Of a DNA stretch of 64,000 bases, positions 1-64,000 are shown piece by piece. This DNA comes from Capitulum mitella (lineage: Eukaryota > Arthropoda > Thecostraca > Pollicipedomorpha > Pollicipedidae). The position numbers and the translations under genes were made by a program. Where the stretch lies: NCBI GenBank assembly GCA_030062745.1, contig CP099847.1, forward strand, positions 23,090,374 through 23,154,373, read 5' to 3'. A model generated the notes under the pieces. That model searched no databases. It had not been told where the DNA came from and saw nothing but the letters and a program-made list of their open reading frames with translations. The number at the start of each line of letters is the position of its first letter. Position 1 is the stretch's first letter.

Positions 1-745
1 CCATGTCGGCGAGAAGCAACGGCAATGCAGATTCTGAGTCATAGACCACAGAACGGGTGTCGTCGGCGTACTGTATTACAAAGACCCCGGCGGCATACAG
101 GTTCAAGTCATTGGCGAGATCAACGGCCCCAAGGAAGAACCCAGAAAGACTTTCTCGGTAATAGGGGGTGGAGCCGAAATCTGTCTGTTATGGAACGAGA
201 AAGCGACGCTGATACTTTGGGTGCGGCCGGAACGACCATTTTGGAACCATGACGTGTCGATGCCGTAAAGCGGCAGCTCAGACATCTCAAAATAATCTAC
301 TAAGTCCAAACGTTTGCTGAAATCAATAAGGCAGAGCAGTGAGATTTTCCCCCATCTAAAGCACACAAAATACGGTCCGAAATGATCAAAAGAGCAGTTT
401 TGGTCGAACAGCGGGGTCGAAAACCATGCTGAATGGAAGCAAGATGATTTTGTGACAAGTAGGAATGGATTTGGTGCCGCACCGCCTTCTCAATTATTCT
501 GGCTATGACCGGAAGGATAGTGATAGGACGGTAGTTAGAAGGGTTGTCTGGATCACCGGGCTTGAAAATGGGATGAACCAGGGCGTGTTTCCAAGAACGC
601 AGAAAGCCGCTGAAAGCAATATTAGCACTGATGATATGTAGCCAAACTGAAACGATGAAGTGAAAAGACATTTTGAAAACCCTGATGTAAATAAAGCCCA
701 GCGGGGCCACAGGCGGATGAATTTCGCATGTTAAAAAGGACGCGT
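1..745 (-). mobile_element. LINE (CR1/Jockey-like) reverse transcriptase remnant
   Basis: Minus-strand translation gives non-LTR reverse transcriptase motifs in order: VHPIFKPGDPDNPSNYRPIT (fingers), QHGFRPRCSTKTALL, and the catalytic YADD box at 59-70 within VIQYADDTR. Frames shift between motifs, so it is dead. It lies in ERO1 intron 6 in the same orientation as the gene and is cut by the window edge. Confidence 0.85.
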
Positions 746-889
746 CCAATCCCTTTCACGTTGTTTCCACTTCGCTCCTTTTCGCCCAATCTCTCTTCTG
801 CCTATCTCCCTCCGACATCCCGACCTTCTCCTTCGACTTCGACGCGTCTGCCTCGCCCCTCTTTCCCAGCCTTGCTCCGCGGGACTTAC

Positions 890-1084
890 TTGAAACAGTT
901 CTCGTTGTAGATGGCCGACCAGACCCGGGTCGACGAATCGCCCCGGTACCCGGTGAAGCGCTCCGGGTTCAGCAGAAGGTCCACGAACTGCATGTCCGCC
1001 GCCGATTCGTCGTCCATGTCGCAGAAGCTGTCCTGCGCGTCGTCGTGCGCCATCCAGTTGTCCAGCCGACGCTGCCGGGACGCG
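890..1084 (-). CDS. ERO1: ERO1 exon 6 ([10 protein letters not shown] ... NENCF)
   Basis: It starts at acceptor cccacag, where a C completes a Ser codon, and runs through [31 protein letters not shown] and NENCF to donor AA|gtaagt, phase 2. The NPERxTGYxG motif is near-diagnostic of ERO1. The next exon would be left of the LINE at 1-745 and outside the window. Confidence 0.95.
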
Positions 1085-4000
1085 CTGTGGGCGCACAGCG
1101 GGAACAGCAGTCAGCACACAGCGGTCAACACACAGCGAAGCAGCAGTCAGCCAAGAACGCACTAGCAGTCCGCACACGGCGAAACAGCAGTCAATCAGCA
1201 TCGTTAGCCAAGAGCGGCACCAGCAGTCAAAACACAGCAGAGCAGTGGTCAGCTCACGGACGGACAAACACGGGAAAAGCGGCGGCTAGATAGAAGCGCT
1301 TTCCAATCCAGAACAGCCGTGACAGGCCGCCACAACCGACAGTGATAGATCGCTACGACAAACAACAGACAGTCACAACTGGCTGTAAGAGACCGTCACG
1401 ACCGGCTGCCGCAGACCGTCACAACCGGCCGTGACTGGCCGTCACAGCTGGCCGCCGCAGACCATCAGAGCCGTCCGTGACACACTATCACAACTGGCCG
1501 TACAGACGGTCACGACCGGCCATGGCAGAGCGTGACAGCCGGCCGGCCGCGTCTGGGCGCTACGGCAGTGCGGCACGGGCACCTGTGGCGGCCGGTTCGA
1601 TACCTGATGGTGGTGTTGAGGTCGCCCAGGGACTGCTCGCCACAGCCGGCATCCTCCTCCGACTGAGCAGCCTCCGTGTACTGAAACAAATCAGTTCAGT
1701 TTATTTACAAATCGTCCCATCGCGTGGATTACTGTTTGATTCGAGTCATTTCAGTGCAGCAAATGCGCAATAGTCATGTAGGTAAAAGCCGGCAGTCCGA
1801 CACGTCAGGGTGTAGGAGATAGATCATCAAGTTTGCATACAAACTCTCCACGGGTTCGAGAGGCGGTGATGTCCGGCGGCAGGCGGTTCCAGGACGAGGC
1901 CATGCGATACGAAAAAATCCTGCGGGCCACAGACGGATAGAAAGTAGGCGACGCTGGCCGCCCACGCTCGGGTGGCACGCTGGGACACAGCGGTACGTGG
2001 AGTGAACAGGGACCGGACCGCCACCGGAGCACGCGAGTCGTTCAGGGCTCGGAAGACACCAATGCTGTCGCGCCTCGCAGCTAGGTCACGTACGGCGCGC
2101 CAGCCTAGCGTCCTCAAGGTCGCCGACACCGAATCCCGTTTAAGAGCCCCGGAAACGATCCTGGCCCCAAAGTTCACCATCCTCTGAACTCTGCTAAGGC
2201 GGCACGACGCGGCCCCGCCCCAGACCGAACGACAGTAAAGGATGTGGGGGTAAAACATGTGACTGGATTAGGAGTGCCAGGACCTCGGGCGCAAGGTGGT
2301 AACGTATCTTCCACAAACAGAGCAGGATAGAGTTGCCCTTTTTGGTAACTTTGGATATGTGCTCCTCCCAGGACAAGAAACTGTCGATATTGGCCCCCAG
2401 CATCTTCACGGACGGAGACGGGGTTAGTATGTGGCCTGCAAAGTTCAGATGGAAGGATGTGGTCTTCTTGAAGTTATGGGCTGTGTCGACAAGGAGCAGG
2501 GTTGTTTTGGATGGATTCATATTTAAGGAATTGGATGTAAAGTAAGATTTGAGGGCAAGGAGAATCTCTTCTTGCCGGAATTTCAGGATGGGTAAATGAT
2601 CAGGATGTGCGGAATCTGGCAGCTGGGTGTCATCGGTACAGGATATTCGACGTCCGTGAGGCAGATAGGATGGAAGGCTCGTGAAGATGCTGAAGAGGAT
2701 AGGACAATGGACCCCTGCGGAACACCGTTGGGGAGAGGAAGGGAGACAGAACCACCTCTCACCACCTGTCGCCGATCAGCCAGGTGGCTCTCGAACCACC
2801 TGGGATAGATCCCATACCATTGGAGCTTGATCAGGAGGGCGTCATGGTCGACATGTCAAAAGCTCGACTGAGGTCAATCCAGGTGACGGTGACAACGTGG
2901 CCACTGTCAATCCGACGCACCATCCACTCAACTGCGTCAACCAGGGCGTCCTCCGTCGAGTGACGTGGTCTTTATGCATACTGTGATGGAGCTAAAAGAT
3001 CATAGGTAGCGAGACAAGAAGCCAACTATAAGCAATCTTTTCACATATCTTCGACAGCGCAGGTAAGATAGACATGGGTCTAAAATTGCTGGCGATGTCA
3101 CGCGGGCCTGATTTCTGAAGAGGAAGAACAGATGCCATCTTCCAAGAAGAAGGAAAAACACAATTGGCGACAGAACTGTTGATTAGATGAAGTGAATGTG
3201 GCCAGAAAACAGGGAAACATTTTCGCAGCGCATACAGCGACACGCCGTCATGTCCTACCGCCCTCGACGATGACAAATTACTCATAGCTCCCGAGAGTTC
3301 AGGGAGAGTTGAAGGAGACAGACTTAGACTTGACGTCGTCACGCATGGTGGTCTCTAGGTGGAGGCGGGGTGCCACCGTGGCTACCCGCGGCCAGCTCGG
3401 CAGCAATACGAGGGCCGGCGGACGCAAAGTGGCGGTTGAAGTCATCAGTCTGCTCAGCGGACATTTCCCTGGCGGCACCCCCTCCCCCTTGGCGGGCTGA
3501 AAGGCGAAGCTTTTTATGCCTCTCCAAAAACTGGCACGGTCGGCAAGCAAATTGTCAACAAGGATATCACGCTTAGCCCGAGCGAAAATGCTCGTAACGC
3601 TTTTCGAAGGCGTCGGTATGCGGCCAAATCGGTATCGGTTCGGGATTGACGCCACTTCCAGTACGCGTCGTCCCGCTCCTGCATCAGTTGCCGCAGGTCA
3701 GGACTTGTCTCAAGCCATGGGCAATGGGAGCGACGAGGGGCCACCGTTCTGAGAGGACAATGCACATCTACCGCACTCCACCGCACACGCATAAACTTCT
3801 CCAGTTTCCGGTCAATCAGCGTTTCACAGTAAATCCGGTCCCGGTCCGACTGCAGAAGCTGCAGACAGAGCGCGTCCCACTTTACCTCACACCACGGACG
3901 AGCAGCAAAGGGCGTCGGACGATAGCGAGGGCGGCGGAAAGGTGCACTAACAATGGTGGTCAAGTGGTCGGCGATCGGCTCCGACAGCACCTGAACGGCT

Positions 4001-7000
4001 GACTCCAAATGCGGTACGTTCGTGATTATGTGATCCAAGGGCGACCCCGTCAATGAGAATCTATAACCACCGCTGTGTCAATATCAACCACCGACTGCGC
4101 CACTTACGTGTACCGAAACCAATCAGAATCTATAACGACCACTGTCAATATCAATATCAATCACCGACTAAGCCGGCACCGTGTACTGAAACCAACCAGA
4201 ATCTACAACCACCACTGTGTCAATATTAATCACCGACTGCGCCGCCTCCGTCTACTGAAACCAGTAAGAATCAATAACCACCAATGAAACCAGTAAGAAT
4301 ATATAACCATTACTATATCAAAACTGATCACCAACTGCGACGCCTCCGCGGAATGACACCAATCACAGAAACAACCGACTGAAACTATGAAACAGTAATG
4401 AAACAGGGCCGGCACACAGTGCTGAAACTGAAACACTACTGAAACACAAGGAAACGGCAATGAAACTATCAAAGGGTACTGAGTCCAATCTAGCCGGGTT
4501 AATGCCTTCGAGTACTCAAACGGAACTGGGAAACGGTCATGAGACTGAAACAATACTGGAACGGGAAGCAGTACTGAAACACGACTGGGAAATAGTACTG
4601 AATTTGGACTGGGAAAACGTACACTGAAACTGAAACTTTACAGAAACAGGACCCGGAAACGGGAAGCCTGAAACTGAAGCAGTATTAAAACAGGACCGGG
4701 AAACAGAACTGGAACAAGAACAGTACTGAAACAAGTCAGGCCGGCTCAAGACTCCGATTACTGAAACAAGACCGAGAAACAGCACATGAAGCCGAAACAA
4801 TACTGAAATGCGATCGGGAAACAGTACTAAAACAGGACCAAGACACAGTACTGAAACAGAACTGAAACGGGCCCAGGCAGCCTGAAACCGAGACAACAAT
4901 GGACCAGAACCGACAAGCCGTACTGAAACTGAAACAGTGCTGAAGCAGGACCGGGAAGCACTACTGAAACTGGACCCGGAAACAGTCCTGAAACACATGA
5001 GGCCTGCTCACTGTCCCGAGTAACGAAACACACACGCAGGACACGTGCACGATCAGACGCACCGCATGCCTCAATAGCGGGATCTGTTACGAGTGCGGTG
5101 TCCCTGAGCATGAAAACGTGACGGAGCCGACCGCTGACATGGACGGCGGAAAACGTCAGAAATACTTCCACTGCTGAGCACCGAAGCACGCCAAGTCAAA
5201 CGGAAGCTCAGAGTTATAAAGCAAACGACGGCAAAGCATGGCCCTAGAAATGGAACACTACGACTGATGTGCTTAATCCAGCTAATAATGCTGATCTTTT
5301 ATTCTGGATCAGGCCAGCCCAGAACGGTGAAAACGGAAGTTTTCGTTTCTCGCATAAAAGAACTGCACTTGACTGCTAACGATATGAGAACATCGTTCAT
5401 TGTTAAAGACACGATACATTGTGCCTCTTAGCACTAGATGACCTCAAGTCACAAGGCCAGCTTAGGCTACGTCTTGAAGCGGACCAGTTACATATCACCA
5501 CAAGAGGACCATATATCATTCTGACCTGATTGTCCTGATCTGACGTCATTTTTTCGCATCTGCGAGGCAAGACAAACGGTTTAGATCGTCCTGATTGTCT
5601 CAATCACGATCAGTGTTAACAGTGAACAACGATGCCAGGTAAAGTTTTCGATCTCGCATGATATCCAAATGGCCATCAAATGCTTCGAGAAAAAAAACAT
5701 CTTCAGTGGTGCAGAACACAAGCTAAGGCCTCTTGTTCAGCAAGCAATGCGTTAGTTTGTGCAAAAAAATCCCAAAATCCTTGCATGCTTTACGTGATCC
5801 GTGACCCATGTCGTCACACCTTACACCGCACGGCCTATACATCCGTGACCTGACATGACCTGAAACTGAAGTGCGTCTAGAAATGCGCTGAACTGCATGT
5901 GCCTCTGCTATAAAAAATCAGCTGTTGCTGCTCAAAGCCGCCAGGGAGCTACAGAGAGAAATTCTGAAGGGAGCGGATTCCTCCCACTCGTAGAGCGAGG
6001 GTTCCAGACGGAAGTAGTACAAAAAGGTGGGGACCGAGAGGTGTAGACACGAGGGGGCAGGGGGCCATGGCACCACCACTTCTGGGGAAATTTAACATTA
6101 GCCCTGTGGGAAAAACGGTGATGCCCCCTCCCTCCCCATACATGCTTTTCTGGATGTCCCTACGCCTCTGAGGACCAGGATTGTGGAGTGTCGAGAACAT
6201 ATACCAGACACAACAACAGCCTGCCTGGAGATGGCTGACGACATTATCGGGAGATCAGTCGGTCGAGACATGGTGTGCACAGTTCACCCTGCTAGGGTCC
6301 ACACATACGCCTGGGTCCTGATAGGATGCAGGTAATTCCCAATTTCCACATACGACTTTAGGATCACCCAGGTTAGCATTCGGTCGGCAGGGTGCCGTTC
6401 CGTCCTGCCGGAACGCGGCAGTTTCTGGAGACATCACGACACGCCCAGGCCAGCGAACGGTTCAACGCCAAACAGGGATAAACCTAACCTACATCCTACT
6501 GCCATCCAGGCATGTGTCTGCTAGCTTCGACCACGCCCGTATGCGGTGCGCAGCAGCTGAAAACAGCAAACGAATTCGCAAAAAAATCCACGGTGTACGC
6601 ACCGTCCGACCACACCCGAATCTGCGTCCCTCGGATCCCAGCCGGAGCGCCGCCGTACCTTGTAGCTGGGGCTCTCCTCCGGTTCAACCAGCGACGGTCC
6701 AGCCTTCAGGCCGATCGGCACCTCCCCCTGGCGGCAAAGGTCGACGGCGCGTCAGCCGGCACCGGAGGCTCCGCCGCCGGCAAGGCGCGTCTCCCGCGGC
6801 GTGCGGGTTGAGCGGCTCGGCCCTGCCCTGCCCTGCCCGGCCCTGCCCTGCCCTGCCCTGCCCTGCCCTGCCCTGCCCTGCCCTGCGCTGCCCTGCCCTG
6901 CCCTGCCCTGCCCTGCCCGACCCTGCCCGGCCCGACCCTGCCCTGCCCGATCCTGCCCTGCCCGGCCCTGCCCTGCCCTGCCCGGCCCGGCCCGGCCCGG

Positions 7001-9898
7001 CCCTGCCCTGCCCGGCCCTGCCTTGCCCTGCCTGCCCTGCCCTGCCCTGCCCGACCCTGCCCTGCCCGGCCCTGCACTGCCCTGCCCTGCACTGCCCTGC
7101 CCGGCCCTGCCCGGCCCGATCTTGCCCGGCATAGTCCCACCAGCCGGCAGGCGAGAGCCGACTGTCCCATCTGTCCGTCTGACATTCGCTTTGCCACGCT
7201 AACGACGGTCAGGTCACCGCAAATATCTTCAATCGTCTTTAGACAGGCCACGCCAAGCCAGTAGCAAGTCACGCAGTCGTCGGGAGTCGTCTGGTGATGG
7301 TCCCATGCTCAACGACAGGTCAATGAACACGAACACGTATTCCTGGCGACTATGCATGCACCAGAAGCCACATGAATGGGCCTTTGCGGTAAATCTACTT
7401 TCGTCGGCAGTCCGTGAGGCGTAGCCTCGCCGCTACCACCTTCAAAGACAAGCTGCCGTACAGGACCAACCGGCTGTTGAGGCATCAGTTCGATATGATC
7501 ATCAAATGCTGAGTGGAAAAGTGACGCTGTTACGCTGAAGCAAGCACTAAGAATGAGCTAATGAAGGATTCTGCAAGATAAATATTTTATTTAAATGTGC
7601 ATTCGAGTGAACTGGGGTGGCCTTGTCACCTGATCGCTGGCGACGGTTGGGTTATCCAAAGTGGAAATATAATTGAGATGGTGCAAATTTGGCGTTAAAA
7701 TACACGAACTCATCCAACACCTACAGCGAATCCTCCTTTCCATTTTAGGAGTGCGTGGAATGGAACATGTACATATGCCGGGCAGGATAGCCAGCTCACT
7801 GCATAAGACGCCGACGTCCCTGGTCCATTTTAAGCTGTTTCCTATTTACTTTTTTGCCCATTTTTCCACGCTACTCCATCTCACGTGTCGGTCTCGCAGT
7901 GCAACACACGACAGTTTAGGAAACCAATTGCGACGGTAACGAGTCCGCGAAAAAAAAGACTCCCGTAACAACGAAAAACCCAGGCATAAGATATCACACC
8001 CAAGTTCCGCATGCCAAAAAAGCAAGATAGTCAGAGACCGATCAACGGCGAGGCTAACGGGCTAATTGGTTCTGCAAGACCCCCGCGCTCATTCAGCGAC
8101 CCAGACGGTCCGCGCAGTCAACTCCATTTCGCCCGTCGCCGACCCGATCACACACGACCGACAGCTGTTCGCCGCCGGTCACACGCTGGCGACACAGGTG
8201 GCATAACATAATACCACGCCGGCACCGCAGGCCCACAGGTGTCACCTTACTGTGGCCGGCGACAAGCTACCGCCGGCCCGACCTCCCGGCGACCGAGGGG
8301 TCTCCGTCGGCCGCCGCCAGCGACGCCTGGCCCGGCCGAAATGACGTCACATCGCCGGAACTTTTAAAGACGGGTCGGCACACTGCCATGGCGACGGGGC
8401 CCCGGAGCACAGACAAAGACCCAGCCATCTCCTCGACGCCGCGGGGCGCGAAAACCGGTCGAACACGACGGCGACAGGTGGAGACACTGGGGCGGGGTCG
8501 CCGGGTTACCTCGTCGCAGCAGCGGACGCGGCAGGCGCTCTGCGAACAGCGGCCATCGTCCTCCCAGAAAGGGCACGGCCGCCGCAGGTTCACCTGCCGG
8601 CGGGCACACGCACAGGCGGGTAACGACCTTCCCCTGCAACAGGCAACACGATCTGCCCGAACGATATGACCAGGAGCAAGCTCACGTGAGGACTGCGGGA
8701 CAGACGGAGGGACGGACGGACGAACAGATGGACGGACATATCGACGGATGGCGAAAGACGGGCTTATAGGACGGACGGAAAGTTGCCTTACAGGAGCGGA
8801 GAAGCCACCGAACAACATAAACTTCCAGACGAGGTTAATAATCCGACCAGACGTCGAAGACACAGTAAATATTCAATACGTGCAATATTCCATATGATGA
8901 GACAAACCGACGACCCTCACCAGACGTGGTCTCACCTTGTAAAAGCGGAAGAAGTCCTTGACAAGCAGCGACTTCAGCCGAGGGTAGATTTTGACATTAT
9001 TGAAGAAGTCTACGGTGTCTACGTTGCACTCGCAGTCATCCACCTGGCCCTCCAGCTGGTGTTGGTCAGACAGGCACGGGCGTCAGTCCGGCAAGCACCG
9101 CACCGCGGCATCAGCGGGCATCAGACGGCCTCCCTGTTGCACAGTATTCATCGCGCGGACCCAAAGTACCATGCCTATGTCGCAATACATGACGCAAGAT
9201 ATGGATAAGGCGCAAAGCGCCACGTCTCGGGTGCGGCGTGAAAACCTGGTTCAGCGGTTTCTGCTGACCCGGCAATGGAGGCCAGGGTCATTCTGCAGCC
9301 TATTTCGACAATCATTCGCCCTGACTGCTCCTCACTGCTCCTCCAGTACCTAGTATAGCCTGGGTCCTGTTAGGCTGGTGCCACATCCCACACTCCGCAG
9401 GCCTGACCGGACGTCACCCAGAACCTGATGACCTGGCACCACATCCCGCACCGCGTCCCACACCCTGCTAACCTGACCGGACGCCCCCAGAACCTGCTCA
9501 CCTGGCACCACATCCCACACCACACCCTACACCTTGCTAACCTGACCGGACGCCCTCCAGAACCTGCTCGCCTGACACCACATCCCCGCACCACACCCCA
9601 CACCCTACTAACCTGACTGGATGTCCTCAGACCGTTGACCTGCCACCACATTCTCGCACCACACCCCATACCCTGCTAACCTGACTGGATGTCCCCAGAC
9701 CCTGCTGACCTGGCACCACACTCTACACCCTTCTAACCTGACCGGACGCCCGAAGACCCTGCTGACCTGGCAGAAGCAGCGGTCCAGCGCGGACTTGTCG
9801 ACGGCGGGCGGCTCAGACGTGAAGCTGAACTGGCCCGCTCCGGCGGCGGCCCAAACCAGCAGCAGCGACAGCAGCAGCGGAGCGGCCACGGACGCCAT
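890..9898 (-). CDS. ERO1: ERO1 endoplasmic oxidoreductin, N-terminal six exons (3' part outside window)
   Basis: ERO1 is the FAD-dependent thiol oxidase of the ER lumen that reoxidises protein disulfide isomerase and passes electrons to oxygen. Coding exons on the minus strand: 9767-9898, 8936-9055, 8510-8593, about 6659-6729, 1604-1680 and 890-1084, together about 225 residues. Seen in the sequence: a hydrophobic signal peptide (residues 1 to about 21), the family start DRCFCQ, then [26 protein letters not shown], the shuttle dithiol CSQSAC (a CxxxxC motif), and [13 protein letters not shown] followed by NENCF. These match the N-terminal half of animal ERO1 in order. The FAD-binding core and the CxxCxxC active site should lie left of base 1. 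All junctions keep phase except exon 3 to 4, which is one base out. LINE remnants sit in introns 4 and 6. The family call is firm; the exact exon 4 start is not. Confidence 0.93.
1085..1603 (-). repeat. Minisatellites filling ERO1 intron 5
   Basis: Nearly the whole 519-base intron is degenerate tandem repeat. At 1085-1270 units of about 20-25 bases contain ACAGC...GCAGTCAG and run up to the exon 6 acceptor. At 1310-1560 units contain CCGTCACAACCGGCCG and approach the exon 5 donor. I see no other content. Confidence 0.75.
1604..1680 (-). CDS. ERO1: ERO1 exon 5 (acidic loop)
   Basis: It encodes [20 protein letters not shown] and then LNTTI plus two bases (AG) at donor gtatcg. The piece aligns with the variable acidic, cysteine-containing loop of ERO1 (YSEEAN...EECE). 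Phase 0 in and phase 2 out match the neighbours, and the join recreates TTIS. Confidence 0.88.
1805..4060 (-). mobile_element. 5'-truncated LINE (CR1/Jockey-like), frameshifted
   Basis: From right to left on the minus strand: endonuclease C-terminus ([17 protein letters not shown], near 4050), a linker, RT motifs including [15 protein letters not shown] (about 3060), [16 protein letters not shown], the motif A IDLSRAFD (about 2860), NGVPQGSIV (about 2720), a YxDD-like CTDDTQ (about 2620), and a C-terminal tail ending SWNRLPPDI (about 1880). Stops and frameshifts separate the pieces. It lies in ERO1 intron 4 in sense orientation. The closest animal families are CR1 or Jockey; the clade call is tentative. 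Confidence 0.88.
4075..5010. repeat. Degenerate minisatellite, (TACTGAAACNGGA)-like, ERO1 intron 4
   Basis: Two related arrays. At 4075-4330 units of roughly 60 bases contain CCACTGTGTCAATAT and CTACTGAAACCA. At 4400-5000 shorter units contain TACTGAAAC, GGACCGGGAAACAG and similar. They start at the truncated 5' end of the LINE. Confidence 0.75.
5011..6658. other. ERO1 intron 4, remainder; no gene seen
   Basis: No exon, RNA gene or complete element was recognised. A stretch around 5960-6100 (ggtggggaccgag...gggggcaggggg) looks like transposon-derived sequence but has no definable ends. Confidence 0.4.
6659..6729 (-). CDS. ERO1: ERO1 exon 4 (VPIGLK...PSYK)
   Basis: The reading frame [21 protein letters not shown] ends at donor AAG|gtacgg, phase 0, and matches the ERO1 segment VPxGIK...YK that precedes the acidic loop. 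The best acceptor is ccgccag just before 6729. From there the frame needs one base from exon 3, but exon 3 ends in phase 0. A one-base error in the run of five C at 6726-6730, a micro-exon, or another splice site would explain this. Confidence 0.75.
6817..7135. repeat. (CCCTG)n pentanucleotide array, ERO1 intron 3
   Basis: About 64 units of CCCTG with interspersed CCCGG, CCCGA and CACTG variants. It is strand-asymmetric (C-rich on plus, G-rich on minus), so the ERO1 pre-mRNA carries a long GGGCA-type G-rich run about 90 bases upstream of the exon 4 acceptor. Long open frames through it on both strands are by-products of the repeat. Confidence 0.97.
7136..8509. other. ERO1 intron 3, remainder; no gene seen
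   Basis: There is no exon or element I can support. It is AT-rich to about 8000 and then becomes very GC- and CpG-rich (8270-8509) toward exon 3. Confidence 0.4.
8510..8593 (-). CDS. ERO1: ERO1 exon 3 with CxxxxC shuttle dithiol
   Basis: Twenty-eight codons beginning [16 protein letters not shown]. It holds CSQSAC, which aligns with the regulatory and shuttle cysteine pair of animal ERO1 (CGRRDC in the human alpha form), and ends CRVRCCDE at donor GAG|gtaacc, phase 0. Confidence 0.94.
8685..8775. repeat. GGAC-rich simple repeat, ERO1 intron 2
   Basis: Irregular tetranucleotide repeat (GGACGGACGGACGAACAGAT and similar), about 100 bases upstream of the exon 3 acceptor on the minus strand. Confidence 0.7.
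8936..9055 (-). CDS. ERO1: ERO1 exon 2
   Basis: Forty codons in phase 0 at both ends, between acceptor caccag and donor AAG|gtgaga. It reads [20 protein letters not shown] and goes on to KDFFRFYK. This is the conserved ERO1 segment between the N-terminal CFCQ and the VNL...CPFW motif. Confidence 0.95.
9382..9780 (-). repeat. Minisatellite starting at the ERO1 exon 1 donor
   Basis: About six units of 58-70 bases. On the minus strand each begins CAGGTCAGCAGG or a close variant (CAGGTGAGCAGG, CAGGTCATCAGG) and then runs through CGTCCGGTCAGGTTAGCA to GTGTGGTGC. The first unit is the real exon 1/intron 1 junction (CAG|gtcagcagg), so every unit carries a donor-like copy. Confidence 0.9.
9767..9898 (-). 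CDS. ERO1: ERO1 exon 1: signal peptide and DRCFCQ
   Basis: Forty-four codons from the ATG at 9898-9896, chosen because a hydrophobic signal peptide follows at once ([20 protein letters not shown]). The exon ends in CFCQ with donor CAG|gtcagc, phase 0. A polypyrimidine-AG at about 9938 and a gtgagt at about 9985 upstream could bound a short 5'UTR intron, but this is not proven. Confidence 0.93.
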
Positions 9899-10380
9899 CA
9901 CGTCCGCTGCGGAGCGCACGGAGACAATCTCTGGGGAACACAGAGCATCGCTGGTCAACATCAGATGCCGGACGGGCACTCACCGGTAATTCTGGTGGCC
10001 GTGGGATCAGGGGGACAAAGCACAAAATTCAAAGAAAACCTCAGAATACGCGCAAACGCGTAAAGCAGGACCAAGGGGGAGTTATGACAATCAATGACAA
10101 TGATGCCTGCATAGCAGTGTCAGAAAGACGAAATAATACAGAGAAGCCATTGACCCCGTGGCAAGGCAGAATCCATGTCAGTTTGGCTGAGAAAGCCAGC
10201 CTTTCAGAGGACATTTTCCTTAAACAGCTTTGCCATGTCAACAGCAGAATCATTCTCAGCATGCATGAATACTCTGCACTGCAGCCAAAGACCTGTGGCT
10301 AGAAATGCATTGCCAGGTGACTCGTGATTGCGTCAGCCTCGGTACATCACGATAAATCGTGATATCCTGCTGAGGCACTT
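9899..10380. other. ERO1 upstream region
   Basis: 5' flank of ERO1. On the minus strand, gtgagt at about 9985 and a polypyrimidine-AG at about 9938 could bound a short 5'UTR intron. I see no TATA box or other recognised promoter element. Confidence 0.35.
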
Positions 10381-11860
10381 TCCTGTTGCATCAGACACTG
10401 GTCAAACACCAGACTCTTGCAGCTGGCACTATGGTGCTGAAAAGCACCTGTTTCTCTTGTTCACTGATCATGAACTTGCAGCCATAAATTATCAGAACCT
10501 CTCACAATCACTGGCTAGTAACCACACCATCACATACCAATGGACTGTTGATCTTCTCAAATTTCCTTTTTGAGTGGCATTAAATCTTACATGTTCATTT
10601 GATAAAGAAATGCAAAAAAGAAAAAAAGGAGGAATTCTATTTTGAAGTGAACAGGTGCCAAAAATGGAGTTGAACATAATAGTTCTAAAGACAATGCAAC
10701 ATTTAATCATACTCTAATAACAAGCACCAGTAAATGCTTCCATTTGAAACATTAAAGCTATTTGTTATTTGAAAACTAGATAAGCACTTTTACATAGTTG
10801 TGGATGCTAATTAGGTCCACAGACTTTAAGCATATATATATATATATGTATATACACATATATATCTGGAAACAATAGCCCTGTTTCCATGACAGGCTTG
10901 GATTACAAGTCAGATTTCCCTCCAGAGGCAAGTTGGGATAGAGAGAGACAGAGATATCCCAATCCAGATGCTTCATTTTAACGCAGTGGCAAGCACACGA
11001 GGCTGGCAAACAATATGGGTTTTTCAACTGATCCCATTTATCTATGAGGCTTAAATTCTGCTTGGTCAAACATTAAAAAAGGAATTCCAATATTTTTCAA
11101 GCAGATGGAGAAACAGCATGTCGTTTTAACAAGGTCAATACATTATTTGCATTAAGTTTTCACACTACTCACATTTTTTAATGTGAATAAAACAAACTGA
11201 TCTTTCTCTTGATGCCAGTCAAAAGTAAGGCTGATCTCAATGAATCAGTCTGCCTCAGACCACAGATGATCAATATAGTCTACAGACAGTCTTCATTTCC
11301 GACAGAAGTGCACATATAGAAAAACATAACTGCAGTTAGAGGAAATGGAAAATCAGTGGCAATATGAGACTTTAGGCTGATGCTCATTACTGACTGTCCT
11401 GTACTTGTCACAAAACTACTGTTCTGCAACTCATTTTTAAAGTTTGGAAAAACCTATGTTGAAAAAAATTATTTCAAAGGAAATGAGGAGGATAGGAAAC
11501 AGACTATCTAGTTCTATTCTCAGAACCCAAAATGCATTCTGTTCAGTTACCCTTATCACTTTAAGTATGCAGTCACATGCCTGATGTGCTAAAACTAGGA
11601 ACACACATGGGTTCTTCAATTTGCGTATTTCCTGACAGGCACACTCCATCAAGTCTATGCCCCACACAGACACACAAAACATGCGCAAAGCATTTGCATG
11701 AGGGCTGCCTAAATACAAACAATGATTCATTCCTATCCTCAGATTTTTAACAGTCAATAACCAATCCCACCTACCTTTTCTGGGCACTGTTGGTTATTGA
11801 GGCTTGCTCTTCTCTTGCAAGAGTTAAGTTGTGTGATGCTGCTTAGTGCAACTCCATTTA
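10381..11860. other. CpG-depleted AT-rich block, no gene recognised
   Basis: By eye I count only about six CpG in nearly 1,480 bases, while the flanks on both sides are CpG-rich. No exon, element or repeat was recognised apart from a short TATATA run at about 10834-10865. Confidence 0.6.
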
Positions 11861-13400
11861 CTTACTGAAGCAGCTAGCTGACTGCAACTTCAACCTAAAC
11901 CTCAAACCACGCAGCCAATGACACGTATCGTATCTGCCGGTATGCTGATGCAACAGCGCCAACCCACAAGGTCAAGGTACCTACCTTGAATGGGCAATCC
12001 AAACAGCCAAACGGGTGCTGCCGATGTAACACACGAAAATTCATCCGGCTGTGCATCATTCTCCATTTTACATATTTACCTCGACTGGACGTCGCCTAAG
12101 TGATGAGTGCACCGCTGTCGTCCTTGGAATTCCTCTTAGTGTTGTCTGAAAGTCGCCTGGTTCTCGCAACAAGGGCACCAAATTGATTTGGGTACCACAA
12201 ACGTCGCAACAGCTGATATTTTGTCTGTTTATCTGCTTAAGGCTAGTCATCAAAAGACATACAGCGAACCTAGTGGCAAAATGTTTACATACAAAATTAA
12301 AATTGAAGACTGTACAACAAAAAGAAACGTCCATTTTCCCACATGACGTTAGCTCAAAAAATTGTTTTATATTCTCTGCTTTTCTATAAATGAGTAATGA
12401 CTTAGGACTTTAGAAATGCATGCTGGTTAGGTTATATTCACATTTTGCATGACCACATTACTGAATTCCGGACTAATTTAATTTATAGTCCCACATTAAA
12501 TATGATACCGCCAATTTAAACCCATGTAGTAAATCTCCAGTTTTGCAAGTAGCAAAAACGCCGATTGTATATTATTTACTGCCACTTGGACTGCCATCTC
12601 GTGGGTTTATGATCAGCTAGGTTTTCTGAAACTTCCACATTGCTATGCAAAGTGACGCGGGGTTTGCAGCGAGCGGACTTGCGCAGTCAACATTGGTAAA
12701 ATACTTGTTCTGGACGTTTCAAGTTTAGTTTTTAAGCGTCTTTTCGTGCTCGGCTGTGAAGCATTCGGTTCGATCTTTCTTGTAAAAGCCTCACACTTGT
12801 GCCTGGCCTGGCACTTGATGACGACACACCATCGCATCGCGCTTGTTGCAAATTTGATACAGCGAACAGAAAAGATCGTAGTTTTTAAATAAACCGCACG
12901 CAGGCGACACACCTTTTTCACTCTTCTGGGATTCATAGGATTATGCTGTGGAAGCAAACAAAAACGGTATAATACTGATGCGATCGAGTAGTTCTAGCAA
13001 ATGGTGTAAAGATATATCTTAGCCACCTCTACTCCTGTCCATTAGCTCCAACAAGAACCAGAAGAGCGTTGCTGGCCTTTTCGTAGACGTTGAGGACGAT
13101 GGCCGAACTCGGCCCATCCGAACCTTTTCCTTTGGAAATGGGTTGGGTTCTCATTTTAAATCCTCCATCCTGCCAGCTGAGGGCTTTGACATCACTCTCC
13201 TGCTCCGGACTCCCTGCCTCCCTCAAGGAAAAACTGAGAAATACCAGGACGGCACTTTATCCCCAGTTCGTTCCGGAACGGTGGTAAAACAGGTCATACC
13301 GCATCTCACCATGTTTTGGGTTAGTTTGCCTGTACCGAAAAATATGACGGTTCCACTGCTGCTTTTCCTGATACTTTGGAACATACAGACCACATCCCTC
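11861..13400. other. Intergenic, nothing recognised
   Basis: Mixed-composition DNA with normal CpG content. Open frames (for example 12643-12957 and 13029-13226, minus) have no family resemblance that I can see. Confidence 0.4.
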
Positions 13401-13404
13401 TTCC

Positions 13405-15160
13405 AGTTCCTCGCCCACAGCCCTTGAACGTTAATGACATCCTATCCTTACTTGACGGTGACGCCAGTGATCTCGATGGACTGCCGTCCGGGGATGAATT
13501 CGATCCCGCTGATGTAAAAAAATTGCAGGTCTACTGTGCACGGATCTAACTGAAGAAATAAGAGAGATAAGCAGTCATGTCCATGGGCGAACGTCTCCAG
13601 ATGGCGACTGACAGAATTCAAAGGAAGCCTGGATGCACCACCTAAAGATACCTTAGACCAATCACCTTACCAGGACCTCAAACAGTTCATCTCCAACGAA
13701 ATGATGAGACTTTTCTCTGTCCAGACAAACATTTTCAGTGTGGAGAAGACTAGACATTGTATCAACACCACAGAGGTGTTGATACAACATGTCTAATCTC
13801 CACCTCCGCAGGAGGTGATCAGACAAGTTAGCGGCACATACTTGCTGATGAGTCTTGCTGAGATGCCAAACGTGTGCTGCTATTAATAGAATGATACCAG
13901 GCCCCCCGCAGTGGCATGAGATGCCCAGAAGCAGGTTCGAAAGGATTTTGACCTTGCTTCACTTTCAGAAAAACAGCACTGCTACGGGAGAAACAAAAAA
14001 AAGACGAGCGTTGGCAAATAAGGCCTTGGCTGAATCTTCTCAGGAACGCTGCCTGGTGGTAAAGCCCGAGAAGTGCCACTCAGTAGACGAAATGATGGCG
14101 GCGTTGAAAGGAAAGTCCCATCTCCATGTGTACATGCCGGGCAAGCTTCACAAATGGGGGTTCAAAATCTAGGGCAGAGCTGGAGCCAGCGGATTTCTCT
14201 GCAATTTGGACGGGTATCAAGGCGCTGCAGATAAGTCCGCAACTTCAGGCCTGGGTGTCTCTGCGGATGTCGTCGCAAAGCTCGCAGACACACTTCCCAC
14301 CGGACAAAACCATAAGGTCTACGCGGACAATTTTTTCACGTCCCTCCCATTCGTGATGCACCAGTGAAGGAAAAGGGCATCCAGTTTGTTGCGACCATAC
14401 AATGACAATTTGTAACGACCATGTTGGAGCAACAGACTCAAATGATGCTGCATGATGGACGAAAAGTCCCTCAAGAAGGATGGATGAGGTTCATTTGATT
14501 ACAGAGTGGAGCAGAACACAGGCATCATCGCGGTCAGATGGCTGGACAGCAAATGTGTAAACCTGCTGTCCCACGTTGGCATAGATACTCCGGCCACTGC
14601 ACGTCGGTGGAACAGAAAAGCCAAGAGTCATGCACACGTTAATCAACTGGCAACAGTCCGATCACACTGTGAGTTCATGGGAGACATCGACCTCCTTGAC
14701 ATGTTGTCTATGTATCGCTTCAGCAATAGGTCTCGCAGGTGATATTTATACATCTTTTGGCATTCCGTCACGATCGCCATTGTCAACTCCTGGCTGCTGT
14801 ACAGACTGTACCAGAAGCAGATAGGATCGACGAAGGAAATGCCTCCCAGACATTGCCAGGGACAGGTCGGAGGCATCCTCACGAAGACCGGAACCACCAA
14901 GGGTTGGGGCAGACCATCACGTGAAAGCCCGGAGCAGCCGAAAAGAAGAAAGTTCTCTGCACCGTCCACGCCGAAGGACGTGCGGTTCGACTCAGTCGAT
15001 CACCCTCTGCGGGATTCCTCGAGGCAAAGGTGTAAGCTTTGGCCTGCCACCATTCGTCGATCCACCCACGTGAAATGTGCAAAGTGCGACGTGCACCTGT
15101 GTCTCAATAAAGAAACTGTTTCGTCGCGTTCCACGAAAAATAAGCCCGCGAACTGAAGAG
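13405..15160 (+). pseudogene. piggyBac (PGBD-like) transposase, dead
   Basis: Decayed DDD transposase of the piggyBac superfamily, read across several frames. Pieces in order: an acidic N-terminus (NDILSLLDGDASDLDGLPSG, about 13433); MPGKLHKWGFKI (about 14133; the family has KPHKWGFK); VYADNFFTSLPFV with a family catalytic Asp (about 14320); IAVRWLDSKCVNLLS (about 14530); RRWNRKAKSHAHVNQ; DIDLLDMLSMYR (about 14685); and the C-terminal cysteine-rich CKLWPATIRRSTHVKCAKC with CLNK (about 15030-15110). Stops and frameshifts lie between them, and a long inverted repeat at 13740-13803 interrupts the N-terminal part. I did not find clear TTAA-flanked ends. Confidence 0.88.
13740..13803. repeat. Long hairpin (arms about 29 bases, loop 5)
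   Basis: Left arm GTGGAG...GTATCAACACC, loop acaga, right arm GGTGTTGATAC...CTCCAC. The arms pair almost throughout, with a few mismatches around AGACAT/ATGTCT. Confidence 0.85.
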
Positions 15161-15225
15161 ATTTACCTTACGCGTCATTACAGAACTGACAAGGACAATA
15201 TGGACAGGTTGTGCGCAGGTAAGAT

Positions 15226-15325
15226 GTAGCACCTTTAATACCCACTGTATCACGTGATAAGCTTTAGTGTTCACGTGATAGCACCTTTAATACCCACTGC
15301 ATCACGTGATATCACGTGATACGGA
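15226..15325. repeat. Two-copy repeat carrying ATCACGTGAT palindromes
   Basis: TAGCACCTTTAATACCCACT occurs twice (about 15226 and 15284), each followed by ATCACGTGAT. The second copy carries the palindrome twice. CACGTG is an E-box core, but no gene lies next to it. Confidence 0.75.
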
Positions 15326-17160
15326 GTCAAAAGTGAGGTCACTGCCCGAGAACAGTAGTTTTTCCAATAGATATGCAAGTTGGAAATGAAATTATACTAA
15401 TTTGCTAATTTCTATAGCTTTCAGTCGGGTGGAACTGGGTCTGGGCATTTTAAGGTTAATTTTAATGAACATTCACAGTTCGCAACACTGAATAGTATTT
15501 TAAGGTCTCTTGGGCCTACTAAGTTGTTGACTAGGTTGAAGACTGGCACTGAACCGTTCTAGGTATTTACTCTCAAAATTCAAGGTCACTGAAGGTGAAT
15601 ACCAAGCGATCAAGTAGAGTTTGGATTTTCACTGAAATCTGCGCTATTGGTGCAGTTGTTACGCCTGGACTGCAGTGAGGAATTCCAGAGGTTTCTGTTG
15701 CCCACTGAAACATTCTTTAATCTTCATCTTTACTGGGCCCTGGCGTGGCCAAGTGCATTTTGCAATGGGTGCCAAGATGTAGCGAAAAAATCAAAAGATG
15801 TACCTAAATATTTTAGTGGCTACCGCAAAAATAAAGGTCGCCAACAGCTGCAGCGTTCCCAAATTTATTTCTGATTACGCGTGCAGATGCAAAAAGTGCT
15901 GAGGGATGTCAAAATCCTGGAGGGAAAGATGCTTTGCGATTGAACCCTGCATCGCAAAGATGCAACATCAGGATTTGGGCGCATGCAACTGGCTGCCTTA
16001 ATGGTGTTCAGATGTTGTATTTCCACAGTTGGATGTATTTATTTTTGAGCTTAGGTGTCATTTTCCAACCAAAATTGCGAATCTCGCCACAATGCTGGGC
16101 GCCATGATATTTCCAGGAATTCGCTGGATGTACTCCACGGACTCCCCGATTTCACGTGGAATCCCGCGGAATTCCACGTGGGATCCATAAACAACGACAG
16201 CCCGCGGGGAATCCCGGTAATTCCAAGAGGAATGTGCGACAAAGGATGCGTTCGTTGCCGCACATTTCACGTGGGATTTCTGGTATTCCTCACGAACTTG
16301 GCGGATTCTACGAGTTCCTTGCGGATTCCATGCGGAACCCCGCATGGAATCTCCCGTGAAATTGCGGAATCCGCGGAGCAGCTACACATATTCCCGGCAA
16401 TATGGCGGCAGCTTGTAAAGAGGAAGCTTGGGAGACAGAAGTGAGGAAATGACGAATGTGGGAGACGTGACACCAACAGTTCGGTTTGGCAGGATGAAAG
16501 CCCTTATCAACATGGTGACAAGGCAATAGATGCTTCTGACGCACAATCGATATGGAAGGTGCAGTATAAAGAACGCTTCAGTGCTCAGCGGGCATTGCGG
16601 GAATTCCACAGCCAGGAGGAGCTTAAAGAACGCACTCAAAAAAAACACCATTGCTCATGACATGGCTTGCATTCTGGAAATGACACTTGAGGAATGTGAC
16701 ATTCAAAACTCTCCACAAATCACATGTAAATATCAAAGCCCCTCTCAGCGGAGTCCATGAGTTGCTTTCAAGTTTATGGCATTGCCATGCCATAGTACAA
16801 TGCATCTGTAGTTAAAATATTGCACCGTAATCCTCAGTTGTTTTTTCCAGAGCGCAAAGACTGTCTAAAGTTTATGTTTCCCACTGTGAAGCACTGCCAT
16901 CGAAAGCAGGGGAGACTGCCTAATTTCGCCACCTTTTCGAAAGAGAGGAACTGTGACTCTTATATAGCACAAATTGCTGTAATTCTTTCCCATTTTATTT
17001 AATTTTTAATTTAATTAAAATTAAATCTCATAACTCTTTCTCATTCTCAGGTCTTTGGACCACCGGAATCTCCGGCATTTTAATGCTTCAGTCTTTGCGT
17101 ATTGGTTTTTATTGAATTTCTAGCAAGACACTGCAAAAGGCGCAATTAGGGCAACCCTCA
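15326..17160. other. Intergenic with palindromic CACGTG/GGAATTCC repeats
   Basis: Between 16080 and 16390 GGAATTCC, CACGTGGAAT and CCGCGG motifs recur. The clearest is an inverted repeat at 16153-16180 (CACGTGGAAT, 8 bases, ATTCCACGTG). Segments near 15660-15740 (plus) and 16545-16620 (minus) share GAATTCC...CTGAA...CTTTA, which suggests a decayed element with inverted ends. No coding function was recognised. Confidence 0.5.
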
Positions 17161-18330
17161 GGCGCAGATCCAAGGGGGCGGGGGGTACGATGGGTGCGGT
17201 CGCCCTCTCCCCTTGAGGTCTAAGAAGGGATCCCCTCGTGGGCCGCTCTCAGACTCAAAAAGGGTCCCAAAGGGGCCCGTGTGAGCTTCGCCGGCTCTCT
17301 GTGAAAACCTGAATGGTTATTGATGCAGTCGGGAGCCTCTGGGAGAGTTAAATGACTCTGAGACGCATAGAAGGGTTCCTAAGACTCCCGAAGGGCCCCA
17401 GAGACCACAACATGGCCCCAACATGACAGATTATCTCTGGGACCGCCAAAAGGGTTGCAGGGCCCATGAAACTGCCAAAATGAGGACTGAGTCCCTAGGA
17501 CGGCAAAGGGGTCCCGCATAGGTTTCACGGACCTATGTGGAAAGCTGAAGGTTCCTGATGTAGGCAGAGGACCTTCAACGTTAATGAGATCCTGAGACAG
17601 CAAGGTGGCCCCTAAGATGGACAGAATGGTCCCCGAGACTCTCCAAGGGTCCCTGGGTCCGCAAGAAGGGCCCCAACACGGCAAATGGTTCATGAGACCC
17701 CTTAAAGTGCCAGAGAGACTTGAGATAGCAAACACTTAAGAGGACTCTTAGCAGGGCACAAGGAGACCCTGGCCAGCCAGAGGGGCCCTCTAAACAGGGA
17801 TTTATTAGTGACCTTCCCAACCACGAGGGGACCCCAAATGGACTACGCTTATCTTTTTTGAAACCCCAAGGGGTTCTTGGTGCAGTCAAAGGGCCCTGGG
17901 AAGGTCAGTTGGGTCCTGAGACGGCAAGACGGGTCCTTACACGGCAGATGGCCCCTAAGACCGCCAAAAAGGTCGGGATGCCCCCTTCGAGGCAAAGACG
18001 ACAAGAGAGCCTCGAAGTCGGTATGGGGCCCTGGACGGCCAGAGGGCTTCCGAGTATGTAAGGCGGGTTTCTGACACGGAAAAGGTCCCCTGAGACTGTC
18101 AATGAGGTCCCTAAGACGCCAACAAAGGCCCCTGATATGGCTCGAGGGCCCCTAATGCCTCGTGCAACAGAGGAAGACCCCTTATGGAGACCACGGGAGA
18201 TGTTCAGAGGGCCTATGACACTGTACGGGGGGGGGGGGCAAAATCGCCAAAAGGTCTTTTGTCACTGCCAGGAAGTCCCTGAGACGGCAAAAATGCTCCC
18301 TAGAGACGACAAGAGGGCACGTAGAATCTG
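17160..18330. repeat. Degenerate minisatellite block
   Basis: Loose tandem units of roughly 30-40 bases built on CCTGAGACGGCAAAAGGGTCCC and variants, with a G10 run at about 18229. It is intergenic, and no gene was seen. Confidence 0.75.
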
Positions 18331-18355
18331 ACATGTGCCGGGATCCTGATGGAAT

Positions 18356-18394
18356 GCCGACGGGCGCTGAAGTGCACTTGCAGCGCCCGTCGGC
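18356..18394. repeat. GC-rich perfect-stem hairpin
   Basis: GCCGACGGGCGCTG pairs perfectly with CAGCGCCCGTCGGC. The 11-base spacer AAGTGCACTTG can extend the stem with one bulge. GGATCC motifs flank it at about 18341 and 18415. Confidence 0.9.
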
Positions 18395-20240
18395 TCCCGA
18401 TTCCCTGTGTGGCGGGATCCGATCTTCAAAAAGTGGTCTCCAATGAGGCGGGTGTATTATAATAATTGTTTTCACGTCACGTATTTGTGCTTCCGACAGG
18501 TCGGATAGATTTCCCCATACACAGGGGTACTGCATACAGGTCTTCAGTCTCTATGCTACCGGCCATTCTTAGTCACTGTTTGTATTTAATCACTCAACAT
18601 TGCGCGCCGCCTCCAGCGATGGCCTTTGTCACAGCGAATGGCGACAAATCTCATCTGCCGTTGGCGATGTTCGCCACACCGGGCAGTGGGCAGCGCAGTT
18701 CCGTCCACTGACGGCAGTTCGCGCGCCAGATCTGATGTGACCGACCATCAGGAGGCATGTCCGAGACCTTTCTGAAGGCCTGGCGTCGGCATCCTGGGTC
18801 TCGGCTGCGTGACTCAGCAAACCTTTGGGCCTCAGTTCTTCAGCCTGCCCATACGACGATGGCGGCGATAAACCTTTAACCACCGGTGGTGCCGGCGTGA
18901 TACTGCAAAACCCGAGGCCCTTTATCAAGCCTGCTCGTATGACAATGGCGGCAATGAAACCTCCGGGTGTGATCGTCACCAACCCGGCGAGTGAACGGCG
19001 TCCTATCCACAATCGACAGGTCACGCGCTCAAACTCATCTTGTTGACATGGCATGGCCGCGCAAAGACCGCAGCGGAGGGCTCTGCAAGAACTCCAGGCC
19101 CAAAGTCTCGCCGTGCCCATGAGATTGCAGGGCGGCGTTGGATGCTTAATGCTGGAGGATGGGTCTGCGGTTGCCATATCAGCAACGGACATGTAGTGCC
19201 TGCCCCTTCCGTCATAATGCTGGCCTGTCTCCCACTGCTGATTTGAAGAGAACGGCGGTAAAGTCCTGTGAGGTCGCCACATTATTGCCCAATGACCTGG
19301 GGATCAACTTAACCCTCTAGCGGTACTGCGTCTTAGACGCCATTGAATAGCGGTACCGACCTTCATCCGACTGACTGTTTAACAGGTATCAGTAATACGC
19401 ATGATGCAAGCGCGGATTTCTATGGTGAAATGACGGAGGAAAATGCAGCCGAAATGAAAAGCTTGCGCAAGTCATTAATCACAGTCACGTTTTGTTTATA
19501 GGGTCCATCTCCTGGCCCCATATCCGCTTCATTTCATATTTACCTCATGATGCTTGGACAAATTCCAGCAAGATCAGATTTAATAAATATCTGACAGGTT
19601 TCATTATATGATCATGAGCTCTCAGTTGACGGCAGTTTGTATATCCACCACCAAGGGCGGAAGAACAGGGGGGAGGGGCAGGGGTACAGCTGCCCACCAA
19701 TCACGATGGGTCCGGGGACCCCATTTATAAGCTTTATGATCTCATAAGCAACTGAACTAAAAGGAAATGGCTTGAGAGTGGCAAACACGCTAAAAGCAGA
19801 AAAGGAAAAACGTAACTAGGCAGGCAGGGGAATAAGCACATGGTGTGCGCATTCCTTCAAGTCTTACTTATTTGGGACCTCAGTGACGGAATACCGTGAA
19901 GTTACGATTTCCAAGGGGCTTCGCAGAATGGACCGAGCTGGTCCTACCCTGGCACAGAGTTCGGACTCTGCTAGAAGGTCATCCAGCAGAGGGCCTCGTG
20001 CCGATTACATTCAAAAGTGGTCCAGAGACCAGGACCTCACAATTTTCAAGTGACTGCAAAATTAATGGACCGGTGTGGCTTGCCCTAAACCAGGGTTTGA
20101 GCCATGCTAGGGAGCCCCAGCTTAAGTCCCAGAAAGGACCTCGTACCGATTACAGTCAAAAACAAATGAGAGCCCGGGAGCCTACAGTTTTTCGGTGGGC
20201 CTCACAGAATGGTGGCATTCGCTAAACCAGAGTCTAGATC
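18395..20240. other. Intergenic, nothing firm
   Basis: No gene was recognised. At 19309 TTAACCCTCTAGCGGTACTG resembles the start of a TTAA-type element, but no matching end was found in the window. Confidence 0.35.
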
Positions 20241-20840
20241 TCGGGGGCACCCCATCACCTGTCCGTAAGAGGGTCTCGTACCAACTACACGCAGAAGTAG
20301 ACCAGAGACCGGACACTGTAAGGGGCCCGACCACCTAACGACTAATAAAGGGGAATCTGCCGCCCTGTAAAGGGGACTTGTGTCGCCCCGCAGGTCTACA
20401 GAGGGGCATTATGAAGAGTTCCCCTGCCGACTTGTAAAGGGTTTTCTTTTGGTCCATGGAAGCGTCCCGTACTGGCCTGTAAAAAGCCTGCCCACGAGTC
20501 CAGTTTGGGACCTCAATGACCGGAGACCGTCTCCGGTCTTTGAGATGAGTCTCCTGCCGGCTTGTAAAGAACTCCTGCAGCCTGCAAGGGGTGACCTGTT
20601 GGCCTACAAAGGTGCCGTGCCGGCCTGTTAAAGGGCTCGCAAACGTACTTTTAGACGGCCTCCTCTTGGATTCTAAAGAGACCCCATGCTGCCGGCCAAC
20701 GGAGTGTTCCGTTGGCCTGTAGAAAGGTACTCTGTCGATACGTAAAGCGGCCCTCTGTTGGCCTGTAGAGGGACCCTCTCCCGGCCCCGGGGGGAGGGGG
20801 GCCTGCGGACCTCTAGAGGTGGTCCAGCGAAGGACTCCGA
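20240..20840. repeat. Degenerate minisatellite (GGCCTGTAAAGGG units)
   Basis: Repeats of roughly 30 bases around GGCCTGTAAAGGG and GACCTGTTGGCC. The sequence style resembles the blocks at 17.2-18.3 and 32.7-33.1 kb. Confidence 0.75.
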
Positions 20841-21024
20841 AGCCGGCCCCTAAAAGGGTCTTGCACGTTCATGACGGAACCATTCCCAGTTTCGAATCTC
20901 AATCCTTCGAATCCTACTTCGTAGCTAGCAGTTGCGAAGCAAAGGCAATTCAGGCTGCCGCGTGAGCAAGCTTACTGAAATGGAACCCCGTCCCCAGCTG
21001 AAAATCTAGCCCCCTCCCCTCCAC

Positions 21025-21895
21025 TTAACCCGGTACCACCTGGCATGTTTTTGTACCCGTGACTGCCTCGGGGTGTCAAAAAGGGCATTCCCCTGTTATT
21101 TCAGGATCTAACCGTCAGATCTGAACCGGTGTACCACCAATCGACAGCCCTGAATCATGCGATGCAGAAAATACTATGTTAGCCCTGGTCACGTGACTGA
21201 TGACGTCACGGACCACGTAAAACGCATAACACGACGTCGGAAAAACTGACATCAGGTCGTACATCACAGAGGCGCAGCCAAAGGAGGTGCCCGGGGGCAC
21301 GGCCTCTCAGACCCGCAGTTTTTGCGAAAACCATTGCACATCGTCTTTCCGGCAGGTCGTTTTCGTATGATTTCAGTTTACCCTGGGCTCCGGCCTTCCC
21401 CCTTAAGAAAATCCTGGCTGCCCCCCTGGTACATCATATCGGCAATACTGGTCTTAGAGCCTTTATCTGGGTATCAAACAAAAGGCCACGATCTTCTGCA
21501 TCGGAAATATGCTAAAATATAAAGAATGTCGGGGCTAGGTCAACCTAGGTCACGCGATATATTGGTCACAATTCACACGACAAAGATCGATGCCTCTCGC
21601 AGCCGTTTTGATACACATCACAAAACTGACTAAAGTGAAACCTTCAGATGATCAGTTCTGCATTACCCGTTTTTCATCTAGTCAAGGTCAGTCTACACCA
21701 GGTCAGATAAAGGTGTATTACTCTTCCTGACAAAGAACAATAATTACTCGCCGGGATTCTTAACAGCGTCAGGTACAGAGCTGAAATGACATCTCGTGAT
21801 ACTTAAATCTGTTCTGTATGCTCTTTACCGGGTCGAGGTCAAGCCAAATCAGGACAGATAGTCATGTTCCTTTTTCTGACTAGGAACAGTAATAA
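21025..21895. mobile_element. TTAA element (piggyBac-like MITE), copy 1, one end missing
   Basis: It begins TTAACCCGGTACCACCTGGC and stays alignable with the copy at 40589-41894 (same orientation), including GTCACGTGACTGATGACGTC and ATCTCGTGATA. Similarity fades near 21895 in AT-rich DNA and no right TTAA end is present. Confidence 0.85.
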
Positions 21896-22355
21896 TTCAT
21901 TTGTTAATTATTATGTATTGATGATATTATTCCTGTACTTTTAATTAATTACAAATTGATAATTAATTTATTAATTAACAACGAAGATAACGAGCAAATG
22001 TATTCGAGTGCCAGGTTGTAGTGCCTGTGTCCCTTGATTAGACTCAGAAGTTTTGTATGCAGTCAGCACTATACGTTCCGAAGGACATCCATGAAAAACC
22101 CTCATACGAAACAGATGAAGATCAATGTAAAAACTACCTATCTTGCGCGATGGCCAGTCGGGCAGAAGATCAGGATAACGCGGGCCCGGAGCGGCCGACG
22201 GCGAGCCGGCGCTGCGCTCAGGTGAGGCCGGCAGAGATCGGCGGCGGCCGCGCGGTGTCCTGGCAGAATCTGCCGGGACGCGCGGCGCCGGCCAGCCAGC
22301 GCAGCCGAGCGACAGGTGTCGGTCAGCCGGCCGCCGTGGGTGGACGCTGGACACA

Positions 22356-22388
22356 TATAAAGCAACCGTCGCCGGTGTCGGCGGTCAG
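22356..22388 (+). promoter_or_regulatory. Core promoter: TATA box and TCAG initiator
   Basis: TATAAA at 22356-22361 and TCAG at 22385-22388, with its A 31 bases from the TATA start. This is the normal TATA-to-initiator spacing and an arthropod-type initiator. The predicted 5'UTR is about 41 bases to the ATG at 22428. Confidence 0.7.
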
Positions 22389-22427
22389 CAGAACCGAACT
22401 GCCGCAGCGTCGGCCAGCTCGCCAGAG

Positions 22428-22479
22428 ATGGGTCGCGCCGCGTCCGGGCTCGCCGTGCAGCTCGCCTTCTGGCTCTCAG
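22428..22479 (+). CDS. Orphan secreted protein exon 1 (signal peptide)
   Basis: Seventeen codons plus one base from the ATG 41 bases after the predicted initiator. Hydrophobic core AVQLAFWLS; donor CAG|gtgcgt, phase 1. Confidence 0.8.
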
Positions 22480-22748
22480 GTGCGTGGCGACGTCTTGCGG
22501 CACGTGCGTGTCCGCCGGGGACGTGGTCCGGGCCTCAGGTATCGGTCCCGACCTTCGGAGGCGCGCCGTGGCTGCCAGACGCGCACTCTGGTACTCAGGC
22601 ACGGAGCCGCGTCCAACAGTGAGACTAAAATTCTGATTACCCCCCATCCCCCCCGTCATTTAGTAAATGATCCCGCCGTTCGAACTAACGAAAGCTTTTT
22701 GGATAAAATTTGTCAGAGATCCAATGAATATAATATTACGCATGACGA

Positions 22749-22816
<68 letters not shown>

Positions 22817-23048
22817 GTGGTATTGAATGAATAAATGAAATTAAAAATAAACATTAACTTCTTGCAAGCGTGGAAGTGAGGCCGTAGGTGACAAGCAAAA
22901 CAAAAAATAGTTGCGGGTCTGAACCAGCCAGAACACTTTTTGGAGGCATTAATTTCGCGATCCTGGACCCAAAAATAATGCGTTACACCAAAAGGCAAAA
23001 CAGTAATTAAGCGTTTATGTGTGATTTATATATGATATATATGTATAT

Positions 23049-23142
<94 letters not shown>

Positions 23143-26100
23143 AATATTTTGATTTAAGCGTTTGTGTGTTGGTTACAGACTGTTATTCCAAGTCCTTTCT
23201 TCTCTTTTAATTTGGTGTTATACAATTTTTTGGGGGGATTCGAATAACTCTAAAGCGCACTTTAATCACCGCTTAAACCAGCAGCATTTCTCCCAGCGCA
23301 AGTGGGGTTTTCGGTTTGGGTTTGCAGGTGAACATTACATGCACTATACGTTACGAACGTCTGATGTGAGCTTTGAATATCGATACAGGTCTGGTGTGAT
23401 GCAAAGTAATTTCGGCACTTACCACCCAAGGAAGTGCAGGTTGATATCTCACGTGTGCCTGCGGTAATGATTGCCGTCATGACTGAGTAAGTTGAAAAAC
23501 ACCATCGAAAACAAAAACACCAAAGAACAAAACGTTACTCCTGAATCTAAGCGAAACGAAAACATGTGGACGCCTCGGCAAAACGTGCAGGAAACTCGGT
23601 ACCCTAGTGAAATGTTGTTAAATTAGGCACCCTTTAAACTTGACAGACTAGTTACTTTTCAGTCGTGTCCACGCTTTGTTGACGGGCACTATCCAAGATT
23701 TTTCCACCAAACAACTGCAGCGTTATCCTGTTAAATATTTCATACTGAATTTGTCTGGTGAATGCGTACCTGTTGTTGCTGTTTTTTTTCATGCGTCAGC
23801 ACGCTCAGTCTCAATGAAGCATCCAAACAATCTGTGAATTCATTATGGGAGCCTATGTAATGAGCATCCCAACGAGTTAAAGTTTTCAGTCCCAACCCAT
23901 TAAAAAATATAACGTTTTTGTGCTGCTGCTATTTTTCGTGCTTACCGCAAACTATACCGAATGAATTGCAATTATTAAGTGAGTTCCACGACTGCTTTTG
24001 CATTTAAATGGTACCAAATTCCGAATGTTGGAATGCTCGACATGGTCTGTTCCGTGCTTCCGTTCCGCGTTTTCAACGTAATCTACCTTCTGTGGGAGCC
24101 GAGAACTGCGATTTCATGTTTATAACACAGTGTGATCTTTGCATAGCTCGCTGAGTTAACTGTTTTAAAACTTCCCGTATTGTCCCTGGCCGTACGGTCC
24201 CATGTTTCATTCATCCAACGCAGAGCTATGTGAAAGTAATGCAACACTGGCAGTATGTCCGAGCAACTTGACAAAGTTGTTTGTAACTGAGCTGGAGCAT
24301 CAGGTAGAATCGTAACTCAAGCCTGGTGTTGAGAAATGACATCATGAAGAGGTATGATTCTTATCGCGTATCTAAGGGTCGCCTTTGTTTTTCATTTTTT
24401 TAGGCCCGTGTCTTAAATACCGTCTCTTTAGTCGAATGTTGAACTTGAGAGAAAATATTTTCCGATATTATTCGTAGGTACATCCACTTGACACATTAAT
24501 TGTCTGACCTGACCTGACTTAAACTCGCTGTTGCCCAATAGCACCAGTTTTTCTCACCAGCTTTCTCCGTTCTAACAGATGTGACCTGGGAGGCCTGCAC
24601 GGCTACAACGTGTTGGCCGTGGTCGCGCGGAGCCCAAACCCTCCTGACCTGACCCTGACCTGACCCGATCCGACCTGCCCCGACCTGACCTGACCTGTCT
24701 GGCTGCCCGCCAGTGGCGGCCGCGGTCGTGCCGACTCCGTCCGCCCCGCGGGACGACACGGTGCTGGTGGGAGAGCTCAGCTTCCTGGACCGGCTGGTGA
24801 ACCCGTGCCAGGTGGCGCGCACCGGGCCGTTGGTGCCGGCCTCGGCCGCCGCCGACGACGACGACCAACGCCAAAGCACTGAGGAGCTGGTCGTCGAGGT
24901 GCAGCTGGCGAGCTCGCTGGTCCGCGACGTGCGCGTCATGGCGGTACGTGCCCCTGGACGGGTCAGACGGGACACGGGAACGGGTCCCAGCTCCTCCGCT
25001 CACTCAGGTCACACGGTTATATCGAACGACCCCGTCAAACAGGCCGGAAAACACGGGCAGGCAGATCAGACGGGCGGTCAGACGTCATCATCACGGACCC
25101 CCGACACACAAGCTGGGACAAGCAGGCGCCCTTCTCTAACACAGAATAATGATGTTGTTGTTCTGCTGTTGCTGTTGTTCTTATTAAGCAAGCCCTAACG
25201 AGAGATCATGAAAGTGTTGGCTCTGACCACATTCCTATTTCAAACACAACGTGGATGGCTGTGGATGACTGGCATCATGACCTAAACAGCTGTGACCTAT
25301 ACAGCCGTGTCTTTGAAAGTTGTGACTTTGACGACTGTGGCCTTTAAGATCGTGATCTTCATGACGGTTGCCTTTAAGGTCGCTACCATGGTCTTGAGAG
25401 TCGTGACCTGGACGGCTGTGACTTTGAGACCTGGAAAGCTGTGACCTCTAAGTCCGCGACCCGGTTGCAGGGTGTGCCGAACTGTGACGGTCTTCACCTG
25501 CGGAGCCAGCCGCTGATGTCGGACCTGTCCGGTCTCCCGGTGAGCACGTCCTGGCAGCCCGGCAGAGCCGCTTCGCCCCTGAGCGCACGCCGCAGAATCA
25601 CTGCCCAGACGGCTGAAGAACGCGGCGAGCTCGGCGCACGTCGGCAGTTCTGTGTCGTTCTGTTCGCGCGGATTGCTGGATGTCGCATGACTCGATGTTC
25701 GGCTGAGGCCGACTGTAGAACGTACCTGACGTCACTGGAGACACTGATGAAATCAAGAGTATTTCCTATCTAATGTCCAGAACCTCTTTACCAAGACACT
25801 AATCTGTGGTGATGGAGACACATAGATACGAGCCGAAGACCGTTCCCAGACTGAGTTGAATAGTCTCTTCCTGTCGCTGTCTGCAAACTGCCAAACTGAT
25901 TTTTATGTAACAGAATGTGACCGTAACCCAGTTTGCATAATACCAAAAGCGTCAAGTCTTTTCGTCTAGGACGTGCTGTGGGTGCCCTATTCTCCTAGAC
26001 CATCTCAAGATTTCCGGTGAGACGAGGTTGCCTCCAGCTGACGTCAGCATGCGCTCAACATGTTCCGGGCCTTGTTACCACCTCATGCATGCATGTAAAC

Positions 26101-29100
26101 GTTGTGAAGCCCCCGCTGTCGTCGGCCACCGGCTGACCTGCCTTGTCATTCGACGAACTTCCCCACAGCGCAACGGTCGGCGGCCTCGCCACGTCTGATT
26201 GGCGGCGTCGCGGACATTGCTCCAGCGCCGACGAGGCACCGTCGTCGGTAAGCAACCAGCTTCCACCGGCCAATGGGCCCTTCCGCCGAGCTGACCCACT
26301 CCGAGTGGGTAAACTCGGCCGGTGGGAGGAGATGCTGTGCTGCATATTCCCGATATCAACCGGAGCCGGCCGACTTCTCCTGGCTGGCCTCGCTGTCCGG
26401 AGTCATGTTCCCGGGGAACGTGACCGGACGTGGCGATGTGGTTCATTCATCGAAGCTGAGACCACCTGGCTGTGGCCGGCGTGGGCCGCCGCTCTGCCCG
26501 CTTCACGGCTCTCAGATGGCCTGAGGCGCTGCAGAACAGCGTCTCAGTCAGCGTCCAGAGGTCAGGTCGGCGGCACGCTGGCAGGTGAATGCAACCCCCT
26601 GCACGATGACCAGCAGAGACAAGATCCTCGTGCATGTGGCATGTTTCGACGACGAGCCCCCGACGCTATCCATATTTCCATGTATTTTGGCGCGAGTGTG
26701 GTAGTGTTCGTGCTGAATTCTGCATGCCATCTCTGTATGCGCTTGCTCCAGGCGACTCTGACCAAAAACTGAGCCGTGCACTCAAAAAAAAACTCACATG
26801 CCGTAAATGTTTCTGGAGTATCAGGGATCTAGAGCCAAGATGTTTGTTTTTCCAAAGCGCAAAGTCGCAGACATTCTATAATCTCGTGTACTGTGGGTTT
26901 CAAGTGCGACGAAAGGACTGGCCACTTCGAGGACAACGTATCCTGTGATGATAGAAAGCGAGGCCATTTGATTGAGTGCAGAGGCTGTCCCCATGGAGTG
27001 CTGTTCACAGCTCTGAGAAATATTGTCTCTCGTACTGAGGAGGTGTCGACGCCGTCTTCGGGAACTCCGACCGCCATCTTGAGAGACTCCGTCTCCCGTC
27101 CTAAAGAGCTTCGTCTCCTTTCCTGGGGAGTTTTGTCTGCCGTCCTGACGGGTGGCGTCCGTTGCAGCGTCGGCAGGCGCTGACGGAGTTGTACCGCATG
27201 TGCGTGTCCGAGGTGGCGCACCTGTACCTGATGGCGCAGGAGATTGTCGACTCCCACCACACCTGCGGCAACGAAAGTTTCTACATGGTCGACAAGCTTG
27301 TCACGTACGTGGCTGACGGTTATGAGCACGAAATGATTGGGAGACGTAAGAGGAGGGGGAGAGAGAGGGGGTCTGCAAAAGGAAGCATGTTTTTCTTTCT
27401 GTTTTTCATGCAGTACCATTTTTTATTGTCATCTGTTTTCCCAAAACTAAAGACAGTTTTGCATTGGCATTTATGGTCATGCGGTCATGCGGTATTATCC
27501 GATTACTCCATTTGTCTCTGATGAGAGAAATCGGTATGTAGCTAGGAGGTCGCAATATAATGCTTCTTACGATAAAGCATCAGTTTCGGTTAATCAAGCA
27601 AAAAGATATAGTAACAAGAATGTCTTCGCGGTCAAAAGCTTTGGTGGTTATCGAGGTCTCGTGAGCTGGTTCAGATCACAGCACGCCTATGAAATATTAG
27701 TACCTCGAAATTCAGGAGCTCCATTTTTAGCATCTGACCTTGGACCGTGTCAGGGGTCACACCAACAGTCCACTTTGATTGGACATTAGCGTCTTGCATT
27801 TCTGTTGACGTGACCTTTCTTGGCTTTCAAGTCGCGCGAGACTGAGCCCTCTTCCCCGCGGTGCGATGGCTGGTCGGCCCGGTGCTGGTGATGACCTAGC
27901 GCATCACTGCTACATCACAGGCTAGCTGGCAGCCTGCAGAACATCCTCTGCGTCATCTCCGAGAGCGTGCCGCCGGCGACCCTGCGTCCCGTGGTGGACT
28001 CGGTCAAAGGGGTGGCGCTGCATCGCTACAGAGACTGTTCCCGCCGACTGATGAGGTGAGGAGCACACGGACCGGGAACACCGGGATTGTTCCCGTCGAC
28101 TGGTGGGGTGGGGAACACACGGACCGGGAACACCGGGACTGTTCCCGTCGACTGATGGGGTGGGGAACACACGGACCGGGAACACCGGGACTGTTCCCGC
28201 CGACTGGTGGGGTGGGGAACACAGACCGGAAACACCGGCACTGTTCCCGCCGACTGCTGAGGTGGGGAACACACGGACCGGGAACACAGGAACTGTTCCC
28301 GCCGACTGGTGGGGCGGGGAACACACAGACCGGAAACACCGGCAGTGTTCCCGCGGTTGATGAGACGAGGAACACACAGACCTGAAGCAATTGCTGAGGT
28401 GGTTCGGTTTTGGAAGCTAAAGTTCAGAAGCAGTGGCCTTTGAACCATATTGTAAGTGTTACAAAGAAACAGTGGACACACAAGGGATGCTTATTCTCAT
28501 AGTTTGAAGAGGTGCGTTGTCTTATTAGTCCTGCCGCATGGGTAGAAATACGAGATTAAGCGTGTTCTGTCGTTCCATTCTTGTTTCTTTGTTCGTATGC
28601 TGGATGCCTAATTTTTAAGACGCTGAAAATTTCACTGGCGGGAAGGTTAAATCGCAATGAAATGAAAAGACAAACATGAAGAAAAAAAGAAAAGAAAGAA
28701 ATGAATCGCAATCAGAATGAAAAGACATACAGTAGTCCTAGGGAGCTGCAACAGGTGAACACCCTGGTGACGTTGGTGACTCAATTTTCCATGTACGTTC
28801 CCTTACATCGTGCACAAAGATTCACACTCACCGTCCTATTATAGGCTTATGACCCTGTTTCGCATAATCCTGATTCCATGCGCAGGCTTTTTTGTTTTGG
28901 AAGCAGTCACTCGCTAGCCAGATAGTAATGTCTTGAAGAGACGTTCTTCCGCCTGGCAGGAACTGCTTGGTGCTGGACAACACCATCCGCATGCTGGCGC
29001 TCTCCACGCAGTATCTGCACGAGGCAGAGCTAACGCGAGCCGCCTTCCTGCACCAGCGTATGGCACGCAGCGTCCGGCGCCGGGTCGACCGCGTACCGTC

Positions 29101-29119
29101 CCGACGTTCCCGCTACTGA
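22428..29119 (+). CDS. Unrecognised secreted, helix-rich six-cysteine protein (5-6 exons)
   Basis: Exons: 22428-22479, 24714-24943, (25471-25539, optional), 27168-27304, 27921-28055 and 28960-29119. All joins are GT-AG and keep phase (1, 0, 0, 2, 2). Product 237 residues, or 260 with the 69-base cassette exon. It starts MGRAASGLAVQLAFWLSVAA, a signal peptide running over the first join. The mature part looks mainly helical, with six cysteines (49, 106, 127, 150, 179, 187), one N-glycosylation sequon (N129-E-S) and an Arg-rich tail ending RRSRY. A TATA box and initiator lie just upstream. I know no family with this cysteine pattern and propose no function. The entry as a gene rests on five mutually consistent splice joins, a signal peptide and GC-rich coding style. 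An intronic minisatellite begins inside the exon 5 end. Confidence 0.8.
22755..22811. repeat. (AT)n microsatellite
   Basis: Pure TA dinucleotide run of more than 25 units. Confidence 0.97.
23025..23139. repeat. (AT)n microsatellite, long
   Basis: TA dinucleotide run of about 110 bases with a few interruptions (atgatatatatgtatat), self-complementary. Confidence 0.97.
24714..24943 (+). CDS. Orphan secreted protein exon 2
   Basis: Acceptor cccgccag follows a pyrimidine-rich gacctgacc repeat. The exon completes the signal peptide (VAAAVVP), then gives GELSFLDRLVNPCQVARTGP, an acidic stretch (ADDDDQRQ) and a helix-like EELVVEVQLASSLVRDVRVM. Donor GCG|gtacgt, phase 0. Confidence 0.8.
25250..25470. 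repeat. Degenerate (GTGACCTNNACGGCT) repeats up to possible exon 3
   Basis: Loose units of roughly 24-28 bases built on GCTGTGACTTTGA, TCGTGACC and similar. They run to within about 15 bases of the exon 3 acceptor. Confidence 0.65.
25471..25539 (+). CDS. Possible cassette exon 3 of the orphan gene
   Basis: Sixty-nine bases, phase 0 at both ends, between ccggttgcag and CCG|gtgagc. It encodes GVPNCDGLHLRSQPLMSDLS plus three residues. Exons 2 and 4 also join in frame without it, so it may be optional or a false exon. Confidence 0.4.
25540..27167. other. Intron before orphan exon 4; no gene
   Basis: It includes a GC-rich stretch (26050-26600) with long open frames on both strands but no family resemblance. 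A degenerate 33-base-like repeat (CCGTCCTGAGGAG...TCGTCTC) at about 27010-27160 runs up to the exon 4 acceptor. Confidence 0.5.
27168..27304 (+). CDS. Orphan secreted protein exon 4
   Basis: Acceptor ccgttgcag, donor AC|gtacgt (phase 2). It encodes RRQALTELYRMCVSEVAHLY and then QEIVDSHHTCGNESF with the sequon NES and two cysteines. Charge and hydrophobic spacing suggest two helices. Confidence 0.82.
27305..27920. other. Orphan gene intron 4; nothing recognised
   Basis: AT-rich intron without repeats or elements that I can define. Confidence 0.5.
27921..28055 (+). CDS. Orphan secreted protein exon 5
   Basis: Acceptor acatcacag, donor AG|gtgagg (phase 2). It reads LAGSLQNILCVISESVPPAT and ends RYRDCSRRLM. 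An acceptor after tggcag would drop four residues and also keep frame. The last 20 bases form the first unit of the intron 5 minisatellite. Confidence 0.82.
28036..28395 (+). repeat. 52-base minisatellite seeded on the exon 5 donor
   Basis: Seven units start at 28036, 28088, 28140, 28192, 28242, 28294 and 28346. Unit: TGTTCCCGCCGACTGRTGNG, then GTGRGG and GAACACACGGACCGGGAACA. The first 20 bases of unit 1 are the coding end of exon 5, and its next bases are the real donor. Confidence 0.95.
28396..28959. other. Orphan gene intron 5, remainder
   Basis: AT-rich. Its last 85 bases, up to the exon 6 acceptor, have a diverged copy at 31944-32048. Confidence 0.6.
28960..29119 (+). CDS. Orphan secreted protein exon 6 and stop
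   Basis: Acceptor gcctggcag; the join gives RN, then CLVLDNTIRMLALSTQYLHE, a helical stretch and a basic tail ending at TGA 29117-29119. A three-copy GGACTGGACCCC repeat follows directly in the presumed 3'UTR. Confidence 0.82.
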
Positions 29120-31943
29120 TCCGCCACCGCCGGACTGGACCCCCGCTGACCCTGCCGGTCGGACTGGACCCCCGCTGACCCCTGCCGGTCGGACTGGACC
29201 CCTACTGACCCGCCGTTGGCTGGAGTCGACTCCGTCCACTGCAGACTGGGCCGAGCCCGGCTAGCTGCCGCGCCCTGGAGCCGCCGCCCGGCGCCTCCGC
29301 TCCGGCCACCTGGCCCCAGGCGGTCTCTCTGGCTGCCCGGGCGTCGCCAGGCGCAGCAGCTCGTCCCAGCTGTGACGGCCGCTGGCCCGGCGGGAGGAGA
29401 GGGCTCGCCCCCCGTCCAGCCCGGGAGCTGTGCGCTGTTGGGCGGTGGGCTCGCGAGTTGCGAGTTAGCCCACAGTTTCGGAGTGCACTTATGCCGAGGA
29501 GCTGTCCTCGTTATGTGCCTGGTTGGCGCCGGCTGTCAGTCAACAAAAACCGTCGATGAAATATCCGCATCGTAATGGTTAAGAGGCTGTAAGACGACAT
29601 TGCATTCTAGGTATGTTCCTGTGAACTCTTGTATATTCGCATTTATTCCCCTGTTCCTGTCCCTCATATTTGGGTCACCGTGCTGATGTGAGCAGTGGCC
29701 ATACGAAAATACATCAGGAAAGACTAATACGACGCTTTTCCCGTTTCATCCGGTGCATCGCTGAGAACCAGAAACAGCAGCTATACCATAACTGCCAGAC
29801 ACCATCAGGATTTGGACAACAGGGTTTGCAATCCTCGATTGTAAACCTTTTTTAAGGATTCTAAGTGGAATGAAATCCTTCTTTAAAAATATGGATTGCG
29901 ATTTTCATTGCACTTTTTCTGCATTCTTTTTTGCAAGCCTTGTTCACTGCCGTTCATTTATTACTAACTTTCATATAAGCCGCTACTTACATGGCTTTAA
30001 ACATACGGACCCACGACGCGGTTTCAAGGTCAAGTTGACCTGCAGTGCGCGTGATCAACGTCAAGTTGATCTGCGCGTGCGCAGTGTGGTCGCGATCATG
30101 GGCAGTCTCTTATCCCCTCCGTGTCAGAGAGTAGCCCTGATCAGACGCACGCGAGCGCGAGTCGAGAGGCCGACTGTCCAGCGCGTGCCGACCCGCTACT
30201 AAGACCAGTACGGGGACACCCTGCCAGGCCAAAGGTCAGCCCGCCAATGAGAGGCAAAGGGCGGAGGTAAAAAAGCACTCAGATGTGGTAACAAAGTCCG
30301 AAACAGAGATCGAGAATCGGACCCAGTGTTCTCTTAAGACTAGCGGGAATCCCTCCACTCAATCATCTTGTCACGTGTGGTCGTTAATTTCATACCACGG
30401 GAGTAGCATGCGAACTGCCAAGCATCATAATTTCCGTATATTTCTTATGGGGCCATAAAAATAGAGTGGACAAGGTTTGGGGTATTTCCTGGTTGGGGAG
30501 AGGGGAAAGTTAAATCTGAGTTTCCTCCCCCCTAGACCACATTCTGGCTGCGCCACCGCACACAGGCAATGTCTTCAGTCGTCATTGGCCAGTGGTGCTG
30601 CTTAACGAGGATTTTAGGTGCCTTGGAGCACAGGAACTTCTCTCGGAGCTGGCCGTGCTGGCAGGTGTTGTCAAAAAGTCGGAGGGATGTTCCCCTCATC
30701 AGAAGTTTAAGAGAGTTTTCGCCTCAGCCCCTCCCACTTTCTTCGTTTCCTATGAATTTAAGAATGTAATGTCTGGCCACGACGTGAAGAATTGCAAGAA
30801 AAATGGGACCATGTTTTTCCTGAACACAAAAACTGCTTAATGGTAAAAGGTATGAGGGAATGCCGTTCACAATGTTTGTTACTTAATGCCTCCTCACCAA
30901 CTACAAATTCATGAAAGGGTCAGAGTTTGTGGTACGATTGCTGACGCTCAACTCCCATTAGAAACAATGAAGATAATGGTGCCAGCCGCCGTGGCTGCTT
31001 CAGCGAAAATTCCCTATTTCAAGAAAGGATTGCAAAGGGATTGCAGATTGGACTGTAATCCGTTTTGTTTTATGAGATTTAGGATTGGATCGCATTCCTT
31101 TTGGTGTTAAGGATTTGGAATTGGATCGCAATCTTTTTTAAAAGGATTCGAATGATTCCTGACAGCTGCCAGAAGCCATTTCGTCCTAACAGAAGAAGCT
31201 GATGTTTTCTACTGGTAGTAGTAGTTCGCTAAAAACATCCCAGTTGGATGAGCACTAAAAAGCCGATGGGTGTTCCACGATTCGACAGAGACATGGGAAA
31301 AATCATCACGTGCTCAGTGAACCTGACCTAGTGCCAGAATGATCATTGCCCATTCTATCCGATTTGCACGGTGTGCGTAATGTTATTAGGCACAACGGCG
31401 TTGGTGTGCAAGGCGTGAAGTTATCCCGTTCTATAATGATAATTCTGACCCAGTAGCTCCAATTCCAAATCCTTCACAAACAACTCCGACATACGCCTTG
31501 CCCCGCCTGGATAAAACCGTCCATCAGACAAAGAACTCCGTCAAGCATCTAGCTCTGACAGAAATCAGTCCCTGTGGCCTGCATCGGACCCACTGTTCGA
31601 CAAACAATGCCCCAGGCAAAGACCATGAGGCATGCATTTTTCCCCTGGTTTCGTCTCGTTTCCCTTACTCATTTGGATGCGTTCTGATAACATTTCTTTT
31701 CGTGTTAAAACGCATTATTTCCTTCAATCTGAGTCTCTTTTATTCTTGGATAGTACAGTCATATATTAAGTGAATTAATCTAGGCCAAAGTGCTTTCATC
31801 TGAATCATGCAATGGTTGCAATAGCAAAACTTGCTGAGGGATCAAAAGATGCGTAAGGCGCTTGTAGCAAGGCGCATGTAAGAAGACGTATGTCTCCGGG
31901 CACCGGAGGGATACACAAGAGCGGGTATTAAATTGACTCGTAA

Positions 31944-32048
31944 AATCCATGCACAGACCTTCCTTATTTTTGTTGTGGAAGGAGTCACTCGCTGGCCAGA
32001 TAGTGATTTCATTAAGAGACATCCTTCCGCCTGGCAGGAGCTGTTTGC
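31944..32048 (+). repeat. Diverged copy of the orphan exon 6 acceptor region
   Basis: CACTCGCTGGCCAGATAGTG and CTTCCGCCTGGCAGGAGCTG match 28874-28968 (CACTCGCTAGCCAGATAGTA and CTTCCGCCTGGCAGGAACTG) in the same orientation and order. Similarity stops about 10 bases into the exon. Confidence 0.85.
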
Positions 32049-32689
32049 CTGATTATGCTGCGATGCGCAGCAACTTCCTATTCTCAGACCCTTGTATTCA
32101 GTTCGCGCGGATCTCGTTTCCCCGCAGCTTTCGGACCAATATCGCGCATTTCCACTGCGTCGGCCCGCATTCACACTGCGTACACATACACACAACACAA
32201 TCAGACTTGATATCCTAATGCTAATATCAAATTCTCATTTGTTGAACAGCCTGAAGTAGAGATACCCCAATGAGATACATGTTTCTTCGTACCGGGAACA
32301 GAACTTATCAGCATAATTTGGGATGCGAACGCTGTTTCAAGGTGCATTCTTCCCATACATCGCCAAGTATTCGGGAATAAGGGATCGCGGAATGATTAAT
32401 GACTGCCGTGGAATGAATTATCAATAGGGCTAATAAGGGGGGGGGGCAGGAGAAAGTGGGGTAACCTGAATCAGGAGGCAAGATTTAACGTTGCAGTTAT
32501 TCCACAACATATCCCTGAGGTGTCACTTCGATGGCGACCATTTTTGGCGCGATTCTGGGCCTTGTTTTTTCCCAGGTGGTGTCGCGGTCAGTGGGTAGGT
32601 GTCGCAACATTGTTAAACACACTCATCTGGATGCACCTGATTTGTATGGAGCACCAAAGATATCACGGGTTTCCGATCCGTTCTGAGGC

Positions 32690-33120
32690 ACCTGGTTTGC
32701 AAGGGACGCGTTACATTGAAGAGTCTCTTGGTGATGGTGATTTGGGCCTTAGGGGAGGTCCTACTGCATGGTCACATGGCGTCCGAGGAGGGGGAACCTG
32801 GCCTGCAAGGACACCTGCCTCGTGAGATGTGCCTGGTCTGTACGGGGCACCTGGTTTGCCCAGGAGCACTAGGTATGTGATGGGGTGCCTGATCGGTATC
32901 GGGTGCCTGTCCTGTAAAAGGGGTCTGTTTCGTAGACGTGAATGGTCTGTAAGGGTGGTCAAATTCTTAAGAGGCGCCTCATCTGTACGGGGGACAATAC
33001 ATCTGGCCTGCATGGGACGCTGATTGTGTGAGGGTCACCTGATCTGCACGAGGGCGCCTGGCCTGCAAGGGGCACCGTGTCCATGAGAACTGCTTGATCT
33101 GTACATGCAGACGCCTGGAG
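32690..33120. repeat. Degenerate minisatellite (GGGGCACCTGRTCTG units)
   Basis: Loose units of about 30-40 bases around GGCACCTGGCCTGCAAGGG and CACCTGATCTGTACGGGG; intergenic. Confidence 0.7.
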
Positions 33121-34653
33121 GTTGATCGTTGCCCACGAGGTCAAAAACGCTCCCCCAGTAAAAAAAAATGAAACGCTTGGATTTCGGCCACTTTTTGGGC
33201 TTAGTTTTAAAAAAAATGTTTTTTATTTCTCTTCAAAAGTGAAGTTTTTTGCTACGGCTTAGAAGGGACGTCCGCACCACGGGCCAAAAAGTTAGGGGAG
33301 GGATATGTCCCCAGTCCCTAAGGTTCCTACACCCATACCTCAAGCCTAGTTCAAGACTGCAGGCACACTGCTAAGAAAACGTGTCGCTGAGCTGCGCCTT
33401 ACGCCATACAAGCCACTGAACCGCATACCTTTGATGAAACAAAAAAATACGTAATCACCATTTCGCTGCTCTTCGCGGGAGACTGCAGTGAGGAAGCTGA
33501 AGTAACAACCTGCGTGCTTAGTCTGCGCCGTATGATTTGTTTTGAGCGGCACAGCATACCACTGAAATTTAACTTTTCGGCTCGCAAGACCTCAGTGGTT
33601 AAAAAAAACTACAGTAGAAAAATAAGTCTAAGAGCGATAACGCTACTGCCCGCAGAGAAAGGTTTGTTAACTTGGGAGGGGGAAGGGCGTTTGGGCCCCC
33701 CGCTATGGCCTAAAGCCCCAGCAACTTGACCTGAACTTCTTTTCTGTTAGCTGTTCTCCCGGGACCAAAGGGCTCAAATGGATGGATAGGAAAAGAACGG
33801 AAATCAAAAGGAATGTTAGAAGAGACTCCCAGAGGTTGGTAAACACGTCATAAAATGGGGTAAGCTGTAACAGTGGCAAGTTGTAAGAATGCCGTTCTTT
33901 CACGAAAGATCTGCCTTATGCGATTTTGGTGTGATTATTTTGGCGTGTTTCGGGCCAAAATAATTGCTGCGACGCCGTCTACAGGACAGCGTCGCAGCGA
34001 GGGTATGCGTATCGTTCATGGGACTTACAAAACACATTTTCATCAATAATGCAAAACTTAGCGAGTACACTTTTTATTTCGCATTGCCGCTGAAAAGAAG
34101 AAGGAAGGCTCGATTAATGTACGTGGATAAAGAGACTACAATTAGCGTATGTTCCATGCATTTTCCGGGTGAATCTGTTGTCCTGCATTCCTGCAGCAGT
34201 TATCAAACATGGCAAGGTGCGCTTGGGAAAAACACTGGGAATTCATGCAGTGTGAACTGCAGCTGTGTCACAGCTTAACTCACATTTGTAATAACCCATT
34301 GCGTAGCATCGTTCCACGACTCGACACATTGCATTGCCCTGACAAGACAAATTTCCGTTAGTGAAGGGAGAACTGAGTGGCGAGTACAATGGTCACTGTC
34401 ATTTCCATTAGTTTGGAAATTTCATTTCACAGAAAGATGCAGTTTAAAACGATTTTATCGCGAATCTGGGAAGCAGTTTTACAACTGCCCGAATCTATAA
34501 ACGCCATGATGTTGAACAGTGGTGTGTCTGGAGGACGGGGCCGTTATATCGAGCGATGAACAAATCTCGCCATGATTTTGCAATGATGTTATATGGCTTT
34601 GTGCCGAGTAGTGGGATTTAACCACTATGCTTTTAGTAGCGTGGTCAAGAGAC

Positions 34654-35904
34654 TTAACCCGGCACCGCCTGAGGGGTGTCAAATAGGACACCCCTCTGTT
34701 TTTCGTGAATAATTTCTGAACCGTTAAAGCCATCCCAACGAAATTTCCAGCAACTATTCAGCAACCAATTTTACATATTTTAGCATCAAAACTATTTCCA
34801 TGTTAGGTCAGGTCATGCAGACATGATGTCATAAACGAACCCTTGCATGCATGTTTTTGTCTCTTCCGACGGTGGCGCGAACATGCTTCGTTTTTTATGA
34901 TATTCGCGAATATGATGCCTTGATTATTTGGATTTACATAGGACATGGTCTCCAAAACGATATACAACCGTGGCATATCAACATTAGAGGTCATGTTAGG
35001 TCACGTGCATGATGACCATTGGACTGAATTGTATTGTGGGTGATGGAAGTGGTTGCCGCTGACCTTCCCCATCGTTCAAGCCAGATAAGCAAACCTATAT
35101 CCGCCTCTTATGAAAGTTCACAAAATGCAACATGAGCTCAGGTCAGGTCACGTCATAGGTTAATGCCAAAACGAAATGAATTACATTGTCTTTGGAAGAT
35201 GTTCAGTAGTAGCAAAAAACAATTATTGTTCCTAGTCAGAAAATCAAAAATGTTTATCTTTCCTGGCCTGGCTTGACCTTGACCCGATGAAGGACAGACA
35301 GAACAGATTTAATAATCGCAAGATGTCATTTAAGTTCTGTACTTGACGCAGCTACGATTCCTAGCGAGTAATTGTTCTTTTTCAGGAAAAATAACGCATC
35401 CTTATCTGACCTGACCTAGAATGACCTTAACCGGGCAACAACCACGTAATACAAGATTAGTCATCTGAAGGCTTCACTTCCGTCCTTTTTGTCACGTGGA
35501 TCAAAACAGCCGCAAGTAGGTAGTGATTTTTGACGTGTAAAGTAAGGCCAATATTTCGCCTGACCTAGATTGACCTGAGCCGACGCTTTTTAAACATTTT
35601 GGCATGTTCCTAATGCAGAAGATCGTGACCTTTCGTTTGATTTTCAGCTGAAGGCTCTAAGATGAGTATTGCCTTAAGTACGAACCGGTGTCAGTTTTTC
35701 CAACGTCGTGTCATGAATTTTGCGTGACCTGTGATGTTATCAGTCAAGTGACCAAGGCTTACATAGTATTTTCTGATTCGCAAGACTCAGAGCCATCGAC
35801 TGGTTCAGATCCGTCGGTTAGATCCTGAGGTAACAGAGGGTGCCCTGTTTGCCACACTGCTGGCGGTCGCGGATATAAGAACACGCCAGGCGGTGCCGGG
35901 TTAA
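34654..35904. mobile_element. TTAA element (piggyBac-like MITE), copy 2, complete
   Basis: TTAA at both ends (34654-34657 and 35901-35904) with perfect inverted termini CCCGGCACCGCCTG / CAGGCGGTGCCGGG. 1,251 bases, no transposase frame. It is in inverse orientation to the copy at 40.59 kb. Many AGGTCA/TGACCT half-sites lie inside. A TTAA target and termini starting CCC point to the piggyBac superfamily. Confidence 0.93.
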
Positions 35905-38900
35905 AATGCCTTATCTGTCATGTGCCAAATGCCTATGAATTCCAACATTTGTTGGAGAAGGGGAGGGACGCGGCAGATGCCCTCACACCTTTTGCCGGGG
36001 CGTGTATCTCCATATGAAAACGACATAGACAACGTCCTTAGGTTGTCTTAAGTCATCCGACCAAATCAAGGTCGGTCAAATAACAGTATTTTGCCCCACA
36101 GTATTTTGCTCGTCTTTGAGGTGTGACGAAAAGTTGCTGATGGTGGGGTGGGGGACAATATTTCTTCCTTCAGACAAAGGCGGGTTAATTTCAAGTTCTG
36201 AAGAAATGGGATCACTTGCCCTCTGACATCTGGACCCTTGCACTCCCACACTCACGATGTCAAAGCCAGACTGTGGAAGGTCGCTGGGAATTTATTGAGG
36301 CGTAAGCGTTAGTTTGACTTCATCAGTGGCGATCTGGTATTGGACTGAAAGTGGAATATATATTTGTTTTGTAATAATGTCATTGGATCAATCTGCTCGT
36401 ATGGTCGACAACGCGGTACGTGGGTAGGACCAAGCCTTGACCAACGTAAATTGATGAACAGTTATAAAGATGTTCGTCATGGAAAGGATTTGCATTGCGT
36501 TCAACATCGCTATCCTTTGTAGAGTACGCCTATCTCGATAAAAAGCAATGTCATGCTGAAAACTGTTTATGGAGCGCAAACTATAAAATAAATGAATTCG
36601 GTGAATAGCAGATGTTTTTAGCCCGCTAACACCAATTGCGATGACACCAAAATATACGCCGGACGTCATTCCGAAACGGGCGTACCTAAAACATGGCTCA
36701 GGTGAGAGAATCACCAGCTCCACTGAAACCTCTCGCTCGTGCCACGGCCGCCCCAGACGGCCGGAAGGGGGCGGGGCGCCGTCTCGCGGTCGTCTCGGCC
36801 GGCCGCAGTCAGGACGCGCGCCGACGGCAGGTCGCGGCCGAGCGGGATTGCCGCCGACGGCTCGGCGGCGCCGACGGCCGGACCGACGGCCGTCGATTCG
36901 ACGCACGTCCGGTGGGACGCCGACGCGGAATATTCGGCAGGCCGGCAGCGGCGCCGCCAGCGCTGCCGGCGGAAGACTCACATTCCGCTCAACGGACTGT
37001 CCACCCACGGGTCGGTGGAAAGGCAACACTGCCATCGATATTTACCCGGCTATTTCGGCCGATGGGACGGCGGGTGAGCGGCGCGGCTCCCGATGCGGCG
37101 AGGGCGGCGCGCTGAGTGCGCCACTGACAGACGGAAGCGCGTCTGCACCCCTTTTCTCTCAGCTGCGAAGAGTGGAGGCGACGTCCCAGTTAGAGCAGCC
37201 CACAGAGCCACTCTAGCGCAGGCCGTCTATGATGCTGGACACGGGAGCAGCAGTTGAAGACATTGGCGGCGGGAGGAGGGAATGGGACGGAGGTTGTTAC
37301 GCAACTGCCCAGAATAATTTCAAAATTGAACTTTCTCCATGTGACCTTCCAAGAGAAGGCAAAGCTTATTTATTCAACATGTCTCGCGATTTTGAAAGCG
37401 CTCCGCTGTCACTGAATAGGAGTAATGTTCCACGTAGGAATGAAGCTGAAATACAATCCTTTGGCTGACGAAAAGATTGGGGAGGAGCCTTTGGCAGAGA
37501 TCCTCAAAATATTAGATAACAGAGACAGGTGAATTCCTTTCTTGATGTACGTACTCCGCTTCACACGAAACAGGTGTAAGTCCAAGTCGCGAATGGTTCG
37601 GCATTGTTTATTTGCCGCACACGTAGACGCGATACCACGGCCGACCCTCGAGACTGACAGGCCCGTCCACGGGCAGACCGAGCCGCCGGGTTATCACGGA
37701 CATGCTCCATTAAAAACCCGTTTTTCCATTCGGATTAACCAGTTTTCCGCTGATAAGTGGACAGTTATCAATAGCGCAAACCTCCACTCAGGAATTTTTG
37801 AGGGGATCAGAGGAACTGAAGGGGACCGCGTCCTGATTCACGTCTTGGGGCCGACAGGAGACTCGAGAGGAGTAACACCGTCTGAAGCATGGGACCGGGG
37901 AATCTCATCAAGTTTCGGGCACGCAATGGAAATGTCGTGTTAATTTGACCTGAAGGTCCGAAGTACATATACGGAAATAATGCTCCGCTGTTGACAATTA
38001 CAGATAATTTAGGCAATACAAACCAGAAAGTTTCCGATTTTTCTTCGAAAAAGAGTAGCGTGCTGAACTTGAGAATGCCACATAAGTTCGTATTTGTCCT
38101 TGGACCGGAAGAGTCAGCCCGTTACGAGGCCGCCGTATCGTGGAGTTGAATGGCACGATAAACACCCTCCAGCGCCATCAGGCTCAATGCCAGGGCGACC
38201 TTTCTCCGTATTTAGAAACAGATGGCGGAGTTTACATGACAAGCTCGGATCAGCATATGCTCGGACCCAAACGCTGCCCTCTTCGATTTATGGAAAATAT
38301 TTTTTATTGTTTGTTTTATCATTTATTATTCCTTATATATATATGTCAGGAATAAATTTGTTAAAACGAGAATCAACTGCAGCTGCAGTCAGCTTCAGCT
38401 TTAAGAGCTTAGATGTCAAAAATGGATGTCACAGCCCGTTTGAGCATTGACAATAATTACAACAAAAAAATATTCTCCGTTGGATTGGAGACCACAGAAC
38501 CTGTCCTGAACTGCGGAAGCTGTGAAAAAGCTACAAATGTTATGAGCGGCGACTTCATGGAGAAGTCATCGCGGATCACTGCGGCATTCTCATTTTTGGG
38601 AAAACCCCGAGCCAGCCTATCTTTTGACCTCGTTTCCTTATTGATATTAAGCAAATGCCGTTTTCGAGGAAAATATTCGTTGATGTAGGAATTAATTTCT
38701 AAAAATGGTAAAGCTAAAGATCAAGAAAGCAAAACTAGCATTTTGGGGTTGGTTAGGTTACGCGGTTGGGGACTTGGCTCCATCTTAGCTCATGGTTTTA
38801 ATCCACCAATGCTGCAGTGCACAGGTGGAGAATGCAAGAATAACTACGGTTGCATATCACGTAATTACACTGAACGTTTGGTGGTGACGATCAAACAGTC

Positions 38901-39986
38901 TGAATGGCTTTGCCAAGCAAGATCAACAGCAACCAGTACATTTGCTACATACCATATCGTCAACCAGCACATTTCCGACATATCATACCGTGGGTTGGCG
39001 TGCGGCCTTTGGAATCGTGCCTTCCTAGGTCGTTGCGATTACGTGCGTTTTTTGTTTTGGGGCGAGTCAACGGCTGCGTCATTTAGCGCCCATTGGTCGT
39101 TAAGTCGTTATTTGATTTGCCACATATCTCCGAGCGAAATAATGGGCACGCATTTTAGAGTCACTTTATAGATTTCATTAAACAGTTTATGCAGAATTTG
39201 CGGAGCCAGTACTTTGCTTTTTTCTTCGGTCTGAAAAAAGCCATCAGCTTTTAGGTAAATATATCGTTCAAAACATTGGCGCTGATATCCATTTATACAT
39301 CTAACTTTAAAACCAAAAGTGACGCGTTCAGCCTGAACATCACCGCTCAAAGTTAATGCACAGAGAAGGTCACATACCGATGACAATTTCATTTTCGATT
39401 GGGCGCCTGATGAGGAAAAAATGACGAATGGTGAGAAAACTGGGATAAAATAATGCAGCACAGCCAGCTTCCTTCCAGGTTCAGATATGAACATAATGCA
39501 GTGGTACACGTGTGTGATTTACTCCCCTAGTGGTAATATTACCTTGGTTACCGTCATGATAGAAAAAGCATAGCTGCAAAGCCGTGGCAAGAATGCATTT
39601 TGACTCGATATGTGTATAGATATGATTATATATAGGCAAGACAAAGTGTTGTTATATTTGTCTTATATTTAGATGCGTCTCTTGCCATGGCAAGCCCGTG
39701 GGCGTAATAAAGACATTTTATGTTTCATCCACATTCTTCCCAAATTGTTCTGTCGACACCAGCGTCGTTCATCTATCTTTTTTCATCTGTGTTGAATATA
39801 AATTCGGACGTATCCTACTTCCGTCTTTAGTTCTGCGAAAATTTTTGAAAACCCTCGAATCTCTTGCACATCGATAAAACATGCGGGCTTTTAAACTTAC
39901 ACGCTCAGTCTCTTTGACAGTGATACCCACGTTTTTATAATTTACTTTTTATTTCTAACTGACACTGTGATCATGAAGCTGTTGAT
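35905..39986. other. Intergenic; CpG-rich island at 36700-37160, no gene recognised
   Basis: The 36700-37160 stretch is extremely GC- and CpG-rich with open frames on both strands, so it could be a promoter or an exon of an unseen gene, but nothing is recognisable. The remainder is AT-rich. Confidence 0.4.
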
Positions 39987-42341
39987 TAGGGATGCACCGG
40001 ATATCCGGTCCAGCCGGATATTTGAGATTTTCTTTGATATTTGAGATTATTGAGAGGGGTGCACCGGATATCCGATCCAGCCGGCCGAATATTTGAGATT
40101 TTCCGGTACCCGGTATCCGCCCGGATATTTCTGTGATCCGGCCGGATACTGCCGGATGTTTGGCCTTCGAGTGTCCAATCGAGACGTTCTAATGTCTGCC
40201 TACAAAACCGTTTCAGGAGCAACGTGCCTTGTTATATTAGATTGTCGATGCAACTGACAGTTCCAAGCAGGGGCGGCTGATTAAAGGGACAGGGGGCAGT
40301 TGCCCGCCATCTCCAGTCGAAATCTGGAATTGCATAGAGAAAGAGTTTAAAAAATCGGCTGCCGCCCCATCTCTGGAGAGGCTCAGCGGCCACTGAGTCC
40401 AAAGTCTGTCTGGAGCACTGTTTTTTTTTCTTAGTTCGAAAAGGTTTAGACATAATTTGTAAAGGTGGGACTCAACCTGAAAGCACTGCAACAACAGTCA
40501 GCATATGCTCAACAGCCCATTATGTGGTACATCATCTTTCCGTTTCCCGAACATTTTTATCTGTCTCATGTACTCTTGTACAAATGTATTAACCCGGCAC
40601 CGCCTGGCGTGTTTTTGCACCCGCAACTGACTGGGGGATGCCAAAGAGGGCACCCTCTGCTATCTCGGGATCTAAACGTTGGATCTAAGCCGGTCTACCA
40701 CCAAACGATAGTCCTGAGTCCTGCGATTCAGAAAATACTACGTCCGCCCTGGTCACATGACTCATGACGTCACAAGTCACGTAAACGCATAACACGACGT
40801 CAGAAAAACTGGCATCGGTTCGTACACCATATCATCGGTAATAGTGGTCTTAGAGCCTTCAGCTGGGTATCGAACGTAAGGCCACGATTTTGTGCATGAG
40901 AAGCATGCCAAAGCGTTACGAAATGTCGGGTCAAGGTCAGCTTAGGTCAGGTGGAGTAATGGCTTTATTTCACATGCGAAAGATCGCTATCAGCCGTTTT
41001 GATCCACGTCACAAAAACAACGGTAGTGAAACCTTCTGATGACCAGTTCTGCATTACCTGACTTTCATTCGGTCGAGGCCAGTCTAGGTCAGATCAGGTA
41101 ATGTTGCATTACTCTTCCTGCCAAAGAGCAATAATTACTCGCTGGGACTCTTCACTGCGTCAGGCACAGAACTGAGATGACATCTCGTGATAATTAAATC
41201 TGCTCTGTCTGCTTCTGATCGGGTCAAGGTCAATCCAGGCCAGGACAGACAGTAATTTTTCTTCTAACTGGGAACAATAATTGCTCTATGCTGCTACTGA
41301 ACGATCCTCATTTGTTTTGTTTGGTTTGCTACTGGACGACCTTCATTTGTTTCAGTTGAATGTTGCATTTCATTTCTTTTTTACATCTACCTATGACGTG
41401 ATCTGACATGACTTCACGTTGCATTTGGTGAAGCTCGCCAAGAGGCGCATATAGATTTGCTTGTCTGGCTTGAATGATGGTCAGCGACAAACACTTCAGT
41501 CACCCACAATGCAAATCAGTCCAATTGTCGTCATGCATGTGACCTAGCATGACCCCTAATGTTGACATGTGACGGTCGTATATCCGTTTGGGGATCGTGT
41601 CCCACGTCAATCCAAATAATTTATGCATTATATTCGCGAATATTACCCAAAAAATGAAGCATGTTCGCACCACCGCCAGAAAAGGCGGTGAAAAAACATA
41701 CATGCAAGAGTGTATTTATAACGTCATATCTCTATGACTTGACTAGCATGAAAATGGTTTGATGTCAAAATATGTAAAATTAACAGATGAACAGGTACTG
41801 AAAATTTGGTCGGTTTAACTCTAAATATTCAGAAGTTATTTAAGTAAAACAGAGGGATGCCCTATCTGACACCTCTCAGGCGGTGTCGGATTAAAGGACA
41901 ATGTACTTCAATGGACGTATCTTAGTATTCGTATAGAATGTTTGTCAAGCCAGGTATTCTAGGTCTACCAGAGTACCGAAATGGCATTCTGCGTATTCTG
42001 GAGCCTCTGCCTTTTGCCTACAGTCAGAGATGGTGAGTTCTGCTATGATCTCTGCGTTCTTTATTCTTTTCATAAAGTGAAAGATGTTGAGATCCCACAA
42101 TAACTGTAAGCGCTAGGAGAAATGCTTCAGAAACTATTATTTTTTATATTTTTCAATTCCGGGGATCATTCTTTTCCAACTCAGTCTTTTCCCTTCTATT
42201 CTTCAGCAACAAATAGTAAATAACAATAGGCAAATATAATATCCGGTATCCGGCCGGATATCCCGCCGGACATCCGGCACCCCGATCCGGCATATCCGGT
42301 ATCCGGCCGGATCACAAAAATCCCGATCCGGTGCATCCCTA
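39987..42341. mobile_element. hAT-type non-autonomous element, split by a nested insertion
   Basis: Ends are TAGGGATGCACCGGATATCC (39987) and its inverse GGTGCATCCCTA (to 42341), typical of hAT elements with (C/T)AGGG ends. An 8-base target duplication flanks it, CTGTTGAT (39979-39986) and CTGTTAAT (42342-42349), with one mismatch. Subterminal CCGGATATCCGG motifs repeat at both ends. Without the nested TTAA element it is about 1.05 kb. No transposase was seen. Confidence 0.93.
40589..41894. mobile_element. TTAA element (piggyBac-like MITE), copy 3, nested in hAT element
   Basis: TTAA at 40589-40592 and 41891-41894. Termini CCCGGCACCGCCTG and CAGGCGGTGTCGGA (one end slightly decayed). Internal sequence aligns with copies 1 and 2. 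Because it lies inside the hAT element, it inserted later. Confidence 0.93.
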
Positions 42342-42349
42342 CTGTTAAT

Positions 42350-43602
42350 GATACCTTTTGAGCAATCAGTGGTGCATTTATAACATAAGGGGTGCACGTG
42401 CACCCGTAAAAGTATAGAATTATCCTTCTATGCTGGCATGAAAACTTAAATGACAACAATACAACCTTGAAGTGGGCTATACGACCAGACAAGGAGATAA
42501 CGTTATCCCTCTCGCAAAGTGTGGTACCGACTTTCATGGCGCTCGATTTTTTATACAATTCTTTTGCAAGATACGTAAGTGCGGAAAGGACTGTTCCGCT
42601 TTTAACATGCGTTTAGAACTAAGAAAACCAACTGGAGCTTGAAAGTTTAAAAGAAAACAAGATGTATCATGTCTCAAAACTGTTTATTTACGGAGCTTCA
42701 GAGTAATCTCCTCAGAATTTTCGTGGTGTCGTATTCATCCTAGTCCCATTGTCAGATCCTGTCGTCAGCTGTCTTGTGATGTGACGAGCGAGCGCAGGCC
42801 AACTAATGTCATAAAAGACCTGTATTGTGTTGCAGCAATGGATGGCATGAAAATATAGCTTTACTAATTACGTAGTTATACTTCGAGGCATTTCCCACAG
42901 CAATGAATGCAAAACCGCAATCGGACATTTTCGTGCGAGCCGGATGTACTTTTCAGAATTCGCCCGAAGTGGAAATTACGGGGCAACGCAAATTTCGACT
43001 CAGTGCCTTCCTTGTTGGTGGCCACCATTGGAACGCTGTCAACCGTGTCGCTTGCCATTTGCTAACAACTTGACATCGCTCAGCGGAGACGATCCCTCGT
43101 GCCATCTTTACAGCCTGAAAGCAATTACAGGTTCGAAGAGCGGACGGTAGAGTGCCCTACTGGGTCAGCGAATGAAAGCTTCGTTGAAGCGCATGGAACT
43201 TATGGTACTGTATTTGCTGGCAACTCATGCTAAGTTGTTAGCCCCCAGAAAGCGTTATGGCTGGTCAAATAATTAGAATGATCAAATAATCAGAAAGTTC
43301 TCAGCCGAAGCCGAAACCAGCGGTTCCGGCTTCAGCTGACACTAAATCAACTTGCTTGCATTGTAAAGTTGCACACAAGTTTGAGAACATCTTGCCCTTA
43401 AATATTTTCTTTTACAGGTGTTAGTATTTATAGTCCAACTTTGGGTTAGTTCGGGTAACATGTGGAAATGAAAAAGAATTCTGTGCGCAGAGTCATAAAC
43501 TATATTTGCTAAAAAAAAAACACGTCACATAAAAAATACAAATCATGAGTAACAAGTGAGGTGATTCAGCGTAATCATGCTCATCAATATGGTGTATGCA
43601 GC
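42350..43602. other. Intergenic, nothing recognised
   Basis: AT-rich sequence without recognised genes, element ends or repeats. Confidence 0.4.
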
Positions 43603-44912
43603 TTAACGCGTCCCCGACTGAGGGGGGCAGTTGACTGCCCCCCCTGACGTTTTTCTGGGATTGCGAGAGAACCAGAAAAACGTCAGGAACCATGCGATTG
43701 CGATTGCGATTGCGAGAGAACCATGGGCGCCGAATGACCCTGCAGTCGGTGCGCCCCTAAGCCCCAATAACCAACCAGCGAGAGAACCAACAAACACAGA
43801 GTCACGAAACTTTGTGCGCCTTTTGCTTCATCAATTTTACATCTTGTGTCAAAATGTTGACCTCAGGTCAGGCCAGGTCAAACAGACCTATGTCAAAAAA
43901 AGTTTAGCGCCCTCTAACTTTTTCGCAAAACAAGATATCTCAATAATGCTTTCAGGGATTAGTGATCGTGATAGATGCAACAAATCTGCTATCTCGGATT
44001 TTTCAGAATTTTCCGGGTCATTGACCTAAGGTCAAGCCCATTTTTAATACATGTCGTCGTTTTTCGGAAACTGACGGAATATTTCATAACATTTTTACTG
44101 TGGAATCAAGCAGACATCTTGATACCGTCATTGGGCAAAGTATCAATGACTTCCAGCCATTGACCTGAGGTCAGGCCACGAATAACTGTAATGAGCCAAA
44201 ATGTGCCACCGTCAAAATCGACGATGAATTACTCAGGGCAGAAAATGGCAAAACTAGCTTGCACAGACGTGAGTAATACCAGGAACCTCAAAACGTTTGA
44301 AAAATAGCGTATTTTGGAAATAAACGGCCTCTCGCGAATAAAGCTCCGCCAATTGTGCAGATTGGTAACTAATGAATTTTTCCAAAACTTAAGCATGAAA
44401 AACCATCTCAAGACGCAGTAAGATGAAAAAATTTACATAGATCGTCTTTTTCGCGAAAATAAGGGAACGCTAAAATTAGTTCCCGCCAATTTGTGACTGC
44501 ATACGGCAGCGGCGCACGCCTACAGCTGGCGAGAGAATTGCCGTGTCTTTAACTCAACGTTTCGGCGTATATATTGAACAAATCTGGGAAATTAGACGTG
44601 TATCGGCTTCCGGGGACCTTTACTTGTTCGCTGATGCCTTTACCTATGCGTTATTAGTCACAGCCCCTGAGATTCAGACTATTTCTCGGTGTCATGCAGT
44701 CGGCTATGAGAAAACATATATAGGGCGTAAATTGCTTACATATTTTCTAAAATTAAAAACGAGACCAGGCTCGAGCTCTACTCATCACAAGCTTTCCAAC
44801 GGTGTGCTTATTTTTATCGTGCGACCAACCGTTCGTGAGTTAGAGGGGGGCGGCCAACTGCCCCCCACAGTCGCGCATGTTCGAAACCGACCGACGGTCG
44901 TGCGCGGGTTAA
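43603..44912. mobile_element. Second TTAA-element family, complete copy
   Basis: TTAA at 43603-43606 and 44909-44912. Imperfect inverted ends both contain CGACTG followed by GGGGGGCAGTTG...GCCCCCC (a self-complementary subterminal block). 1,310 bases without a transposase. Three TGACCTNAGGTCA palindromes lie inside. Termini resemble the other TTAA family loosely (TTAACNCG...CTG). Confidence 0.85.
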
Positions 44913-44914
44913 GC

Positions 44915-45060
44915 AGGGGCATATCCATTGAAGATGCGGAACGGTCAAGGCGGCCTTCAACATCCGAAAACGAAGAAAGTGTTGAAAGCTTTCACGATCT
45001 GGTGATCAGCGATAATAAACTCAGTGTCGTAAAACATGTTTTCACCAATTATCCCGACAA
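44915..45060 (+). pseudogene. mariner transposase fragment (helix-turn-helix region)
   Basis: The frame GISIEDAERSRRPSTSENEE and then LVISDNKLSVV matches the mariner segment between its two DNA-binding helix-turn-helix units (EDxxRSGRPSTS...LVxxDRRLTV). Only about 45 residues are present, directly beside the right TTAA of the preceding element. A 351-codon open frame through here is a chance fusion. Confidence 0.7.
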
Positions 45061-45078
45061 AGTTCATTACCGCATAAC

Positions 45079-46490
45079 TCAGGCGTATTCAAACACACTG
45101 AATCCAAGTCTAGGACGGAGCAACATGAACATACCACATATCATCCAACACTCTGTGAAGCGGGTGGGTGAGCGGCTGGTGGCCCTCACACGCGCACCCA
45201 CGCCCTTTATCGTCGTGCGCGGCACTTCCGTGTCCAGAGGCACCAACGCTACTCTGATTCGGCGCTTGATTGCCACCTCAGAAGATTCCAGCCATCCTCC
45301 TTGGTACACCTCTTGCTTCAGGATTGCCCCAAAATCCTCTACTGGGCAGCTGGGGGACATTCGGAGGGCTGTCATCTCGTCTGACGACTGGCACGCCGGC
45401 ATCCCTCAGAAACGAGATCGTCTCACGAGCGTAATGGTATGCAGCCAAGTCTGGCCAGAAAAGATAATCACCATCCAGGTATTTCTTTTTGCAGACATCT
45501 ATCGGCAGCAGCCCATCCCGCAGACAGTGCTGCCGATAGATGTCGCCTCCAACTTTAGCCCGAATGGGAGGGATGACAGGTTTGGAGACTCTCCTTAGAA
45601 AGATGGTGATCCAGAACATCATTTTCTTTGAAAACTTATCATTTGACACATATCTTACATCTTTTGGGATGCCGTCACCTGCACTAGCATAGAAACCTCT
45701 GTTTCATGGCATGTTGTTAGTGATACTGATTTCCCGGAAGTGAGTTTGTTATGAAAGGCATCGATTTACATATCGTAAGTGCTCGTATGAATGACGTCCG
45801 TGCTCTGCTCGGGCGTGAACATTTGGGCTATGACGAAAAGAAAATCCAGAACTGGAGTTGCATTTTCGACGATAAGATTTTTGTGTTTTTAAGTTTAACA
45901 AGATTCGTTTTTTTTATTTAATTTAGGCATAGAACTGTTACGAAGCAACGGATTTCCGTACGTAACATGTGTTGTAGGTGGAAAAGACGAATAGCTTTCG
46001 TCATCCGTAGCCACTTCCTTGTTCTTACAAACTCGTAGTGACGTTCGAGCCAGGTGACGTACACATGTTTTTTGCTTGATTTTTTTTGTTTTTTTTGGTA
46101 TTTGACGCCGTTTTCTGCATTTTATTCTTAATCCCTTACTCCTTCGGAATCTTTGATACATAAGCCTTGTTCACTCAAAAACCGCAGGTTGAGAGGCGGA
46201 GGAACACCCCGACTTCAGCGGCTGCGGCTTTCAGAAGTGCATTCCTCTTTCTGGCGTCCGCTTTGCGGCGCGGTCTTCCCGTTTTGACCTCGCCGCCATG
46301 CTCAGTAGTGTCGCTTCTTTCGAGCTTCCGTGGGATATCATATATAGTGGATCTCGCTATCCCGATAGCTTCAAAGTTCCTCACATGATCGCATTTCGGC
46401 ACATTTGGCTTGAGCTCTGTAAACCCGAGCACCATTTTTCTAACATCCTCTTTCCTGAATGACATCGTACAGATAAAAAACGATAGCATT
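45079..46490 (-). pseudogene. Tc1/mariner (IS630-like) transposase, dead
   Basis: N-terminal helix-turn-helix at 46175-46489 (FRKEDVRKMVLGFTELKPNV and ARSTIYDIPRKL, then the linker GRPRRKADARKRNAL). The catalytic part is at 45278-45650, with FWPDLAAYHYA carrying the second catalytic Asp and SPPNVPQL. The third acidic residue is in VEDF in a shifted frame at about 45340, followed by LKQEVYQGGW. Frameshifts and stops fill the middle (45650-46170). This is the DDE/D transposase family common in arthropods. Confidence 0.85.
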
Positions 46491-48789
46491 ACAATTTTTA
46501 TTTGCGCTTATATTATGTCGTGGTCCTCCTGAGCAAAATTTCGCTTTCAACGGACATACGGTTTTCGGGATATCAGTACCTGAATTTTGTCCGAATAATT
46601 AGTGGGCACATGTTATATCGTCTAGAAAGTTGGCATTTCATACGGCAACATCCATTCGACGCCAGATCGCTGGCTTTTTCAACATTTTTTTCCGTTTGCG
46701 GATGTTGAATGTCACCCTGACGCATCAGCATCTTCAGGGGGCGTGTTTCCCACACTTAAACTCGGCATGACATTTTTTATTGTTGGGTATGATGAAGCTG
46801 GATTACCCAACGTATCGCGTTAAAACAGAAATGTTTTATGATGACGCGTACCTCTTACTTCTTCACCATTTCTGCGCGTTTACAAACCTGAATTATATCA
46901 ATGCCTGTAAAGCAAAGCCTATTAGATGTTTCCAACTTTGTGTAGAAATTCAAAATATACTCAATTTGATGGCATGTCAGTATGATTGCTTTTCTCGCAT
47001 TGCTTTCGGTTTAGGGCAATAACCTTTTTAGCTTTTTTTGCCAACAAGCACCCCAAAAAAAACACAACTTTATTCCGATTCGAAATGGTGCATGGTGTTA
47101 TCATCGTGCGTCGTATACATCAAAGCGGTTGTACATTATTTATTTTGACTCTACACAGTTAAGTGCGTTTACTTCATGTATATATGAGATGGAAAGAACA
47201 AGAATGTCGAGAATACGGTGTCAAGAATATGGCAGGTGCTATTCCTCTTTTCCGCATGATGACGAAATGTGGTAAACAGATAACAGCAAACAGTATAGTA
47301 GTGCATTAATCGTTTCATTTTCCTCCACCCTTTTTTTGGGGGGAAGACACCATATTTAGGACTAACTGTTAAGTCTTGAACTCATCACTTGCAGTACAAA
47401 TTTTCCTTTCTCCTGTGATGACGCGACCATGGCAACTCACCTGATTCTGAATCTGCACGTGCACAAGAGGACAGCCGAATGTCAGCAGATGCTGTGATAA
47501 TGGCCCTTCCACTAGGACACATACAGGAGTTTTTTCGTAGCGCCTATCAGGCCTTAAGATAATTTTTCGGACCTGTTAGATTCAAAAGCAAAAGAGCGTG
47601 GCAACTGGTGATCACAGATGCGCCAAAGTAGAGTGCCTTGTCTGTCACGCCTAGATGCTAGATATATTGTCTATGAACATCACTCAGATAAAAAGTCGTG
47701 TTCAATAACCCATCCTTGTTTTCCACGGTGACAAAAGCCCAAATACCCGAAAGCGTATCAGATCGCTAATTTTTGTCTCTTCTGCTCTCTCTCTCCCGTT
47801 CCGAGACCGCCTCTGGTCGCCACAGGTGGAACTACGAGTGAAGTGGAACTGTGCGCCGTGGACTGTGTGGAACGATGAGAGCGGATCGCCATATCAGCGA
47901 AAAGAAATACAGTTACACCCATGGGGTTACTTGGAAAGAAATGACTGCAAAATGGCATTGGTATTCCGATTAATTCTGGGAAAGTTCGCTGCTGCCGACC
48001 TGAATGGCTTGGAATTGCACTTCTTTTGTTTTTATAGTGCGAATATCCTCATAGTCGCATAACGACGGCTTTTTTTCAACGTCCTATTGTATGATGTGTT
48101 ACGTCCCGCACCGTGGGTTTTTCCGCTGTCCAATGCGATCCATGTGACGACCGATTGGCCAGAGTATCTGGCACCAACAGTCTGGCTGCCAAATTCACTG
48201 CTGGTACGTGCATCACTAGTACACATCATTTCTCGTTCAGTCACCATCGCACTCGCGTCAGTAAAAGCATCCGTTGCGATAAATTCCTCCTGCCGCGATA
48301 ACCATGTCTCAAAGCTGCATCTCAGAGTGTTGTGAAATGCACATATCTGTGAGCGCACACAAATTGCCCCACTGGTAATAAAAGGTAGTAGAAATCACAG
48401 CAACAAATCCTAGCATATGCAAAAAGGAACAACTAGCAAAGCAGTTTATAAAAAGTACTGACCATGACTTCGCTCTTTGCTAACAGGGACTCCATTTGGA
48501 AAGGGAAATAAGCTTACGTCCTGCAGACATTAATGCTGTAAACTCCCGATCCTAGTCAAAGTTGTCATTTCAGAAGACATATGCAATGGTAACATGTCTT
48601 CATGTGCTTAAAATGTCGTGAAAAACGGATCACAAGTCAAAATATTCCGCGTAAGAACATGTTTTCATGAAGCATCTCAATAAAAAAACTGAATTAGTAA
48701 ACACGGCTGATTCCCTCGGACGGCCATGCAACGCAGGGAAAAATCACTAATTTTGCGGTTACGGAGCTGCTGCAACTGCGGCTACAGCA
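46491..48789. other. Intergenic, nothing recognised
   Basis: AT-rich DNA with short chance frames only. Confidence 0.4.
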
Positions 48790-49375
48790 GCTTTGTTGCA
48801 GCAGTCATTGGTTCGCGCATTGCAGTGGACCTCCGGTGCAACGCCCGCCAGGCGCTGCTCTACCGACTTACCGCAGCTAAACCGACCACCAGACGTCGTC
48901 TCCCAGGTCACCCATCGCGACTTTTCGACCGCGTGCCGCGACGCTGCCGGAACGGCCACCGGAGATCCGAATACGTCCGAGTTCCTTACGAGCCGTGGGG
49001 CCGGACCGTGTAACGAAGCAAACCGTGCGGCCGTGTTTCCGTGCTGTAGGATCGTTGATACTGCCGCGTGTCGAATCAATGATCCATAACGCACGCCGCG
49101 GAGCCCATAAAGACATTAAGCGAACCCGACTGTCGGCCTGCGATGCGCTCACTATTCCACCGGTGGGCGGAGATCTCTGTCCGCGAAACACCCGCTCCCG
49201 GGCTGGCAACCTCCATCTGGCCGGATGTAGCCTGACAACCGCCAAAAGCCCCTTACATCGAGCCACCGCTGCGTGGAACCGGCTGCCTCCGTCAACCACC
49301 TCAGCGCGGTCGCTGAGGACATTTATATGTCCTGTCGCCCAGCACATCCAGCAGAGACTAGATACTGTATTGCTT
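48790..49375 (+). mobile_element. LINE 3' fragment (RT C-terminal tail)
   Basis: The plus-strand frame shows RNTRSRAGNLHLAG...LHRATAAWNRLPPSTTSA, the conserved tail that follows the RT domain in CR1/Jockey-type LINEs and resembles the tail of the LINE at 1805-4060. A hAT MITE follows 14 bases later. Confidence 0.7.
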
Positions 49376-49388
49376 GGTCATATCTGTG

Positions 49389-49600
49389 CAGGGATGTAGC
49401 CAAGGGGACATGGGGTTCATGACCCCCTCACCAAGCGGTCTACACTAGATATATAGTGATCATTATGTTTTCCTGTGCGTTAAGCATGAGGTAAATTACT
49501 TAGAATTGCTGCTTTTTCCTATATATTTCGTCATGTGCCAGTGGTATATGGTGAAATTTGACACTTGTCTCCCTTGACGAAAGTCCTGGCTGCGCACCTG
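49389..49600. mobile_element. Short hAT MITE, copy A (212 bases)
   Basis: Ends CAGGGATGTAGCCA and TGGCTGCGCACCTG form imperfect inverted termini. Flanks TATCTGTG (49381-49388) and CACCTGTG (49601-49608) agree at 6 of 8 bases. It is in inverse orientation to the copy at 57393. Confidence 0.85.
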
Positions 49601-49608
49601 CACCTGTG

Positions 49609-51389
49609 TCGCCTTTTACATGCCATGTCATCATGCACTTTTCTTTTAAACTTCACGCAAGTTATCGTGTGCGTAGCAGTGTTACGTTTTAGGTGTACAT
49701 TTTACGCCTTACGCGCCCAGACTTTGCCGAAAGAGTCTTAACTTGTACGACACCGAAGCTGAACAGCCACATCGTGGATGGTCTTAAGAATGCACGATAC
49801 GAAACGGCCTTCCGAGATACCGTAAACGCACTGTCTAGCAGACTGTTTCCACACTCAGGCTTCATCAAGCATTCATCTTACATAACACTTCATCATCATG
49901 CATGCATCATTCTGGCGGCGCAACCTTCCAAGGATTGTTATGTTCAGCAGTGTTGCATAACTGGGAAGCTGCAAAATTGAGGAAATGGCCTGAGAGAAGA
50001 TGAGATCAGCCGGAGTCATTAAAAAGCGATTAATGAGAGAACTGAGGCACGCTGTCCATCAGGCCTTTCGTACCTAAAGCTGCATGCCCGCCGCCTCAGT
50101 ACCACGAATGATGCTTTTGTATCTCCGGTCTGGCTGAAAAACATGTCCTGGTTCGCTAGTAAGTCGTCCGACCCTTCGCCATTGAAAAACAAATGGCAGA
50201 GCCAGTGACAGTGCCGCCTACCTCAGTGGTTAGATGACACCAAGTTATTTTGCGTCATACACTCCTCTGCAGTTGCGGAGCAGGGAGCGAAAAGCATTTT
50301 GGGTCAAGTCTTTCCAGTCAACGTCAGACGGTCAGTCTGAAATTTCAAGAAGTTTGGAGGCTGAAGCTCTCCTGGCTCCACGGCTCCCTCGCCTATGGCT
50401 GCGTTCCGTTCTCCGAATCAGACCATAAAGATGCTGAGCCATTGGCTACGACCACATGCTAAATGAGTGTATTTTCCTGACGTTAGCTTTAAGTGGTACT
50501 CTTTGACGAATAAGACTCGGTGGTCGAAATGCCATTCAGGTCGACCATGGAGATGCTTAACAGTGCGGAATGCGCTGCCAAATACAACTATTCACGCCCA
50601 ATACAAGGGTAAAGAATGAATTATTGGACGCATTGGTCGTGTCACACTGCCGAATGGTTGTCTCTCCCTGCAACGCCAGCGGTCAATATTGTTGCCCAGA
50701 ATTAAAAAAAAAAATCGGCTAATCCTCCGCAAAATCGCTAGCTGCTTGGAGCATCAATTGATCAAACATTAATCAGCTCCAGTTGCCGGAAACAGCTGCC
50801 TTTGATGCAGACCATGAGCAGTCAATGACTTGCGAAATGTCATCCGCATTAAAAATACTTCTCAACGGATGCCCACCTACTTCTAAATTGCGTGGTAAAT
50901 GCCGACAGCACCAGGTTTCTCCGAAATGCTATAAACGTCTGGATTCTAAAGCCATTCTAATGGAAAGATATCAGTCATTTATCACGTTTCATGGAAGGCT
51001 TGAAACAGAGGATTATCATAATTCCTAAGGGAGCAGACCAGCGGGACTTTCGTGACTAAATGAAGCCAGACCAGCTACTTGTAAAATAATTTCAGTTACC
51101 ATCAGCATCGTCATGGAAAACATGTGGCGCGGTCCAGCGCTTTGCTCCAACAGGCTTGGTAGAGACTTGAGTGGTCGAGGGTAATGAATGGATGTCTGGA
51201 ACGACACAAATTCTGTCGTTTTGTACAAAGCTTGGTTGAATGTTAGCACTGTTGTTCAGCGAGACTATAATGTAATCACTTGATCATGCCACAGTTTCGC
51301 TTCACCACAAAGCAGGTCACGCACAAAGCCGGCAGCATTACTGTTGTCGTCTCACGGTCCCACACTAGACTCCTAACTGAAGAGCACAG
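49609..51389. other. Downstream flank of globin gene, nothing recognised
   Basis: No gene or element was recognised. No clear AATAAA for the minus-strand globin was found close to its stop. Confidence 0.4.
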
Positions 51390-51548
51390 TTACGGACTGC
51401 TGGCCTGTGCTTTCTCGGCCCTGTCGAAGCCTTCGATCACAGTGCTGATCACGAAGTCGATAGTCAGCCGGTAGATGTTGTCCATGTTATCCGTGAAAGC
51501 GTCTCCCAGGGTCACCTTTACCGCTTCCAGGAACGGATTCTTGATTTT
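51390..51548 (-). CDS. Globin exon 3 (helices G-H, stop)
   Basis: A pyrimidine-rich acceptor ending cag is followed by KIKNPFLEAVKVTLGDAFTD and then the H helix, ending at TAA 51392-51390. Confidence 0.95.
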   Translation of the reverse strand, partial: KIKNPFLEAVKVTLGDAFTDNMDNIYRLTIDFVISTVIEGFDRAEKAQASSP

Positions 51549-54500
51549 CTGAAAAAAGAACAATATTGAGACTGTTCAGGTTCTCGCCAAATGTCAATGC
51601 CTGCGTGGTTTTCGCACGACGAGGAGTAGCAACAGGATTCCAGGTCAAAATACGGCAGAAATTCAGGAAGTGGCTGCTTTAGTGTGGCTGGGAAAAATCA
51701 TTTTACAAATGATACTCGTGTGTGGGGGACGTCTCTTAATATGGCAGACGCTGTGAAACAGAGGTCTGTTTGTGGAAGTACAACAATACTTCAGTTAAAT
51801 GAGTCCTAGCAGGAAGTGCGTTTTCGCTTTTAAAAGAGGGACGTCTGTGTGCTCCTTGGAGACAAAGGCACGTGCGCGTGCATCATGGTGTTGCACGGAG
51901 ATTCATACCAATGTTCGCGACAATGATGATTCGCTGTTACCTGGCTCATTGGAAAACACCGGAGCATGGAATCCGCACGGGCACCACGTCTACGGTAAGA
52001 ACACACATCACTCCGAATATTACAGCCCGCGTCAGGTCCCAGATGCCCAACGACGTATGACAAGCCGCCGACCGCCTGTGGAAGCCCCGCCCCCGGCCGG
52101 CCGGCCAGAGGCAAGACTCACCCAGAAGAACTCCTTCCTGAAGCCGGGCACCTTGGTGTGCGCGCCGCCGATCTGGTGCAGCAGCGTGAAGAAGTAGTCC
52201 ATGTCCTCGAGCGCCTTGATGCCCTCGTCGAGCGAGTTCATGACGATCGAGGCGTGCTCGGCCAGCTCGAGGCTCTCGGCCTGCTCGTCCCGGCTGCGCA
52301 GCTCGCGGAACTTCTCGAAAAAGTTGATCAGCTCGGCGTGGTCCTCGAACAGCCTGGCGATTCACGTGAGGGTCACTGCCGGGCGGGCCTGGCTTACGGT
52401 GAATGCGGAGCAATTGCCGGGTGGGTAATTGCCGGGTTAGACGACATGAGGATGCAGGTGCAAGCAGCTCACGATATCTCCGTCAGTCAAGGTATCCGGT
52501 GTACCAATGCAGACAGGTTTTGTGGCTTTCGATAAGATAATATTTGAAGTGCACTCGGGGCTTTATTTGATGAGATAATATTTGCACTCGTTAAGAATGC
52601 CAGAGCCTGGTGACCGTTAAAGTGAGACTGCGCACGGTGATTCTTGCGACATCTAAGGCAGCGTTCTCGGGCTTAGGTGGAGACCTATTACTGGTCCGCT
52701 CCTCTTCAGCACGCGTTGAGCCCAGTCGTGGAGACGCTGAGCTCAGGGAGAGCAGACGCTGAGCATAGAACGCTTCGCAGCAGAGCTTAATCAGGCTGGC
52801 AATTAATACTACGTTCTGAGAGAATTATTCACTTACCAATCAAATCCGCAACCTGAAACATGCGCAACCTGAAACTTCAGTTGCGTAAATGGAAAGCTGC
52901 GTTGAGTAAGAAAAGTATGTTGCATGACACTGGTGAAGAGGAATCACCGCGTGGCAGTCATGTGGTTGTTGAACGCATTTGCTCATTGCCCGCAAGTTTA
53001 GGAACCTAGAAAAAGACATCGTTGATACTTGCTGATAATGATGGAATTATCTTGACAAAGAAAACGTGCTTTTATATGTTATCATTGTTTGAATAATGCC
53101 TCACTGTCCCCGTGTTTCCAGATGTAAGCAAGTATCTGAACGTGCACTACAGGCTTTAGAAAATGGCCATGCGTTAGACATCATGATGATCCTTTGATTG
53201 GTAACCATTCCAGTATAGGAGTAGGAACGGATTAGAAGAACAATAGTTTTTAGTGCCTACTTTTTCTGTACTCTTAATAAGACATATAAGACATGACACA
53301 ACAATAATAGTCTAAAAATATCCCTGTTGTCCCCCGCGTTTCCGGTTTTCACGCATATGTCTCCCACAAACTTGCAAAGATTTGAAATCATTTGTTCGCT
53401 TCACTCTGCAAAAGCATGCAACGACCACGCACCCAAAAAAAAACATCTCAGAAAACGTTGTCGTAACATGCAGGTATAAATCATAGGGCTGGCCAATGTT
53501 TAAAAGTACGTTTGCGGAACGCTAGTAGGTTTAGTGTAAAATCACGCCCAGTCACATGACAAAACCTTGACTATGATGAAGATTTCCGAAAAAATACTGG
53601 TAAGGTATGGATGGTATTTCCGACCGTCCCTGTACATTCATTGTCATAGACGTAATGCCAGGATTTTGCATGGAAAGTGGAACGTCGTGACCCACCCAGC
53701 ATCCAGCTTCCACTTCTAGTCATGATTATGAGTGGTTGCAATTGTAATGGAATAAAAAAACGCCGGCACACCATCCATTCTTGACGTCTGAAAACGCTTA
53801 GCGCTAAGGGTTCGGGGTAAGGCTAAGGGTAGCGCTGCGCCCAGGAATCTGGCCAAAGTTATTTCAGGAATCTTTGCATTCTAGTGTGCCGTAAATTTAC
53901 GCACACTATTTCAGAACAATAAAGCTTGCATAGCAATGTCGCAGAATATCGAAACGGAAACAAAAAATGCCAAAAATGCAAAGAAACTAAAGAACAAAAC
54001 TATTGTTTCATATTTACAAGTTTTTTTCCGGTGACATGACGATACTGGATGGACCACGAATGTCATGAAAGAATTATTAATTGCCGTTAAAGTAGCTGCC
54101 AGACATCATCGGGATACAGAAATCGTGTTTGGATATCTCGCCTTTAGTTAAAATATTCGCTGCAAATGGAACGCATTGTGTTTCTAATACATCTGCTGGA
54201 CCAAAAAACCAGCTTAAAGGTGTTTGTAGAAGACCAGTACTTTAAAGACCAGTACTTTTGTCAGCACATGTACGAAACGGGCTTCAAAATGGCTTTCGAT
54301 CGGGCATGCGCCGCAGCAAAATGATATCTTGAGACTGCAAAACAGCTCGCGGCGCTTAAGGCAGGCTAAGTCAGCTGTTGAAAATTTTGTTATTAGACTT
54401 CCATGAAGACCTACCACAAATGCTAACATACTGGTGACAATGCATCCGTACCAAAATGCAATTTGGTCACGATGAATTTCCAACCTCTACTAAAGAAAAT

Positions 54501-54823
54501 ACGTCCACGCGTTCTGGCAAAGTAAGCACTTAGGCAACCCGGTCACGGAAACTGCGCATCCAGACATTTAAATGAAAAAAAACTATCCGAATGATCTACT
54601 CTACCCATCTTTCGCGATCGTCGAGCTGTACTCACTTGACGAACATGTAGACGCCGGTCGGCTCCATGGCGCGGCTGATGCCTTTCCAGGACTTGACGAT
54701 GCTGAACTTCTGCCTGATGGTGAGCGGCAGGCGCGGGTCCTTGGGCTGCGGCGGTGGCAGAGGCTGCAGCGTGCCCCGGGCTCGCCGAACAGGCGCCTTC
54801 CGGCGACTGGCCCCCGAGCCCAT
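51390..54823 (-). CDS. Globin with possible N-myristoylation start (3 exons, complete)
   Basis: Heme protein of the globin fold, 192 residues. Exons 54636-54823, 52122-52353 and 51390-51548 join in frame. Residues 1-35 are a basic, Pro-rich extension beginning MGSGASRRKAPVRRARG (Gly2 and Ser6 fit an N-myristoylation signal). The globin fold follows: helix A Trp46, CD1 Phe75 (INFFEKF), distal E7 His96 (AEHASIVMNSLDEG), proximal F8 His128 (IGGAHTKVPGF; spacing of 32 as in neuroglobin), G helix FLEAVKVTLGDAF and H helix YRLTIDFVISTVIEGF. The introns fall at the classical B12.2 (AA|G of Lys63) and G7.0 (after Trp140) positions. Acylated globin X-type proteins sit on membranes and act in redox or signalling rather than bulk O2 transport. 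That role is inferred, and other arthropod globin subfamilies remain possible. Confidence 0.93.
51549..52121. other. Globin intron 2
   Basis: 573-base intron with no repeats or elements recognised. Confidence 0.6.
52122..52353 (-). CDS. Globin exon 2 (helices B-G, heme pocket)
   Basis: Acceptor atcgccag, donor TGG|gtgagt. It carries CD1 Phe, E7 His and F8 His, all the heme-pocket residues expected of a functional globin. Phase 2 in, 0 out. Confidence 0.95.
52354..54635. other. Globin intron 1
   Basis: 2.28-kb intron, AT-rich except near the exons. No further exon or element was recognised. Confidence 0.6.
54636..54823 (-). CDS. Globin exon 1 (N-terminal extension, helices A-B)
   Basis: Start ATG at 54823-54821, the first in frame with the globin fold and followed by a myristoylation-like MGSGAS. 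It runs to YMFV plus AA at donor gtgagt, phase 2. Confidence 0.92.
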
Positions 54824-54915
54824 GTCGGCGCGGCCCGGGCCGGACCGGGCTGGTCAGCAGTGGGGAGCCGGACTCGGCCGGATGGCCGACAGTGAACAGC
54901 CGGGTCGCCTGCTCG

Positions 54916-55083
54916 AGGTCAGCAGTGAACCGCCGGGTCACCGGCCGGAGGTCAGCAGTGAACCGCCGGGTCACCGGCCAGAGGTCAGCAGTGAACCGCC
55001 GGGTCACCGGCCGGAGGTCAGCAGTGAACCGCCGGGTCACCGGCCGGAGGTCAGCAGTGAACCGCCGGGTCACCGGCAGGAGG
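54916..55083. repeat. 33-base minisatellite upstream of the globin ATG
   Basis: Five units starting 54916, 54949, 54982, 55015 and 55048 (AGGTCAGCAGTGAACCGCCG then GGTCACCGGCCGG), followed by a partial unit at 55081. It ends about 90 bases from the start codon, so it lies in the promoter or 5'UTR. Because 33 is a multiple of 3, it makes a repetitive open frame that is not evidence of a gene. Confidence 0.96.
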
Positions 55084-55814
55084 TCAGGAGAAGAGGGCCG
55101 CCCGCCAGAGCAGGGTCACCGGTCGGCGGCAGCGGTCTCGGGTCGCGCTCCTGACGGGAGACCGTAGACGCGGTCCTGACAGGAGACCGAGACCGGACGG
55201 TCGGCGGTCCCGGTCCGCGGACGCGCCGGACCGCGGCGCGCTCAGCCGGCCGGCTCGTCCGTAGACATCCTCTGCGAGACGGAGAGAGCCGACTGGCCTC
55301 ACTCACGGGTCACAAACGCCTCAGGTGAGCGTTGCGGACAGACTGGTGGTGGCAACGGCCCGGTATGATTACTGGCTCTTACTGCACAATGTATATCGTA
55401 CGAATTCCAGCTGAGTGGCGGCAAAGCATGAGCCGAGATTCCTCCACGTCACATTTGTCTCAGCACTTTTGCACCCGATCCCTGACAGGCAAACACCATT
55501 GAGCGTGCGTGCAGGAACAGAGCGCCGGTAGCAGATCTCAGAGTTACACAACGATATTTCTTAATAACTATATCACGATGTTCCGTGTACGCTTTGTGAA
55601 TGGGATACATCAAATACGGGATTCAGCTATTTCCTAGAGCTTTTAGACGATTTGTCGTTAAAGGCTTCAGTTTTCATATCAACATCACAAAAACCACGTT
55701 TCGGCAACGTGAGCAATCACCAAAATTCCGACATCTCAAGCCCCTCCTCGACCTATTGACGTGGCTGTAAAACCAAGCTATCAGTGACAAGTAGCAGCTA
55801 AAAATACACTGACC
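55084..55814. other. Globin upstream region
   Basis: GC-rich to about 55320 and then ordinary DNA. No TATA box was recognised. Confidence 0.4.
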
Positions 55815-55985
55815 ATAGTGTCTTCAGTAGCCAGCTGGTCGTTCTCAGATAGCCGGCAGAACCACAGGGTCTTCAGTAGTCAGCTGGCCTCCCTCAGACG
55901 GCTAACAGAACCGCAGCGTCTTCCCAAGCCAGACGACGGACCTCAGGCAGCTGACAAAACCATAGCGTCTTCAGCAGCCAACTGA
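55815..55985. repeat. About 54-base minisatellite, three units
   Basis: Units share CAGAACCACAGGGTCTTCAG and AGCCAGCTGGC...CTCAGA with moderate divergence. Confidence 0.8.
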
Positions 55986-55989
55986 CGGA

Positions 55990-56170
55990 CGGATGAGCGA
56001 GTCGACGGCAGCCTCGGAGACACAGAGCCGGCGTCCGACAGCTTCAGGACAGTCTCGGAGACACAGAGCCGGCCTCCGACAGCTTCGAGCAGGCCTCCGA
56101 CAGCCTCCGGACAGCGTCGCGGACAGAGAGCCGGCCTCCGACAGCCTCGGGAACATAGAGCGGACTCGGC
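55990..56170. repeat. Minisatellite (CTCGGAGACACAGAGCCGGC units)
   Basis: About four imperfect units of 36-50 bases containing ACAGAGCCGGCCTCCGACAG. Confidence 0.8.
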
Positions 56171-56928
56171 TCGCCGTCAGCCCGGTCTGCGGGACGCCGC
56201 GGACGGCCGCCGGTCGACGCCTGTCGACGCCGACGAGCCGACTGAGCGGCGACCCGGCCCGCGGCGGCCGCCGGCCGGCGGCGGCGCAGCGGCTCGGCAA
56301 CAGCAAGCCGGCACCCGACGGTGGGCTCCAGGACCCGTTCCGGTCAGCAGCGGACGACAGCCCCAGCGTCGAGCTAACGACGATCATTGCAGCCGACATG
56401 CACTTTTAATGTTCATCCGTCGTGTGGTTTGCAGAGAAACTCAACACGTGTTTCGTCATGGGAAGATCTGGTCGCTCAAAACTCGAATCGCACAGCTATC
56501 AAATTATGAAGAACAGTGCGTTGTTCGCATGTCACTCTGTCATTATGCACATGCGTCAGCACTCCTCGCCTTGCGGCAAGACGTTGTTGTCGCTGCTGAG
56601 CGCTCCGGCGACAAACGTGATGTCTCCGGAGTTTCCCGTACGTCGGGCCAGAGGTGGCGGCGCCGCCGAGATTTCGTGCCCGCGGGGCTTTTTGAAGTCG
56701 CTGGGGAAAGGCGGCTGTGCAAAGGTGCACCTTAAATGCGATGAAGCTGTTCATACCAGACATGTGTTTGGATCTCGGTAGAATGTAAGTTATCCCCGTT
56801 TTGCATCGAACCCTTCGCTGGCCAGGGTGTGTTCTTGCGTCATCTTGGAAAGGTCGTGTCACGCCAGAGTACAGCGGGGCCAAGGTAACGGAACATTCTC
56901 CTCGGTCAACTTAGCATCGGGCGCATAA

Positions 56929-56934
<6 letters not shown>
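56171..56934. other. Intergenic, nothing firm
   Basis: GC-rich to 56390. Open frames overlap on both strands without family resemblance. Confidence 0.35.

Positions 56935-56988
<54 letters not shown>
56934..56988. repeat. (AT)n microsatellite
   Basis: Pure TA run of about 27 units. Confidence 0.97.
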
Positions 56989-56994
<6 letters not shown>

Positions 56995-57392
56995 CGAGGA
57001 CAATCTTTATTTCATCGGGATCCAGGCGTCTGGTTTACGCAGAAAACCCCCCACGGGGACTGAGCCATCCATTGGAGAAGCCCCAGACGGGAAGTGTGCC
57101 AAGGGCGCGCATTGTGGTGAACTCAGTGTAGGTACAGGCATGACGCGCTGGAGCGCGAGCGCTGCGATCGTTTACCGGCATGCTGAGTGATCAGTTCTGG
57201 TCAGGCGGCCACGGAAGCGAGGCTTACAACGCTGCCACGTGAGCTACACGTTATGACGCTCTTCGCCTCAGTTTGGCGCCATTCGCCTAGATGAAGATCA
57301 CTTGCAGGAAAATCGTTCGCATCGTGTTTAGCGAACTGAAATGCTTCATAATAGTGATCACCAGACTGTTTCACATTGGTGTGTGTCTGAAT

Positions 57393-57657
57393 CAGGCACG
57401 TAGCCAGGATTTTCCTCAGAGGGGAGGGCAAATGTTAATTTTTGTCATATGCCAGAGGCGTATAACAAAATGTACAAGAACAGGCAGTAATTTTAGGCAA
57501 TTTAATTCATATTTAATGCACACGAAAAAATATGTTTGATTTTCCAATACATATATGATCACTATTACGTATTCATGCGAAATCGCCATGTATCTAGTGT
57601 AGACCGCTTGGCTCATGGGGCCATGGTCCCCATGGTCCTCCTTTGGCTACGTCCCTG
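57393..57657. mobile_element. Short hAT MITE, copy B (265 bases)
   Basis: Ends CAGGCACGTAGCCA and TGGCTACGTCCCTG form inverted termini. The 8-base flanks GTCTGAAT (57385-57392) and GTCGGAAT (57658-57665) differ at one base. Internal sequence (ATGTGCCAG/CATATGCCAG, CACTAGATA...GTGATCA) matches copy A in inverse orientation. Confidence 0.92.
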
Positions 57658-57665
57658 GTCGGAAT

Positions 57666-59983
57666 CAAAGCGAACCCGGAGGAACTGCAGTCTTGCATGG
57701 CAAGACTGAAAGCAATGCAGCCATTGCAAGTCTTGAGGCAATTCCTTTCATGCTAAGCCACAGGGCATATGAGGGACAAAAAGCAGCAGATGACGGTAGC
57801 CCCTGTTCCCCTCACCATCAGTGTATTTTCAAGTCAGCACACCACCTTTCGAATCAACTGCACACACACCAAATCCAAGTAATAAGACTGTATTTTACTT
57901 TATATTTTCATCAATATACACGCATAGCACAAGGGTATAAACAGAGAATATCGACGCCATTTTGCAAAGCAAGCACAACCATGTAAGCCTACACCTACCG
58001 ACGCGACTGAGTACGCACAGTTCACTACGAAACTCTGGCAGTCAGATACCTGTCTCAGTAGCCCGGGAGGCGCCTCCACGACCTCCCGGCGCCCGAACCC
58101 CCTCGTCTGGCGGAAGTTTCAAAGGAGCTGTGCTCGCAGCAGTGTGCTGAGCGCCCGAGGCTCGGTGAGCTAACAGTTGGCAGACGCCGCAGGACACGGG
58201 GTCCTCGGCGCTGGAGCTAAAGAAACCTGAATTTCCGACGATTCGATGTCCGACATTGAGAGGGGGCGGAGCAGACGTCACGGAAGTTCGTACTGCAGTG
58301 GAGCGGTAGGCAACGGAGCCACCGCGCAGCATCATCAGCGTGAATACACACTGAAAATGCATGCCTGCTAGCACAGGTGGTCACGGAGACAACTGAGGCG
58401 AACGGACGATGCAGGTCGATTTATAATAAAAAACATACAAAAACAAAAGTATCGCAGACCGGCCGGCAGTTTGGACAAGGGAAGGCGCTCACTGCGTCGT
58501 AACACTTCGTCCGCATTTCTGCAGGACTGGTGCTCCAACATTTGCAGCCAGCAGTGAGCATGTCAGGTCCCTCAGAGCAGACGTGCTTTAAAAATACGCG
58601 CTTGATCAACGTAATAATCAGCGGGGCTTAACACACTGCGAAATTCTGAGACAGGATGTACTTATGCTCCTACGTTTTCCGACTGATAAGAGTTAAGGCC
58701 GGTCTGCCACGAATATTTCAAGGTCGACGGAGACAAGAGATTTCGCACGCGGTCGTTTTACGGGCGGAACGCTCTTAAGAATAACGAGATCGTTTTATAA
58801 CGGCCAATCCACTTTTTCCGGACGTATGGATGTGACTTTCTCCCAAGAGAAATGGCGCAGGAACGTTCTTTAAGCACTGAACAAGAGTAGTTGGTCCCAC
58901 AGAAGGGCACAAATATGTAACAAAACTTCATCACGACCCAGTATATAAAATACAGTGCGGACAGTCTTCAGATCACGTCCAGGTCTAAGAAATTTCGTGG
59001 AGAACGTTATGCATAGTACAATCCTGTTGCTCGAAAACCTATCCTCTGCGAACAACCGCACCATGGTCTGAGACCTTTCATGTCAACAACGAAAGTACGA
59101 AACCCCACAAAGTCGCCTTCGATTCATTTCGTTGAGACATTCCGCAGCAATACAGTGCATATGAAAAACAGGCTTCTGCCACAGAGTCCGGCAATAAAAA
59201 TGATTGGGAAGGGCCGAGCCAGGCGTTTCCGTGGGGAAGACGAACACTCTCATCGCTGAGCGAAAACCTCCTAGAGATCCATCATCGCCGGCGCGCGGCG
59301 GCACCTCCACAAAAACAAACACCAAGACTGAGCAACAGGAGACCACTGACGAACAGATGTCGGCTCGGCCGCCGGACGGTCCCGCGCGCGGCGCCGGCCA
59401 CAGACCGAGTAAAGCGACGCGCCGCCGACGGCCCGTAAATCGCGGCACAAAGCACACTCCGCCCCGCATCCCCGCCACTCGACGCAATCTCGTCCAGCAA
59501 CGCTATGGAATCTCTGATCTAGCATTCATATTGACTAGGTGATATTATCATAGATTTGTTTTTGCCCCGGCGGCGGGCGCACGGCCCAGGACCCCGGCCC
59601 GCCGTCCCGCCGACCCGCCGACACCGCCGCTTCCCGGCCGGCTGCTGGGGCGCTCATTTCCGCCTGCGTCACCCGTCTCCGGGCCCTCGTCCCCGCCTGG
59701 GGTCCGCCCTCTGCATCAGGTCCTCCCTCTGCCCAGGAGATCCCCTTCAGCTCAGGAGATCCCCTTCAGCTCAGGAGATCACCTTCAACCCGGGAGGAAG
59801 CCGTGACCGCGCACCAGACGTCCAGGCAGAGGCCCCCGGGAACGGCCGGCCGGGACCCAGCAGCGGACGTCCAGACGCCCGGACGGCCGGCCGGGCCGCG
59901 CCGGCGGCCGCCTATCTGAAGACGTCGTCGCCGGCGGGTGGTGGCGGCCGCTGCAGGATGCTCATGGGCCGGCCGGCGGCCGC
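57666..59983. other. Intergenic between globin and myosin genes
   Basis: No gene was recognised. CpG-rich stretches at 58040-58330 (with GGGGGCGGAG and TGACGTC-like motifs) and from 59350 onward could be regulatory. A 20-base repeat (CTCAGGAGATCCCCTTCAG) lies at 59733-59790. Confidence 0.35.
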
Positions 59984-60054
59984 CTATCTGAAGACGTCGT
60001 CGCCGGCGGGCGGCGGCGGCCGCTGCAGGATGCTCATGGGCCGGCCGGCGGCCG
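59901..60054 (-). repeat. 72-base tandem duplication covering the myosin stop codon
   Basis: Two near-identical 72-base units (CTATCTGAAGACGTCGTCGC at 59912 and 59984). The right one encodes the last residues and stop of the myosin; the left one is a non-coding copy just past the stop. Confidence 0.95.
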
Positions 60055-60142
60055 GCGGCGGCTGCTGCTCCCGGCACTCGGGCTGCAGCCGCTCTTTGAT
60101 CAGCTGCGTGTAGTCCTTCACTAGGTTGGCGATCATGAACGC
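59984..60142 (-). CDS. Myosin terminal exon D
   Basis: Acceptor ccgccgccag, reading [20 protein letters not shown], then a Pro-rich tail and TAG at 59986-59984. The last coding bases lie in the tandem duplication, so the tail may differ among individuals. Confidence 0.88.
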   Translation of the reverse strand, partial: AFMIANLVKDYTQLIKERLQPECREQQPPPAAGRPMSILQRPPPPAGDDVFR

Positions 60143-63100
60143 CTGGCGGCGGGACGGCGACGTTAGACCCGTTAGACCCGCCGACGGACCCGGCCGGCCA
60201 CACACTGGTCACACGTGACACCGGCGGTACAGACACAGGGGCGGGTCAGGGAGGTCACGTGACAGACCAACGTTAGAATAGCGGGACTGGTGGGGAAAAA
60301 CGGAAACTATTGTCGAAACCAGCGTAAAGCACAGACCCGCACCAGCGTTCAGATGGGCTTATTTTGCGTCATATGTTATGCTTCACGCCAAATCTAAAAA
60401 AAAAAATCTGGTACCGCACATAGTGGGGGTAAGGCGCGTCATAAATATCAAAGACGCAAGTACGCATCATTGTCAATCAATAATACAGTAAGGCCAACCC
60501 GTTCCAAAAAAAGGAGCAGAGTCGGCAGCAAGTCAAGCAGACAGCACGTTAAGACGAGACATCCTGGCTTTGCGCTCAAGAGCGTCGTACATCAGAACAC
60601 GGAAACACGGATGTGGTTAACTTGAGCTTTACTCGATTAGAAATGCGGACGGCGCGACTGCCGTAATGCGAAGAAGTAGGTAAGGAAACATAGCGCGCGA
60701 CTACACACTACACATCATACTTTGAGTTGGCTCAACTGCAAACGTGGACCATATCACTCGGAATGCAAATCAGACTTCGTAACGAAGTTCTGACAAGCCC
60801 GCCAGCTAGGCACAGTCTTTAAAACCGGTCCAGTTTTAGTCTTCTGCGGTGAACACACATCATACGACTATCAATAGTTAAGCAAACGGCGAGAAAATTA
60901 TAACTGGTCGCTAAGGTCACAAAAATTCACCAAGACCCGTTAAACGCCGTCTGTTGCCAAACCAATGCATCATATTATGGCTGGTCACAAAAAGGAGCAC
61001 ACGAAGAATTGATTACGTAGCATGTACTTCCCAATAACGCCGGTTCCTACAACCCAACTCAGTCCGGAGAGCCTGCTCAATCAGGAGCAGGTCCTCCCCG
61101 GGAGCAGGCCAGACCCTCACCACCAGCCCACCTCTCCAGTCAGGAGCAGGTCCTCCCCGGGAGCAGGCCAGGCCCTCACCACCCGCCCACCTCTCCAGTC
61201 AGGAGCAGGTCCTCCCCGGGAGCAGGCCAGGCCCTCACCACCCCCCCCCCCCCAGTCAAGAAAAGGCTCCCCAAGGCCACCCTCACACCCGCCACCTCTC
61301 CTCGGCCGGAGAAGGGGGACCCTCACCACCAGCCCACCTCTCCAGTCAGGAGAGGTTCTCCCGGAGCAGGCCAGGCCCTCACCATCAGCTCAGGAGCAGG
61401 TCCTCCCCGGAGAAGGGCAGACCCTCACCACCAGCCCACCTCTCCAGTCAGGAGCAGGTCCTCCCCGGGAGCAGGCCAGGCCCTCACCACCAGCCCACCT
61501 CTCCAGTCAGGAGCAGGTCCTCCCCGGAGCAGGGGAGACCCTCACCACCAGCCCACCTCTCCGCAGGGCGGAGCAGGGAAGACCCTCACCACCAGCCCAC
61601 CTCTCCAGTCAGGAGCAGGTCCTCCCCGGAGCAGGCCAGACCCTCACCACCAGCCCACCTCTCCCGTCAGGAGCACCTTCTCCCGGGAGCAGGCCAGACC
61701 CTCACCACCAGCCCACCTCACGCCGGCTCACCTGTCCCGTGTTGAGGATGATCTTGCTCTGTTTGCGCGTGCTGCCGGTGATGATCATCAGCGAGTTGAT
61801 GGCCGGGCTGTAGTTGACGATGTAGTCGTACTCGTACGTGCAGAGCACGTTGCGGCTGCGGAAGTCCAGCAGGTGGACGCCGTGCTCGTCCACGGCCAGC
61901 CACAGCATCTTGGGCCAGTTGGAAGTGAACGATTGCTGCCGCAGCGGTGGGCACGATTACAAGCGGCCGAATGAGATTCCTGACGACATCTGTTGCGAGT
62001 TTTTCATGTAAATGAGCTACGGCTACACGCCGGCTAGCTGCCCACCGGCAATGGCTGTTCCGGCGAGAGAACAGTGCTTAGTATGTTCGGTAGCTTGGGG
62101 ATTATATTGCTTAAAAAAGCACCGTGACAAGCAGAACGGAATATGGAGCAACAACTTTAATTAGTTTCTTGGAATTCTGCCAAAAAAGCGTGAGTTATTT
62201 AAATGGTGTTTCCGTCAGCAAAAAAAGAAACAGTCTACATCAATACCACGAACACTTCAAGATCACAAGCCGATCAAATGCACCAACTCATCCGGCGCAG
62301 CTTCCCCCCCCCCGCCCCGAGGAGCCGCGCGCAGCCGGCGCGTCCCACAGCGCGGCGCCGGCGCCGGCAGCGGCCACTCACCACCACCTCGAAGATGCTG
62401 GCCCGGTAGAACGGCCACGACTGGATCAGGTTGAGGAACGCCTGCTTGGCCTGGTCGGGCGACATGCCCTCCAGGCTCTGGTGGTGCACGGTCACCGTGT
62501 GCACCGAGGCGACCGAGGCGACGCGCGGCGGCAGCGTGTACGCCATCACCTGCTGGTAGTCGATCGCCGACAGGTTGTAGTCGCCCAGCTCGATCTGGGC
62601 CCGCAGCGCCGTCAGCATCACCTGCCGGTGCAAAGAACGGGTGACGTCACATCGGGACAGAGAGAAGAATGGCGTTACATCGGGCAGGAAAGATGGGTGA
62701 CGGCACATCGGGCGGAAGAAAGGTGAAGTAACGCCAAGATGAACAGACAATGACTTCTTGGCTGACTTAGGTACACGGGTGACGTCACGTCCGTGTGGCG
62801 ACAGGTGACGTCATAATGGCGCGGACAGCGCTTGACATAAGCAACATATCGTCACCTGCAGACGGAAACCTAGTCGAACCTAGTCGGAGGCGAGACGGCA
62901 ACAGTAGCGACGGGGAGGGATGCCTAGCAGGATGCACCAGGAATCTGGCGTGACAGCGACCAGGAGCGCAGCGCCAGTTCCCGACAGCCGACCCTCGCGC
63001 ACCAACGCCACCCTCAAACCACTGGGACATCTCCCAGTTCGCCGACCACACTCAGCACCGGCTACAGCAGCAGACGCCGCCAAGGCTCCCGCAGAGCGAC

Positions 63101-63320
63101 GGCCGGCCGCGGAGAGCGGGCCGCAGCCGCGCCACTCACCGCCTCCATCGTGGTCAGCGGGAACTTGTCGTTGCGCACGTTGTGCAGCATCTGGTGGTAG
63201 AGCAGCTCCTTCTCCACGCGGTCCTCCAGGTCCAGCGTCTCGTCGCAGAGCAGGTGCTTCTTGAAGAGGAAGATGTGCTGCTTGCGCGCCTTCTCAGTGC
63301 CGGCCGTTGCCGTCTGGTAC
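59984..63320 (-). CDS. Unconventional myosin (class XV-like), C-terminal FERM exons
   Basis: Actin motor of the MyTH4-FERM class. Only the C-terminal end is in the window: exons 63140-63320, 62382-62621, 61732-61935 and 59984-60142, about 260 residues, all joins phase 0. Seen: FERM F1/F2 ([20 protein letters not shown], then [39 protein letters not shown] and GDYN), the rest of F2 ([20 protein letters not shown]), and FERM F3, PH-like ([20 protein letters not shown], then [17 protein letters not shown]). The final helix is [20 protein letters not shown] short Pro-rich tail ends DDVFR. Class XV myosins (vertebrate MYO15A, fly Sisyphus) move cargo to protrusion tips. Class XV is my best match; class VII or another FERM myosin cannot be excluded without a search. 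Confidence 0.85.
60143..61050. other. Myosin intron (left part), no gene
   Basis: It contains one copy (60719-60850) of a dispersed sequence whose inverted partner is at 63769-63905. Otherwise nothing was recognised. Confidence 0.5.
60719..60850 (+). repeat. Dispersed repeat, copy 1 of inverted pair
   Basis: TTGGCTCAACTGCAAACGTG, ACTTCGTAACGAAGTTCTGA and AACCGGTCCAGTTTTAGTCT are shared with 63769-63905 on the opposite strand. Confidence 0.9.
61060..61725 (-). repeat. About 60-base minisatellite beside myosin exon C donor
   Basis: Roughly eleven units containing CACCAGCCCACCTCTCCAGT and CAGGAGCAGGTCCTCCCCGG, with deletions in some. On the minus strand units begin AGGTGGGCTGGTGGTGAGG, similar to a splice donor. 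Confidence 0.93.
61732..61935 (-). CDS. Myosin exon C (FERM F3)
   Basis: Sixty-eight codons from [15 protein letters not shown] to SKIILNTGQ, donor CAG|gtgagc, with a 60-base minisatellite beginning about 12 bases into the intron. Confidence 0.9.
61936..62381. other. Myosin intron between exons B and C
   Basis: No repeat or element was recognised. It is very GC-rich next to exon B. Confidence 0.5.
62382..62621 (-). CDS. Myosin exon B (FERM F2)
   Basis: Eighty codons, [16 protein letters not shown] to ASIFEVV, between ccggcag and GTG|gtgagt. The run of GTG at the donor leaves one codon of uncertainty at the end. Confidence 0.88.
62622..63139. other. Myosin intron between exons A and B
   Basis: A loose GGTGACGTCACATCGGG-like repeat at about 62640-62800, starting about 18 bases from the exon B acceptor; otherwise GC-rich intron. 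Confidence 0.55.
63140..63320 (-). CDS. Myosin exon A (FERM, F1/F2 start)
   Basis: Acceptor ctccgcag, first complete codon Tyr, donor GCG|gtgagt. It encodes [20 protein letters not shown] and onward to FPLTTMEA. The acceptor adjoins a 40-base minisatellite whose units resemble it. Confidence 0.85.
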
Positions 63321-63600
63321 CTGCGGAGCGCGGGGTACCGGGCCCAGTCAGAACACTGTACCTGCAGAGCGGGGGTACCGGGCCCAGTCAGAACACAGTA
63401 CCTGCAGAGCGGGGGTACCGGGCCCAATCAGAACACAGTACCTGCAGAGCGGGGGTACCGGGCCCAATCAGAACACAGTACCTGTGGAGCGGGGGTACCG
63501 GGCCCAGTCAGAGCATGGCATCTGCGGAGCGTGGTTATCGCTCCCAGTCAGAGCATGCTACCTGCGACGCGGGTGAGTACCAGGCCCAGTCAGGGCATGG
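63318..63600 (-). repeat. 40-base minisatellite abutting myosin exon A acceptor
   Basis: Units start at 63318, 63358, 63398, 63438, 63478, about 63517 and about 63558 (GTACCTGCAGAGCGGGGGTA then CCGGGCCCAGTCAGAACACA). On the minus strand each contains ctctgcag|gtac, close to the real acceptor ctccgcag|GTACC. Confidence 0.95.
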
Positions 63601-64000
63601 ACAGCAAGCGCCTCTCGGAGGCCGAGACAGACCAGCATTACTGGATTCCGCCCTACTGCCGGCTGGTGATGGCATTACCAAGCGCACCGCCTCCAGACGG
63701 CTCCACGGAGATCATGCCTGCGATGCGGCCGAGTAAGGCGATTGCTACACTGGTCCGACTGAAGAATATTCCACCGCGGAAGACTATAACTGGACCGGTT
63801 TAAAGAACTGTGCCTGGCTGGCAGGCTTGTCAGAACTTCGTTACGAAGTCCGATATGCATTTCGAGTGATAGGATCCACGTTTGCAACTGAGCCAACCCA
63901 AAGTCCCGTAACACCGTTTTCTCTGTGAGCTAATTCAGGAACAGTAAGCCCGGTTCAAGTGCTGGCCCGACGCCCGAGATCGCGTTCGGCTCCCTCAAAA
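63601..64000. other. Right edge, no exon recognised
   Basis: Apart from the dispersed repeat at 63769-63905, nothing was recognised. Upstream myosin exons should lie beyond 64000. Confidence 0.5.
63769..63905 (-). repeat. Dispersed repeat, copy 2 of inverted pair
   Basis: Read on the minus strand it matches 60719-60850 along its whole length with scattered substitutions. It includes the palindrome ACTTCGTAACGAAGT. The element class is unknown. Confidence 0.9.

Follow-up and report, generated by a model that had tools for sequence, protein, structure and literature searches.

Tandem units that carry splice signals at the edge of an exon are known from human IFI6 (6-16), where a minisatellite at the exon end has a splice donor in each unit and the repeated donors are used. 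The closest described systems are the "mirages" of amphioxus, tandem repeats spanning intron-exon borders that are described, in the parts of the reports drawn on here, for Adh3, the globins BflGb6 and BflGb9, troponin C and PGBD5. Their units measure 10-160 bp, include an exonic part and in many cases hold AG/GT signals; RT-PCR was used to check splicing, and haplotypes differed in copy number (PMC3087553, PMC3902484). Tandem duplication of AG/GT proto-splice sites has also been linked to intron gain, as relayed in excerpts of PMC3087553 (Rogers 1989, Venkatesh 1999, Zhuo 2007, Gao and Lynch 2009), and the excerpts of PMC7536079 concern repeats inside coding sequence. A literature search, conducted mostly at listing level, returned no report of arthropod mirages; boundary-spanning arrays came up in the two lancelet reports, and the listings also named papers on intronic minisatellites, for example of fish myostatin and earthworm metallothionein.

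Here, we analysed a 64-kb stretch of a barnacle genome (hereafter the window), for which a sequence-only reading had claimed that minisatellites begin at exon-intron borders in unrelated genes. At least 150 Chitin_bind_4 matches in the genome (150 scored of 627 first-look candidates) mark the host as an arthropod and not a lancelet.

Arrays at the exon borders of the window

A TRF scan of the window gave 41 rows, which were compared with 29 placed splice junctions. Those of ERO1 and myosin were placed by homology (joined ERO1 exons against PDB 3ahq, E 1.4e-55; myosin tail against myosin-VIIa, E 1.9e-15), and those of an orphan gene and a globin-like gene by GT/AG signals and an open frame only. 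Neither the orphan protein nor the 63-aa first exon that we take to be globin-like, near the 33-bp array of Table 1, matched a Pfam family at 0.05.

The arrays at exon-intron borders proved real (Table 1), and four of them carry copies of the junction: those of the ERO1 exon 1 donor, the ERO1 exon 5 acceptor, the orphan exon 5 donor and the myosin exon A acceptor. The claim that the splice site lies inside the unit in at least three arrays was borne out at ERO1 exon 1, orphan exon 5 and myosin exon A, where the array enters the exon. In ERO1 the donor CAG|GTCAGC and an internal second CAGGTTAG both fall within the unit, and the acceptor in five of the myosin units scores the same as the true one. 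At two other borders named in that reading, proximity alone was recovered: the array after myosin exon C is close by but begins inside the intron and leaves the donor outside its unit, and the weak repeats near the ERO1 exon 6 acceptor stop short of the site and do not copy it. The looser arrays were found beside the ERO1 exon 5 donor and orphan exon 4 (Table 1) and 161 bp from orphan exon 3. Arrays that the reading had not listed lie by the orphan exon 2 acceptor, where the repeat is (CCTGA)n, and by the myosin exon B acceptor. The repeat at the myosin C terminus is a coding-edge array away from any splice site. Arrays stand against both ends (donor, +18; acceptor) of the intron upstream of myosin exon A, which was left out of the counts.

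Table 1. Repeat arrays and associated features in the window
Feature	Position	Strand	Unit or size	Relation to exon or junction
Weak repeats near ERO1 exon 6 acceptor	1104..1194	-	14-22 bp	end 19 bp short
ERO1 intron 5 array	1363..1550	-	23/46 bp	53 bp from exon 5 donor
ERO1 exon 5	1604..1680	-		
Insert splitting ERO1 exon 5 acceptor array	1695..4057	-	~2.36 kb	
ERO1 exon 5 acceptor-copy array	4051..4283	-	69 bp x 3.3	2.4 kb from that acceptor
ERO1 intron 1 array	9381..9772	-	69/139 bp	starts 6 bp inside exon 1
ERO1 exon 1 (signal peptide to CFCQ)	9767..9898	-		
(CCTGA)n before orphan exon 2 acceptor	24643..24697	+		ends 16 bp short
Repeats before orphan exon 4 acceptor	27082..27146	+	22 bp	end 21 bp short
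Orphan exon 5 array	28033..28386	+	52/154 bp	23 bp inside exon, across donor (28056), into intron
Array past orphan stop codon	29131..29211	+	30 bp	begins 12 bp after stop
Array near globin-like gene	54875..55087	-	33 bp x 6.4	~50 bp upstream of start codon, small first exon
Myosin C-terminal repeat	59893..60054	-	72 bp (24 codons) x 2.2	covers last codons and stop codon
Array after myosin exon C	61081..61719	-	59 bp (and 102/118/219)	starts 12 bp into intron
Array near myosin exon B acceptor	62632..62726	-	28 bp	about 10 bp away (17 bp in a second TRF run)
Myosin exon A acceptor array	63317..63593	-	40 bp x 6.8	ends in first exon A bases

The array repeating the ERO1 exon 5 acceptor, also absent from the sequence-only reading, stands far from its junction because inserted DNA split it. 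Removing the insert rejoins the array in register, with a score of 123 against 81 for the 5' flank alone and 93 for the best of 300 control joins, four breakpoints within 8 bp being equally good. By its reading the insert looks like a broken non-LTR retroelement; the name rests on that reading, as a Pfam search of four single-frame pieces gave no reverse-transcriptase match and one weak unrelated match below cut-off.

In the 13 window introns, 7/13 arrays begin or end within 25 bp of a junction (1.85 expected), a figure that needs caution since the hypothesis itself came from the window. When arrays were shuffled over the whole window, 8/29 junctions were observed against 2.3 expected (P 0.003); with shuffling over gene spans the expectation rose to 5.5 (P 0.18). 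Because random arrays could then cover exons, the gene-span shuffle was replaced by within-intron nulls.

Repeat density and array edges outside the window

The genome searched comprises 477 Mb in 16 contigs. Exons were placed via conserved protein families, in a small sample of four families, ERO1, myosin, TCP1 and kinesin (5, 86, 61 and 129 matches listed, respectively). Counts were confined to consecutive exon pairs within the sampled DNA; of 81 tried, 72 introns were called and 9 remained uncalled. Left aside were muscle-myosin exons that occur as tandem alternatives, a myosin without introns, genes whose matches are not consecutive, and the majority of the kinesin genes. Raw TRF coverage by distance mixes the length of arrays with their number and was therefore replaced by event counts and by profiles of 24-mers matched elsewhere within their own intron. 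Smaller runs of this copy test, on 39 and 58 introns, agreed with the 72-intron result.

As the sequence-only reading had supposed, junction-copy arrays recur in other genes. A TCP1-family (chaperonin) locus (C13, array near position 13510149) has 13 identical donors between +35 and +480, a second (C5) has 12 acceptor copies that include coding sequence, a kinesin gene (C3) has 7 junction copies, and a third TCP1-family locus (C7) has a degenerate array. In these, as in the four window arrays, the units combine exon and intron sequence from a genuine junction; many units keep the GT or AG signal in ERO1 intron 1, at the myosin exon A acceptor and in the C13 and C5 loci. Identity between array copies and the junction copy ranges from 78 to 100% and is below 97% for most. 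When 43 array queries were run against the sampled DNA, each matched only its own locus or, in one case, a close paralog.

The density of repeated sequence is flat from junction to intron. Repeated 24-mers numbered 7/144 at the exon edge, 8/144 at the junction, 7/144 in the first 24 bp, 40/654 at 25-75 bp, 54/775 at 75-150 bp and 220/1580 beyond, or, weighted by intron, 4.9%, 5.6% and 4.9%, then 6.0, 6.3 and 7.4% going deeper. Junction-spanning 40-mers were repeated in 8/144 cases against 8.8 expected from mid-intron, junction-spanning arrays made up 3/20 against 2.0 expected from random seeds (P 0.32), and in the 13 window introns the junctions (3/26, 11.5%) fell below the interior (17-22%). 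Exon interiors are nearly free of repeats, with 0/432 probes repeated in the 72-intron sample and 1/348 at a looser match threshold in the 58-intron set; in this subset TRF arrays covered 59/13,920 bases of the 120-bp exon edges, against 9.9% of intron bases. The exon edge differs from the exon interior (7/144 against 0/432, Fisher 5e-5); of the seven matches, one appears to be due to chance (C13:13504425, 12 nt) and another is a single extra copy (C2:12425380).

Array edges, in turn, cluster near junctions. Outside the window 9/20 arrays begin or end no more than 25 bp from a junction, where a random-seed null gives 3.9 (P about 0.006), so the arrays lie closer than chance would place them. 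Among strong arrays (TRF score at least 120, unit at least 10 bp) the count is 6/9 against 1.9 (P 0.004), with 5 of the 6 at donors, and P ranges from 0.004 to 0.05 across six threshold sets. The sequence-only interpretation is therefore supported in part: the arrays extend beyond the window, coding edges of exons have been copied into introns, and several arrays, though not all, lay out look-alike sites. Preferential amplification of junction DNA is not supported, since density is flat (5.6% against 6.0-7.4%), although edges cluster about 2-fold over the null.

Tolerated duplication as the probable origin, and its alternatives

We think that these arrays are probably mirage-type minisatellites: tandem duplications of an ordinary kind, tolerated where they cross a splice border but purged from coding sequence. 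A short segment would first be duplicated in tandem, and the duplicate multiplied through slippage or unequal exchange; the unit-length multiples 69/139, 52/154 and 59/118 are consistent with the latter. The array would persist as long as the mRNA suffers no harm. Where a duplication straddles a donor or acceptor, it would be tolerated because the outermost junction copy, presumably the one spliced, goes on serving the exon, with the inner copies turning into intron that carries decoy sites, while duplications wholly within coding exons would mostly be removed. Tolerance and coding removal could then place array edges at borders and splice sites in units, with no need for splice-site sensing. 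From the conservation of the coding part, copying appears to run from exon to intron. Tolerance is further supported by window arrays that cover one stop codon and begin just past another. The edge clustering exceeds what this neutral picture predicts, and the window agrees with the outside sample in this.

That excess argues for a higher duplication rate at the borders themselves, whether the cause were R-loops, slippage in GC-rich DNA, stalled forks or cryptic GT-rich sites sharing short homology. This seems to us rather unlikely, although outside the window edges are about 2- to 3-fold in excess, most of all for the strong, largely donor-side arrays, and both ends of the intron preceding myosin exon A carry an array. 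Repeated bases are no commoner at junctions than mid-intron, spanning arrays barely depart from expectation, window arrays approach acceptors as often as donors (4 and 3), and arrays also sit on or beside stop codons. Junction-directed amplification is thus possible, yet unnecessary to account for the arrays; a modest junction bias could still exist, given the roughly 2-fold edge clustering. We likewise regard as doubtful the wider proposal of a lineage-wide process that starts duplications preferentially at exon-intron borders, above all at donors, seeding a sizeable share of introns, lengthening them, laying reserve splice sites and feeding new introns.

That selection retains the arrays for a helpful or regulatory effect of repeated splice motifs on splicing, through exon or intron definition, enhancers or competition between sites, is improbable. 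The rows of decoy sites put forward in the sequence-only reading are present in several arrays, with 11 intron sites scoring like the true one in ERO1 intron 1, 6 at the myosin exon A acceptor, and 14 and 7 in the TCP1-family loci C13 and C5, and the 13 donors and five acceptors equal to the true site would suit such a role; but the arrays of orphan intron 5 and myosin C-D have none each. The score itself discriminates weakly, since ERO1 intron 4 has 129 similar-scoring acceptors regardless. Moreover, among the unit lengths 69 bp is divisible by three but 35, 40, 52 and 55 bp are not, and a close kinesin paralog is without such an array. An origin in chance or artefact, whether from low-complexity GC-rich introns, mistaken exon calls or assembly errors, is the least credible account. 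Some arrays are weak and the gene-span shuffle fell short of significance, but the copies diverge unlike assembly duplicates, 123,201 bp of shuffled introns yield just 7 TRF rows, conserved families guided exon placement in the sample, and exon edges differ from interiors.

Comparison with known boundary repeats

The arthropod arrays fit the known mirage class earlier described in lancelets, a lancelet host being a matter of where mirages were reported and no part of what defines them. Set beside the available portions of the lancelet reports, their anatomy matches; the host here is an arthropod, the arrays are known from the sequence of one assembly, and the barnacle analysis adds a density profile over introns and exons. 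The finding of mirages in several of 72 sampled arthropod introns suggests that they are a more general by-product of tandem duplication. The flat profile supplies a simple null model that claims of splice-site-directed amplification have to beat. With proto-splice-site intron gain, as far as the cited excerpts go, the arrays share tandem duplication that copies splice signals and potential new introns, whereas in the barnacle they lengthen existing introns and no new intron is shown; they nonetheless provide sequence from which new introns and alternative splice ends could arise. Mirage arrays also form a natural experiment on spliceosomal choice among near-identical adjacent sites. As in human IFI6, tandem units each with a donor stand at an exon end, the barnacle decoys being putative sites.

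Genes and junction arrays in the window

The assembly holds 150 matches to Chitin_bind_4 (150 scored of 627 first-look candidates), which marks the genome as that of an arthropod. GT-AG is found at all 29 junctions used in the window, over which the reading frame was traced by hand, the single donor of a small first exon excepted. This exon, which we take to be globin-like, has no Pfam match, and the orphan protein matches no Pfam family at E 0.05.

Features of the window and of loci outside it (window numbering unless a contig is given)
Feature	Position	Strand	Remarks
Window	C9:23090374-23154373		477 Mb assembly, 16 contigs
ERO1		minus	match to PDB 3ahq, E 1.4e-55
Orphan gene	22428-29119	plus	six exons, 260-aa protein, signal-like start
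Myosin tail, MyTH4-FERM-type		minus	FERM_M 1.4e-16; myosin-VIIa 1.9e-15
Insert in ERO1 exon 5 acceptor array	1695-4057		~2.36 kb
Displaced ERO1 exon 5 acceptor array	4051-4283
(GCCCT)n array	6820-7117		~60 copies, 92 bp from ERO1 exon 4 acceptor
Myosin stop-codon array	59893-60054		72-bp unit
Previous myosin exon, donor	64929		just beyond the window; array begins 18 bp inside
Inverted kinesin paralogs	C3:974865-979786 and C3:1033933-1038405		loci L088, L094; L092, L089
Intronless myosin head match	C1:14897776-14899626		679-residue open frame

The sequence-only reading had placed the starts of minisatellites at splice sites of ERO1, the orphan gene and myosin. At the ERO1 exon 1 donor, the orphan exon 5 donor (6 and 23 bp of exon included, respectively) and the myosin exon A acceptor, the array does span the junction and the unit contains the site. 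Repeats near the myosin exon C donor begin at +12, and those near the ERO1 exon 6 acceptor stop 19 bp short; the site is absent from both. A fourth such array lies concealed 2.4 kb from its junction and repeats the ERO1 exon 5 acceptor together with ~22-25 coding nt. When the intervening insert is omitted, array and acceptor rejoin in register with an alignment score of 123 (81 for the 5' flank alone, 93 for the best of 300 control joins); thus, a later DNA insertion split the array. The insert, whose breakpoints are ambiguous within 8 bp, reads as a likely 5'-truncated, broken non-LTR retroelement with a ~8-bp target duplication.

Junction copies and array edges outside the window

Pfam matches to ERO1, myosin head, TCP1 chaperonin and kinesin provided 72 introns, called from 81 consecutive exon pairs. 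The outer 24 nt of the exon were rematched in the adjoining intron at 7 of 144 edges, versus none of 432 exon-interior 24-mers (Fisher 5e-5); a less strict cut-off gave 1 repeated probe among 348 interior ones in an earlier 58-intron set. Copying is clearest at four loci. In a TCP1-family gene on contig C13, the donor AAG|GTAGGG is present 13 more times, mostly spaced by 35 bp, while another on C5 has 12 acceptor copies that carry as much as ~35 nt of the coding exon, including one that is 49/49 identical. A kinesin exon end on C3, presumably encoding a conserved kinesin stretch, occurs in seven copies, and a degenerate junction array lies on C7.

Searched against the fetched DNA, 43 array queries found their own locus only, the kinesin paralog excepted. 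This paralog lies 60 kb off and just one of the two genes carries the array; their introns are not alignable and their exon blocks are 92-99.5% identical (one at 99.5%, with 2 mismatches in 391, the others at 94% and 92%), a pattern that points to ectopic gene conversion limited to the exons.

Among the myosins, one stretch of Myosin_head (positions ~377-436) is matched several times in tandem within single muscle genes on C14, C15 and C16, an arrangement resembling the alternatively used exons of muscle myosins in arthropods. The intronless head match on C1 is possibly a retrocopy.

TRF reported 20 arrays in 16 of the 72 introns (dinucleotide-shuffled introns gave 7 rows per 123,201 bp). Nine had an edge within 25 bp of a junction or across it, against 2.25 expected under uniform placement within their own intron (P 0.00025) and 3.9 under a random duplication seed allowed to straddle the border (P about 0.006). 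With ERO1 removed, the count was 9 of 17 versus 3.3 (P 0.001), and over six threshold sets P ranged from 0.004 to 0.05. The excess is about 2-fold, greater for strong arrays and, in this sample, mostly at donors.

Probably tolerated duplications, decoy sites and lancelet mirages

Tandem duplications could arise at random anywhere and then be lost from coding sequence; those straddling a splice border would be tolerated because one outer junction remains. Arrays at stop codons are also present in the window, one repeating the myosin C-terminus and stop codon in units of exactly 24 codons, another beginning 12 bp past the orphan stop codon. Together with a flat repeat density, they form the pattern that such a process would give. 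Intron-weighted, repeated 24-mers make up 4.9% at exon edges, 5.6% at junctions and 4.9% in the first 24 intron bases, versus 6.0% at 25-75 bp, 6.3% at 75-150 bp and 7.4% beyond; 40-mers across junctions are repeated in 8 of 144 cases (8.8 expected), and 3 of 26 window junctions are repeated, below the 17-22% of the interior. The proposal that junction DNA is preferentially amplified is not supported by these densities and by the arrays truly across a junction (3 of 20, 2.0 expected). Flat density by itself leaves the edge excess unexplained. The sample is a small one, and arrays may yet have a modest bias to junctions.

The rows of decoy sites also proposed were recovered in part, by a simple splice-site score: 11 sites score like the true donor in ERO1 intron 1, six acceptors upstream of myosin exon A (five of them equal), and 14 and 7 sites in the TCP1-family genes on C13 and C5, whereas orphan intron 5 and myosin C-D have no such site. 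ERO1 intron 4 has 129, the score discriminating poorly there. As counts run from none to many, decoy rows characterise only some of the arrays.

A literature search of partial coverage found no arthropod report of boundary-spanning minisatellites. In lancelets, two reports describe "mirages", minisatellites that span the intron-exon boundary on one or the other side of an intron and in which many units contain AG/GT (PMC3087553; PMC3902484). Our arrays share this anatomy, and by this likeness they are of a known kind in a new lineage.
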